From Phytoseiulus persimilis (Eukaryota > Arthropoda > Arachnida > Mesostigmata > Phytoseiidae), in contig CM075101.1 of NCBI GenBank assembly GCA_037576195.1, positions 5,704,001 through 5,768,000 on the forward strand: DNA of 64,000 bases, read 5' to 3'. How positions within the stretch are numbered: position 1 is the stretch's first letter; the number at the start of each line of letters is the position of its first letter. The position numbers were made by a program, and so were the translations under genes. Under the pieces are notes generated by a model. That model made no database searches, was not told the DNA's origin, and saw only the letters and a program-made list of their open reading frames with translations. This document shows positions 1-64,000 of the stretch, in pieces.

Positions 1-196
1 GTGCATCCGGGATCCTAACGTCGATTGATCGGTCGTCTGACATAGCCTCTGCCGTCGTCAGAGTACAGGTTGATATTTGCAGGGTTGAGGAGAGGTTGCT
101 CTCATCCGACCACAGAATTTTTTTCCACCTCTCCACGGTCCGATCAGCATGTTCTCTCGCGAATCGGAGCCTTCTCTTACCGTTTGCTGGAGATAT

Positions 197-634
197 CTAC
201 GGTCGTCTTAGCCGGTCGTCGCCCGTGGACCTCGCACAATCGGCGTTGTAGAGGTCGTTAACTGATGTCGAGATCGAGCCCGGTTCGTATTTCGGGAGCC
301 GATAATTTGGGTTTGAAGGCAGACCAGCGTCGAATGCGAGAATCCGTCTGAATAGGGAGACGAAGCACAGCTCAAACACGAATCCTCTAGGCTGTTGACG
401 AGATACTCGAACTTTTGAGATCATACGAAATGAGAAAACGCACCGTTGGTTAGTGCAGCGTGGCTTTCCTCCTTTCTTGACCACTGGCGTATGCGAAATT
501 CGCTTCAAGGTTTCCGAAATCGTCCCTCCATTCATGTCGAGATGAGCGGAAATCTGTCGAATGCTGGACCTTCTATCAGATCTCAGAATCGGAATCAAAC
601 ACGAAGTCTTTCGGTCAATACGAAATGGGGCCAT
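197..634 (-). pseudogene. possible decayed DNA-transposon transposase fragment (helix-turn-helix region)
   Basis: An open frame of about 145 codons on the minus strand. Near its start it contains a segment beginning IPILRSDRRSSIRQISAHLD and continuing into a second helix (GGTISETLKRI). This spacing resembles the N-terminal helix-turn-helix of Tc1/mariner-type transposases, where a phrase like 'RSDRR.(T/S).R.(I/M)A..L.(M)' recurs. The rest of the frame has no DDE/D catalytic signature that I can recognise and is too short for a full transposase of about 340 residues, so any element is a remnant. A 45-bp minisatellite starts about 60 bp upstream of it (in minus-strand sense). Chance resemblance is a serious alternative. 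Confidence 0.2.
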
Positions 635-695
635 AGCTCCGAAGAGACGATCAAGTCAGTCTTGCAACGAGTCTTGTCCGATCATTTCTAAGGGG

Positions 696-850
696 GTGAT
701 TCCGAGGTCGATCTCACCATACTTTTGGGAGCCTACACAGGTGGTACCGGGATCCATCTCAACACACTTCTCGGAGTCTGGGGAGGTGAATCCGGGGTCG
801 ATCTTACCACACTCCTCGGAGTCTAGGAAGGTGAATCCGGGGTGACCATG
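696..850. repeat. 45-bp minisatellite, about 3.4 copies
   Basis: Units begin at 696, 741, 786 and 831, each starting with GTG followed by a near-identical block (for example GTGAATCCGGGGTCGATC). The period is exactly 45 bp and the fourth unit is cut short. The copies differ at several positions, so the array is not recent. Because 45 is a multiple of three, the plus strand stays open through the array and would encode a 15-residue repeat of the type V-x-P-G-S-I-x-x-H-x-S-E-S, but there is no other evidence of coding. Confidence 0.85.
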
Positions 851-1757
851 CTCTTGACTTTTTTTTCAAGTAGAAACGTACCGCCTCGCCAGAAGCTGCC
901 AGATTGTGCTTGCTCACGTGTATGACCGGGATAAGAATCTCAAACATGAGGCGCACCGCCTCGATACTATGCTAGCGAGAATCCGTGGCGACTACCGAAG
1001 GTCTCATGACACTACATGTAAGGCAATAACAGTCTGACAGCAGTAGATTCCCGAACCAAGGGACGGGTCAGCCAGCGAGTCTTTGAATGAATTCCCTACA
1101 GATGTAAACAGATTCAGATTTTCTGATGGGTGTCGGTCTGGTCGTTGAATCCTATCAGACATTTGTAGGATCACCCATCAAGGCTCCAAGCCGCCAACGC
1201 ACGTTCTCCGATGTTCGTCTCAATTCTTCCAGATTGCGTTCAGGAGAAGCGATGAGGCCGGTACGTAGAGGCCGAATTGGTCGACCGAACTGCCGGGAGT
1301 CTTTCAGAGAATGAAGCGGTCTCGAAAACCCTCCAGCGCGTCTTAGTGAACTTTATGCAGGAATAGGAGGCGCAAGAAGGAGCAGACGGGCTGAGGTTTA
1401 GGAGTACTCTTGTTTTTTTGAAACCACGAAAAATCGCTCAGACCTACGCCTCCGAAAAACATCCTCGCAGCTACTATACATCGGCACCAATGGATGAAGT
1501 TGTCTTCGTCAACTGGATCATACTGGAAATCGAAATATCCGGTCGACGGAGATTATCATTTTTCCGGAGCAATGGTTTTTGCCCCTCGGTATTTGTAATC
1601 AGCTTTCGAGGTTTCCTCGAGAAATATGATTTCTCCACTCTCTGCGATTGTCAAGTGAAGAGTGGGAAAATGGGTAAACTGGGGTCGAGCGAAATTTTAA
1701 AGCCCGGAGATGGCGCGATAATTGACGAATGACAACGAGATTCTCAAATCAAGAGCT

Positions 1758-2268
1758 ATGAGCAGTTTGCGCAATCGCAAACGGCCACGCAGCGTGACAA
1801 AAATTTTGGAGAATGGAGTCGAGGTGAGTTGTTGGCGTGTCTATCAGTATACTGTTCCAGTCGTAACGACCGACTGCGTCAGCGGTCTTTGGACCAGCTT
1901 CGAATCATTTCATATACCTCATTTCATGTCGTAATTGTGATAGGGAGCATCTGTTGGGATGGTTGTAGAAACATTATGCCCAACAGGAGGACAGCTTCGA
2001 CATGAATGAGGAGCGAGTGCCCACCGACAACTGTCAAGAGGCAGATTGCAGCAAGAAGAGGCAGCAGAAGCAGGGGGCCTTCTCGCTTAGGGGGGCTGGT
2101 GCTTCGTCTTCCGAGGACGCAGACGGCGCGGAATCTGGTGCAGCGAAAAAGTGTGAGAACTGCAACAAATCTCCGGAAAGGGAGGAGATAGACTCACTTC
2201 GCCAAAGGATACGGAAACTCGACTTCACCATCGCTTGTCTGATGCGATTGATCCAAGTCATCAACTGA
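1758..2268 (+). CDS. small two-exon gene of unknown function (115 residues)
   Basis: Coding exons join 1758-1823 and 1987-2268. The donor is GAG|GTGAGT at 1824 and the acceptor is CAACAG|GAG, with the exon starting at 1987. The 163-bp intron is phase 0, and the reading frame runs through to a TGA/TAA-free end at the stop 2266-2268. An in-frame TAA at 1719 lies upstream of the chosen ATG. The product begins with a basic stretch (MSSLRNRKRPRSVTKILENG). It has paired cysteines C38/C43 and C78/C81 (a CENC knuckle), an acidic serine-rich stretch around 62-72, and a C-terminal amphipathic helix from about 86 to 115 that could form a coiled coil or bind a partner. An AATAAA lies 76 bp after the stop. 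I do not recognise a family. The splice sites, frame continuity and poly(A) signal together argue for a real gene, but the exon 2 acceptor has a weak pyrimidine tract. Confidence 0.45.
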
Positions 2269-2343
2269 GTCGTCGCGGTGACTCTCAGCCGAATGCCCAT
2301 TCCGATGAAAAAATAATTCTTCCAGCACGATAAGTTGGCATCA

Positions 2344-2349
2344 AATAAA
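2344..2349 (+). terminator. poly(A) signal AATAAA of the small gene
   Basis: A canonical AATAAA 76 bp beyond the stop codon at 2268, in an A/T-rich stretch that contrasts with its surroundings. The position fits a short 3' UTR. Confidence 0.45.
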
Positions 2350-5300
2350 AATTGAATCGATAACTTCAACACATCGTTCTTGCGTCGTCGGAACTGGCCT
2401 GGCCCTGCACAATGCGCGTGACATTGAATAGGAACATTTTCCGTCGGGTCGGCGCAAACATATGTTGTAGGGGTAGGACCATGTACTGAGAAGCCAGCCA
2501 AAACCCTTCACCGATACCATTCTTGTCCGTCATGTACTCCACGCCGATGTACTCTGAAAACGGATTGCCAACACTGGTTCATCATGTCTCCTTAGCGAAT
2601 TCCGGGCAACGATAATGACCCCTCTGAGATCAGTGCATTGTAGTAGGTTCGTCCTGTGTCATCTCGGTCAGCTTATGTTGTCATGTTGACCGGGTCAGAG
2701 GGGCTCTGATCGCCAACTTCGATCCAGAAATGGCTTCGCCGTTGTAGTTCTGTGTCAGGTGCAGACGATGGAATCCTCTGTCAGCCGACCAGCAGACTTC
2801 ATCGAGCTCAGAGGACGAAAAACGGTTGGACCTGGCATACGAGGAGCGCTCGGCAGCGAGAACTGAGTTCGGACGTTGATGCGGACGAAAGCTGTGTAAG
2901 TGTGACTCCTAAATCACTGTCTCATCCCAGGACTGAGGCGTGCCCCTGAATCTGGAAAGTCCGCGAAGACAAACATGATGATAGGGTATGTTTTCCGGCC
3001 CAGACTCCGCTGTCCAGTTGTGTCTCACAATTAAAACGCATAATGAGCCTTCCGTATGAGCGCAGGAGACAAAACAGATCGGGAAAGCCTGGTCCCAACC
3101 TTAGTCAACGATCGTCCGAGGTAAGTCGTTGCGTAGACACAGACGTGCTGCGGCGTGTGGCAGACCTCCTGACTAGTTATGATCGAACTTATCGCCAGAT
3201 CGTCAGATGACAACTTTCTTCACATGAATCTGTGGGGCAGACGAATTTCAAACAAAATGCCAGAGGCACTGACGGGGGGATCGAGAATCGGAGAAACGAG
3301 CCTGGACGATTCCCGCGAGAGGTTCACAGTATCACTCTGGCGAGGACTTGATGCTCTATCCTGATCATCAAATGCTTCCAGTTCTGCCCCCCAGATAGAC
3401 GGCAGGCAACTGATCGATCATTCAGCTCCGAGATGGACTCGAGCGGACATTCATTTTCCTCATGGTTCTGTGATTGGACTCAATGCGTCAGTGAACTCCA
3501 ATCTGATAGAAATCAATTGAAGCGTTCTTGGTCGTACAATCGCATGTATCGATGACATCTCAATGCCCTCCGGATTGGCTCGGGAATCGGCGTCATCGCA
3601 GACAGGTCGTTGCTTGGCCTCATTGACGGTGTCTCGAGCTGTAAGTTGGAAAATCGTGTTCGATATAGTACCGTTGACGCTCTGGCTCGACGTCGACGCT
3701 CTCCGTTCAAAGATTCTCTGCTCGGTTTGTCACGGAGGAAATCGCCCGCTTCTCAAGTCACCAGAACCTGGACGCCGCGCGACGGGCTTCGTGAAAGTCC
3801 CAAGCTAGGCTAGTTGCACTCCATGGGAATACCTGTAAGAAACGAGTTCCTCTCTTCGACCGATTTCTTCTTGCCGGCTCGTGTCATCTCCAAAGTTTTT
3901 CTCCCTGTCGGAAGGCCGGGGGTTCTTCACTATTCTCCCTCTCCCTTCAGATCCGGTGAAGCGCTCAGGAGATCGGACGCTCAACCAACCCTCCCACGGA
4001 GCACTATTGAACAGCTTCGAGTCGCCGTATCCTACTCTCCCGGAAGCGATTGTCGCTGAAAAGCTTGAGACTACAGTTCACTCGTTGAAAACGAATCCTT
4101 CCTTCCTTCGGAGGGAGCCCGTCGGCTCACTTGTAGCTCGTCGTTTACCCTAGCCTTTTACCTCGGTTTTTTGCTGACCATGTTTCGCTGGCATCGACCC
4201 GTTTGTTGGCTCGGAGAGTGGAGATTCCGAAGAAGTAGAATTCATTCATTGTATGCGATTGGCTCGCGCGTGACGTGTGATGCGTGGATGGCTACAGTTG
4301 ATGTCTTATTGAAGCTGGCATAAAAACGCACTCATGATTTCGCCTTCCACGGCAACTGTTCACCAGCGAAAACTTACGTGGATGAAAGCCACAGCATCAA
4401 CAGGCGTCAGTTTTTCTTGGCGGCCCGTAAACAAACTGCTCGGATGGAAATATACGATGGCGTAACTCCAGCGCAGTCAATCAGTCCAGCGGATCAGAGG
4501 GAGGAGTTATTTTTCCCCTGCAGTCGCGCATCTGCCAAAACGAATCGACGGACTCCTCAGCTGGGTCAGAGGCTCGTGATTGTGAGATCCAAGCGGCCGA
4601 TTCTTTCTTTCACGAGGTGGAATGCGACCGGGAGGAGTACATTTTCGGCAACCTTAGACAGACGTGGTACGGGCTCGTGAATCCACGCGCTCGATACAAA
4701 CCCTCCCGGCTTCCTATGTGAACTTGCGCAACACACGATCGGGGGAGACCCCCGTTCTGCGCTGACTCGGGGACGCGCTCCCCACTCCTACATCGTTCGA
4801 ACCTTCGTGAGAGGTAGACGAGAACGTAGAGTTCATGTGAATCTCCTGGAACTGAGTTTTTTTTTTTCCGGGGATTCAGGAGTTGAACGCTGTGTTTCGG
4901 GTCAGGAATATCGATGTTCTAAAGCTCGGCGATCGCGAAAACGATGGATTTTGGGGGAAAGTAATCCGTGCTAACCCGATTGAAGGCCAAGAGCCGGAGA
5001 GGCTTAAGGCGCCAAGGAACAACGAGGGCCTTGATCAGGGCAGCTCATAGACAAAAAAGCTCTGCGCCACTGGGCAAGGGGCACAAGAGCAGGCGCGGGA
5101 AAAATACTCGGGAGCGGGACTACACGCGCGGGGGGGGGGGGAGGATAGGGGGGATACAGCCCGAGAAACGGGGAATGAGCCGAGCAAGAACAAGAAGGAG
5201 AAGAGTCGGTGAAGGGAGGGGTGCATCGAGCTCAAGCCGAATGACGGGCAGGACATCGGCAGACAAAACCGGCAACGGAAAAATAATAGGGAGAACACCC

Positions 5301-6424
5301 TCCGGTCGGCGAAGGAAGATGCGTCGCCGTGTCCCTCATCCCCAGACAACGACATATTGAAGTGTCGCCCAGGCTGCATCCGTATGTGTGTGTGTGTGTG
5401 TATCCGGGTTTGTGTGCATGTCTCCGTCCGGCCGTGTGAGTCCGAGTGGATGCTGCGTAGAGGCGGGCAAGCCGTCGAGCCGGGCGGGTTTCTTAAGGCC
5501 CCGGAGCTCCGCCCGCTGACCGACGCCAGCGCTCCTCGCGGTGGTTTTCAGAAACTGTCCGCAGCGACATCAACGTCGGGGTACGAGCAGAGGGAAACTG
5601 TAGCCTGTAGAGAACAGATGTGAGTTCGCAAACACTGCATGTGGTGTTCTACGGGACAATTCGCGCACCGATGAGTTGGATAAGATCCCTTCGTTCGTTC
5701 GCCGGTCGGCCCGTCTCGAGAGCTGTCAAGCCTCGGGCATCGTGAGATCAGCTCAACGCCAACCGGAAGACGACATCGTGACAAAAGGTCAAAGTCACGG
5801 TGGGTAAAGTGTGACCAGCGGAGAAACTCGCTCGGAGGTGCGTCGACCAAATCCCCCGGGAACTTGAACTTTGCGTGCTCCACAGAGTTCGGCAACGTGA
5901 CTCGGTGTTTTGGTGGCGGTGGTTGTGGTGTTGTTGTTGGTAGGAGTGCGAGTTCGGAAAAGTCAACATGTGGTCGCAAAGGGTGTCACTCATCGATGCC
6001 AAACGGCGCAAAGAAGCGAGCGAAAACTCCTGCGGGCGATTCGAAAACAAGAGCGTCGTCACCGTGAGTGTCGTGAACTAATTCCGGATCCGCAACGAGG
6101 AAGTGGTCTCCCGTACACGAGCTCGGACGATTCGACGCGATCTCGAGCGCGGGCCCTCGCTCGGGCCGGAGTTTGCCAGCTTCGTCATTCAAATTGAGAC
6201 GTCGGCGTAATCTGCGACGAAAGCGACACGCGCAGCAGGGCTCTGGGGATTCGACCGGCCGCAATTCGATTGGACACCTGCAACGCCGGCTGTTCGAGTT
6301 CGATCATCCGGTCCAACATCGTCAGACGATCTCCCGATACGGTTTTCGTCCTCCTCACCACCAGAGTGAAGCGGACAGTGGGAGAGTGCACGAAGAAAGA
6401 AACTTCTGTGTTGGTCCCTCGTGC
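2350..6424. other. intergenic stretch upstream of Lim1 copy A
   Basis: No exon could be supported. The stretch must contain at least part of the promoter and probably one or more 5' non-coding exons of Lim1 copy A. It includes a strongly purine-rich block (about 4960-5340 on the plus strand) followed by a (TG)n tract. Confidence 0.5.
4960..5401. repeat. purine-rich block with G-run and (TG)n tract
   Basis: From about 4960 to 5340 the plus strand is dominated by G and A, including an uninterrupted G-run at 5130-5141. It is followed by alternating TG at 5385-5401. The long open frame seen here is an arginine/glycine-rich by-product of purine bias, not a protein. Such tracts can adopt triplex or Z-DNA forms, but that is inference. 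Confidence 0.6.
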
Positions 6425-6629
6425 AGGAACTGACGTTCAAACAAATCTCAAATATGAAGATGGTTCAATGCGCGGGCTGCGAGCGACCCATTCTGGACCG
6501 ATTCCTACTACACGTCCTCGATCGATCGTGGCACGCCAAGTGCGTGCAGTGTACAGACTGTCGGTGCAGTCTGAGCGAGAAGTGTTTCTCGCGCGACGGA
6601 AAACTCTTCTGCAGAAACGATTTTTACAA
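6425..6629 (+). CDS. Lim1: Lim1 copy A, coding exon 1 (LIM domain 1)
   Basis: The coding part starts at ATG 6454 (MKMVQCAGC) or the second ATG at 6460, which corresponds to the usual start of vertebrate LHX1 (MVHCAGC). A good acceptor (GTCCCTCGTGCAG) ends at 6424 and an in-frame TGA lies at 6367-6369. The exon therefore probably begins at 6425 with a short 5' UTR, and a non-coding first exon lies further upstream. The donor is ACAA|GTAAGT at 6630. The exon carries the complete CX2C-X17-HX2C-X2-CX2C-X16-CX2D set of LIM1 and leaves a split codon (phase 2). Confidence 0.93.
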
Positions 6630-9600
6630 GTAAGTTGACGCGCTTCCCTCTAACTCCCGTGGACACGTTCCTCCGGCGCCGCGGAATCGCGGCGCTGCAC
6701 GACAAGCCCTATAGGTATCATGAAAGGCTAGGGACGAGGGAGAAAATAGTTGACACAGTGTCGACGCTCGTCGCGACGAAGAAATTTCGATTGGTCGAGT
6801 TGGGATGACACTGATGATAGCGCCCTTGAGGCTGAATTTGTTTGTGCACCTGCTCGCTGAGCCCTCTATACTGCAAGATGTGCGACACTAGATGACAGAT
6901 GTCAAGCATCACATAACAACCCACAAAACAACTCAAAGCTCCGGAGCGGAAATCTTTCCGAAATAGGCGTCGTGTTGCGAGCGAAGTTTCGAATTTTGTA
7001 AACAAACAAGGAATGCCAATCGGCCCGGGAAGTCCTATAATTTCATGTGTTCTTATCATCTGACATTGTTTTGATGTTGGCTGCGATGTTGGGTGCCCTG
7101 AACGCTCAAACATCAAATCGCTCAACGAGAATGTTGAACGGACGGTCGTAAAGTTCTCATCTAATGCGCCTGGGGTCACCGATCAACCCGTCCACTCCCC
7201 CGTAGGACTGGGGCGATGTAGGGTTCACATCGGGGCGAATAAAAATAATTCGCTCAAGACTCAACCATTAAGCAACCGCGGAGCTCATTCACTGAACCCT
7301 CATCTAAGTTCGGGCACAGGCTCGTCGATCCCAACTCTGAGAACGCTGCCAGAAAATCAGGGGTCCAGGGTAGAGTTCTTGCACTGATTCAGAGTTAAAC
7401 GTTTTGTTCACAGACTTGTCGAACGAACTTGTCGATTTTTTTGCTGATTTTTTACTGCAGCTGATGAGCGCCAGCGACCGCGGTCGGTTTCACGCTCCAG
7501 ATTGGACAATACTCACTCTCAATCGACCACTGTCACGAGAACATTGATAGACTGTGGTCACTCAAAAAACAGAAACAACATCAGCTGATCATAGCACACC
7601 GGTATTTTTGGCAAGCCTCTCGCAGGCACGGACAACGTGTGGGGGCGAAGAGCGAAGAGTGAAAACCATCGCTGCGATCGAAAGAACTGACGTTTGCCGC
7701 ACCAGGATTCACGGTCACGTCCGAGAGAAAAATCACCAGAAAGAATTTATTTTGTTTCCTCACACATCCAATTCTGCGATGAGCTGACATAGGTTGAAAC
7801 TCACCCATCTGTTCGGAAATGAGACACGGAGAGTGTCAAACCATGCTTCCGGCAACGACCTCCCCCTCGCGAGCTTCTTCAATCACCCGTCCACTTTCCG
7901 GGACAAGTGGGCTCTCATTCGTTTCCATGGAGAGGTGAGAACCATGACCCGACCGCGGTCCGCACATGCTCATGTCCCCGAAAACAGAGCTTTCAAATTT
8001 CGACCGTCGAACGACAACAAATCAAGTTCCAAGTGCGCACTTTTTCGCTCTAGTTTGGAGAATGGATCATCTTTACGATGAGGTATTTATGGCCCGTTTA
8101 TGACTCGCTTATTGCGCTGAGGGTTCGTCCTTCTGGAGTCCCTGTACGACCAGCAGCAGCAGTTGCTCCTCCTCGTCGGCAGCGTCGTTACGTGTTCTCG
8201 ATAGAGTGTCGTCATTGTCGACTCCTTGTTCTCACTGAGCCGTCCGGAGCTTTATGAGCTATCGACGTCCGGCCGAGCGCACTCACCACAATAGACGCCG
8301 TCGCTGAAAGTTAATGCGGAGTGGGTGCGGTCCTGAGCACCTCAAACAGGTGCTCTCAGCCGCGCGACAATCTTCGTCCGTCGAGAGGCTGACGCTACGC
8401 GCGATCGCGATTCATCGATTCGAGCGGTGGACACATCGCCTAACGGTATGTCGCTGCTCTTCGTTGACAAACCCCGCTGTCTGTCAACACGCGATTAGAA
8501 ACGGCCCGGGTTGCTCAGTTCGAAGATTAGCGCCGCCGTCGTGGATGAAGAAAGTCCGTCCGATCGCTCCGAGCCAACGAAGCACGCTGTAAAGTCTACC
8601 ACCCTGCTGCCGACCGAGTCGCGAAACCAGCCAAGCAAGCAAGCCGCAAACTAAGTCGACCGACTTACTGACTCAGTCGAGGAAAGCAAGCCGCCGATAA
8701 ACGGTGGTCGACTACGCTCGGCGGATCGCTCTCGAGCATAAATTCCGAAAGACGTGCTCATCCTCGTTTTGGGTGTGTCAGTCTTAAAAAATGTCGTTGT
8801 CAGACGAAGCACGACCCGACTCCATCCGGACAGCGAGCGACTCGCTCATGAGGTTCGGCGCCGGTGCGCTCTCTTCGATTCTCCCGTATACCTCCCTCAG
8901 GAGAACCACATCGAGCTCATTTCCGCAAGCGCACATGTCTTTCGGGCCAGCTGGAAACTCTCCTCTGCGTTGACCACTGCGCTTGCCACGAACGCCAGTT
9001 TCAGTTTTCCGAAAGTTCGTACGGCAGTCGGTCACGACCGCAAACAGTCGTAACGGAAGAATGAAAGCCGAACATCTTGCTAACAGCTCGAATCGGGCGA
9101 ACAGACAGATAGATATCAGGAGCGGAATGCCAAATGTGACAATGAGCGGCCAGGAGTAATGCGTCGAATTCGTCACCATTATCTCAAATGGCCGAAGCAG
9201 CCGTCGATGCTGAAGATTCAGAACGTCTGGTGGTAATTTCGGCTGCCATATTTATATTCCGGCTTTCGACGAATGGGCCGGTTTCGCGGTCCGTCAATCG
9301 GAGTTTGCTCGCGGGTCAAATACCGTCAATATGGAAAAATAGAAAAGCTGATCGGAACTAGCCGCTCAACAGGGTCGTTGAATGCTGCCGAGGGTTGTTA
9401 CATGGACATCAGAGGGAAGAAATCAAATAGCGGCCTTCCGAGCGTGCGACACGAGCGCTGCTCTCTGAAGCTCTGGTGAATGGGTTTAATTTTAGAAATT
9501 CGGTTCTTGATCCCATCGGCATGGAGGAGAAGGAGGGCGACGAGCGCAGCGAGGAACCGCTGAGCCCGACTCTGCCCGCCTTGCTCTGCCGATACTTGGA

Positions 9601-12600
9601 CTTTTTCAACCGAAGTCAAATCACGCGATCAGCCTTCCTGCAAACGATTCCCCCTCATGAAAGGCTCGTACAATCAGACACACGGACTGATTGAGGTGCG
9701 CTCGGTCTCTAGGTGGTCGGCTGCCCTCCACGGCTCGGGCTCTCCGGTTCGGTCTAAGCTGTCTTTGACTCTCCCTCTGCCCGCGTTCGCTCGCTGCTCT
9801 CGGGGTCTCGACGATTTGACAGAGCCCTCTCCTCCGGAAATTCGATCTCGATCGTTGCTTGATCGAGATTTTGGATCTAGTGCACACAGAACTCCTTCTG
9901 GCGACTCCGTGCCTCCCGTCCCCCATTGTTGAGAACTTCTCGCTTAGCTTCGTAGCGACTGACTTTAATTTGGCCTGTTAACAAATCGTTTCGGACCTGT
10001 TGCACTCTTTCGAAGGAGGGAGCGTTTAATGTCGTAATGGGAGGCTTCTGCTCATCTTCTTAACAAGCCACTCTTGCGGCTGCCGCCGCGGCTCGAAATC
10101 TGCATAACAATGGCGACGAGCCGACGACTGACTGTTTGCCTAGTTGGATGAGTGCTTGGATGGGTGCCGGTGGATGATGACGGCGTTTTGGAGTGGTGAA
10201 ACCGGGGAGGGGAACCTCGCTGCTTCTAATTGTTTGCGCCTTTTATTCTTCACCCACCGCGTCGTTCTCTCACCCGCAGTGGTGAATAATGAAGTGAGAT
10301 CGTTAGTCGAGTTTAGAGACCGAAGCCTACTCATACCCGGGTTAAGTTGAAGAATTGATACGACAACGGGCGACTCGGCTGATTCTTGATCTTCCCATTG
10401 CAGCCGCCGACAAAGGGGGGGGGGGGGTTGGGAATGGAGAAATTCACATTATTTCCATTACGGAGGTTCAGAATCCCGCACGCTATTCGCAAGGACATTG
10501 CCCCTTTCCCCGTTCCAGACCGACGGTCGCCTTTGTCCACGGCGAAGACGAATACTCCCCCACAACACAAATATTTGTGTCTCGTCCTCTTTCTCTCTCT
10601 CTCTCTATGTTTCGTTCTCGGAGCAGTGCCCTCGACTCGGAGTCACGGCTTGGGGCGATGAAGCCGGCGCTGGGCGCAGGAAGAGGTTAATAGCATCGTC
10701 GTCGATTAACACCGTCGATCATTCGCCATGGCTTCACCGGTCGCCCCGCGATGAGCCGGGCGGCCAACGAAAAGATCGTATATGATGAAGTACTCCACAA
10801 ATATTTATCACCATCATGTTCAGCGGTCGTCTCGAGAGGGAGCCAAGACACCTTCCCCGCTCCCGGACAATCATAATAGTTCAGCTACCGTCGATCCACT
10901 ACGGAACATTGTGGACGGCGGCTTCTCAAGCCGTGGCAGCGTTGGCCTAAAATTTTCCTGGGAACAACGAGAGGAAATTAGATTCTTGTCATTCATCACC
11001 CGGACTTCACATGCAGAGCGCTTCCTCTGCTTTCCCTGTTGGTTCGGTGGATTCTCTCCGGCGGGAGCCTCGCTCCCCCGAGTAATCCTGTGGGTTTCTC
11101 CACTTGCCATGCTCTGTACCAGAGCCCCTCACCCCCTATTCACCCGTTCGGCTAGTTCTCACGGGAAGAATCCTTTCAGGAAAACTCGCAAGATATGAAA
11201 GATGTTCTCATTCGGAGAGCACGGTCGTTCGTCCGTTCAAATGCCTTTCCACGCGCATGTACAGCGAAGAGGAAATGGTCTCTGAATGAATCAAAAAATA
11301 CTCACGCGATGCCTCGTGCATACTTGGTACTCTGTCTCTGACTGGTTTCCGCTTTTCGGTGGGCCCTGCTCTCGAGTACGCGTTTTCGATCGCTTCATGG
11401 ATGCGGATCCCGCCAGGAGTCGTTGTGTCGTCTCGATGTCGCCTTCGTGCTTCCGTATCTTCTCGAACTTCCCTCCTAGTCCCGGTCCCGTTCGTGTTCC
11501 CCCTCAGAAAGTGTTGCGTCTAGAGATGAGACGGAATGATATGCCTCATCTGCACGTCTGATGAGGGGAATTGACGATTATGGTGCGCAGAAGAGTTCAA
11601 ATGTCATTTATTCATGATGAGAGCCGTGCCAGGATCGGCCCCAGAGATATTGGGAGATTTGGCATTGATTCCTTATGCTCTCTCGCTCGCTTTCTCAAAC
11701 ACGGGAAGAGCTGGTTTCCTATCGACCGCGAGCATATAGTCGGCGGAACCGATTTCCGACCGCCGTCTTCAGCGGGGTGTGCAGACACCATTCTCTCATG
11801 TTATTGTGTTCCACTACGATCATCATCATCATGTAGCAGAAGAAGCTCCCCCTTTCCCCTCAGCCCCTTCACCACTCCCACATTTTAAGACTGTTATCGT
11901 CTCGCAGCCGACTGTTGCTGCGGCAACACATCGTTGTCGTAAGTCAGTGTCATTTTAAACTGTGCACTTTATCTGCGAAGACCAGACCGTATATACTCTA
12001 CGACATCCGAGAGAAAAAAAAGCCCGCGATAACACCACTACGTATCAGCGGGCGGGCCGGCCGAGGTCCACAGCAGTGACCGAGAATGAATGTGCCTTCC
12101 GCCGCACGAAAGATATTTTTCGATTCCGCATTCAGTTTCCTCTTCGAGAGCGAATATGTGGTCATTATCGAGGTAAACACCGGCCGTGGACTCGTATGTC
12201 GAGCTCCGTCAGGGAAGCGATTCCTCGCACGGAATGCTGCGGCGGACACCCGGCAGAGAATTTCGCGCCGAACTGTTTTTGCGATCGAGCTGTTGGCGGA
12301 GCTTCCGTGGGAGGGTCGCCGCACTTTTGCCAAAACATCGAACACCATCCCTCGGATCATTCCGATCCGGGTCGGGGGTTTGCACGAGCGAGCGCGCGGT
12401 GAATGGAATAGCGAGCTGCCAAGCTGGCTGGTTCAGCATACTCCGCGTCCGCATTCCTGCTGCTCAACCCTCGCTGAATCCGAGCCGAAGTTGGGCCAGA
12501 GCTGAACTTTCACCTCCATTGACACGGTAGTGAACACCAGTGTCATCGCTCAAGTCCTCTAGAGAAGCCGCAGCAGAATCGCTGCTCGACCCATTCGTAG

Positions 12601-15600
12601 TTGCGGACTCGCGTAACTTGCGAGATATTTCCGATCGATCCCTACCGCACGCACACATAAGCATCGTGCGATTCACGCTCATCGCCTAGGAAGCTGAACG
12701 GTCTAGATTCACAAGCGATCGTGTGTGAAGTGCAAGTGCAGAGTCTCCCGAGAGCTCACATCGAACGTCTCCACTGCGTTCGGTTCCACCTCTCAACTGA
12801 CGGATACGCGGCATTATGTGACGCGGAGCTTCGGAAGGAGGGCACAGGTTCCTCGGGCTCTTTCGATCATATTTCTACCATCGTTCATTCATTTCTCCCC
12901 GCACGCTTCCTCTCTGGCCGCGGCGGCTCCCGACGGTCCCCGGTCCTCCTCCATCTCGGGTGTTCGTTTCATCGAGCCCGCACTCCCGGCGAGCGGGCCA
13001 ACATTCTCTCAAGAGACGTCTTACATCTTGGTCAGGAGGATTTGCGGATTTGGAGACGAGGAAATTGGCTGTTCGATTTTACCATCCGACTAACTACAGA
13101 GGGAAAGCGTCGCTTAACCTCGTTGTGTGTTTCTCGTAATCGATCCGGTCGTGTTTGTGCGCCCCAATCGATGGACCGCTCGATTGGTCGACCCACCAGT
13201 TGCTGGATCATGACCCTAGGAGAAACCCATATTTTAGTCCTTGGATCGAAGCGCGTGATCGTTACAACCTTGAGCAACTTGTGGCGCGATCGCGTGTCGG
13301 CGCTCATCCCAGGTCTAATTGTAGGATTGCTCCGAGGAGATCCACAAGATGAATGCTCCTCGATCCTCCTCCTCCTGGACAAACACAAGCGGAGCGACAG
13401 ACAGAGTCATAGATACAGAGGACGAAGGCCCAGATGAAAGGGGACCACAGTACGATAACGAAAACGACGATGCACCCGTATTTGCTCGCTGGTTGGTTCA
13501 GCGGAGAATTATCTTCCTCGTAGCATCTCCTCGATTGTTGGTCCAGCAGGCCTAATGATATCCGCCCCTATCATTTTGTTCCGTGATACATTGATGACAT
13601 TGGTGAGCTCGCTTCGCCTCTGGATGTAGCCTCCGCCGACACAACTCTTTCGGGCAAATGGCGGACTCGGTGAAGTCCCGTTCGGCCTCGCGACGAATCG
13701 CGAGGCCGCACCACCTCTCCGCGACAAATATTTGGGTCATAAACTCTGGAGGCACCGAAGGCACAATCGATCGGATCGTGTCGGAAATGCCACCGAAGAC
13801 ATCCGAGAAGGAGCGATGAAACCAGTTCAGCTCTCCGAAACCTGTAATTACGGCAATTTCTGAATGGGTGCCCTGTCGCCTCCTCCTCAACTATCGAGGG
13901 AGTCCAGGCCGCGAGTCCGATCCCCGGGGATTACCGAGTGGTGAAATCTCGAAACAATCATCACCTGTTCAATCTGTTTAGCGAGGCGAGAGAATAACGT
14001 GAGCCATCTCCTTTACAGACGTTTCGGAACGAAATGCGCGGGCTGCGCTCAAGGAATATCCCCAACTGATCTCGTGCGGCGAGCTCGATCAAAAGTTTTT
14101 CATCTGAAATGTTTCACGTGTCTCGTCTGCCGCAAGCAATTGTCCACAGGGGAAGAGCTTTACGTTTTGGACGAAAACCGATTTATCTGCAAAGAAGACT
14201 ACCTTAACCAGAGACAGCAGGGTGAGTCGAATTCCCGTAGAAAAATCAACACTTGGGCACGAAAATTGTCAAAGATTCCGAGCTGAGGCAAACGTCCTCG
14301 CGAACTGTCGACGAGAAGCTCGGAAGGTGCACGAGTAGGAAGAACGGTTCCGGAAGGACGCCGAGGAGCCGGACTCAGCCCCACGTCCGAAATGCGGCCG
14401 CGAAATGTGCTTTCAGGACGCCACCGACTGAGAGCTTCCCGTCAGAGGTCGGCGTCAAGAACGAGTTTTTCGTTTTCGTCTAGTTTTTCTTCGTCGTCGT
14501 TTCGTCTGTCTTTCGTTTTCTCTTTGGATCCTATTCGGAGTCGGCGATGTTGACGATGAGCGACGAGTTTTCAAAGCGATTCAGTCTGTCGCTAGACCAA
14601 GCTTCTTCTTCGCTGCAAGTTGACTGTTGCTGGGTCGGTCGTACTGACTGACTGACGGCTCGGCCACTCCATCTCTGGCTGGCCTCTTCAAGAAAAGAAG
14701 TGTCACAACATCGGCTGGTCCGACTTCATTTTCACGCGACAACAAAGGAGGTGAAGAAGACGACGACTCCGAGCTTCGAATGAATCCTCAGTTAGTTGGA
14801 TGGACCTCTCCGCCGGCTCAGGGGAGAACTGCTCAGGGGTCTCGAGTTCTAAAAGGAGCTCCGACGAATCCCCTTTCGAAACTGGGCTCTAAAAACGTAT
14901 TTGGCGATGTGGGAAGCGGTTCGGGGATGAGCCAGTGAAAGTTCCGTCGATGAACGCATGATAGGTCAGGGGCCGAAGTGGCCTTGCGGTGAACAGAGAA
15001 AAAACGTCCGTTCGCCGGTTCGATCGATCCGGCAGCGGGAACATTTAATACTGGTTGAATATTCATTGTGGTTTTTGTTGTTCATCACAAAGGGGGAGAG
15101 AGGCGCGGTCATATCGGCGCGGAGAGCAGTTGTCGTCGGCTCGTTAATGTATTCGGAATAGCGTGAGTGCTTAGTATCAAGGAGGTCGAGTGAGTGGAGT
15201 GAAGTATCACAAATCGATGTCATTGAGGTTTGCCGGGAGAATGGGGAGTGCGCCGAGCTCCGACCGCGAGGTTTACGCTCCCGAGAGGGGCAGGGACCGA
15301 CATCGATAGCCAAAGATGGGGCGAGCTAATAAGCCATAATGTGGGTGATGAATATTTCGCACGCGGCTGCCGTCGCTCGTTTCATTATCGGCGATGTGAG
15401 CGTGCGTGCGCTCGGACGTCGGTCGTATTTCGCCGTGTAGTTCATCGTTCTTGTTGCATTCGGTCGCTTGTCGACAACGGGCACCGTCGGGCGGCCCAAT
15501 CGATTCGGAGTCTCTCTCGAACAACGGTCGAGTCGGACACAACTCGCTTCTCGTTCTTCCCCCTTCGTCCGCAGTGGACGCGCACCACTGAAGTCTCTCC

Positions 15601-18600
15601 CTCAGCGCTCGTTCCTCCGTGGAAGAAGCTGTCCCGTTTTATTGTTTCGAGGGCTCAGTGGACCAGATGGTCTCCTGAGGGACTCTCCTCCGGCGGCAAA
15701 CTCGTATCTCTGCGAGAGTTCTTCCCGCTCAGAGTCTTACTCACTCACTCGCTCGCTCTTCTTCTCGGTCGGTCGTCTGAACTCTCGGTTTTCCCTCTCG
15801 GCTGCAGGGGGGGGGAGGGGAAGGCAGCCCGACATTTTCTTCAACGCTAGATGAGTTCATTGTCCAAAAGTGAGCTCCATTCATCTCGGGACGGATCTAG
15901 AGACAACTCTGTATCGCTCCAAGCCGAGCTCATCGATGTCGATTCTGAGCTGAGCGCTTCCGAAAATAGGTAATCCCAGACCGTCCCATTGACGCATCGA
16001 CGATCAGGCGGTGCTGAAACCAACGCGCGAGCAGCATTACGACATCAGTCTCAGAAATCTTCTGTTGGTTACGTGGGACTGCCGAAGACAAGTGGTTAGC
16101 TTGACGGTGTTTTCGCGTCACGCGGTTGGCGTCGTGGCACACGCTCAAACGCCCACGTCCAACGACAACGGGTGAGCTGGTCGAGCGAGCAAGCAATGCC
16201 GGCGCTCATTTATTTCAATGGCGCAGCGCGGCAAAGATTCAGTCCTCTCTTGTTTAACTTCTTCTTCTTCGAAAGCTCGTTGGTGCGGGCAGACAAGCAA
16301 GGGGAGATTTTTAAAACAATATTTGTCTTCTTGGAAACGTACGGTAGTAGACCAGTCCGACAACGGACGGCTAAATCTAACCCGTCGCAGAGATCCTGAA
16401 AAGCGTTGGCGAAAAGAGTCCGAGGTTATGGAACCTACTCCCCCGTTCCTCCTCCCTTTCTCAATTCGCTGTTTCCAACAGCTTTTCAGCGATTCTTACA
16501 AAATTTCCCCCGTATTCCTTGAATGCTACCACAGCTACATCGAACGAAAGCATCAAAGATCGCGTCAGACGTTGAACTTAAGCTTTTTAATTGCATCTCA
16601 TTCCCGAACTCGAAAGCGTTGTCGTCGTGCGATCGTAGCGGGGCCGGCGGATACGCATAGGCCAAATGTCGTGAACTTTTTCGCTAGGAACTCAAGAGAA
16701 GAACGTCGAAGAACAAGAAGCAGAGCGATCAGCAACAAACACAACAGCAGAAGCCGCAGCAACAAGGGGCCTTAAGGGGCGGATTCGGACATGATTTGAG
16801 CGCAAGAAATCCCGCACGTCCGGTGGCACGACTCTTTTGAAACGTCCACAAACAGCCGAAGCGGCGGCAACAACGACCGTGAACAAGCAAAATACAAAAT
16901 CAAAGCTTTCGGAACCTTCTGTTACACAGAGCTTCGGCTCAAGTTTCAAGAACATTGTTGCCGACAGCTTTTCGCGACAACAATGGCATTTAAGAACAAT
17001 ATGGAATTAGGATTCCCGAAGGTTTTTCGTCGATCCCCCTTTCAAGATCGCCCTGCGAGAAGCCGAGCTCGCAGGACTGCGTTGGAAGCAAGAGCCCGCT
17101 CCTCGGGGAAAGTCTACCGGCCACACGGAACCTGCCGCGGATCAGCTCGACCCGGATCGCGCGTCCAGGGCTATGCAGTGCGGCTCAGCAACAGGATGAA
17201 TCGAAATCCAAGCTGAGCTCTCAGCCATCGTGCGCGAATCACGCCACGTGCGTCCCTGCTCCAGTGCTCGCCATCCGTCCGTATGAGCGGCCAGGCCGCC
17301 AACCAGCGAGTCAGTGAACGAGTGAGTCGGGAGAAAAACCTTTTCTCGATTTGCTATTCATCCGGCGGGCCTTTCTTTTGAATGTCGATGTGCAGTGCGG
17401 AAGCGCGTGGTGGGCCGAGATAAACCGATGACTACCCTACTCCACGGAGCCACGCTCGTCTATGGCAACCAGAGAATGAGAGGAAAGCAGGAGGAGACTC
17501 GAGTCGCGGGGGGAGGAAGGGGGCGTGCAGCGGCGGGTAGTTGCGCGGGTGTTGAAACTGCTAGAGGACTATGGCGTGCTCGGCTTAGAGAGTTCAGGGG
17601 CAACGGGAGGAATTCATGGCGACTTCGAGGGAGAATGTCTTCCTATGAAATCCTGCCTGGAGGAGGAGGAGGCGATGGCGGGGCAGAGTCAGGGGGAAGA
17701 GGCGCAGTCGGAGCTAGAAGCGACAGATCGGATTCAGCCTGTCCTATTCGTCCGTCTTGCGAACTATTCATTTTTTCCCGTCGTCGTTCGTTCTCTTCTT
17801 GTTAATCCTACCACCACCTGGGGCCTGCCTCAAATCTCCGTAAATCCTGTATCTGTTGGATAACAGCCGCCGACCGGCCGCCGTCGCGCCGCGGCCACCA
17901 CCTCTATCGAGGGAACCACCTACGCCACCGCCCCGCCGCATCGCGCCAGCGGTCGAGAGATTTATTCCTTAGTCGAGGCGCTCCGACGATACTTCCGTCT
18001 CCTCCGACGCCACTCTCCGCTACTCCGATCGACTTCGCTTCGATGTGGCTCGGGAGCCCAGGTCGAACTCCCTCGCAATCGGATTCACGATCGGTCAAGT
18101 TCATCAAGCCTCACAAAGAAAAGCATTCCGGGTACGAAGTGGGTTTTGTTTGACCGCCCTGTGCGTCGACCGAGCCGTAGAATCGCTGGCTTGGAACACG
18201 TACTTCGGGGGAATCGCGCGACCGCTCCCGAACGGGGAGCAGCGCCAGTGGGCTCGAACGTTCGTTTGACGAGAGGAGTCCCGCTGCCGTCGGCTGCTGT
18301 TGAATTCCCAACTACGCGGAGCCATCTCGCTCGCTCGCGACCGTGGCCCTGGCCGGGCGAGCACGCAGGCGGCCGAACCAACAAGTCCCTGCCGAGAGGA
18401 CTCTTTTTGTCTTAGGACCCACGCTGAGGAGGCTGTCAGAAACAGACCCCAGAAGCCGGCGCCAGCCAGCGACGGCGGCTCGTTCCGAGGACGATCGCTT
18501 CAGTTCGGCCGCAGACTTCCTCGCGACCCGGAGTACTCCAACCAGCAAGCGCTCCTGTTCGTTCCATCGTTCGTCCGTTTGCTGCTGCAACTGAAATTGG

Positions 18601-21600
18601 AGCTCGCTTCTTTTCGGGCTGGTACGTCGAGGAGAGGGGATGGGGGCTTAATTCTTCGTCGCTGACGATTTTTTCCCTTGCTTGCCAGGCCGGCGGGAGG
18701 CATTCGATGCTTTTGCTCTCCGTCGAGGATTTCTCGATCGCCCCGCCATCATCGTTGTTTGCCCGCACGGCCACGGTGATGGCGACCACGGGCTCCGTAG
18801 AATCTGAGCCTCTTCACACTCGAGGCAGAAGATCCAGACGATTCTCGTCCGCAACCGACGATCTCGGAGGCCGCGCGAGGTAACTCAGTACGGATAGAGG
18901 CGCCTGGTCGACAGTGGGGTTGAACGGATGAAGGCGAGGGACAAATGTCCTGACACCGTTGCATAACTCAAGTAACGACAGCGTCCACAATACTTCTCCC
19001 AGCTGACGCAGGAGTACTGGCTCACCTCAACATCACTCACGAAGCCAGAGAAGTCTCTCGGAGTTCTCCACGATCCCAGCCCGGCAGTGGGGACCGAAGG
19101 GACAGGATCTGTCGAGAGCCCCTCGTCTCCTCCGAAAACGGGCGGCGACGAGAGCCGAGTGAGTCTGAGCTGAGCTTATGTGCATTGTACATTTAAAGTC
19201 GTTCGATTTTCAAATTAGCATCGTTCAAGTCCAAAACGGGAAGGAATGCCGCAGCACAGACGTGTCGAGCCAGTGTCGCTGTGGAGTGGGCTCCTTTGTT
19301 GGCGGCAAGTCAATGATGATGACGATGCTCGTATCTCAAACTTATTTTGTTGGAGCTCTCCGCGCAATCCGATGGAATGTTTGGTCGAACTCAGTCGGTG
19401 CGGTGTGTGCACTCCTTGGAGCTTTGTGAAAGAAGTCCTTACGTCCCCCCCCCCTCCCAGCCGGTCCTGCGTTTCGGCCGTGGGGTTCGTGTGTGATTCA
19501 ACGGACAGACTAACGGCGGACGAGCGAAAGACGGCGTTCGTGGATTCCTCCAGTGGTGTTGTTGGCGGCGTCGTTGAGTGTCAATGGAAGCTCGCCGCAC
19601 TACAGCGTGGCGCAGGTTCTCCCATCCACCCGACCGAGTCTTTGTTTGGTCGTCGTCGTCGTGGTCTTGCCGTTTGCCTCAATCGTATTTTACAGTTCGG
19701 CGCCTTCTCCGTTGAGCTGCTGACCTCGTCCTCGCCGCTGGCACCAGCAGCAGCTCGTGGGTTGTAAATTCTCGATTCCGTTCGTGAGGACCTTTGTGAC
19801 AACAAACACCAACTCCCAATCGGAGAAACGGCCACGGACGTGCTGATATCTTTGCTTTTGATTCCGTGGAAGATTTACGCCATTCGTCCGTCCATCCGAT
19901 CTCGGCGGGCTTCCATCGACCCCGGGCGAATTCACCTCAACTCAGATCATTCGCGGTCGTTGCGAGCTTCTCGTTCTTGTCTTTCTGGAATGGCGCCCGT
20001 TCCGGGAACGCTCGCAAGCTCCATCGCACGAACCGCCTCAGTGTCCTGCACGCGCGTGCCCGCGGATCTACGGCAGCCAGGAGCCCAGTCCAACTCGCCG
20101 GTGCTGGTTCAATACCCTCTAAATTAACACAATGGATGTATCTCCGATACATTCCTCAACAGAAGGGCCCTACAATAATTTTTCAGCGGGTAACAAAAGT
20201 ATTCGCGCCCGCGCTCAAATCGAATTCCTATTCGGACTCTCCTGAGCGGAGTGCCCGTTCCCCATCCAGGCGTTCCCTCTCTCATCGATTCTGCCGAAAT
20301 GTTTCGGTGCAAACTCGGCTCGACCTTGCGCACTCTTTCGACCGTTGTGGAATTCCCCACTGAAGCTGAAGGAGAGCGCTAGAGTTATAATCATGACGCG
20401 TCTCATCCGTTCCTCGATTTGTTCCCTCAAAAGAGGGTCGGTCACGCTCAGCGGAGCATCGGTGTTCCGTACGATTTGGAACTACGCGCTTGGGATCCGG
20501 TGACTCGTTTGCTGTCGATCAGTAACTAAGTCGATCAGCCGTGCGAGACCGGAGCTCCACCCCGGGCGGAGGGCTTCGAGGAACGGACGGGTGAAAAATC
20601 TCCCTAAGACACTTTCGCTTAAGATTCCTCTGGCTTTAATAGACTTCGTTTGAACAGTGCTCGCTGCTCGACCGTCCACGCCTCGCGATCGGTGCCGATT
20701 CGTTTGAGAGCCCTCGAATAAAGCAACTCCAGCTCTTGAACTCCCTCCGCGGCGTAGGGCGATCCGAGAACAAATCCGAGGAGATGCCTGGATCTCGTCG
20801 GAGTCGGGTCCGAACGATACGACATCCCTCGCAAAAGACGTCCGCAACGAGGGCTCCGGTTGATGTCTTCTTCACCGAGGCGGCGAGTTCTCACGGAGCA
20901 AAAAACCGTCGTCGAAGACCTACAAAGAATTTGTGGCCGTGCGTTTTGAGTGGGTACTTTTTATATTTCGCCACTTTTTTGTGCGCCGTGGCGGCTTCGG
21001 TTCTTACTGATCCGCGTACCCGCGTCGAAGAGGTAGCTGCGTCCCATCGGGCGACGAGCGGGAACAATGGCGGGACGGCGTGGAACAGAGGGGAGGGAAT
21101 CCGTTTTTCACAAACACAGCGACAACTACTGCGAGCGCACGATCGCCGTCCCGAAGCCCTGTAATTTGCCGCTACGGCGGGTCCGACAACATCTCTCCGA
21201 AGATGATCCTGCAGAGTCACCTGACGTCGCAGTGCACCGGTAACGGTGGCTCCCTTACACGGGGATGTCTCAATTTGTGGCTTCGCGCATACAGAAGTCC
21301 ATCTGAGTCACGGTACCGATGTTTGCCAACAGCCGACTGCCCACAGAACCCGCAATCACGAAGGATTTGAATTGGACCCGGTGTCAAGCGAAGCCCAGGG
21401 TCCTCCACTTCAGTGTCATGCGCAGAGGTCTGCTCGAAGCTTCCCTCACCCGAACGATTGAGGTTCGGAGTGAGCTTGTGCGGGAGGTACTCGGTGAGGA
21501 TGTGAGTGAGCTGTCATCGAAGACAGCCGCGGCGGCGATTTCTGAGACCTCCAAGAGTCGCCTCCCTCTCTCCGAATTTCTCCAAGAGGAAACGCTCTCA

Positions 21601-24600
21601 CGGGTTTTGGGGCGCGAGACCGCCGTTCATGGAATCGAGGTTCCACTGTTTCCGAGTTTTCGGCTCTCCTCGAAAACTGGTCGAGTCCGCTCGGGGTAAA
21701 GTGGAGCCCGATCGGGGACGCATGCAAATCAGACTGTGATTCATTCCGCCGTAATTTATTGTTGGCCTCCCTCTACAATATTCGTTCCTGGCGCCATTAC
21801 AGCACCCCGAGACGAGTCGTTCTGGACAGATTGGTCGAAGCGGTTCCGATCCTGCGGCCGTTCAGAAGCTCCATTTATCTACCTGTTGACAACTCCATCC
21901 GAGTTCCCTCTTGCTGCCGATTCCCCGCGCTTCGTTCTCCCCGTTCCCAGCTGAGGAAATTCGGACGAGTTCTGAAGGATTCTCATTCTGGCCTTGCTCA
22001 TTTTCCTCCTAGTATCTTCGACAGGGATGTTCGACACCGTGTCTTAATTTCTGTTTGCGGCCTCACGGAAAAAAGTTCTGCTGAAGTCGCCATCGGGGCT
22101 TCCCGGCTGGAGGCGAGAGTAAAGCTGGAGTGGAAATGGGACTCGACGCGGCAGAATTGGGCGAAACTCAAGATCGTTTCTCGCTGTTTTGTTTTTCTCA
22201 CTGACAGGGAGCCGAACGATCCGAATTTCATCCTCGTTGGGGGAGACGTCGACTATCCAGGCAGCCGGCGAATATTATTCTCCCAGAAAATATTTCCGAC
22301 GCCGTCGCGCGTCAAACGCAGTTCCGCGGATGCGATCCGGGGCGAATTCCCCGACACGCTCGTCGCGCAAGAGAATCTCTGCGCTTCGAAGACACGCGGC
22401 GCTAATCCGCCGCGCGAGATTTCCTCAGGACGGTCCCGAACAAGATCGGTTCGCGATAGGACACGACGGTCGAGCGCACCTTCGAAGCCGCCGGGGCTGA
22501 ATCTAACGTCGGTTCGGTTTTTTAGCGGTCCGCGGCGCCGACAACCTCCGGCAGTTCTCGACGAGTGCGTGCGTGCGTGCGTGCAAGAGCAAATGGAGGA
22601 GCACTCGCGGCCGTCCGCAGTTTCAACAAAAAGCCCACACGAAAAGATCTCCTGGATTTATCCCGTACAGAGCTCCCTCGAGAGCCTAATGGTGAAATTC
22701 AGGGCAAGAGGAAGCTCGCCGGGCTGGCTGCTTCCCCACTAAGCTCGGTAATCCCAGATCCGGGAGAAAAACAGGGAGAAACAGCGACCGAGGAGGCGGA
22801 GAACTAGCGAGGGAAAGCTATGGCTTGCGGGAGACGGAAGGAGATTGTAGTCTTGAGCCTCAGATGATATATACGTCTGTTTGTTGCGACTTGGCTGGCT
22901 GCCAGCGTCCACCGCTGAGGATGATCCGGCACAACAACACGTAACCAAATGAATCGCTCCGGAGAAGGATCCAGATCCAGGAAGGGTTGTCGCTGGGGTT
23001 GCTCGCGGTTGGAGACCCCTCTGTTGTGTTGGGATTCGTTCGATTCCTTAGTCGCTCGGTTCCTTCGATCGAGGGGAGGGGGTGTTTAGCTACGCGTCGT
23101 GCGGAGAGAGATGATGAAGTGCGTCGCAAGAACTCCGAAGCACTTCTCCGCGCTCTCTCCTCTCCTCCCCCGCGCTCTCCCGGAGGATTCTCCTGCGGGG
23201 AAGCAAACATTTCCTTTTGTAGAGTCACGCGAAACCGAGCGTCTCTATCGCTCCGAGAGTTTCGAGCCGACACCAGTCCCGAGCTCCTTCAAGACTCAAT
23301 CACAAAACATCGACGTCGCTTCGTCAAACCATCCCTCCCCAACTCCTCATGGAAGCGGTGCGGATCGAAAGTTCCTCATTGGATAGAATTGGCAAGATAT
23401 CCGCCCGTGATGCATACGGATGACCTCTTCGGAAACGAGCGAGACCTTGACAGCACCGGTAGCAAGGGTAGGATGATGTCAGAAACGTTTTCAACATCGA
23501 GTAAATATTTCCGACACATCGCTTCAATGAGGGATGTCCGATGGTGAACGTAACTCGTTTTCGAGCCGGTGACCTCGTTCGTTCGCGTCTCAGCGAAAGT
23601 CCCTTTTTCGTACGTCAGTCGTTGCGTCCGGCTGTTGTTGTCTTATGCTGAATAATGCCACTGTGGCCAAGCACGAAATTTCGTGACCGGCCTCCGTCGC
23701 ATACGGCGTTCGTATGCTTCGACCGCCCGGAAACTAACAGCAGTCCATTCGAAGCCTTCGTCTGTCAGCTCCGTTCTTGTTCTGGCTCGCTCGACTCGCT
23801 TCTAAACAGATTGGGAAACGTCCGCGCGCTTAGACGGAACCGAAAAACGAACCGGCCGACGAGCTCGTCCGAAAGGAGCAGAGTTTCCGCCTCGTTCTCG
23901 GACGAGCGTGATGACGCCAAACAAGTCAAAGTCGAGCTTTTCTGCGCATTTCGAATGGGCCCGCTCATGCCTACTCTCAGCGGACCTGTCGTCCGCATAA
24001 CAGCCTCCCGTTTGCCAACAGAGATTGACACGGAGCAGTCGGGGGCTGAAACGAACAAGTGGGGCCAGGACGAGCGCGAGAAAAGGCGAAAACCAGAGGA
24101 AGAGACGGGAACGTGCTGTATGTACATGCAGTGGTTTATTCATAGAGTCACGAGGAACAAGATCCTTCCTGTCTGTCGGAGTAAATCGGGGCGGCCCCGC
24201 AGGAATGAAACATCGGATCAATTATTCACTTACCGCCACAATAGAGGGAAACGCGGGAGAAGAAAAACCCAGTCGCGGGAAATAGGGCGCGAGCAAGAAG
24301 CGGCTGTCGCCACAAACCCCAAGAAGAACACGCGACAAGAATACTCGAGTAAACTGTGGAGCAAGACCAACTCTTGCAAGTGTCTCCACATGCATACATG
24401 CTGGGTGTCGTGCATAAGGAACCCGATCGTCTAGATTTGGGACTTGCACACACTTTTTACTCTCGGTTCCTCGTCCCGCGAAATGGAGTTCTCATCGGTC
24501 CAATAATCCCGCAGCTCATGTTCGGTTCTGATTCCAGGCAATGCCATCTTCAGCCTGTTCTGCCCCTCGATCAATCCACCCCTCACTGCCCTTGACAGCA

Positions 24601-27600
24601 GTAAGTTACTGACTGACCTTCCCTGGTCCTGTATTTTACCTTTCCGCCCCCCCCCCCCCCGAAGCTTCGTTCTCATCCAGGAAACTGTCCAATCGCTCGC
24701 AGCTCCCCCCCCCCCCCCCCCCCCCCCTCCAGGCTCGGGGAAGCATTTCCCGGGCTTGATCGAGGACGGCCGTGAGGAAACTTGAGTCGGATCTACTCAT
24801 TTTGATGGCGAACGGACGAGTTGAGAGAACCGATCCTGGCTCCCGAGCCTCGAGATTGCCTCGATAGTTGTTGCACGAGCTCGACGCAGAGGAGGGGGTG
24901 GACGAGGGTTCAGAGGGTGAAGGTGAATGAATAGATGGATGGCTGTGAATTCGTTGGGAGGAACAAGAACCGTGTGGATAGAGAGAACACCAAGGAGTTT
25001 CGGAGCGGCGGCGGTGTCTACAGCGGTACAATAGGGAACAAGGTGGTCGTCGTCGTCGTCGTCGTCGTCTTAGTAGCCGCCCGAGGGATCCAAGCGGGAA
25101 AGAACGAAGAGGTGGCCAGGTTGCTCCTCTCATGAGTCATTCCGCCACGACCACCGGCGGCCGCAACCTTCTGATAGATGAAGGCACCTAGCGGAGGAAG
25201 ACTCCGGCCTTCGAAAAATGCACATCGCATCCAAATCGCTCTCGGTCGTTGGCTGGTCGTCGTCGTTCCGTTCATTCGCTCGCCTGCCTTCCCATCCGAA
25301 CGACCGCCCGCCTGCCCGCTCCTCGCTTGGATGTCAAATCCATTCATCTTGGAAATGAGCGGAACAGCACAGCTCCTCTAGATTGCCTAAGGGCTCGTCA
25401 AATCCACCTCCAAAAGACCAAAGGGCACCGTGGTCTCTGATTCTTCTGCTCCCCGTCCTGAGCGTGGTCCCTTTTTTCTCGACTAACCTTGATCTCAAAA
25501 CTCACAGCGGCGGCAGGTGGTGGCACGAGTCCTCGTAGGTAGGCGCCGTGAACAATGTCTGGGAAGTAGTCTAACGATCGCTTTCTTCTTCCACAGTGGC
25601 CTCCCCCGGCGACCATTCGCTGGTGCTCGATGAAACCCAGGACAGTCAAACGGATCTCCTGATGGAACGCGAAGTACGCGACGACTCCGTCGAAAGGGAT
25701 CTCATGACGCTGTCGGGCTCTCAGAGCCCTTCCCAGATGCAAGCGGCTACCAACCAGGCCCTCGCGATGACAGATTTAGGACCTCCAAGTCTGAAACGAC
25801 CCGATTCCGGAGGAAGTGGACCCGAATCCCAAATGAACGTCGCCGACGACGGCAACGGAAGCCAGAAACGTCGAGGTCCTCGAACTACGATCAAAGCGAA
25901 GCAGCTCGAGACATTGAAGGCCGCCTTTGCCGCAACGCCGAAGCCCACCCGCCACATCCGGGAGCAGCTTGCCCAAGAGACCGGACTCAACATGCGCGTC
26001 ATACAGGTTCGTGCGTTCGATGACTGAGGTTTGCGCTTCCAGGATATTCTCGCTCAGCCTCATCGACTCCATCCGGCTCGTTCGATTGTCTAGCTGTCCT
26101 GCGCACGCTCCCAACAGGGCCGAGCCTCGTAACATCCTGTTCAGGAGTGCGAACGACTTTCCACCATGCGACTCGAGCCCTTCCGTCAAAACGGGGGCCG
26201 GTGCATAAGTCGGCATTATGCTCCTCATAGACGGTTGGTTGGCCGGCGAATCGGTTGCCGAGTTGCTCGGTCGGTTGGATGCACACGGTGAGCACGTAAA
26301 AGCATAATATCCAATTTGGACTGCACGACGTGCGCTCTCGTAGCTGGCGACATCAATCATTGTCTCCAGACTGACAGGGTGTTTTTTTTAATACGAAAAC
26401 GTGCTCTCGTCGGAATATAACCGCTCTGAGCCGGAACAGTTGTACTCACTACGGTATTGGAATCGCCCAACACGGCGGGGTTTATGGCAATGAGTGCGGC
26501 TTCCGTGACTACAACGGAGATTTAACATCACCGTAAATAACCGGAGCGTATGACATAATGCCTCAGAACAACGGCGGAACAGCCACGACGACGCTCGGGA
26601 AGCCGAAGTTCTCAAGTGGCGTCTGGACTCGATGCCACGCTCTTGGCGGCTCCCAAAACTTCATTTCTGGCCATGCTTACCGAGATTCACTTCTTCGGAA
26701 ATCAGCACATTCGACTGCGCATTGTTCAGACGCGCGTAAGACTCAATCGAAGCTCAAATAACGAATCCCTTATCGGGCTTCCGCAGGGGAAAACGACTCG
26801 AAGTTCTCGACTTGACTAACTTCGTTTTCTTCCCACAAGCTTTCGTCGACGCCATGCGTGCTACGAAATTTGCCCCGATGCACGTCGCGCGCAACGCAAC
26901 CGCTTTCTCAGAATGTTGGCTGAAAGCCACCGGAAAGTCTGAGGCGAAATCGAGCGATGGTCCGCTTCGAGTCGCAGTCAACCGTCGATCATGATCATGC
27001 GATCGCCGGCGTCGTCGATGATCGACGTGCTTTCGCGTTATTTTCATCGCCAGGGCTTGTTGTTTTCGCTCTTGACCCGGTGCGTCTCCAGAACAATCGT
27101 AGGAGGTAACCGGGCTTGAACTCTCTCAGTTCTCCCGTCGTCGTCCCGCTCGATGCGGTGAATCTCGGCTATCGCTCCGGTGGCTCCCTCGAAAAAGGAT
27201 GCCCACGTCTAGAATGAACCTCGTTTCTCGCTCGATGGCATCGTTTCCACCTCCGAGTTCTTTCGGTTGTCTCATTTCATTCGGTCAGAGGTCAGAGCGG
27301 TCGAACATGTCCCACTAAGGGTTAACCTTGGGGTCGTCCGGCCGGCCCCCATCAACCGACCGCGTGGTTCGCAGAAAGCTCGGGCTGATATCCAGAGACA
27401 TCCGAAGACATTGATCTTCTCGTTTTTGAAAGACGTTCCATCGAACAGGATCCGCGTGAGCGGCTCTCAAGTGTCCGAACTGGGCCTGAATTCTTCTACA
27501 GTTCGATGCTTCGGTCAGGGAAGCGCGCGCGCGAAACGACTGCTTTACGGTAGCCGGTGTTTACGTGAGTTATTAGACGTCGGGCCGTTTATGGAAGCTC

Positions 27601-30600
27601 GAATGGAGCTCTCGTCAACTGGAGCGGCAACGCCCCGCGGATTTCCTTCTTGAGAATGGACTGTTTAATTGCAACTCAACGGTGACCCGTTTCTCGGAAA
27701 CGGTGCTGTGAGTTTCGTAGTGAGGAGGAGAGGACTCCCGGCGAGTCGTTCGGCTCCTCTTCTCCTCGTTTCAGGAGAGTTGGAGAGTGAACGGCGGGTG
27801 GAAAAAAAAAAAGAGTTTCCACGACGGGGATCGCCCAGGGCGGCCGGGAGCATTCGCTGTGCCGATTGAGACCGGGAACGATTTATTTTTTCCCCCCGGT
27901 CCTCCTTTCTGAGGTTTTTTGTGGGCGCAAAACAAAATTCATAGCTCCCGAAACGACTCCCACCTCCTCATTCCGAGCGGCGAGTCCGAGCGCCACGCCG
28001 CTCGATGCAACCACTGGCCGCACTCACACAGAACAGGCAGAGAGAGAAGAACAGAAAGAAACCCAGCGAAAAAACAGGCGAGCGCGCGAAGACCCACACC
28101 GGGCTGGCTCTCTGCAGCGCGGCGGAAAGCTATTAATTTGCTGTGGGTGCTTAAATGCCCGGAGGCTGCGCTGTCATACGCTTCGGCAGCATGCGATCCC
28201 GCCCAAAAAACGCAAGTTTTTGCTCGAGGTCAAACACACGACGCGCCATGACAGGTGAGAATGCGATACAAATCTCCCAGGTGCCCTTCGTCCGAAAATT
28301 TCCAGCAACGGCGCTGGACGCCGGGAGAGTGCGCGCACTCCTCTCAACTATTGTTCGGAAGTTCGAAGCGGGGTCAGCGAGACGGATATTTTGCGTTTTT
28401 CACCGATTGCATATGAGATCCTGGATGGAACGGGAATTCGCCCGGATTCCGCGAGACCGGAATCGAACGCGTAGAGTATCGCCATGAGCGATCTGACAGC
28501 CGACAACGAGATGACGGAAAATTGCGGTGTCGTGGTAAACTCGTCGACCATCCACATCTCTGAGATTCGGAACTGAGAGCCGCTTAATTGTTAGAGGGCC
28601 AGAGCATGGTGGAGGCGTTGAGGCTTCGAAACGGCAGATACATATATCTGGATGAGGGCTCAAACCGACGGCGGGCAGCTTGGAGCGCATTGTGTGCTAC
28701 TGCGCGGTCTTTCAACCGACAACTCTTGTTGAGCTGCAGACTTCGTCGGAAGTCCTGCGCAAACAGAGCACGACTCCTTCCTTCTCACCCTCGCCCGATA
28801 TATAATACAATACAATGCCGAACACACATACTCACACGAACTCGCTGAGGAGTAGACATTTTGAGGAAAGGCGAGTGAGCGGCGGAGACAGGCTGCGCAC
28901 ATTGTGGGATAGCGGGTGGGTGATTTCATCTCACCCGATTATCACCTCGAGCACCTTTCGTCGTTCGCCCGACGAGGATCTCGATCCCTTATCGAACACC
29001 TTTGATCAGAATTAGCCGATAAGGTCGGTGAACGCGACATGAAGTCAGAACTTCGAACGTTCGCGAGCCGCTCGATGTCTCTTTGCTGACTGGCGTTCGG
29101 AGCGTCTTGGATGTCCTTCGGCAGAAGGCGAACCAGCTCGGCGACTAATGTGCTTCCCGAGGTGAGCTCCAGAGGGGTGTTGTGACACACGAATAGCGTC
29201 ATCAGGGCGAAATTTCTTGCTTGAGAATGCTTGATTCCGAAAAGACCGAGACGTCGATTGAGTCGTCATTTTGCGAGCGGCTCCACAACGAAAATTGGGC
29301 AAAGTTCAAAGATCGCGCCTCAGATTCTCTGTAGGACATCGCACGATCAGCGATGCGGGTCTATTGGCTACTGTGCTGTCGAGCACCTCAAGCTGTTAGC
29401 CATGAGTCAAGTCTGACCAAATCGTTCGCCACGAGTAATCTCAGCCAACGCCTCCGGCAATTTCTCAAGAAATACTCAAAATAAATTGACGTTTCGTTTC
29501 GGTTCATATTTTCTGAATGACTGAAGAACGTCTGATTGCGTGGTAGTTTCGACCCCGATTTCGTGAACGAAGGAGAGCCACGTGATCATAACCAGCAAGC
29601 GCGTTCGATCGGATGGCGACAACCGTTTCACTCGGGCAATGAAGACCTCCTCCGCTGGTTCAGACAGCCTATCGGTAAATATCGATGAGAATCCGGATCG
29701 GATCGCAGAGACCAGGTTGAAATTCGAGCCGCTTATCCGCAGCGAGGTCCAAGCCCTTTGATTTCTCCGTTCCGCGGCGTTCAGCGGATTTTCGAGCCGG
29801 CAGCAAATAGGCCTTCAGTCCCACAGCGGCACGAGGCGGAGCGAAGCGGATTTCTTCCACCCATTGGTCGCCGGCTCCGTATCCAGCACGTCTGTTTTTG
29901 GAACGGCTCCAAGGCAGGAAGCGACTCTCGTTTTCTGTCGAGCGCAGGTGGAAATATCGACAGTTCTGATCTGTGTCGTCGCTCGGGAGAGGTCAACGAA
30001 TGCATAGCATTCATACACTTGCCCCGCAAATCGTCCACATACGCTCATCCGAAGGTATTGCGTTTGTTCCAAGCAAGGAGCTTGGGAACCAAGCGCAGCA
30101 ATCCGCTACGGGAAACTCTCGTTCATCAGAGAACATGCTGAGATTCCGGACGAGGGAACCGCTGCTGTTTCGCTTTCCCTCCCCTCCCTCCTCCGGGAGG
30201 GGGGGGGGGGGCGGATTGTGATCGGGTGTAATTAGAGGGCGTTGTGTTTATTTTCGAGAAGACGTTCCATATCCTCGGAGGCAGCAACAGCGAAGGCGGC
30301 ACCCCGACTTCGAAGCTTGTGGGTCGCTTGTCTTGAATGAATGGAAGACACGCGCCCGCCATTTGAACAACTCGAGTTACGCACTACTTGAGCCCGAACA
30401 GAGCGGGCTCGTGACTTGTCTGGCCGAAACTCCGTAGCGAATTCAAGCAATTTTTCACCACAAGTGAATATCGTCTGGTTGGCTTCTTCTCCGAGCGATC
30501 GGTGACTTTTAGCTGCGCTAGCTTCTTCGGATATGCACGATAACCCTGGTCGTCGATTGGTCATGGCGCGATGTCAGCTTATCTTGATAGAGCCAAGGCG

Positions 30601-33600
30601 CCATCTGCCCGAGCGCAGGAGTCTTCCGGAGGCCCAGGAGCAAGAGGCTAACGTCGACTCGGAGGACACCGCCAACACTGCAGTCTCCGAGATCGGAGCG
30701 TTCTTGTGTTCAGGACTTTTCTTTCCACTCTTCGTGCTTGTAGACGGAGCTTGTTTCCCGGAGTTGCTTCATGCCTCCTCTTGATCGTTCCACGCGAGCC
30801 TGCAGGAGCTTCCGCAGCGTTCGTTGCTGGTATGAAAGAGCGAGATTTTACAGCCTGAGCGGTGATGCTGGTCTTTGCACTCGTCGTAGTCGTGCTGCCG
30901 CTGTTGTCGGTGGTGGTCGAAGTAGACTGTAGCAGACACGGCAAGGGTAGTGGTGTAGTGCTGCTGTTCATGATGATGATGGTGGTGGTGAAGATTCCCT
31001 CCTCATCTAGTTGACCGAGCAACGTAGCAGCTCGCCTATAAACATTATACGAGGCCGTCTCTACGAGGCGTACCCAGAGCGATTTTGGTTTGCTTCTGCG
31101 CACATAACCGTAAAGCGCTAGCCAGCCGGCCCGCAGCGACGACCACGACCACGGCCAGCGGCCAAACGGGAGTCCGCGCACAGGTCTGTTGACGCGCGAA
31201 AAAATTCTTCCACAAAGAACCATCATTCTAAGCAGACGAACCATCATTCTAAGCAGACGAACCCTCATTCAGCGCGCTCTTCTGGAGAGTTTGGGTGTAG
31301 CTCTCCACGGCAGAGAATTTCCACGGGGTTCCCGGCCGTGAAGTTGCGCTGGAAACGCTGAAAACGGGAGGATTTCGTCGTTCGGCGTAGAGCTAGACGT
31401 CTGTTTCGGGAAGCGAAGCATGAAATCTGAGCCGCTTTTCTCTGCTCTCAGACAGGCGAACAAAAAAGAGGAAAAACTGCAGGGTCGCCGATCGGAGAAG
31501 TCACTCTGTTGTTGCGAAAGCCTCTTGGGTGTCTGGCCGCGCGCGATTGAGGTGACAATAGCTCTGATTAGCGAAATCACCCCTTTCTTGGTTGTGCTCA
31601 GGTCGCTCGCTCGCTCGCTCGTTTCTTCATTGGTTCCCAACGCTCAGCCGCGTTCGCTAACCCTGTCTGGGCTTTGCCGGTTAGCTCCTTATCGGCATGG
31701 CCCGGCTTACCCCTTATCGGGCCGTTATCTCGAGCATTCTTCTATCGTAGCCCACCAGTCAGTCACTCAACCGCCCACCCCCTGACTAGCTTGTATCAAC
31801 GTTCGTATACTTCTCTCGTTTCTCGCCAAGGGTTTCCGTCGAGGGGTTCTGCCGAGGGACGCTGTCCTGTCAAACCACCCGCTGCCCGCCCGGCGAGGGA
31901 GTTGGCCTGCTAAGCTGAGTTGAGCTAAGCTCGGCGGGCGATCCTTCGATCCGAACTGCAAACAGCCAGCTAACGATAGCGTTTTCCGACAGGTTTGGTT
32001 CCAGAACCGCCGTTCAAAAGAACGCCGAATGAAGCAGCTCTCAACGTTGGGTCCTCGACGGCACTTTTTCCGAAGCCCACGCCGGGTTATGAGGTCCTTG
32101 AGGCCCGGTATGAGCCCCGATCCCCTAGACGACTCACCGCCTGATCTCCCAACTGGACCCCAGAACGGCTTCGGCTACCTCTCGGGTGAGTTTTGATGTT
32201 TCTGTGCGATCCTTCCGTTCGAAGTCGCCCGCTCCGTTCACCGGGCTCGATGGTTCCGTCAGTCGAGGTCGGTCGCCAGCTCGAGCGAGCATGAGCTCAA
32301 TCCCGTCGGAAAACGGACGAAGGCCTTGATGAGTTAGCGCATCCCGTGCATGCTTTCAGCTCTTCTGCTAGTTTTCGCTCGAGCTAGTGAAGCTCTGAGC
32401 GCGGAGTTAATTAAAAATACGAAATGACTTTGAGGCACCACGGCCCGAAAGTGTTCTCGCTCCCCGTACAGATGGATAGGCAACCCGACGGATACGGACG
32501 AGTCTTCGGACAGCTCGACAGAAGACGAACGTGTTGTCGGACGGACCGACCGACAGAGAGAAGAACTGCCGCACGGGCACAACGGCAGACAACAGAAGTC
32601 TTGCCAAAGATTCCTTCGACTTTGTCTAAGCAGAGGCCTGATGGCTTTTGTTGAGAGGTACCTTATCGCCGAGACGTTGAGGTACTTGAGAAGCTCCTCC
32701 CTGGCATATTGGCGGCATAATTTCAAAACAATGCTGCTGCGGCGACGACGACGACAGCAACAACAACGATGACGACGACAGTCACAGGGCGCGAGCTGAA
32801 GGTGAAGTTTTCTCCGTCGAGCTCAACGTAAACGGCCCCGCTGAGCGCTACAAGGTGGGACGCGAACAGGTGGATACTTACTTGCTTCTCTACTTGCTTG
32901 AACGCGAACGCCTCGAGATCTGGGGCCCATCGCTTCCCTCCTGCTCTCTAGAGCTGAGAGGCTCGTGACCAGCTTCGTTTCTGGAGCTGAAAAGAGCTGG
33001 GCTCCGTTGTGGGGGTTGGGAGCTTCGACGCCTGAATCTGCTCTCGAAGGGAGCTCTTGGATCGGTCGGACTCTCCAAGTTCCCCGCAGATGTCGGCCAA
33101 GCGTCGCCTGTTTTCCCTCGCGATATCCTTTTTCTCCTCCTCTCCATACTCTGCCAAGGGTAAACCAAGAGCCGATAAGACAACATGGGCCGTTGGCTCG
33201 GTCGGATGAATCAGGTTATTTTGTAAACAAATGACGGGTACTTCCTGCGAGGGAGGAGTTGCTTGGTTTGTTGGGTTGGTCGGGCGGTCGACCGACTGGT
33301 CGACTGGTTCTTCGGATGGTTGACTGCAAGCACACGCTCTCGTTTACTCGCCCGCCCGCCCGCCCGCCCGCCGGATCTCCAAGCTAACCGGAAACCGGAT
33401 GTTGTCCCGTGAAAAATATCACCCCCCTTCCCATTCGAACGCCCACCCATTTCCCCCATTCAGTTCTCCCGACCCTCACCAGCGGTCGCGGCAGCGGGGC
33501 TGGAACTCGAACGGTGCCCCGAAGGAGCAGAGGTCGGCTGGGACGAGGCCGGCAGAGTCCTCGTTGGATTCGAAGCGCGAGCTGGTTTTTTGGCTTCGAA

Positions 33601-36600
33601 CCCGAGCTGTCACATCTCAAGTCGAAAGGGTACGGATCTCGTTACTTGCTGTTGCTCCGAACCGAAAAGCTAGTTTTCTCGCAGCATGCAGGTTATCATC
33701 GCTTATGCTCGGGGATTTCGCGGAGATTTCCGTTGGAATCGAGGAAACTCTCGATCGACGCTCGGACACAGCACTGAATTCACGGGGGCCGCCACGGCCA
33801 GCCTCGGTGGGAAAGTGAAAGAAGAAGACGGAGTTTAGGCGAGAATAAGAAAACTCGGATGCCCCCAGCGCTCCCCCTTTTTCTCGATTTACATGCAAAT
33901 TCCCCCCTCCTTTGCGCCAAGAGAAAATACCGGAGCAGGAGGCGAGGCAAGTCATGGAGAAGCGACAAAGAGCACTGGTCGTGTCGACTTACTTCTCCCA
34001 ACTCACGTCCACCAACCGACGAGCACCCGAGCGTCCACTGGAAGCGCGCCTACACGGTCGAGCCTGTAGGGCCGAGATAGTAGGGCCCTTCTCGACGGCG
34101 AGTACCGGGCGGAGCTCTCGAGTCCGAGCCTGAAAGACGATGTTCAGCACCGAAATTCAAAGAAGAAATCCAGCGGAGGAAAACCGTCATAGTTGAACTG
34201 AAGCAGAAAACGACCGGGAGTAAGACTTCGAGATCATCGGGAAGAAAAACCGAAAAGGGAATCACACGATTCACACCAGACGAAACCCAGGAGAGAACCA
34301 TAGCGTGGCAGAAATGATACAGGTGACTTCGGCACCGGGCGAGCTTCGTTAGGGGTACCAATGCAGAAGCTGCGGCAGCAGAAGTCGGCCATGCGGATGA
34401 TGATGCCTGCGGTTTCGACGAAAGTATCCCGCAGCAGCGGGTAGTCCGTTTATACTCGTCCACGTCCAGCTCGACGTCCACCTGTACGCATGTGTTCCTC
34501 TTCATCTATCTGGTTCGTTCTCTGTGTTTCTCGCTCGCTCGCTCGCTCAGTCAGACCCGAGAGCGCATCCCGACCGGACCCATTGGGGTGTGGTCCGAAA
34601 TATTTCTTCTTTTCGTTTTTTTCTGCTCAGAAATCTTCAGCATCCTTGTGTCGTCATATTGATCAGTTGCTCTTGTCGTTGTTCCGCGCAGACGTCGTTT
34701 GCGCGGAGCGAGAAAAACAAGAACAAATCAAATGTCGCTCATTCGCGGCAGAAAACAACATCGGGACGAGAAAAGATTTGCCTGCTCGACGATTTATGCT
34801 CGAAGGTCTCGTGCCCTACACGGAACTAGAGAAGCGTGCGCTCACTTCAGACTGGAACTCTTCTACACTTATCGCCAAAGTTCGTCTGTCGTCCGATGTC
34901 TGTATTCTCCAGTGTTTTATTGCGTTCATTCCTACGATGACCTAACACGGACTCAAACGGCGACGCACGAGCGAACCGATAAAAACGCTCCCCATCAAGA
35001 ACGACAACAAACAAACAAACAAACGAAAAACGAGCCGATAGGAAAAAAAAACAAGTCAATGCGGTTCGGCGGCACACGCTTCAAAAGATGACGTTGACGG
35101 CAATCGACATATCCTGACCAGAATCGATCTAGATGAGCTCGAGGGACCTCCCGATCCCTCGACTCCTGAACGGTTTCCAAGGAGGAGGCGGAGGGGAGAA
35201 GGGGCGGTTCCGCGATGAAATCGCTATCGTACGGACTGCTGCGGAGCCATACCGTGTTCATGCCTCCAACTTCAGAGTTCGCCCCAGTGTGTGAAAAGAA
35301 GTTGTCATCTCTCCTCCTCTCCCTAATAACAGGAAGCTGCCGCCCAAAATTACAGGTTGCTCTTGGGTGCTGCTGCCGGTCACCAGCATCCCAGTGTTGT
35401 GGTTCCGTGTATTTGAGGAGGGAAATTGACCCGAGTTTCTCTATTCAGTTCCGGCGCTCGCCCGCGTCACAGAAAGTTAAAAATCGTTCTTACGCAGTAG
35501 CCAGCCGTTGTTGGTCTTTTGTGATACTCCATTCCCCAAGCGAAGGGGACGGAACCGTTCCGACGGTCAGTCCAACGGAGGGTGTACGCCCGATCAGATG
35601 AAGGAACGAATGCCTTGGCAAACCGAATAGCAGATATCAGGCAGGTATGCGGCGGACTCGACGAAAGCAAGCAGTCAGCTCCCGAAGCGTAGCCCGGAGA
35701 CACCGCCGCGGTGGTTCTGAAGCCCGTGGGACTCCCTGTTCTCTATGCAATCACGGTCGAAGGACACGTGCTGTCGTCATTGAAGACCCTTCAAAAAAGA
35801 GAGAAAATCCTGCCAACCACAGACGCGGCGGGCAACTCGAAGAGCGCACAGATCGACGGGTGGGGGCCGATGAACGGCCAAGAAGACCAACAGTGTAATT
35901 GACGGCTCGCTCCGAATTCCGCGAAAACGCACGGAGCCCTCACGCCAACGTTTCACTGCACGTTTTCTGAGCATGTGACGGGCTGTTGGTTGTTCAGTTC
36001 CGATTCGGACGAAACCCGTCTTCCACACCCGAATCGAAGGGCATCAACGGTTCCGTACCGAATCCGCGCACGGGGTTGCGTCGATAACTGGCAGAGTTTC
36101 TCCCATCCTGTTTCCACCCCGCCAACGTCCTTTGTCGGGAGAATCCGAGATCTTGGAAGACGAGCCCTCGCGGGCAACTTGTCCAACATGACAACATGAG
36201 CTTTCTTCTGTGAAGACATCCGTGTTGCGGCGCGATAATAGACTTCAAATACGATTGTTTGACTGCTCGAAGAGACAACTGGCTCCACCATCCCGGGCGC
36301 TCCCCACCCTCCACGAGTTGTGCAAAGAGTAAACAACAGGGGAAAACAAATCCCAACAAGCTCATCCCTCTAGAGCTCGTTTCGAGGCTGACGATACGAG
36401 CCCGGCGCATTAGACTCTGGTTCGGCCTTCCTCGAAGAGGCGATTCGAGCTGTGTCTATTGAATTTGTCTTTCTTGGAGACTCGACGATCCCGGAGTTTG
36501 TACGTGATCCACATTTCGGATGAGTGCCCGGGGTATCTTCTGCGGGCTCGGGTTACGAGTTTCCCGTGGCTCATGGAGCTTTACGTTCGTACACCCCTCA

Positions 36601-39239
36601 CCTACGTAGAGCTCGGGGTCTGGTGATAGTGTCAAGCTGTGGTTTGGACACCCCACCCCTCGAGAGTGTTGAAGCCGTGCCGCGGATGAGGTGGTGTTGT
36701 CATGCGGCAGTGTAACCTTTGGACACGTCCGAAGAATAGCAGAGTAATTTAACGTGGGGAATGGCGGGTAATTGAATTCAATCGTGTGTATGAAGTAAAC
36801 ACTGTCGGCGAGCGGGGAACGAGCCCGGGGTCTCGAGGGGCACTCGTAATACGAGGCGGTGCGAGAGGTGCGCCCGAAGACAAGAGGGACCAGAGAGAAC
36901 GCCCGCCACAAGAGTTTGCTCGGATGTGCTCGGAAAAGGGGAATATTGTCGAGGGCGTTACTGCTCACAGAGTCTGCTGGAGGCGTTGTGGTTGTCTATG
37001 GACTGCAAATTGTCGCCTATGGAGATGAAGCCGCCGGGAAGGTGGTCGTGGCTGCGGTGTTCGAGTGACAGGCTTGTGGCTGGCAGGCAGGCAGGGGGAG
37101 AACGACATGGGAAGACGAAAGGGACAACGAAGAGGAGGACGACACCGGCGAGGAACGAAGACGCCCCACGGTGCCCACAGGCCTTTGTGCTGGAGGGAAA
37201 GATCAACCCTTCTGACAGAATCTATTTATTCCTCATAAGCACCGCCACCTGCTGCTCCCGCGGCTCCGCGAAACGACACATCTGACTGTCCATCGACAAT
37301 TGTGTTTATTGAGCTCCGAGCAGTCGGCACCCGCTTCCAGTCCGTGGGCGGTGTCGAATCATTCGACCCCTGTCTGTCCGAGGGACAGCGTCGGCGAGCC
37401 CCCGCTGCCGGAGGATCCCGGAGCTGCAGGTCCTACGAACTGGAGTTTTGGCCAACGAACTCGCCGGAAGATCGCGAAAGCAATGCCGCCCGTCGAGTTC
37501 GGAGACCGAGCTCGGGTTTGTTAGCTTCCATCGTCGTCGCCCGGGGTCGACCATAGATCACTCGGACAGAGCTGTCCGATAAGACGACTCGATGAAGTCG
37601 AGGCTGTGGGTGCCTCGTGAACTCGGGAGGGGAAAAAAAAACGCCGCTCCAAAGACCGTCGCGCTTAATTATCTCCGCATTGATTAACCCTCGATGACTG
37701 ATGGACTCGACTTCGATCCAGTAGTCCTGCGGAGATAAAACTCCTAAGTTTTCGTGAGTTTTTTGGGGCGAGAAGAAGACTCCGCCGATGATCTGGATCC
37801 GAGGAGTTCAGTCGATGATGCTCGTTTCCTGCAGGGTGTTCGGTCTGTCGATGTTTCTTGTGCTGAACACACGGACAGGATCCTTTCTACCACCTTCAGT
37901 CTTGTTTGCGTTTCCCAGCCACCGAGAGGGCGAACGGGGAACACGTGCTCATACTCCCCAAGGGTGTGGCGTCTCTCGAAGACTCTGCTTCGAGGACCCG
38001 AGAAGGAATCTCTACACTCGACATTCGGAAACGATAAATGTTGAAATCACTATATTAGCGCACAGAGGCGATCGCGTGCTCGTCGTTCGAGTTCTCAGCG
38101 GCGAGTTTCGATCCCTCGACCGGATTGAGCATTGAAGCAGATATAATGAAAAGAGTGTGCCCAGTGAGGACCTTTGGAATTTCTGGCAGGCTGCTGCCCA
38201 GATCAAACATCTCCGAGCTCGAGTTGAAATCGTTTGAGCTTAGCCTGACAGCGATTCTCTCCCTCTTTCCAGATTCGTCCAACCAGGAGTTTGGCTTTTC
38301 GCAGAATGGGGGTCAGGGCCCTGGCTTCTATGACTTTTTTCCCGGGCAGCAAGGAGACGGACTTCATTTCGGCCATGCAGCAAACCCCAGCCTCTCTCCA
38401 CGGAACGGTGCGTACCCAGAACGTGAAACGAGCACGGTTGATGGACAGTGCACGATGGCCGTTCAGTCGAATCATTCGGATAATATTCGTGCATCAATCA
38501 ACCGATCCATCTCCATCGTTGTAGATCGACATATTTGGCTCGTGTCTTCTCGACCAAAGGCCGTAGCTTCAGCCAGGTCTCACGATCGGAGCTTTTGCAG
38601 CTTCAAGGCCTGCAATCGGACATGTATTTGTTGATATTGAGCAGTATTCTGGATTACTCCGACTAGTACTGAGTGACCGTTCGCGGTCATCTTTCAACCA
38701 ATATTCCTAACGGTATCCCCGTCTTACGGATCATGGATTTTCACCGTAAAACGGAATTACGGAAAATTCCCTATGCAAAACAATCGGGGAGTCCACTCCA
38801 CGCTCCGAGAGCATGAATACTAATCTAGGGTGATCGTTTTGATTATTGAAACCGCAATGGGAGAATGATTTCCTCTTCTCGGGAAGAATAATTTCCGTAA
38901 TCCAGTTTTACGGCAAAACAAATGTCCATCCAGAAATGGCCGCAAAACGTGGCTCTAGCACAGCTCTCAGAACGAATTGGGAACGGATGGAGGAGAGCCG
39001 ATGCAACGGAGAAAACCGAGAGGATTCATGGAGCCGTGTTTGTTTCAGGCGTGAACCTGTCGCCGAACGATGCCACAGCGTTCCTTCAAGGACAACACGC
39101 GTCAGAGATCCAGCAACGCTCGAGTCCCGATTCGGTTATGAGCCTGCAGGGCTCAGAAGCGCCGTATGGACAACCACCTCGGAGCGATTCCGGGGGCAGT
39201 TTCTCAACGCCCGGAACGAACGATCCTTCCATTTGGTAA
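6454..39239 (+). CDS. Lim1: Lim1/Lhx1-5 LIM-homeodomain transcription factor, copy A (complete, six coding exons)
   Basis: Join 6454-6629, 14019-14221, 25597-26006, 31993-32185, 38273-38407, 39049-39239 (1308 nt, 435 residues plus stop). Intron phases are 2, 1, 0, 1, 1. LIM1 has ligands C6, C9, H27, C30, C33, C36, C53, D56. LIM2 has C65, C68, H87, C90, C93, C96, C116, D119. A Ser/Asp/Gln-rich linker follows, then the homeodomain at about 218-277 with W265, F266, N268 and R270 in the recognition helix. The C-terminal tail carries the family's YDFFP motif and ends in tryptophan, as vertebrate LHX1/5 does (EAAVW-type end). Vertebrate LHX1 is about 406 residues, so the length fits. In the family, LIM domains bind LDB/Chip and the homeodomain binds TAAT-core DNA in the nucleus. 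A second, convergent copy lies downstream. Assignment to Lhx1/5 rather than Lhx3/4 or apterous rests on the homeodomain and tail. Confidence 0.97.
8784..9179 (-). CDS. candidate intronless nested gene: small single-pass membrane protein
   Basis: A 131-codon ORF antisense within intron 1 of Lim1 copy A. The start has a strong context (A at -3, G at +4). Residues 1-9 carry an N-glycosylation sequon (N4-S5-T6). Residues 10-28 ([18 protein letters not shown]) form a hydrophobic segment long enough to cross a membrane, and a second hydrophobic patch spans 37-49. The rest is hydrophilic and ends in -D-I-F, compatible with a PDZ-ligand type of C-terminus (inference). A consensus TATA box lies 70-77 bp upstream. 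I recognise no family and see no poly(A) signal just downstream. The membrane-protein look and promoter spacing raise it above the other intronic ORFs, but chance remains possible. Confidence 0.33.
   Translation of the reverse strand: MVTNSTHYSWPLIVTFGIPLLISICLFARFELLARCSAFILPLRLFAVVTDCRTNFRKTETGVRGKRSGQRRGEFPAGPKDMCACGNELDVVLLREVYGRIEESAPAPNLMSESLAVRMESGRASSDNDIF
9249..9256 (-). promoter_or_regulatory. TATA box (TATAAATA) facing the nested antisense ORF
   Basis: An exact TATAAATA on the minus strand, 70-77 bp upstream of the ATG at 9179. A start site 25-35 bp downstream would leave a 5' UTR of about 45 bases. A 21-codon upstream ORF (9249-9184) begins inside the TATA box, so it would not be in the transcript if the box is used. 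Confidence 0.35.
10592..10606. repeat. (CT)n microsatellite
   Basis: Uninterrupted alternating CT in intron 1 of Lim1 copy A. It is preceded by a G-run near 10418-10427. Confidence 0.8.
14019..14221 (+). CDS. Lim1: Lim1 copy A, coding exon 2 (LIM domain 2)
   Basis: Acceptor TTTACAG|AC and donor CAGG|GTGAGT at 14222. The first base completes the lysine codon split after exon 1, giving the family's R-F-G-T-K-C-A-G-C junction. All eight zinc ligands are present (C65, C68, H87, C90, C93, C96, C116, D119). The text around them ([20 protein letters not shown]) matches Lhx1/5 LIM2 almost exactly. The exon ends in phase 1, as in vertebrate LHX1 where the next exon also starts with a valine. Confidence 0.96.
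22565..22584. repeat. (GTGC)n microsatellite
   Basis: Five tandem GTGC/TGCG units in intron 2 of Lim1 copy A. Confidence 0.8.
24647..24727. repeat. two poly-C runs (14 and 23 bases)
   Basis: C-runs at 24647-24660 and 24705-24727, separated by 44 bases of ordinary sequence. Assembly or sequencing of such runs is error-prone, so their exact lengths should not be trusted. Confidence 0.85.
25046..25069. repeat. (GTC)8 trinucleotide repeat
   Basis: Eight perfect GTC units about 0.5 kb before the homeodomain exon of copy A, in intron 2. Confidence 0.9.
25597..26006 (+). CDS. Lim1: Lim1 copy A, coding exon 3 (linker and homeodomain helices 1-2)
   Basis: Acceptor TTCTTCCACAG|TG and donor CAG|GTTCGT at 26007. 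The first two bases complete a valine codon (phase 1 in, phase 0 out). About 90 residues of Ser/Asp/Gln-rich linker ([18 protein letters not shown] onward) lead to the homeodomain, starting K-R-R-G-P-R-T-T at about residue 217. The exon runs to the R-V-I-Q just before the recognition-helix tryptophan. The encoded part of the homeodomain agrees with the vertebrate LHX1/5 form at the positions I know, including A-F-A-A-T-P-K-P and A-Q-E-T-G-L-N-M. Confidence 0.97.
28942..29260 (-). pseudogene. possible gypsy-type retroelement remnant (end of integrase)
   Basis: The minus strand encodes, with no stop for about 85 residues, a segment [20 protein letters not shown] followed by S-G-S-T-x-x-A-E-L. 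This resembles the distal integrase signature of Ty3/gypsy polyproteins, in which a short hydrophobic helix leads to Y/F-R-N-T-P-L-(E/D) and then S-P-A-(E/Q)-L. The upstream frame is interrupted by a stop and neighbouring frames carry no clear reverse transcriptase. If real, it is an old, short fragment lying antisense in intron 3 of Lim1 copy A. Confidence 0.35.
31218..31270. repeat. 21-bp tandem duplication (2.5 copies)
   Basis: The unit AACCATCATTCTAAGCAGAC(G) occurs at 31218-31238 and 31239-31259, with a partial third copy from 31260. The two full copies are identical, so the duplication is recent. Confidence 0.9.
31603..31621. repeat. (CGCT)n microsatellite
   Basis: Tandem CGCT units in intron 3. 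A similar (CGCT)n tract recurs at 34531-34548 in intron 4. Confidence 0.8.
31993..32185 (+). CDS. Lim1: Lim1 copy A, coding exon 4 (homeodomain helix 3 and start of tail)
   Basis: Acceptor TTTTCCGACAG|GTT and donor TCGG|GTGAGT at 32186. The exon starts with the recognition helix [15 protein letters not shown], then an arginine-rich stretch ([20 protein letters not shown]) and an acidic proline-containing segment. It corresponds to the post-homeodomain segment of vertebrate LHX1 (RRHAFFRSPRRMRPL). It enters in phase 0 and leaves in phase 1. It is 18 bases shorter than its counterpart in copy B, which has six extra glycine-rich residues before the G-P-Q-N-G-F-G-Y motif. Confidence 0.96.
33351..33373. 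repeat. (CCCG)n microsatellite
   Basis: Five to six tandem CCCG units in intron 4 of Lim1 copy A. Confidence 0.8.
35006..35024. repeat. (ACAA)n microsatellite
   Basis: Tandem ACAA units in intron 4 of Lim1 copy A. Confidence 0.75.
38273..38407 (+). CDS. Lim1: Lim1 copy A, coding exon 5 (YDFFP motif)
   Basis: A 135-bp exon with acceptor TTTCCAG|AT and donor AACG|GTGCGT at 38408; phase 1 at both ends. It encodes a tail segment rich in Gly, Asn, Phe and Gln containing [12 protein letters not shown] and [11 protein letters not shown]. The Y-D-F-F-P core is the tail motif known from vertebrate LHX1. The copy B exon has the same length and phases and differs at about six residues, all of them mild changes such as E/D, F/Y and S/T except G/N and H/A. 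Confidence 0.94.
38408..39048 (+). other. Lim1 copy A intron 5 (641 bp)
   Basis: A short intron with acceptor GTTTGTTTCAG. Most of its excess length over the 75-bp equivalent in copy B includes an A/T-rich inverted-repeat element. Confidence 0.9.
38741..38915. mobile_element. MITE-like inverted-repeat element in intron 5 of copy A
   Basis: The left arm (CCGTAAAACGGAATTACGG then AAAATT) at about 38744-38768 is matched in inverted orientation by AATTTCCGTAATCCAGTTTT then ACGG at about 38890-38914, with two or three mismatches or gaps over about 24 bp. The interior of roughly 120 bp has no ORF. The arms are A/T-rich compared with the neighbourhood. I could not identify a clean target-site duplication, so a hairpin-forming sequence not of transposon origin is also possible. 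Confidence 0.45.
39049..39239 (+). CDS. Lim1: Lim1 copy A, coding exon 6 (C-terminus)
   Basis: The terminal coding exon, from acceptor TTTGTTTCAG|GC to TAA at 39237-39239; it enters in phase 1. The first third diverges from copy B and needs a small indel to align. The rest is nearly identical, including [28 protein letters not shown] and a C-terminal tryptophan. The terminal W matches the conserved end of Lhx1/5 proteins. Confidence 0.95.
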
Positions 39240-40278
39240 ACAGTTTGTTGTCAGGGAGAGAGGTGCGGGATGGGGCAGTTTACGATAAAAACCCACACTG
39301 TTTGCGAAAGAGCGTCATCTGTCCTCAGGGAAACGCTGTACATACATATTGAATACGTCGAGCTCAGCTCGAAATCGGTTGAATGGTGTAAATTATGCTT
39401 GCTCCTCGAACGGCGCACAGAAGGACCGTTCGTGACCAAGATGAAGAGAATGAGCTAGGGTCCCTATCCCGAATCACAACCCGCTTGAGCGAACGAATCG
39501 GAGCTCGAGACCCATCGCTGGTTGATTTCCCGACAGTTCGGTCCCAGACGGAGCGCTTTCAGCTTTTGAGCAAACATATCAATCCGGATGTTGGGGTTCG
39601 AGTACCACTCCGATCGGTCGGGAAAACCTCTTAGGGATGGATATTCACTCGACTCTCGAAGGTCTGTTCTGTCAAAAATCTCATCCGCCGCGAGTGACGG
39701 CGCGGATCATCGATCGTTTCAACACTTTCGCCCTGTTTCGATCATTTCAATCGGAAGACCGCGAGTCAAAGCGGCCGTCTGCGTACGGATCTGCCGTTGC
39801 GACTTCCTGGCGTGCCGTCCTCTCCTAGCACAAATCTCAACGTATCCTAGTCGTACGAGCCCCGAACGCTTACACCAGACGCTGTCGAGAGTCTCTACGC
39901 AGTCGGCAGGCTTCGGCCTGGTCAATCCGATGGGCCCGGGGACGAGTTGTCGACACAGATTGAGGTTTTTGCCTGTTACTTCCTCGTCCGTTCATATCAA
40001 GTGCAAGCCATGTTAGTTGAGAGCGGAAGAGTTCGACGAAAGAGTGTAACCGAATGAAAGCGTAGCCAGGGAGAGAACATTGTGATGTATATGCATGCTA
40101 TCAAGTATTACTAGCGTCATCGACAGGAATATTCCTCATAATGCGGTGATCGTCACTTGGGTCGGAGGCCAGTAGGCTCTGCAGTTTGTCCCCTCCGTCG
40201 GACGACCGCTTCGAATGATCGAGCGTCGGCGACGGACCCGACCAAACGATCACGAGAAACCAACATCAAAAGTATTAC

Positions 40279-40284
40279 AATAAA
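40279..40284 (+). terminator. candidate poly(A) signal for Lim1 copy A
   Basis: The first clear AATAAA that I see after the stop at 39239, about 1.04 kb downstream and followed by a TGTG/T-rich stretch. A variant hexamer closer to the stop cannot be excluded. Confidence 0.35.
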
Positions 40285-43200
40285 CGTCTTCTGTGAGCTC
40301 TTTACACTCACGGCGCACAAGGGACGCGTTTTCACTCCGATTCTCGAGTTCGCCCAATTTCGACACGACTCGGAGCCGGCTCAGGAGAACGAAACGAGAG
40401 AGGGGCCCGAACTCGCCCCCGAGAGCCAGTCGGCAGGCCGAGCTGCCGATCCTTGGAAGCTCGTCCGTCAGCCAATCGATCGCTCGAGTCCGGAGGCGTG
40501 GAGAACGAGTTTGTGTTGGATCGTCAACCAGAGGAACATTGTTCTACTCGATTGGCGTTTCGACGAGAATTCTAGATTTAGATGCGGTGCACGCTTCCAC
40601 CAATTCGACGAAAAGTTTCTACCAGACCGCCTATCGTTCGTTGGGACACAGCTACCAGCAGACAGGTAGGAGCTGGACCTGAGGGGCCCGGGAACCCCTT
40701 CCATGTTTCAGGGTCTCGGAAACACGCTTCGCTCATCCAGTTCGTTTAGTCGACCCGGCACGGCTTTCTTAACGAGCACCCATGGCGGACGTTGTTACAC
40801 ATGTTCCGAATCGCATTGAGAGTCCCCACTCAACGGATCTTCTAGATTTACGAGGGATTCTGTTCCAGCCGTATGACTTCGGACCGATGCGGTTCACGCG
40901 GTCCGCTTGCAACAAAAACCGTTATTTCAAAACTAGCGAATCACAGCTAGCTGTCAGCCGTCGGGATGGCTCTTGCGATCTGCTCCACGAGAGCTAACTC
41001 GCATTTGTGGCACAGCCGTGTCGGAGCGCAGGCCGTGAGAAATGGACCCCGTTCTCTTCACTCGTCGGGATCTTTAGAATTCTTCCATAAATGAGCGCGT
41101 CCACTGAAGAAAAGAGCGAAAATGAAACGCCCGCATGCCTCAGGGCCGCCGACATGGCCGTCCAAGTTGTCATGACGGATGGATTTGTGGTCAGTCTCTC
41201 GCCAAAGTCGAGCGCAACCGGCTGATCTCACCTCATACCCGAAGTTCGGTGATATCTCACAATATGATGCTCTCATGTCCACGAGCTCAGTTACGAGTGT
41301 CGTTCTCCTCTCGGAAGTCGGCCGCCTTTGTAGCGATCCGGCGAGCCGCACGCTCCGAGTATCAACTACGTCGGTCATCTCCGCTGTCACTGTCGGTGCG
41401 TACTAGGCCACTCGGTAATCTATCGTCCTGCTGGGTGCTTTGTCTCCTCTTTGTCCGTTCGATAACTAACTAGTTTGTCGCTTGGTCGCTTCGAGTCCAG
41501 CGGTGTCCACAGTTATGGCCGACCACGTGTGTCGTTTCCTGCGGAGGTGTCTCAGGTGACAAATTACTCTTCCAGCGGCGGCGGCCTCCTCCGAACTCGT
41601 GTTTCCGAAAACTGATTCGGTATTGCCAATAACAAACACAAAAGTCCGGTTTTCGACCAACAGCAATGAATGCGTGAGGTTCCGGTTCTGGACCCGGGAG
41701 ATCGTAACCTCCTCTCTCCGAAGTTCAGAGGGTGGCTGGAATTCGCTCTGTTGACGTCGGCGTTCATCGCCTGAAAATTTTGCTCCAGGAAATGCTGGGG
41801 GAGCCATGCAGGACTCGAGTCTGCGCGACCGGCGGTTCGTCCTCCCGTTCATGAAACTCCCGACGACAGGGAACGGAGGGAATCCATCTCTAAGGAATGA
41901 AGCACTTATTTTTGTCGCATGCGCCCGCTCAGCCGATGAATCCATCTTTCTCTAGACTGCTGTCTTCGAAGCGCCATTTTTTCATCGGTCCGTTCCCGAC
42001 CATTTGTTTCAAGACAAAAACCCGTCGTTGACACTACTCTGGCGAGCAACAAAACAAACGTGAAAGATGTCGCATCGAGAAACTCGCGCAAGGCGACGCA
42101 TCGCTCATCTTCAAGATCGTTTCCTGCTGTCCCGTTTCGCTCGATGCAGGACTGCTTGCTCGGATCGAGCCTTCTTCCTAACTTATTCGTCGGAATCCTG
42201 TGGTTTCTACTCTAGCCAAGCAACGTCTTCTCGCTTCCCCCTCACGTTCCCCGGAGAGTATATTCCTTTCGTTTGACATCGGCGTTTGCAATACACTCCA
42301 GTGACTGATCGTCCTGTCTGACATCCAGATCGACGATCATATTCAACAACACCACCGCCAGGACAACGATGATGACAATGATTACGAGATGGAAGGCAGC
42401 CGCGACGGATTCGTGTGCCCGCGTGACCAGATACGACTCCCTGAGTTTGCGTCCCCAGACTTGATCACGTCGACACCGGGTAGAGAGCGATCCGAATGCG
42501 TGCTCGATGTCGTTTCAAAGACTGTTCTACCGGTCCGGAAACAAGGGAAGCATCCGCCGAAAACGTTGTTGGCTTATCAGTCACTGAATAAGCCCAGATA
42601 AGATTAGCCAGCACGCGAGAGATCCGGGTAGAGTCGGAGGAGCTCCCGTATAAGCAGCCGCCGCGGTCGCGGTCGCTGCAGAACGCAGACATTTGTGGCC
42701 AACCAGCAGAGAATGCTTCAATGTGGAAGGAGAGCGTTCGTCGTCGTGTTTGCGCACACGAGATAGAGAGTTCCGGAGTTGTAATGAAAGGACTCGAAAA
42801 CATCCGAGTCTAAACATTCATTTGCCAGCCGCTTCTTGTGCCGAAACAGGAATTCGCTGCCACCGGGAGGAAGGCTCCGAATTAGAAATATTTTTTAGAC
42901 GCGCAGCCCCTTCGGCACAGCCGAGCATCCACCGGAGCGGGAGGCAGACGGGCGAGCCAAAAAGGGCTCGAATCCAACTCAAATTCTCTACGCCACTAAA
43001 CAACGCACGAGACGCCAGCTGAATGGGTCGGCTCATTCTCGCAGCGTCCGTCGCTCACCCTTTGTCAGTCAGTGATGAAGCGAATTTTTTGGTGTACACT
43101 CGCAGCGCTCTCAGGAGCGTTTTCGCGCAACTGTCTTTCAGCTTGTTCCAGGGGAGTTTGCCGCGAGGGCCTGGAATGAGACCACGACCAGGATCGAAGT

Positions 43201-45077
43201 CAGGCGCTTTCTCGCCGAGTGTCGATTCTGAAGGGGCTCCGTGGAAAGCTGTGGCTTCTCGATTACACGTTGTCTCAACCCGCGGCCGATAGAATGCTCA
43301 GCTGTCGGACCCCGAGCCCAAGCTCCAAAAAATGCTTCGTGGCAATGATCGTTTCGTTTTGGCGGAATAAGCGGACGAAATGTGGAATGTGGATCATTCT
43401 GGCATGCCACGCTTCGTGCTATGTAACCCGTTCGTGTGCGCGGTCCGGGTCACTGGCGAGCGTTGTGTGTATGCGAGACACAAAAAATGCGGCTCACTCC
43501 GCGGTCGGCACAAAAATTGTGGTATGCCGATTCCGAGTCATGATGACAATCAGGCGGAGTCGCACGTCCTGATGACCACTGGAAACGCGAACACAGCATG
43601 CTAGCTATGGGTTTCCCGTTTCCCATGACTGAATTTTCAGCTCTCCTCGCCTACTTCAGAAGACTCCTGTCATTGAATGACTCTGGAGATTCACCCGAGG
43701 CAAGGAGACGACGTCTTGGACGAGCTCCTCCCTCGACATAGCTCCTTAGCGTGGATCCAACGGCCGGCGGAACGTGCCAGAGCAGCGCAGGATGATACAG
43801 AGTTCTCCTGCGGGCCGCGCCTGGGTGACGTCGAGGACCGGGTGAAGTATCGCGTAACAGAAGCCGCAATCACGACAATCACGCCACGATCGGTCGGAAA
43901 TTTCTCTAGGACATCCAGGCTTTGTATGCAAATAGCGGATCCCTCCGCGGGCGAGCGGGTCGCTCTCGGTTTGTCTATTGTCAAAGCGGGATGGTTTGAC
44001 ATTGGTGTGAAGTCGCGCGTGAACAAAATCGCAACTCCGCCAGGTCAAAGTTTCGGCCCCAGACTCGGCGCCCGACAGCGCAGGGGGCAGTTGCCTAAAC
44101 TTCGGCAGCCCTCGCTGCTCTCCTCCACGTCTAAAGAAGCCAAATGATTCACTGCGAGCCACGCGCGATCACTTCACTCTTGATTCACTCCTGCACTGTC
44201 TGAGCGCAGAGTCGAATTCCTCGGATTGTGGGGAACTCGGAGGGCCGCAAGAGTTTCCGACCGACAGTTCGGACGGGGATGTTGCGGTTTTTCCAAATAA
44301 ATACTCAAAACAGCCCGATATTTTCATTTTAAAACTAGATGGTTAAGATTTGAATATCTCTCCCTCGTCGGCCGCGCGCTATTCATCATGATTTTCGGGG
44401 GAGTTCGCGATCCGATATTCGGCAACGCTAGGAACACCGGGAATTTTCAATCATCGTACTGTCCATTCCTCATAGCGAAGGTTGATCGCTCATCCAGCGG
44501 GCCGAGCAGCGGCGAGCGCAACTCAATCTTGTGCTTTGAAACAATCACTCCATCCATCAACGTTCCATCATTCCGGATAGGAACGATTCGGAAAGGCCTA
44601 TCACGAACACAGAGAACGGAAGAGAAAATAATGCTCCGCGTCGCCGGTGAACTTTGATCGTGAACCCAGCCTCTGACGGCTTGCCGCGGAACCGCCCGAA
44701 TCAGGCACAGCTCTCAACCCAAAGAATGGGGAGTGATATCAGAAGCGATTTTCGGTCCATGCAGGCTCAGTATTCGGGCTCGATAATGAGGAGGACGAAG
44801 GACAGCCAGCTTGTCTGCCGAGCGAGCCCGTGTTCCGTTCGGTGACGCCGCGCTCGTCGTCGTTGCATAATTCGGTAGCCATGTGTTGCTGGTGAACGTT
44901 AATCGAGGTGAATGCTCAGAAAGAAGGAGATGAGCTCTGAAACGGCCGCTTGAAGGATGAGTGAAGGAGCCAGACGAGGAGGGGATTGAGCGCCGAAAAA
45001 TTGTAATAGAGCCGCTGGATGCTTAGTGTCGGCTAGATGGCTACAGGACGTCGCCTCTCGACCTCGCGATACTTTAT

Positions 45078-45095
45078 CTCCTCTCTCTCTCTCTC
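45078..45095. repeat. (CT)n microsatellite
   Basis: About nine CT units in the intergenic region between the two Lim1 copies. Confidence 0.8.
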
Positions 45096-47181
45096 CGGAT
45101 GTTGTTTTCGTTATTCCTTACTGGCTCGCGCGCTCCTCCTCTCTCGCCCTCTCTGATATATACCCACTTTGATGATGCGGACCGGGGACGGAAAGAACGC
45201 GCTGGGACAGGCGACGAATCACATACACGCTGGTCTTTATATACGACGAACATAATGACCAAGTCGGCCGTCGCCTCTGAGCCCACGGAGGCCAGCCAAG
45301 ATCAGAAACGCCATTTTTTTTCGTTTTCAAGAACGGCGATGAAGTGGAAGCGTCCCTCTCGCGGAGTTTCTCCACCGTTCTCCGCCACATCGTGTTCACC
45401 CCGGGAATAGGGTAAGGCAGAGAGAAAATGGCAATTATTTTCGTCCGCATATTGATTGCTTTGCGACAGATACCATTTGTCAACCGGCCATCGAACACTC
45501 CGGACGAACGACCGCCCGGCCGCCGCGCGGTCGTTCGGCTACCGCGACTGCAAGCGATCCGAAGCACAAGATGAGCGAGAAATGAGGGAGACTCCGAGAC
45601 GAATATCTCGGGAAGAACCCGACGTGGCGATGGGCGTTGGAAAAGGGTGAACATCTAATCGCCAGACGGTTACAGCTGTATCGAGCGGGCTCTAGTCCTG
45701 TCACCGAAACTCCTCAACAACGGATCCAGCCTCTCCCCGGTCCTGGCCTTCGGTGAGCAGCGAGAAAAAGCAGTAATAGCTGATCTGAGCGGAGGGATTG
45801 CGGAGGCGAAGCTCTGCTGTGCGATGTTTTCTGATCTGGAATCGAGATCTGAGTCTGACGGTTGAAATTCACTGGACTGGTGGATTACTCGTCGATATTT
45901 CATCCTATCAGAAGAGAGGGCTCCGTCCGCTCGAGACGGATGAATTCACTGTCCAGCGGATTTTATCCTGTAGAATGTTCTTCTTTTGACTAATTCATCA
46001 GTGGATTGATTCCTCAGTCAGCCTGTGGAGCTTTTAATATTTGACGATGGCGGCTCCGCTCCGGAGCTCCGTCGAAGAGACGAATCGAACGGGATCTGAT
46101 GTTGGACTTCGAAAAGTCGACTCTCGTAGCGGTAGATGAATTGATGCTTCGAGGCTGGTTGTCCTGCGACTCCATGGTAAGAGGACAGCGGAGGTTGGCT
46201 AGGGCCGAGACGCTTCGGTTGGAATAGAAATCTTTCGACGGATCTTATCATGTGCAGTGTATCGACTCAGCGGTGGTAAAGTTGGCTCGAGCTGTATCGT
46301 GCGCTCTCGCTGAGACGATCCGCGGCAGCGTTGGGCGCGTGCATCTTCCCCAGATTCATCATCGCGCAAGTTGAGGCCACCTTCGCCCGATGGACGGAAC
46401 GGTTCATCTGCTTTTCGGATCGAGTTTTCACTATTCGCCAGATCCTGGAGCCTCCTCCGGTGTCGAGACGACCACAACACGTTCGACCCCGAGACCTGCC
46501 GAAGATCCAATTGAAACATTCAACGCGTTTGATTCTGGCCAACCCATCCATCATATCGGAGTCCAAATCATGCAGAAGCAGTCGCGCTCCGGTCGGGGTC
46601 GTTCGCTGAAAATTTTCTGTTTTGGAGCGGATAGCTTCGCTGAACCTCATTGAAAATCACAATTTTCCGAGGAGGGATCGATGAGTCGTATGAATATGGT
46701 TTGAATCGCGCGACTCAATACGATAAAAACTCGAGAATCCGTGTTGACGGTCGACGATTTCTCTGAATTCCTCCCTGAGTCCGCCATTGTTCCCCGAAGA
46801 GTTGGGGGCGTCCGATTGTGAACGTAGCTTAGCGTACCTTACGCATGAATGCGGCTCTGTCTCGTCCGATACGTCTGAAGGTTGGCTAGTCTGGCAGCAC
46901 ATGCTCCGTCGGAAAGTGTAGCGCACGAGCGCTCGTGCACCTGTTCAGCGTCTCTCACCCAGAACCCGGGCCGAAAAACAGAGAAAAGGGGGCGGACGAT
47001 TTAGGAGCGGAATTCTCGAATCTCGTTCGACGAATATCGCTCCTCCGGTCGATTTTTCGGGATATTTTCAGCAGCGAATGGATGGGACGAGAAGCGAGGA
47101 TCCGAGCGAGAGGAAGATATATTGAACGGAGCGGGATGGATGGACACGTGAACGCGCGGCCGGCGCTGGCCTGCGTAGTAC

Positions 47182-47219
47182 GGGGATTCGAATAACTCTT
47201 CGTCTTAGCGCTTAATCAC
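47182..47219 (-). repeat. tRNA-like fragment, possibly a SINE head
   Basis: On the minus strand GTGATTAAGCGCTAAGAC resembles the D-arm/box A of leucine- or serine-type tRNAs (GTGGTTAAGGCGCTAGAC). It is followed 10 bases later by TTCGAATCCCC, the core of box B. The anticodon region is missing, so this is not a functional tRNA. A decayed tRNA-derived SINE is the likely reading. Confidence 0.3.
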
Positions 47220-47816
47220 CATCCCCACACAGAAGAAGGCGTGTCCAGCGAATTCCTGTCTTCTGGTATTCTCACTTACGACATAATGTTTATGAGAGAG
47301 GAGACGAAATAAAATAATAAGAAAAGTATTTCCTGGCGTTCCGCCAGATTTGTTCATAATAGCCCAACGTACTTTTGCACGAACCACGTACCGAGCCGGA
47401 GGTTCGCGCGCGCGCGACTCTGGTCGGTCGAGAGGGTTCTTCAATTCTTCGCCATGGCTTCTTGTCATGGCGAGGAGTTCATGCAGTCGACGTGAGGAAA
47501 AGAAAATCCCCGAGTCCCCGACTTTTGTGGTCTGCTCGACTGGAGCCCATGTGGAAACATTGGCATACTGTCGAATTCCGCTCTCTGCTCGTTTCAGAGT
47601 TGAGACAGCGGCACACGTTTGCGAATCCGAGAATATTTCCCACAAGCAGATCTAATCATCCGCGATCGGAGCTGTCAACGGACTACAGCTGAGTTTGAGT
47701 TCGGTCAGATTCTCTGTTCGACAGTCGGCCGCGTTCCCGATGAGTTGGGGCAGTTTTTAAACATCTATCCAATATTGGGTCACAGACGTTGCCGCCTGAT
47801 GAATCGAACAGCTTTC

Positions 47817-47927
47817 GGAGTCGAACCCGCAACGTTCTTTGTTACATGTGTCGGAAAACATCGACAACAAGGTTCGTTGTGTTCCGTTGTGGACTGGTGT
47901 AACAGCGCCTTCAGCGACCGATACTCG
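47817..47927 (-). repeat. Pol III box B with possible box A (SINE-like)
   Basis: The minus strand has a perfect GGTTCGANNCC box B (GGTTCGACTCC at 47827-47817). About 80 bases upstream is a weak box A candidate (TATCGGTCGCTGAAGGCG, within about 47924-47907). The spacing is longer than in a normal tRNA and the cloverleaf does not close, so at most it is a tRNA-derived repeat. Confidence 0.25.
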
Positions 47928-50261
47928 TTGGATGACTTCTGAGCCGTCATGTCTGCGTCGGTCAGTTCTCCCAAATTCCGTCCCTTGCAAGAGCTCCTCC
48001 ATGGGCACCTCGTCCTGCTGACCTATCGCCGGCTGGAATCCTAAGTTCGGGATTCTGGGACTCGCTCCGCTCGCGTCCGGAGGGGCTGACTCTGTTGGAC
48101 CCTCTCCGCTCGACGGGAGAGCATTTCCTGATTCCATTCCGAGGGGCAACCGGTCGCAATTTGAGCAGAAATCAAGTAAACAATAATATTCAACAGACAA
48201 GTTCTCCGGTAAGCCGATAATCGCCGATGAGCGAGTGGACCATTTGAGAAGGTTGTTTGAGCTCGCGGTCGCCCTCCAGTATCGTGTATGATGTTTGGTT
48301 CGGTTCGGAGGTGAAGCAGACTGTTGCCGATCGGAACGGTAGACGGGTCTGAAGAGCGGTGTTTGCATAGACGAGCGCGCCGCTCGGAGCAGAAACAATG
48401 GGGAGCCAGATAGGTTTGTATTCGTAATGCCCCTCAATTAGTTCCATTCAGGAGACAGTCAGGTTCACAGGTTACCCCACTGGCTGGGGAAAGCACACAT
48501 GCAGATAGACAGGCAGAGAAATAGACAGTCACTTTGGGAGGCGGGTAGAAGACAGACGGACGTTCGGCATTCGTATCGCTGTTGGGCGGATGAGAATTTC
48601 ATTTCACGGATGATATCAGAACTGATTTATGATGCTTTCGGATACCGTGGACGTCTCGGTCACAACACTGGACGTCTGCGAAGACGACATCCGGGGAGTT
48701 TTGTCTACCCTGGATGTTATGCGTCTGAATCAGACGCAGGGGACGAGATTGTCAGTTTCTCGCTGAGACCTCATTCTCTGTTTCGGAACGCTCTGCGCCG
48801 TGAAGAATAGTCGGTCCGAGTGGGAAAACAGCTGCTACAGGGATTTCAGGAAGTCATCTGACTGAGTGCACACGTCTCACACACTCCTCGCAGGACTGAA
48901 CTGAGTTTTCGAAGCAGACGAAGTTGCGTTCGGGATCGAAGTTGGGCCTGGGACAAAATCGAATTCTTCTGGCATGACAGTCCTTAACTCCGCCTTGGTC
49001 CTCCGCATCGAAACCCGCACCCCATCGAAATCTGAGACCATTTATTTCACGCTCTCATTAGAATACGAGCTCATTTGTAGGTAAGGCGTGGAACATCATG
49101 ATGATGAACATGATCAAAGTTCTGGCCGCATCGAAATAGAAGCACTCTCGTAATGAGTTTCTATGCTAATTCCATGGTTGTTGAAACGAACCATACAGGT
49201 TGTTCAAAAAGACGCATCTGATCTTGATCAAACGCGTAACTCACTGACGCAATTTGCATTCACAGCGTAACGAGAATAATGTTTCATCACGGACACGTAA
49301 GTTGCTTTGTTATCTTCGCAGATTATCATACTGGTTCATCCGTTGACGAGATTGATGAGCTCTTCGAGATCATGATGCACTGAAAAAGTGATTTCGAGTA
49401 CCGATTTCCATCGCTGTCACTCAGACGTCGTGACGTACCACGGTGAACATGTGTGCCGAACTGTTTGAGCTAGTCGCGTAAATGAATTGAGTTTTAGGCA
49501 CTCGACTGAACACTGCCCGGCTGTCACCCGTGGAACAATTCTTCCTTCCGTTCCTTCGTTTCGTTTTAGCATAACAAAACGCCCCGCTGATGAGTGTCGG
49601 TCGCAGATGAGGCTTTCCGAGCAACAGTCGACTTCAGGTAGCTTGAGCAATCATCGTCGCTCCATAATTATGCCTCGCGCGTACATTCGAGAATTCACAC
49701 ACTTGAAGGCGGCGGACGAGTCCATGCGGTGGTGCGGCACCTGTACGAGACTACTGAATCGAGTCTCATGCATCCACGGATTCATGTGATACCTGATGTG
49801 GAAATCGCTCTGGAGTTCTCGTTTCCTGAGCGCTCCGGACCTTACCGCGGGAAAACTCGATCAGAATGTCGCATGAGGAGGCGGAATATCTATATTTGGA
49901 CGGAACGATGCGTTTCCCGCCTCTTCCTGTAGATGTCGTACCCATCCAGATGGATTTATTAATATTGCACTTGAAGTACCTCGACCACGGCACTCCAAGA
50001 GCGAACTTGGACAGTTCGGGCATGTTGCCAGAGAAGTCACCCATTGCCTGTCGATCCTATCTTTGACTTATGGATGACCTCTATGATTTTCCAAATTCCA
50101 GTCAGCACCTGCATAACGCCAACTCGGGAAGTGAAGTATGAGTGACTGCACCTCGAATCATCTGTCGTTTTTGCGCTTATGCGCCGAATGGATAAAAATT
50201 GTTTTCTCAACCGATTTCGTCCCGTGAGACGAACCTCCGATTCCTTGAACTAGTTCGATTA

Positions 50262-50340
50262 GCCACGGCTTGCGATGGAACTTTCCGATACCCGCACTCT
50301 GGACACTCCGATGCTCTACCGATAGGACCCCAACCTGAAA
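50262..50340 (-). repeat. tRNA-like D-arm in a possible repeat
   Basis: The minus strand reads CCTATCGGTAGAGCATCGGA, which is close to the tRNA D-arm (CAGTCGGTAGAGCATCGGA). About 20 bases later CGGGTATCGGAAAG is only a poor box B. No full tRNA fold is possible. It could be another copy of a tRNA-derived repeat, or chance. Confidence 0.25.
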
Positions 50341-52102
50341 GTTCCCTGTTACGGTAGAGTTCCCCGGTCTGGCGTCGGTGGAATAAAGAAAAACAAAGAT
50401 GTACATGTTATAGTTTTGATTTGTTCGCTGCAAACATCTCCTTTATTCATTTGCTCGTATCAGAATGTTGTTTTCGTCATCCTTCCTTTTCTCTCCTCCA
50501 GCTTTTGGGATCATCGAAGTCGGTTCACGGACATCACATAAGGGCTGCTACACAATGCGATACCATCGGTGTACCATTGTCGTCCCCATCGATTCATTCC
50601 ATTCTTGACCATGTTGCGTTTAGGCGCTGCGACACCGTTCAGCAAGAAAGAGCATTAGGTTTTCGAAATGAAATTTTTGTCTCTGTCCACCGAGTGATCT
50701 AGCGCCAATCAATACCAACGCTCCACCTCGAACCTCACGTGACGTACTCAAACCGAAACCGAATTGGTCTGAGGTGACGATTGTAGACGGACAATGTACT
50801 CAATGATAATGTATGCATGCCATCATTCATCAGAAATTTTGTTATGCACCTCTCGCCACGTCCCGCAACTTGAATCGCCAAATCGGAGTTCTCAGAAATC
50901 AGGAACCGGAGGCCTATTACTGCCGACTACATACGCCGTAAGCTACGGATGAAAATGACGCTTCTCCCGAGAGGCAGTTCCGAATTCCGCCGATTTTCAC
51001 AGCTCACAATTGATCACGAAGCCCTTTCGCATGCTCACGGGCTTTTATCAAACGAACGCTCCAGCCGTGTCGAGATATTTCCAGATCGAATCTTTCTTGG
51101 GGTGAAAATGCTACCTAAAATCATTTAAGTTCGATGATCAGCTGATTGAACAGGACAGAAACAGGGGTTTTGGTTGCGAGATCAGCGACCGATTCATCCG
51201 AGAAATTTGAGATCTCTCTTGGAATTCCCAAGGCCGAGCTCGGCGAACCCAGTCAGAACGAGGAAAATATTATTTTCATGCCGGATGCAGTGATTTGATC
51301 AAATCATTCTTTGGGGCGAAGCAATCAAGTCATTTTCAACGATTTGTTCCCTGCCGGAGCGTGAACAGTTGCTGATCGCTCGGAGCGTGCCTGAAGCGTT
51401 TTGTGCGTCTAAAAAACTTGACCTGCGGCGTCCCGATCACCCGCGAAATCATCTAGTCTCGGAATTCAACTGCAGGCCAAGAACTCTCCTCTTCCGAAAC
51501 CTGGTCTCGCTCGGAAACAGGTTCGACCCGAGGAAGCTTTCCATGACAGGGTACGCTTCGAAACTCTCCCACCGAATGAATAACGGAAATCGCGAAAGCC
51601 CTCCAAACTCAACAGCTAGTGTTCAGACGACTGGGGTAAGGGATTCTCCTCATCGAATCACGGAGGGTGTTGGAACCGCCGTCCTCGTTTGATTCCGAGC
51701 TCAGACAGAACTTTCACTGAGGCTCACGCAACATTGTTTCGCTAATTTTCCAGACATGTCGCGCATGCCCCCAACAATGAGGTGGGCTTCGGGTCATTTC
51801 GCTGACACAGTTTGACGTTTTCCTCGATTAGAGCATCGGGGCCAATCGGGAAGAGTAGCATTCTCCCGCTCCGTTTCTTCCGCGACTGATCAGCCTCTAG
51901 TTTTGGAGCTTCAGCTTCGCACTCGGGGAAACTCGCCCTGCGCGGTACTTTCGATTGGAAGAGAGGAGTTCCCGTCCGAGTCGCCGAATCCACGCCCACT
52001 TCAATGCGTGATTCGTTTCCGTGACAATCTCATAAGTAGTCGGCAATCAATCTCTCGAAATACAACCCCGGCAATTGTTATCCATGTTTACCATGTGTAC
52101 AC

Positions 52103-52108
52103 TTTATT
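52103..52108 (-). terminator. poly(A) signal AATAAA of Lim1 copy B
   Basis: AATAAA on the minus strand 186 bp beyond the stop codon of copy B (52296-52294), giving a short 3' UTR. Confidence 0.5.
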
Positions 52109-52293
52109 TACACGAATCAGCCCAGCAGGCTTCCTCAAAATACCTTCCAGATCGCGTTGCCCCATATCTGGGAAGCTCACCGAACAGGGATCACTTGATT
52201 CTACAGTCTGGCGATCGAAACCGAGCGGCGACGGTTTGGCCATTCAGATATTTACCAATTGTATTTCCTAACCAAACTAAGGTCTTCCTCATT

Positions 52294-52487
52294 TTACCAA
52301 ACAGGCGTCTCGTTCGGCATTTGCGTGGAGAAACTGCCGCCTGAATCGCTTCGCGGAGGCTGTCCGTACGGAGGATCGGAGCCCTGCAGGCTCAGCACGG
52401 AGTCCGGACTCGATCTCGGCTGCGAGTTCAGCTGAAGTTCTCCGTGCTGGCCTTGCAGATGGAATGCGTCCGAAGCCATGTTAACTC
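52294..52487 (-). CDS. Lim1: Lim1 copy B, last coding exon (C-terminus)
   Basis: Acceptor CCCTTGCAG|GA (exon 5' end at 52487) to TAA at 52296-52294. It encodes the tail from [16 protein letters not shown] to the terminal P-V-W. RSSPDSV, SLQGSD and [16 protein letters not shown] match copy A. It is three bases longer than exon 6 of copy A, and the first 20 residues are the most divergent part. Confidence 0.94.
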
Positions 52488-55400
52488 CTGCAAGGGTTCT
52501 TTTCCTTTAGGTCGGTTACTCGAACCCCCCTGTCTGAGTCGTAGGGTAGAAACTAGGCCCACCGTTTCTCGGCGAGAGGCTTGGATTCGCAGCGTGCCCG
52601 AACGCTAGTCCTTCGTTCTGCTGTCCGGGAAAAAAGTCATAGAAGCCGGGGCCCTGACCTCCGTTCTGTGTGTAGCCGAAATCTTGGTTCGAGGAGTCTG
52701 GAACGGGAGGAGAAAATCATTAGGATTACGGATGCTTTCTCCGGTCGGAACGACTGCAAGCAGCAGATTGTCGGAGCACGGCATTCCGCTAGATTTGAGG
52801 CAAGACCGGTCATCGAGCCCAGGTACACTCGCTTCCTCAGCCGGGGCTTCTCGGCCAAAAACAGTCGCCCTCGAACCCAAAATATATGAGCGGGTGGACT
52901 CGCGTCCATATGAGCGAACGATCGGATAGCGGAACCAAAAGAAAACCGAGACCCTATGGCAGGCACATGGCCCTAGCCTGGCGTGCCGGTCGGAATAAAT
53001 AGATGCTGTCAGGAGGGAAGGCTTCCTCGGTCTACTCGAGCCATCGCGGTTCCAAGAGGAGGGCGCGGGAGAGAGCGAGGGGGAGAGAAAACAGCAAGAA
53101 AGAATGGTCAGACTTGTTCGATCTTGTCAAGCGCACCGAGCCGCCCACCGTTGTGAACAAAGCAACGCGTCAAAAGCCTCCCCTCTAATTGTTTGACGAA
53201 TGGCGAATTCGAAGGCTTGTCTTCCCTACGCCCGCCCCCCTTTTCCGTGTCCACAGCCTCCGTAAGATAGGGTTGCGAACTGGTCGAACTGAAAACAGGG
53301 AGCCGATTCGTGCGTTGTCCGCCAAAAACTGGATCGAGCCGGATCCGCCATGCGGACTTTCGTGCAAATGGCACGATCGACACCTCTTGGGTTGAGGTCA
53401 GCGATCTCTCACGCTAGGAAAAGACACGAGAGGGGACGCCGACTTAATCTGAGGATGAGGACCAGTCTATCAGTCGTTCGCTCCGTCGACTCGTCCGTCT
53501 GGGTGTCTGAGCCCGGCTGGTTTGTAGCAACCCGAAAAGCGACGAGACGGAGGGCTCTGACCGCCCGCCCGCCTGCCTGCCTGCCTGTCTGTATACGCTC
53601 TGCTGAGCCGATAGCGAGGCGAGCTCTGTAATTGCCTCGCGCTCCTATGTCACATGGGGGTTGCTTCTCTTCTTTTCTCATCTCGGCCGACTGCAGCACT
53701 GCCAGCAGCGGCAACGCCAGCAGCGGCCGAAGCACGACCGATACCACCGCCGGTAGCTGCAACTTGACAAGCAGCTCCCCGGGCAACCGCCGGCTAGTGA
53801 GAAGTCCATTCGCACGAACGACGTTGGTCCAGCGTTTGTTCTTTGCGGGGCCCGGCGAGACTTGCGCAGGCCGGCTCTGCAGTTTCGTGCGAACGCAGAG
53901 AGAACTCGCGGCGGGAACGAAGTCTACGAGCGAGTAATACGCTCAAGACTAGGCAAGAAACACCGCGCGGTCGATTGCTGGGAAGTGGCAGCGACAAACA
54001 AAAGAACGGCCAGACGCTCCACAAGTGTGAGAGCATGGAAATCGCGGCTCGTTTTTTGCGCTGTGGTTCCATTCATTCGCTCATGCTCCCGGTCTGCTCG
54101 GGAATATGATCTATCTCGAAAGGAAGACTGTCACTGACAGACACCGAACGAACGAACGACCAGCCAGCCCGTCAGTCAGGTCACGTGATCGACTTCGGGC
54201 AGATTCCGGACTCGGGGGCGGATTCGGAGCATAATCAAGAATGCAGCAGCTCAACGTCGAATAAGAGCTCGACAATGCCGTGCGGAAAATTGTTGATTCC
54301 GTCGAGAGGAGCTCTTCGGAGATGAGCCAGTCCGAGGGGGTCGATATTTCCCGAGAGGTCTTCGGGTGCCCTCGATCGTGGACCGCGCGCGCGTTTCGGA
54401 ACCAAAATTCAGCCGTGAACGACGAAAGTGGGTTCGCGAGTTCTCTTTCGGGCCGGATCGCGAGCCGTCGACGCGCGGCTGGGCGATTCCACAGCTCCAA
54501 GAGAACGACCGGACGTAAAAACGGTGTTTATAAAGTGCAGACCGCGACCGAGCACAATGATATGTTGGGAGTCAATCGCGGATCCCTCGGCTCCGAAAGC
54601 TATAATTTTGAGTGGTGCTGAATCTGTGCGCCGAATGAAGACCTCCTCTGCTTCGCTCTGTTTCCTCTCGCTCTATTTCTCGTGATCTCCGTGATTGCTG
54701 CCGTTGACACCTATCCGTCGCAGCCACGCATCACACAGCTCGAAGCAAATATTTGCTCGATCCAGAAGTGCCGTCAGAGCGACGAAAACACGCAGAAGAA
54801 AACAGTCCATTGATATCTCGGGCTCGCCCGGTAGCGCGGCACCCTTTGACTTCGGTCCTTCACTCTCGAGCCTTTTTCACGACAACCAGAAGTCCTCGAC
54901 TCGATTCTGTGTCGATCTAATCCGCCGAAGGGTGGATCAGCGAGCGCGGCGGCGCAAACGACGGAGTCCTGTCCGTGTGCCGGAGGAATCTCGGATCACC
55001 AGGTCGAAAATCTACGGCGGGGTATTTTCTCCGAACACTGACTGCTTCCCCCAACGGTGGCTGGCCTGTGGGCTAGCTAGCTGGCTGGTCGCAGCGAGCG
55101 GACGAACAAATCGACAGACATTAGCTCCCGACAACACGACTTGAGATCAGCTCCGCCATTCTGCCCCCTCATGATAAATGAGAAGACAACTCCTAACTCG
55201 AGCAGATGGTTCAAGGAAACGCCACGACGCACCGAAACGGACGCACTCGCAGCAGCCCCGGCGAGGTCCGCGAGGACACATTCGAATTCCGGTGGCCAGA
55301 AACCGCGCTGCTGCTTGCCCCGGAGCTCGTGAGATTTTCTCATGCAGGAACTCGCCGGCTCCCGCTCGATGCTCTTCCTGTTCTTGACTCGGCAGCTTCG

Positions 55401-57342
55401 GAGGACTTCCTCCACTGAATGCGAAAAGATGTCAAACCAGCCGGATAACTACGTTCAGACAAACTTTGCACAGATGCCGTGCAAATAAGATTTCGTCCGA
55501 AGCAACTCATTTCCGCCACTTCTTTGTGGGCGGCGAGATGAATCTTTCTCTCCGCTATCTGCCGGCGTGCATAGCGACGTGGCCCTGTGCGAACAAGTAA
55601 GCCACCCAACAGACAACCCAAACAGCTGCCCTCGCGCGCTCGCAGCCAGCTCGCTGACTTGAAGCTGCCCTGGGCATGAAGATTGTTGACTTTTTTGTGA
55701 TAGTGTCGGGCTCGAGAAAACATGGAATGGAGTCCAATCGTGGCCTGTGGAACGGGCGCTCAAGTCTCCTAATTTGATCTTGGAGCGCTTTTCCCCGTAG
55801 AATTCCATCTTCTGGCTCCCCGCCCCTGATTCTTCCTCCTCTCCCTCCCTGTCGGCCCCGCTCTTTCCTCCTCTCCCTTCCTGTCGCCCCCGTTGCGCCC
55901 ATCTCGAAGTTGTGCATGCAACGATCCGCCCCTTCCCGCAAAACACGTAGCGGTGCTCTCAGGGTTCCCTTGCGGAGATGTTACCAACGTAAGCGTTTCG
56001 TAACCGGGCAGCCCCGTTACAAAAAAGGAGTCACGTTGTCGAAGCGACCAGCGTTACATGAACGCATGGTAACGTGCACGTGACGTGGTCCGAGCAGGGT
56101 CGGACTGTTCATTCCGAATTCATTCCTGCAGCCGGGCAGTTCGTCGAGCGATTCGCCGGCTATGTAATAGTCATCGCCAACAGCAGCCACATCTGTCACT
56201 TAGATAAGTTTGTTATCGTTTATCGGACACGGGACAGCTCCATTCAGATCTCGTACACTCGCGGACTTGTGTATGGGAAATATCCACGCGAAGTGCGAAC
56301 CCAGTCCGTGTCGGAAACGTTCAAATATCGACCTTTCATCGAGTCGGACAATGTGACCGAGTTTCCCGGGTTCCTCTTATGACAACGCTGAGTCGGGATC
56401 GTAGTCTTACGGAAACGAGTGGAGACTGTGTTAAGCAAGTTCGTGTTGGAGTGCAGCTAACAACGATCTTTGCGCCAAGATCTGAACCCCGCCGAATAAC
56501 TGATCCGCAGTCCGGATCGGAATCATCGTTTTGCAACAGCGCCGAATCGTCGAGGGTCGAAGTCGAAAGCCGCACTCTCTGTTTTCTCCATCGCTGGTGA
56601 TGTTTGAACGCTGAATTCGTTCACTGATGATCGAAATTATGCTTCGTCTTCTGCAGCCACTTCAGAGGTCGGTTGGTTGGTTGACTGGCCGGCTGGCAGG
56701 CTGGCTGGCGCGTCGGCCAGCAGCTCGGTTGGGAGGGGTCTTGAACCGATTACTGGCGGGCATTGCCTTCAAGTTCATTTTCTGACTCGCCTCTTCTCCG
56801 GCGTCGACGTTGTCGGCGCTGCTGCTGTCGTCTACTTTGGCTCCAAAGCTGGTGCCCCAAAGCCATTTCTTCAGCTCTTTTTCTCTCTTTTTTTTTTTAA
56901 TTAACTCCTGAGACACTTCATCTACCGGGACTAGATGAGCAACGAACATTTTGCTGAAGTGAGATCTGGCGGCTCGGCTCACTTCTCGACTACAGCGAGC
57001 TCGAGCGGGTTCTCATACTTTTTTTTTTTTTTTTTCGAACCATGCACCTATCTATCGAGCAGCCGAGTCGACGGTCGAAGCTTGCCTCCCCGAAAGCTAT
57101 CCTCGGCACGAATGTTGGATGGAACACTCACCAGAGAAGTAACCGAATCCGTTCTGGGGTCCGTTCGGACCTCCTCCTTGTCCCAAGAGATCTGGTGGCG
57201 AATCATCTAGAGGGTCAGGGCTCATCCCGGGCCTCATGGACCTCATAACCCGTCGCGGACTCCGGAAAAAATGCCGCCGAGCGCCGAGTGTTGTGAGTTG
57301 CTTCATCCTCCGCTCTTTCGAGCGTCGATTCTGAAACCAGAC
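52294..57342 (-). CDS. Lim1: Lim1/Lhx1-5 LIM-homeodomain gene, copy B (3' part: last three coding exons)
   Basis: Join on the minus strand 57342-57132, 52697-52563, 52487-52294, giving 179 residues to the stop. It starts at the homeodomain recognition helix ([15 protein letters not shown]) and contains the whole C-terminal tail, with the YDFFP motif and terminal tryptophan. Intron positions and phases (0, 1, 1) are identical to copy A. All splice sites are GT-AG, there is no frameshift or premature stop, and the spliced sequence still reads as a protein under selection, so it looks functional. The exons for LIM1, LIM2, linker and homeodomain helices 1-2 are not found between 57343 and 64000 and should lie further right. 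It is convergent with copy A and diverged from it, so it is a paralogue rather than an assembly duplicate. Confidence 0.93.
52488..52562 (-). other. Lim1 copy B short intron (75 bp)
   Basis: GTGGGC donor and TTGCAG acceptor with a pyrimidine-rich stretch. It equals intron 5 of copy A in position and phase but is 566 bp shorter. Because GTGGGC is a modest donor, the alternative is read-through: the frame stays open for a further 16-17 codons and then stops, which would drop the conserved C-terminus. Confidence 0.85.
52563..52697 (-). CDS. Lim1: Lim1 copy B, penultimate exon (YDFFP motif)
   Basis: A 135-bp exon, exactly as long as exon 5 of copy A, with the same phase 1 entry and exit. The acceptor is CCCGTTCCAG|AC. 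It encodes D-S-S-N-Q-D-F-G-Y, then [15 protein letters not shown] and [11 protein letters not shown]. Confidence 0.94.
53561..53592. repeat. (CCGC)n to (CTGC)n compound microsatellite
   Basis: CCGC units grade into CTGC/CTGT units in the copy B intron. Confidence 0.75.
57019..57035. repeat. poly-T run (17)
   Basis: An uninterrupted T17 about 95 bp from the copy B exon at 57132. On the minus strand it is an A-run just inside the intron, and a shorter T-run lies at about 56888. Confidence 0.85.
57132..57342 (-). CDS. Lim1: Lim1 copy B, exon with homeodomain helix 3
   Basis: Acceptor CTCCTTTTCAG|GTC (exon 5' end at 57342) and donor TCTG|GTGAGT. It encodes [15 protein letters not shown], the arginine-rich [20 protein letters not shown], and [12 protein letters not shown]. 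It then has a glycine-rich insertion of six residues relative to copy A, before [10 protein letters not shown]. The 211-bp length gives phase 0 in and phase 1 out, matching the 193-bp exon of copy A. Confidence 0.96.
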
Positions 57343-60300
57343 CTGAAAAGGAGGATCGAGGAGTTAGTCGAGAGACATCCGTTTGAAGTCGGAGCTCCTG
57401 TCTTGCCCAACAGGGTGAGGACAACCAACCCAGCCGGGCGGCCAAGTGGAGGCGAAGTGAAGGGACGGGGGCTCCTGTTGGGGGAGCGCCTCTATTGCCA
57501 TAGTATACGAGCAGGGTAACATAAAAGCAAAACCTCGAAGGGTTAGCTGTTCTTGGCCAGGAGTTGAGGACTCCCACAAGACCTGGTCTCTTGGGCCCCA
57601 TAGAGACGAGTCTGTGATTCACCCGCAAGACCCACCCGCAAGGTGGAGGAGCTCCTTCGCAATCCACAAATCTCTGTGGTAGTGGTCGTAGCAGCGGCCA
57701 GGGCGGCGGCAGAGTTCCAACAAGGCGCCGCAGCAAAAAGTTGCATGTCGTAATGTCTCACTCCACCGACAGGCTCCGCAAGCATTCCAGTCAGCGAGGG
57801 AGCAGTCTCCAGCGAGCCCAGTATCGGGAATCGGTTCCCTAACCGGTGGGCTTTTCGGTTCTGGGCCCGCGAGGTCGCAGTGGTTATCAACCGTGGAGCG
57901 CGACGGTCCGTCGTATAATCTTTATAGGGCGGGCCGTTTGGCGAGCCGAACGGCTGCTCGCAGGCTCCGACTCAATGACCAGCTGACCATAAACCGCGTC
58001 GAGCGCCGAACCTGATATCGCCTGATCTGCGATACAATTTATACGGCGCATATTTTCTACGAAGCGAATTATAGTGTTTCGCCGTGGAGATAATTCGTTC
58101 CCGCGTCCCGGTCGAGAAAAGCCGGAGCTCGCTCCTATAGGGTTTTCCCGCGTAAAACTATCTTGATTCACACGAACTCGTTCGCGGCGGGATCGGTGCG
58201 GGAAGATCCCACGGGAAGCACGCTTTCGGAAGCGGGTGGTTGACACTTGAATGGGGCGGAATTTGATCTTGGATTGATTCGGCAAACACTTCTCAAGTGG
58301 ACGATGTTTCTGGATTGAGCTAAGCGCTCGTTGTGTCGCTGCCTCGCCGTCCGCCGGCGATCCGGTAGCTGTTTGGATTCGAGAGCTCACGCTGCGAGCT
58401 CGGCTGCCGCAGCAGCGTTTGTCAGTCAGTGTTCGTTTGTGTTCGCCGCATGCAAATCGCCAACAACGATGGGCCGAACGACAAGCAGCTTGTGGGGACT
58501 CCTGCGACGGCGCGGCGGCGGCGGCGGCGGCGGCGGCTCAGTACGAGCTCAGTAAACACACGAATGAATGACACCTATTTACGAGGAGATCCACTTTGTT
58601 AGCCGCCACCGCCGACCGCTTGCTTGCTCAGCTCACCAAGAAGTCGGTCCTTATTAGATTTGGGCTGTCAAGCAATCTTGTCCCCTCCCTCGTCCGCGGA
58701 ACCCCCGGAAACTCAACCTCAATCACACGCAGCATTTGACACCGAGCTCGCGTTAAAGCAAATCATCCGCGTTTCTTTGCGAGCACCTGACTGCCAGAGA
58801 ACGAGTTGCTGCGTGCGTGATATGAGAACGATGACGGTGGCGGCGCTAATGGTTTCCAGTTTTTGTGCACCATGTCTTAGAGGGTTATTCTTAGTACTCC
58901 CTCAGCAGCCCTCAGGTCTTGGCAACAGGATCTGCGTGGTACGTATACCGCTGATGGTGATGCACGGAATCTATTATATTCCATTATCCTACAACCCGTG
59001 TACGCTCTCACCCGCGGTCGTCGCAGCACGGGACTCGGACTCCAGAAGTTTGCCGTCGACGCCGAGGGTCAACGTTATCCTGGACACTCACGTTTACCCA
59101 GACTCAAACCGGACTATGCGAGAACGGCGCGAGCAGAAGTTTCTGGCGGCCTCATGAACCCCGATTCGACGTCGAATGAAATCGACTGGAAAAACGGAAG
59201 ATAGTGCTGACAGGCAAGCGGCTAGTCAAAGCACGCGATCTCCATCAACACGGGGAGGAAATCTCGCGTACGACTGTACAAGGCTCCGACTGCCCGAGGA
59301 TCCGTCCGAGAATCGATGGAAAATCGAGGGGAGGAATAACACGCCAAGCTTCTTCGACGGACGGCCGATTGACCGATAGCTCACTCAATCGATGGTCGGT
59401 GGCTTGCTGCTCGATCGATTGGTACTCGATTGATGTTAGATCGATGGCTTAACGAAACTCTCTTTGGACGCGTATGATTGATGGACTGGCGGTCCGGGGT
59501 CAACTCCGGCAAGAGACTTCGATCAGACAAGGGAGAACTCGCTCGAAGCCCGTCTTCCATCGGTGTTGTGTTCCATCTTGCGGCACCAGCTTTTCGGTTC
59601 GCCAGTGTTGCCGCGGACTGGTGGAATTGGGAGGGGGAAATCTCTTGTTATTCTTGCGGCTCGTCTCCGGGCCGGTTGCTCGCTCGGTTCGCTCCAGGTT
59701 GGCTGTCTGCCTGCCTGCTCGCTTGTTCGAAAACAGCGGAGCCATATTCCGTGAAGCGACGGCATTGCCCTGGGTCCGCGGGCGGAGCTTTCTCCCATTG
59801 GACGTGGATCCAACGCCAGTAGCGCCCTGCAGCGGACTTTGCCATGGGAGCGTTCCGCGGCCGGGGGCAACGGGAGGGCCGCAGCACGGGGACCTTGTGA
59901 ACCGTGCAGGGCTCCGAAAAGCTCTAGGGACGAAATGAGGGGCTTCCAGGACGGGATTCCCGGGCAAAGGGGGAGTTAAAGCTCAGGATCGGAGACAAGG
60001 ATTTCGGGAGCACCCGATCTCAAGGAACCGGAACCGAATGCTACCGGGCTCAAACATTCTGTAAACGAGGAGCAGCTCCTTTTTCCTTCAGCATCTCCTG
60101 TTCGGCGTATCCACTGGATCCCCCCTCCCCCTCGCCCGCTTTTTCTCTTGATGCGGTAGTTTTTGAGTCAGGTCTCCATCGCTCACAGTTCATTTCTCAT
60201 TCCCCTCTTCCTCTCGGTGGCTATCTCCGCTCAGGAGCAACAGCTCGACCTGCATTGCCCGATCTTTGAAGACCGGGAGAACGAAATGTGGTGCCGGGCT

Positions 60301-63300
60301 CGACTGCACGACACAGGGAGTAAGAAGAGCCCACAGGGACCGGCTCCCTCGCACAACAGAGAAATACATACACGTGCCTCCGATTTATTTGGAGCCGCTC
60401 GCACGCTTCCCTCTTTCTCCCCGCTAGCCCTAACTGGCCGTGTCCGACTCTCCCTTTCTCGGAGATGTGGCTTCCTCGAGAAGATATCGATCACTGCGCC
60501 CAAACGACCTAGATCAATGAAGTTTGAACCTGAGGAGTCGGCCTCGATCAGATCATGTTGAAATGCAAAACCTGGAGCAGCGAAACCGCGGTGTGCTCAA
60601 ATCCTCACGGGAACGCAGCCCAACGCTTCATCGTTCAGGAGCGAAACATTCTAGCCCATTCGGAGGGGAAAGCAAGAAGTGGAGGAAGGCTTCGACCGAG
60701 ACAAAGTAACGGACGGGGACGGAGCGCTCGATGTTCATGGAAGCTGTCCGTGTTTCAATCGAATGATTTTTGACGTGTTCGAACTGCGAGTAGGAAGCCG
60801 GGAACTCTCGGCGCGGCTCGCCTCTATCTTAGCTGGGGACTTTACCACCTGTTCGAAGGACATCGATCATTTTCGCATCGGACTTCGAGCTATAACAACG
60901 TCTTTTGTGAACACCGTCTTCGAAGCGAGAACGAGAAGGATTCCCGACGTGGAGAATAACCGAGAGAGAACTAGTGCGGACCGTCTGCTCGAAAACCTGG
61001 GACCTGCCGCCGGACGTTCATATTCATCACGGAATCATACGACTGAGCCCCTCCGATGCGCGGCACTCGCTATCTGAGAAAGTCGGAGATGCTCTCGGAG
61101 CTTCGGTTGAGAATGTCGGCAGCTCTCCCAGGAGTCCTGGAGATGATGCTGCCGACAGGGTTTGTTGTCGCAACAAAACACGCTGCACCACAAGTCGACA
61201 TCTTGGTTTCATGTCGGACAGGGGAACCCGAGGTCCCGTTCGGGCCGAAACACACGGACGGAACTCAGTGAAGAGGAAAGGCACTGTTGGTGGTCCTCGC
61301 AAGAAGAGTGGACATAAGTCAAGCATGAACGAATTCGAGAAGTCGCCGTATGCGCGCTTTCTTCAAGTCAACAAGCCCTCGAAAATCTGTTGATTGATCC
61401 CATCCCGTCAAGTAAGCTACGAACGGAGCCGCTCAATCCTCCTCCTGGCTCCCTCGAGCAGAGTGTCTGTCACTCCCTGTCTCAAGCCACTCTCTCAGCC
61501 GAGTTCTTGCTCCGACCGAGGTCAGTTTCAGCGTTCAGTCTATCAGTCCCAGGCCCAGTCAAGCAGTCGCAGTCAACCCGATCGTTGAGCGGACATATTA
61601 GAGGGGGAGGGATCTCTCAGAATTAGCCGAAGCGTTCGGATGCCCTGCTGAGCGCTTTTGGACAACTGGTCGCGAAGTACTTTGTGTGCCCAAAGTACTC
61701 GAGGGTGTTAATCGCTGCTCGGTCCACATTTGTTCATTGCAAAGGGCACGAATCTTGTCGAGCACAATTGCTTTATTCGGGAGCATGTTTGTGTTCGGTG
61801 CTGATTTGCCGCGGATTTGCCGAAGAATGGTCGAAAGACTCCGGTCCGCTCCATCACAAAGCGGACACACGGAGCGAGAGAGAGAGACACGCGGGAGGCC
61901 TGAGCGCCGATTCGGAAATCTTCCACGAAATCTTAGCGCGATCGACATTAGCTTGTACATGGATTTGTCCCCATACTTGGATGACCGCTTGCATTCGCGC
62001 ACATGATGCCATATCTGATCCTTGCGGTCGCCTCCGTAGTGGATGTCCCGAATCTTCAGCGTCCTGCTCGTTCGGATCGGCCACGCCGCGGCTCGCCGAC
62101 AGTTGAGCTCCGAGTCACAGAAAAAGACGAGAGCTTCACAATTTGAACGACTCGATCAAATTTCAGGATTTAGCTCAGAGTTTCTTGCGAATGATTTTCG
62201 GTCGGATCAGTCATCTTAAATCAGCTCCCCTCGAGGTTGAGAACTTCTCAGCGGTTCCGATTTCTCCTTCTCAGTTCATCGTTCCCATTGCGACTTCTTG
62301 CAGGCATGGCTTACGTGAGTAGCAGCTAGTCAGAGGGCGGTCTTTAGCACAACCGCAGAGACCGATGAACGCACTGGCGGTTGAATCAAAAACAATCAAA
62401 TGAATATCACTGGCTACGAGGAATATAATAAACAAACAAATGACATGTGTGAGTTGTAAGTTGCGATGTCCTTCGCCGAATACTCGCTTGACTGCGTCTT
62501 CGCTGCTCGAAACTAATGATGTCGACTACCAGTAATGACAAGAGCAACCAACAGACGGCCGGCTAAACACTTGCGCGGGACTTGCGTTCCACCTATTCAT
62601 CAACCAATTCGTTCGTTAGTTCGTTCGTTCGTTTGGATATTCATCAATGTCAACTGGCGATTCACACATCACGAGAATCGGTCGATGCTCATGACGTGTA
62701 GTACGATTCATGGCATCCTGCACCAGGAGCAGCGGATTTGCACCGGAGCCAAAATGCACCGGGCGAAACTTCGATCGATACTTCGAAATGAGACAAGCGA
62801 ATTCCAGATCTATTTTGGGAGGACTCCGCTCCGGGGTCTTCTACGCGAACCGCGGGTCTTCCTTTGGGAGCGAAGTTCAAGCAGCGAAAGAAAAGGTGGA
62901 CCAAAATGGTGGAAGTTTCCTCATCGCATCCAAAATATTCTCAATCTTTTTTCTCGGCTTGGGTCAGTTCTGGTCGAATTTTCCGCGGACCGTCGAATCA
63001 ATTGCGTGAAAGAGATGTCGACATTCACGCTTGACCGCCCGACATAATGTTACCGACAGACACACTCAATCGCGCGCACCGAAGGACCCGGACGCAACCA
63101 ATGCTTCCACGGAAGACTCGTCCGCGAAGCCAAAGGTGCCTTTGCGCGACTTCGCTCTGACGTCCCAATCGAATCTTCGCCGCATCGCACCGCGCTGTGA
63201 TCGTTGTTCGAAACGAGCTGAATACAAGGCGGAGAAAAAACATCCCAATCTATCTTTTTGTCGCTCACCGCAGCTATTCTGATCCGTGTTCTTCCCTGTG

Positions 63301-64000
63301 AATTACCCGAAGCTCCGTTCGAAACGAAAAAGTTCCAAAGGGAGCGAATCCTCCCAACCGTGCGATTCACTGAGAAACCGCGATGGTTGGAGATGGCCGA
63401 GCCAAAGAGATAAGTTCTTCGGCGGAAGAGCTGGAAGTCGCACGAAAAAGCTCATGGTTCTTAAGCCGCGACTCGCACCGTCTGCAACGCTTCACAGTCT
63501 GCCGGTTGCAAAACAAGACGGCGACTACATCGACTGCGAGCTTGCGGTGCTGTCGATACTCTTGTAGTCGCCTCGTCATCGTGTCCTGCTTGCACAGACA
63601 GCCCTTAAGCCGCGTTATATCCCGACCATCCACCCGGCGAGGCGGGCAGCTTTCCATGGAGGCTCTATTGATCGAAGTCAAAAGTTTGTTCCTAGCCGAG
63701 CAGAGAGAAAGAGGGATTTGCAAAGTTTTGTCAGAGTCTCCGCTGATCGTGGCGGCTGACTATGCTCGAGGCTGTCTTTTTCTCTTCCGTTCGCCTCCCT
63801 ATCGTGCGCTCAATCTCCCGCTCGCCCTTCCCCTGTCTCTCTCTCCCTCTCGCGCGAAGACGATGGATGAACGGACGTGCTGCCACGTCCCATGATAACA
63901 TAACGTGCGGGCAACATCGGCTGCAGCAACCCTCAAGAGGTCGTCCGTCTTCGGGATTGCCCAGCGACACATAATGCAGCCTTATGCATCGAAGTCCACG
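57343..64000. other. copy B intron inside the homeodomain (at least 6.66 kb) or upstream region
   Basis: The minus strand before the 57342 acceptor must be intron. I searched for the homeodomain helix 1-2 sequence (K-R-R-G-P-R-T-T to R-V-I-Q) and found none up to 64000. Noted content is a CTATAAA on the minus strand at 57927-57921, a (GGC)n tract at 58511-58537 and (TTCG)n near 62611-62632. No exon on either strand could be supported. Confidence 0.7.
58511..58537. repeat. (GGC)n trinucleotide repeat
   Basis: About nine CGG/GGC units in the copy B intron. The polyglycine open frame across it is not evidence of coding. Confidence 0.85.

Follow-up and report, generated by a model that had tools for sequence, protein, structure and literature searches.

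Two convergent Lim1 (Lhx1/5) genes in Phytoseiulus persimilis, a probable old inverted duplication with intron 4 elements kept in both copies

Lim1 is a dosage-sensitive developmental regulator, and a locus of Phytoseiulus persimilis in which two Lim1 (Lhx1/5) copies face each other raises the question of whether both are kept as genes in their own right, or whether the second is a relic, part of another transcript or a product of assembly. A preliminary description of the window (the whole stretch of DNA that was analysed, 64,000 nt) had proposed two intact paralogues, converging with stop codons 13 kb apart and derived from an old inverted local duplication. We regard it as likely that the window contains two adjacent convergent Lhx1/5 genes from such a duplication, both kept by purifying selection and both retaining elements in intron 4.

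Structure and identity of the two genes

On the plus strand, splicing of open reading frames yielded a complete Lim1 (Lhx1/5) gene, gene A, with six exons (6454-39239) and a CDS of 1308 nt encoding 435 aa. Its reading frame is free of internal stops, and all five introns (7389, 11375, 5986, 6087 and 641 nt, in order) are of the GT..AG type. On the minus strand, gene B is represented in the window by exons 4-6 only, from the interior of the homeodomain to the stop codon, i.e. 179 codons and TAA without an internal stop; its introns 4 and 5 measure 4434 and 75 nt. The coding features and the spacer are as follows.

6454-6629, plus strand: gene A exon 1, translation start and LIM domain 1 (spliced ORF; Pfam LIM, E 6.1e-16)
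14019-14221, plus strand: gene A exon 2, LIM domain 2 (spliced ORF; Pfam LIM, E 3.9e-19)
25597-26006, plus strand: gene A exon 3, linker and homeodomain profile positions 1-45 (spliced ORF; Pfam Homeodomain)
31993-32185, plus strand: gene A exon 4, last part of the homeodomain and beginning of the C-terminal region (spliced ORF; search with LHX1 protein)
38273-38407, plus strand: gene A exon 5, FYDFFPGQQ region (ORF self-comparison; spliced ORF)
39049-39239, plus strand: gene A exon 6, including the stop codon (ORF self-comparison; spliced ORF)
39240-52293, no strand: spacer between the stop codons (six-frame Pfam scan, no match at E 0.01)
52294-52487, minus strand: gene B exon 6, stop codon TAA at 52296-52294 (sequence, splicing)
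52563-52697, minus strand: gene B exon 5 (ORF self-comparison, splicing)
57132-57342, minus strand: gene B exon 4, last part of the homeodomain and beginning of the C-terminal region (ORF self-comparison, LHX1 search, splicing)

Intron 5 of gene B (52488-52562) is thus 75 nt long, compared with 641 nt in gene A.

The product of gene A carries an N-terminal pair of tandem LIM domains (two stretches matching Pfam LIM, E 5.6e-33) and a homeodomain (Pfam, E 1e-20), both above cut-off. The homeodomain is identical at 60/60 positions to that of the human LHX1 sequence used for comparison, and LHX1 and LHX5 of vertebrates belong to the same family as genes A and B. The best relative of known structure is LHX4, with 54% identity over the LIM pair; no relative of protein A was found among the viral and prokaryote contigs scanned. 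Gene A also has a C-terminus of Lhx1/5 type, with an FYDFFP-like block and a terminal W when set beside LHX1. The YDFFP block and the terminal W are present in gene B too, and the C-terminal ends of A, B and LHX1 (AAVW / PSIW / TPVW) are alike. Gene B is further tied to the Lhx1/5 group by its intron positions, introns 4 and 5 being shared with gene A, and by identity to A at 137 of 170 residues.

The pairing of the two genes was recovered in several ways. Self-comparison of all ORFs of the window gave three exon pairs, on opposite strands, and a search of the window with the LHX1 protein found five Lim1 exons at E <1e-11, four in gene A and one in gene B. When the six exons of gene A were compared with the window by tblastn with the low-complexity filter off, exons 4, 5 and 6 matched gene B at E 6.5e-21, 8.1e-23 and 4.7e-18, respectively. 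Gene models and tblastn thereby bear out the convergent arrangement first described, with 13,054 nt between the stop codons. Beyond gene B, exon self-matches and pairings of LIM1 with LIM2, the best tblastn match was one of gene A exon 6 to 37814-37969 on the plus strand (28.6%, E 1.5e-4), which was set aside as compositional.

The front half of gene B lies outside this picture. The window extends 6658 nt upstream of its exon 4 (57343-64000), and no LIM or homeodomain match was obtained in this interval with LHX1, with gene A exons by tblastn or with a six-frame Pfam scan. Of the gene B homeodomain, the window contains no more than the final 12 profile positions, a fragment that scores 14.9 bits against a Pfam cut-off of 22.9. 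Intactness is therefore demonstrated for gene A alone: of the two intact paralogues originally claimed, the first is complete, and for the second the LIM domains and most of the homeodomain are absent from the window. The failure to find these exons in 57343-64000 would also be expected if gene B were a partial duplicate of the 3' half without 5' exons of its own, surviving as a relic or as part of another transcript. We consider this unlikely, for two reasons: since intron 3 of gene A already measures 5986 nt, an intron 3 of more than 6658 nt in gene B would be unremarkable, and the exons of gene B that can be seen keep their frame, their splice sites and a low dN/dS at a nearly saturated dS, as described below.

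Divergence and selection over exons 4-6

Introns 4 and 5 interrupt genes A and B at identical positions and in identical phase (1 and 1), and exon 4 begins in both at the same codon, in phase 0, after AG. Over exons 4-6 the two proteins differ through substitutions at scattered positions and through three in-frame indels, without internal stops. In these respects the preliminary description, which had noted common intron positions and phases and small in-frame indels, holds for the part of the pair that can be compared, i.e. introns 4 and 5 and the start of exon 4. At codon positions 1, 2 and 3 there are 28, 12 and 92 differences in 170 codons. Fourfold sites differ at 47 of 71, where 74% would be expected at saturation, and these differences are spread evenly across exons 4, 5 and 6 (21/31, 13/20 and 13/20), making recent gene conversion unlikely. 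At one position gene B keeps an LHX1-like residue that has changed in gene A (LGARRH vs LGPRRH, with LHX1 as reference), and B is therefore more than an eroded version of A.

Divergence of this order bears on whether the inverted pair could be an assembly artefact, in which two haplotypes of one Lim1 gene were joined in opposite orientation, a caveat that had been raised together with the original proposal. With 33 of 170 codons differing in amino acid, 47 of 71 fourfold sites differing, intron lengths of 6087 vs 4434 and 641 vs 75 nt, and introns that are mostly unalignable, A and B are far more divergent than alleles. Misassembled haplotypes are accordingly rejected as very improbable, an argument that does not extend to a mis-join of two real paralogues.

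Pairwise estimates by four methods over 170 codons, without an outgroup, gave dN of 0.117-0.133 and dS of 1.27-2.32, the latter poorly fixed because it is near saturation, and hence dN/dS of 0.055-0.10. The 97.5% bootstrap limit of dN/dS was 0.14, from 186 usable replicates of 300, the other 114 having been dropped because dS was undefined. Had one copy drifted freely, a dN/dS of 0.5 would be expected; since the observed values lie far below this, both copies appear to have been constrained during most of their history. When neutral drift of exons 4-6 was simulated at 0.65 substitutions per site, a mean of 6.2 stops was gained and 0.15% of 2000 runs remained stop-free. The frame of gene B, its splice sites and the low dN/dS at near-saturated dS speak against a decaying copy. 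The earlier proposal that selection maintains both copies is thus supported over exons 4-6, and the age that it assigned to the inverted local duplication agrees with synonymous sites near saturation.

The phase 0 junction between exons 3 and 4 has a further consequence, in that exon 3 of gene A and exon 4 of gene B would together form a full homeodomain. In Drosophila mod(mdg4), 3' exons on the opposite strand are trans-spliced. Exons 4-6 of gene B might likewise provide an alternative 3' cassette, joined to exons 1-3 of gene A by trans-splicing, and a single locus would then yield Lim1 proteins ending in either of two C-termini, one encoded on each strand. It is because this junction and the lack of exons 1-3 of gene B in the 6658 nt upstream permit such splicing that we assign it any probability; ordinary duplication accounts for everything observed, and we think trans-splicing highly unlikely.

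Under the favoured reading of two separate genes, an old inverted local duplication would have copied Lim1 in its entirety or, at a minimum, the intron-containing 3' half. Gene A encodes a complete LIM-homeodomain factor, whose two LIM domains would bind LDB/Chip-type partners and whose homeodomain would bind TAATTA-type sites. Gene B would most likely encode a second such factor, with exons 1-3 beyond position 64000. Purifying selection would have kept both genes, which have drifted apart mainly in the C-terminal region.

Paired elements in intron 4

Short stretches of similarity between the two genes were also found in non-coding DNA. Two pairs are located at the ends of intron 4, and a third, weaker candidate at the end of intron 3.

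32403-32440, plus strand: intron 4 5' element, copy A, with TTAATTAA at 32407, 218 nt downstream of the donor site of exon 4
56850-56908, minus strand: intron 4 5' element, copy B, with TTAATTAA at 56897, 224 nt downstream of the donor site of exon 4
37207-37232, plus strand: intron 4 3' element, copy A, 26 nt, 24/26 identical to copy B, 1041 nt before exon 5
52992-53017, minus strand: intron 4 3' element, copy B, 295 nt upstream of exon 5
31035-31059, plus strand: intron 3 element, a weak candidate, copy A, local score 31.7; its partner is at 57902-57928, minus strand

Local scores were tested for six pairs of non-coding intervals, four of them homologous and two mismatched, with 300 dinucleotide shuffles each. 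Both ends of intron 4 reached a score of 42, which none of the 300 shuffles equalled (shuffle maxima 33.0 and 34.8), nor did any of the 600 non-homologous pairs of real sequence used for each size (1000-nt pairs for the 5' element). The end of intron 3 scored 31.7, again with 0/300 shuffles as high, yet 7 of 600 real non-homologous pairs reached this value, which makes the element a weak candidate. Between A and B no similarity remains in the first 1500 nt after the stop codons (278/300 shuffles score as high), and the mismatched pairs gave no signal (277/300 and 90/300). In a comparison of whole intervals, with 40 pair-block shuffles each, intron 4 alone exceeded its shuffles (34.0 vs 31.1 bits); intron 5 and the entire intron 3 had no significant A-B similarity.

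A hidden exon was considered for both elements and rejected. In the 5' element all three frames of gene A carry stops; in the 3' element A and B share one open frame, which is not followed by a GT donor. From their sequence the intron 4 elements are judged to be non-coding, and they are probably regulatory. The octamer TTAATTAA occurs twice in the entire window, once in each 5' element, where 0.5 occurrences would be expected from base composition. TAATTA is a LIM-homeodomain core, and the palindromic core of TTAATTAA suggests homeodomain input, possibly auto- or cross-regulatory. The 3' element contains TGACAG, which we take to be a Meis/Hth-like core. Intron 4 of both genes keeps at least two short elements, and these, retained while the remaining intron drifted beyond alignment, are specific candidate DNA.

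Comparison with other linked duplicates, and surroundings of the pair

The vertebrate LHX1/LHX5 pair has a separate origin in genome duplication, and its members are unlinked. The genes engrailed and invected are transcribed in opposite, converging directions. As treated in passages of PMC4965088, PMC13017635 and PMC10455198, they are adjacent homeobox paralogues long kept in insects, and in Drosophila these neighbours have common enhancers (PMC4965088, PMC13017635). Genes A and B resemble them as neighbouring homeobox paralogues maintained over long times; unlike the EN-class pair they belong to the LIM class, and it is their conserved intron elements that suggest enhancer sharing. In bab1/bab2, linked transcription-factor duplicates of BTB/POZ type, one intergenic enhancer that predates the duplication serves both genes, according to the relevant part of PMC8959175, whereas A and B each keep intron elements of their own. 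By analogy with other linked homeobox paralogues, the mite genes may have overlapping regulation, with partial redundancy or subfunctionalisation; a division of labour between them would be one outcome.

The closest precedent is the house spider Parasteatoda tepidariorum, for which PMC6107062 describes two similarly expressed Lhx1/5 paralogues that lie on the same scaffold, besides a third copy elsewhere. Both genomes thus hold two linked Lhx1/5 paralogues, and the present pair adds to the evidence for local Lhx1/5 duplication in arthropods. According to the same paper, tandem pairs of the spider other than Pax4/6 run in one orientation; genes A and B point towards each other within some 50 kb, and the tail-to-tail layout is therefore the difference. 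The main text of PMC10726417 makes no mention of Lhx1 or Lim1, and in a search of the literature on Lim1/Lhx1 duplication a convergent Lim1 pair was not found among the matches listed, PMC6107062 alone being on point. What is new here is the tail-to-tail Lim1 layout together with intron 4 elements kept in both copies. A convergent Lim1 pair kept for so long would be a natural case in which to ask how regulation is shared out between linked homeobox duplicates.

Around the two genes, six-frame Pfam scans took in 1-6453, 39240-52294 and 57343-64000 and yielded two matches, neither of which reached its cut-off (DUF7455, E 0.0026; HTH_Tnp_Tc3_2, E 0.00037). No tRNA was found in the window, and no Rfam family reached its gathering score. 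The HTH_Tnp_Tc3_2 match belongs to a decayed remnant of a Tc1-like transposase on the minus strand at 1-655, where HTH_27 also matches below cut-off (E 0.0029). Tandem repeats were noted at 695-843 (45-nt unit, 3.3 copies) and within intron 3 of gene A at 31217-31270 (21-nt unit, 2.6 copies). The window as a whole (1-64000) has a G+C content of 54%, near the 52% tabulated for the mite Metaseiulus occidentalis (PMC5467014) and farther from the values for Tropilaelaps (44%) and Varroa (40.9%). Its CpG observed/expected ratio is 1.13-1.24, i.e. no depletion, and the two features together are unusual among most arthropods.
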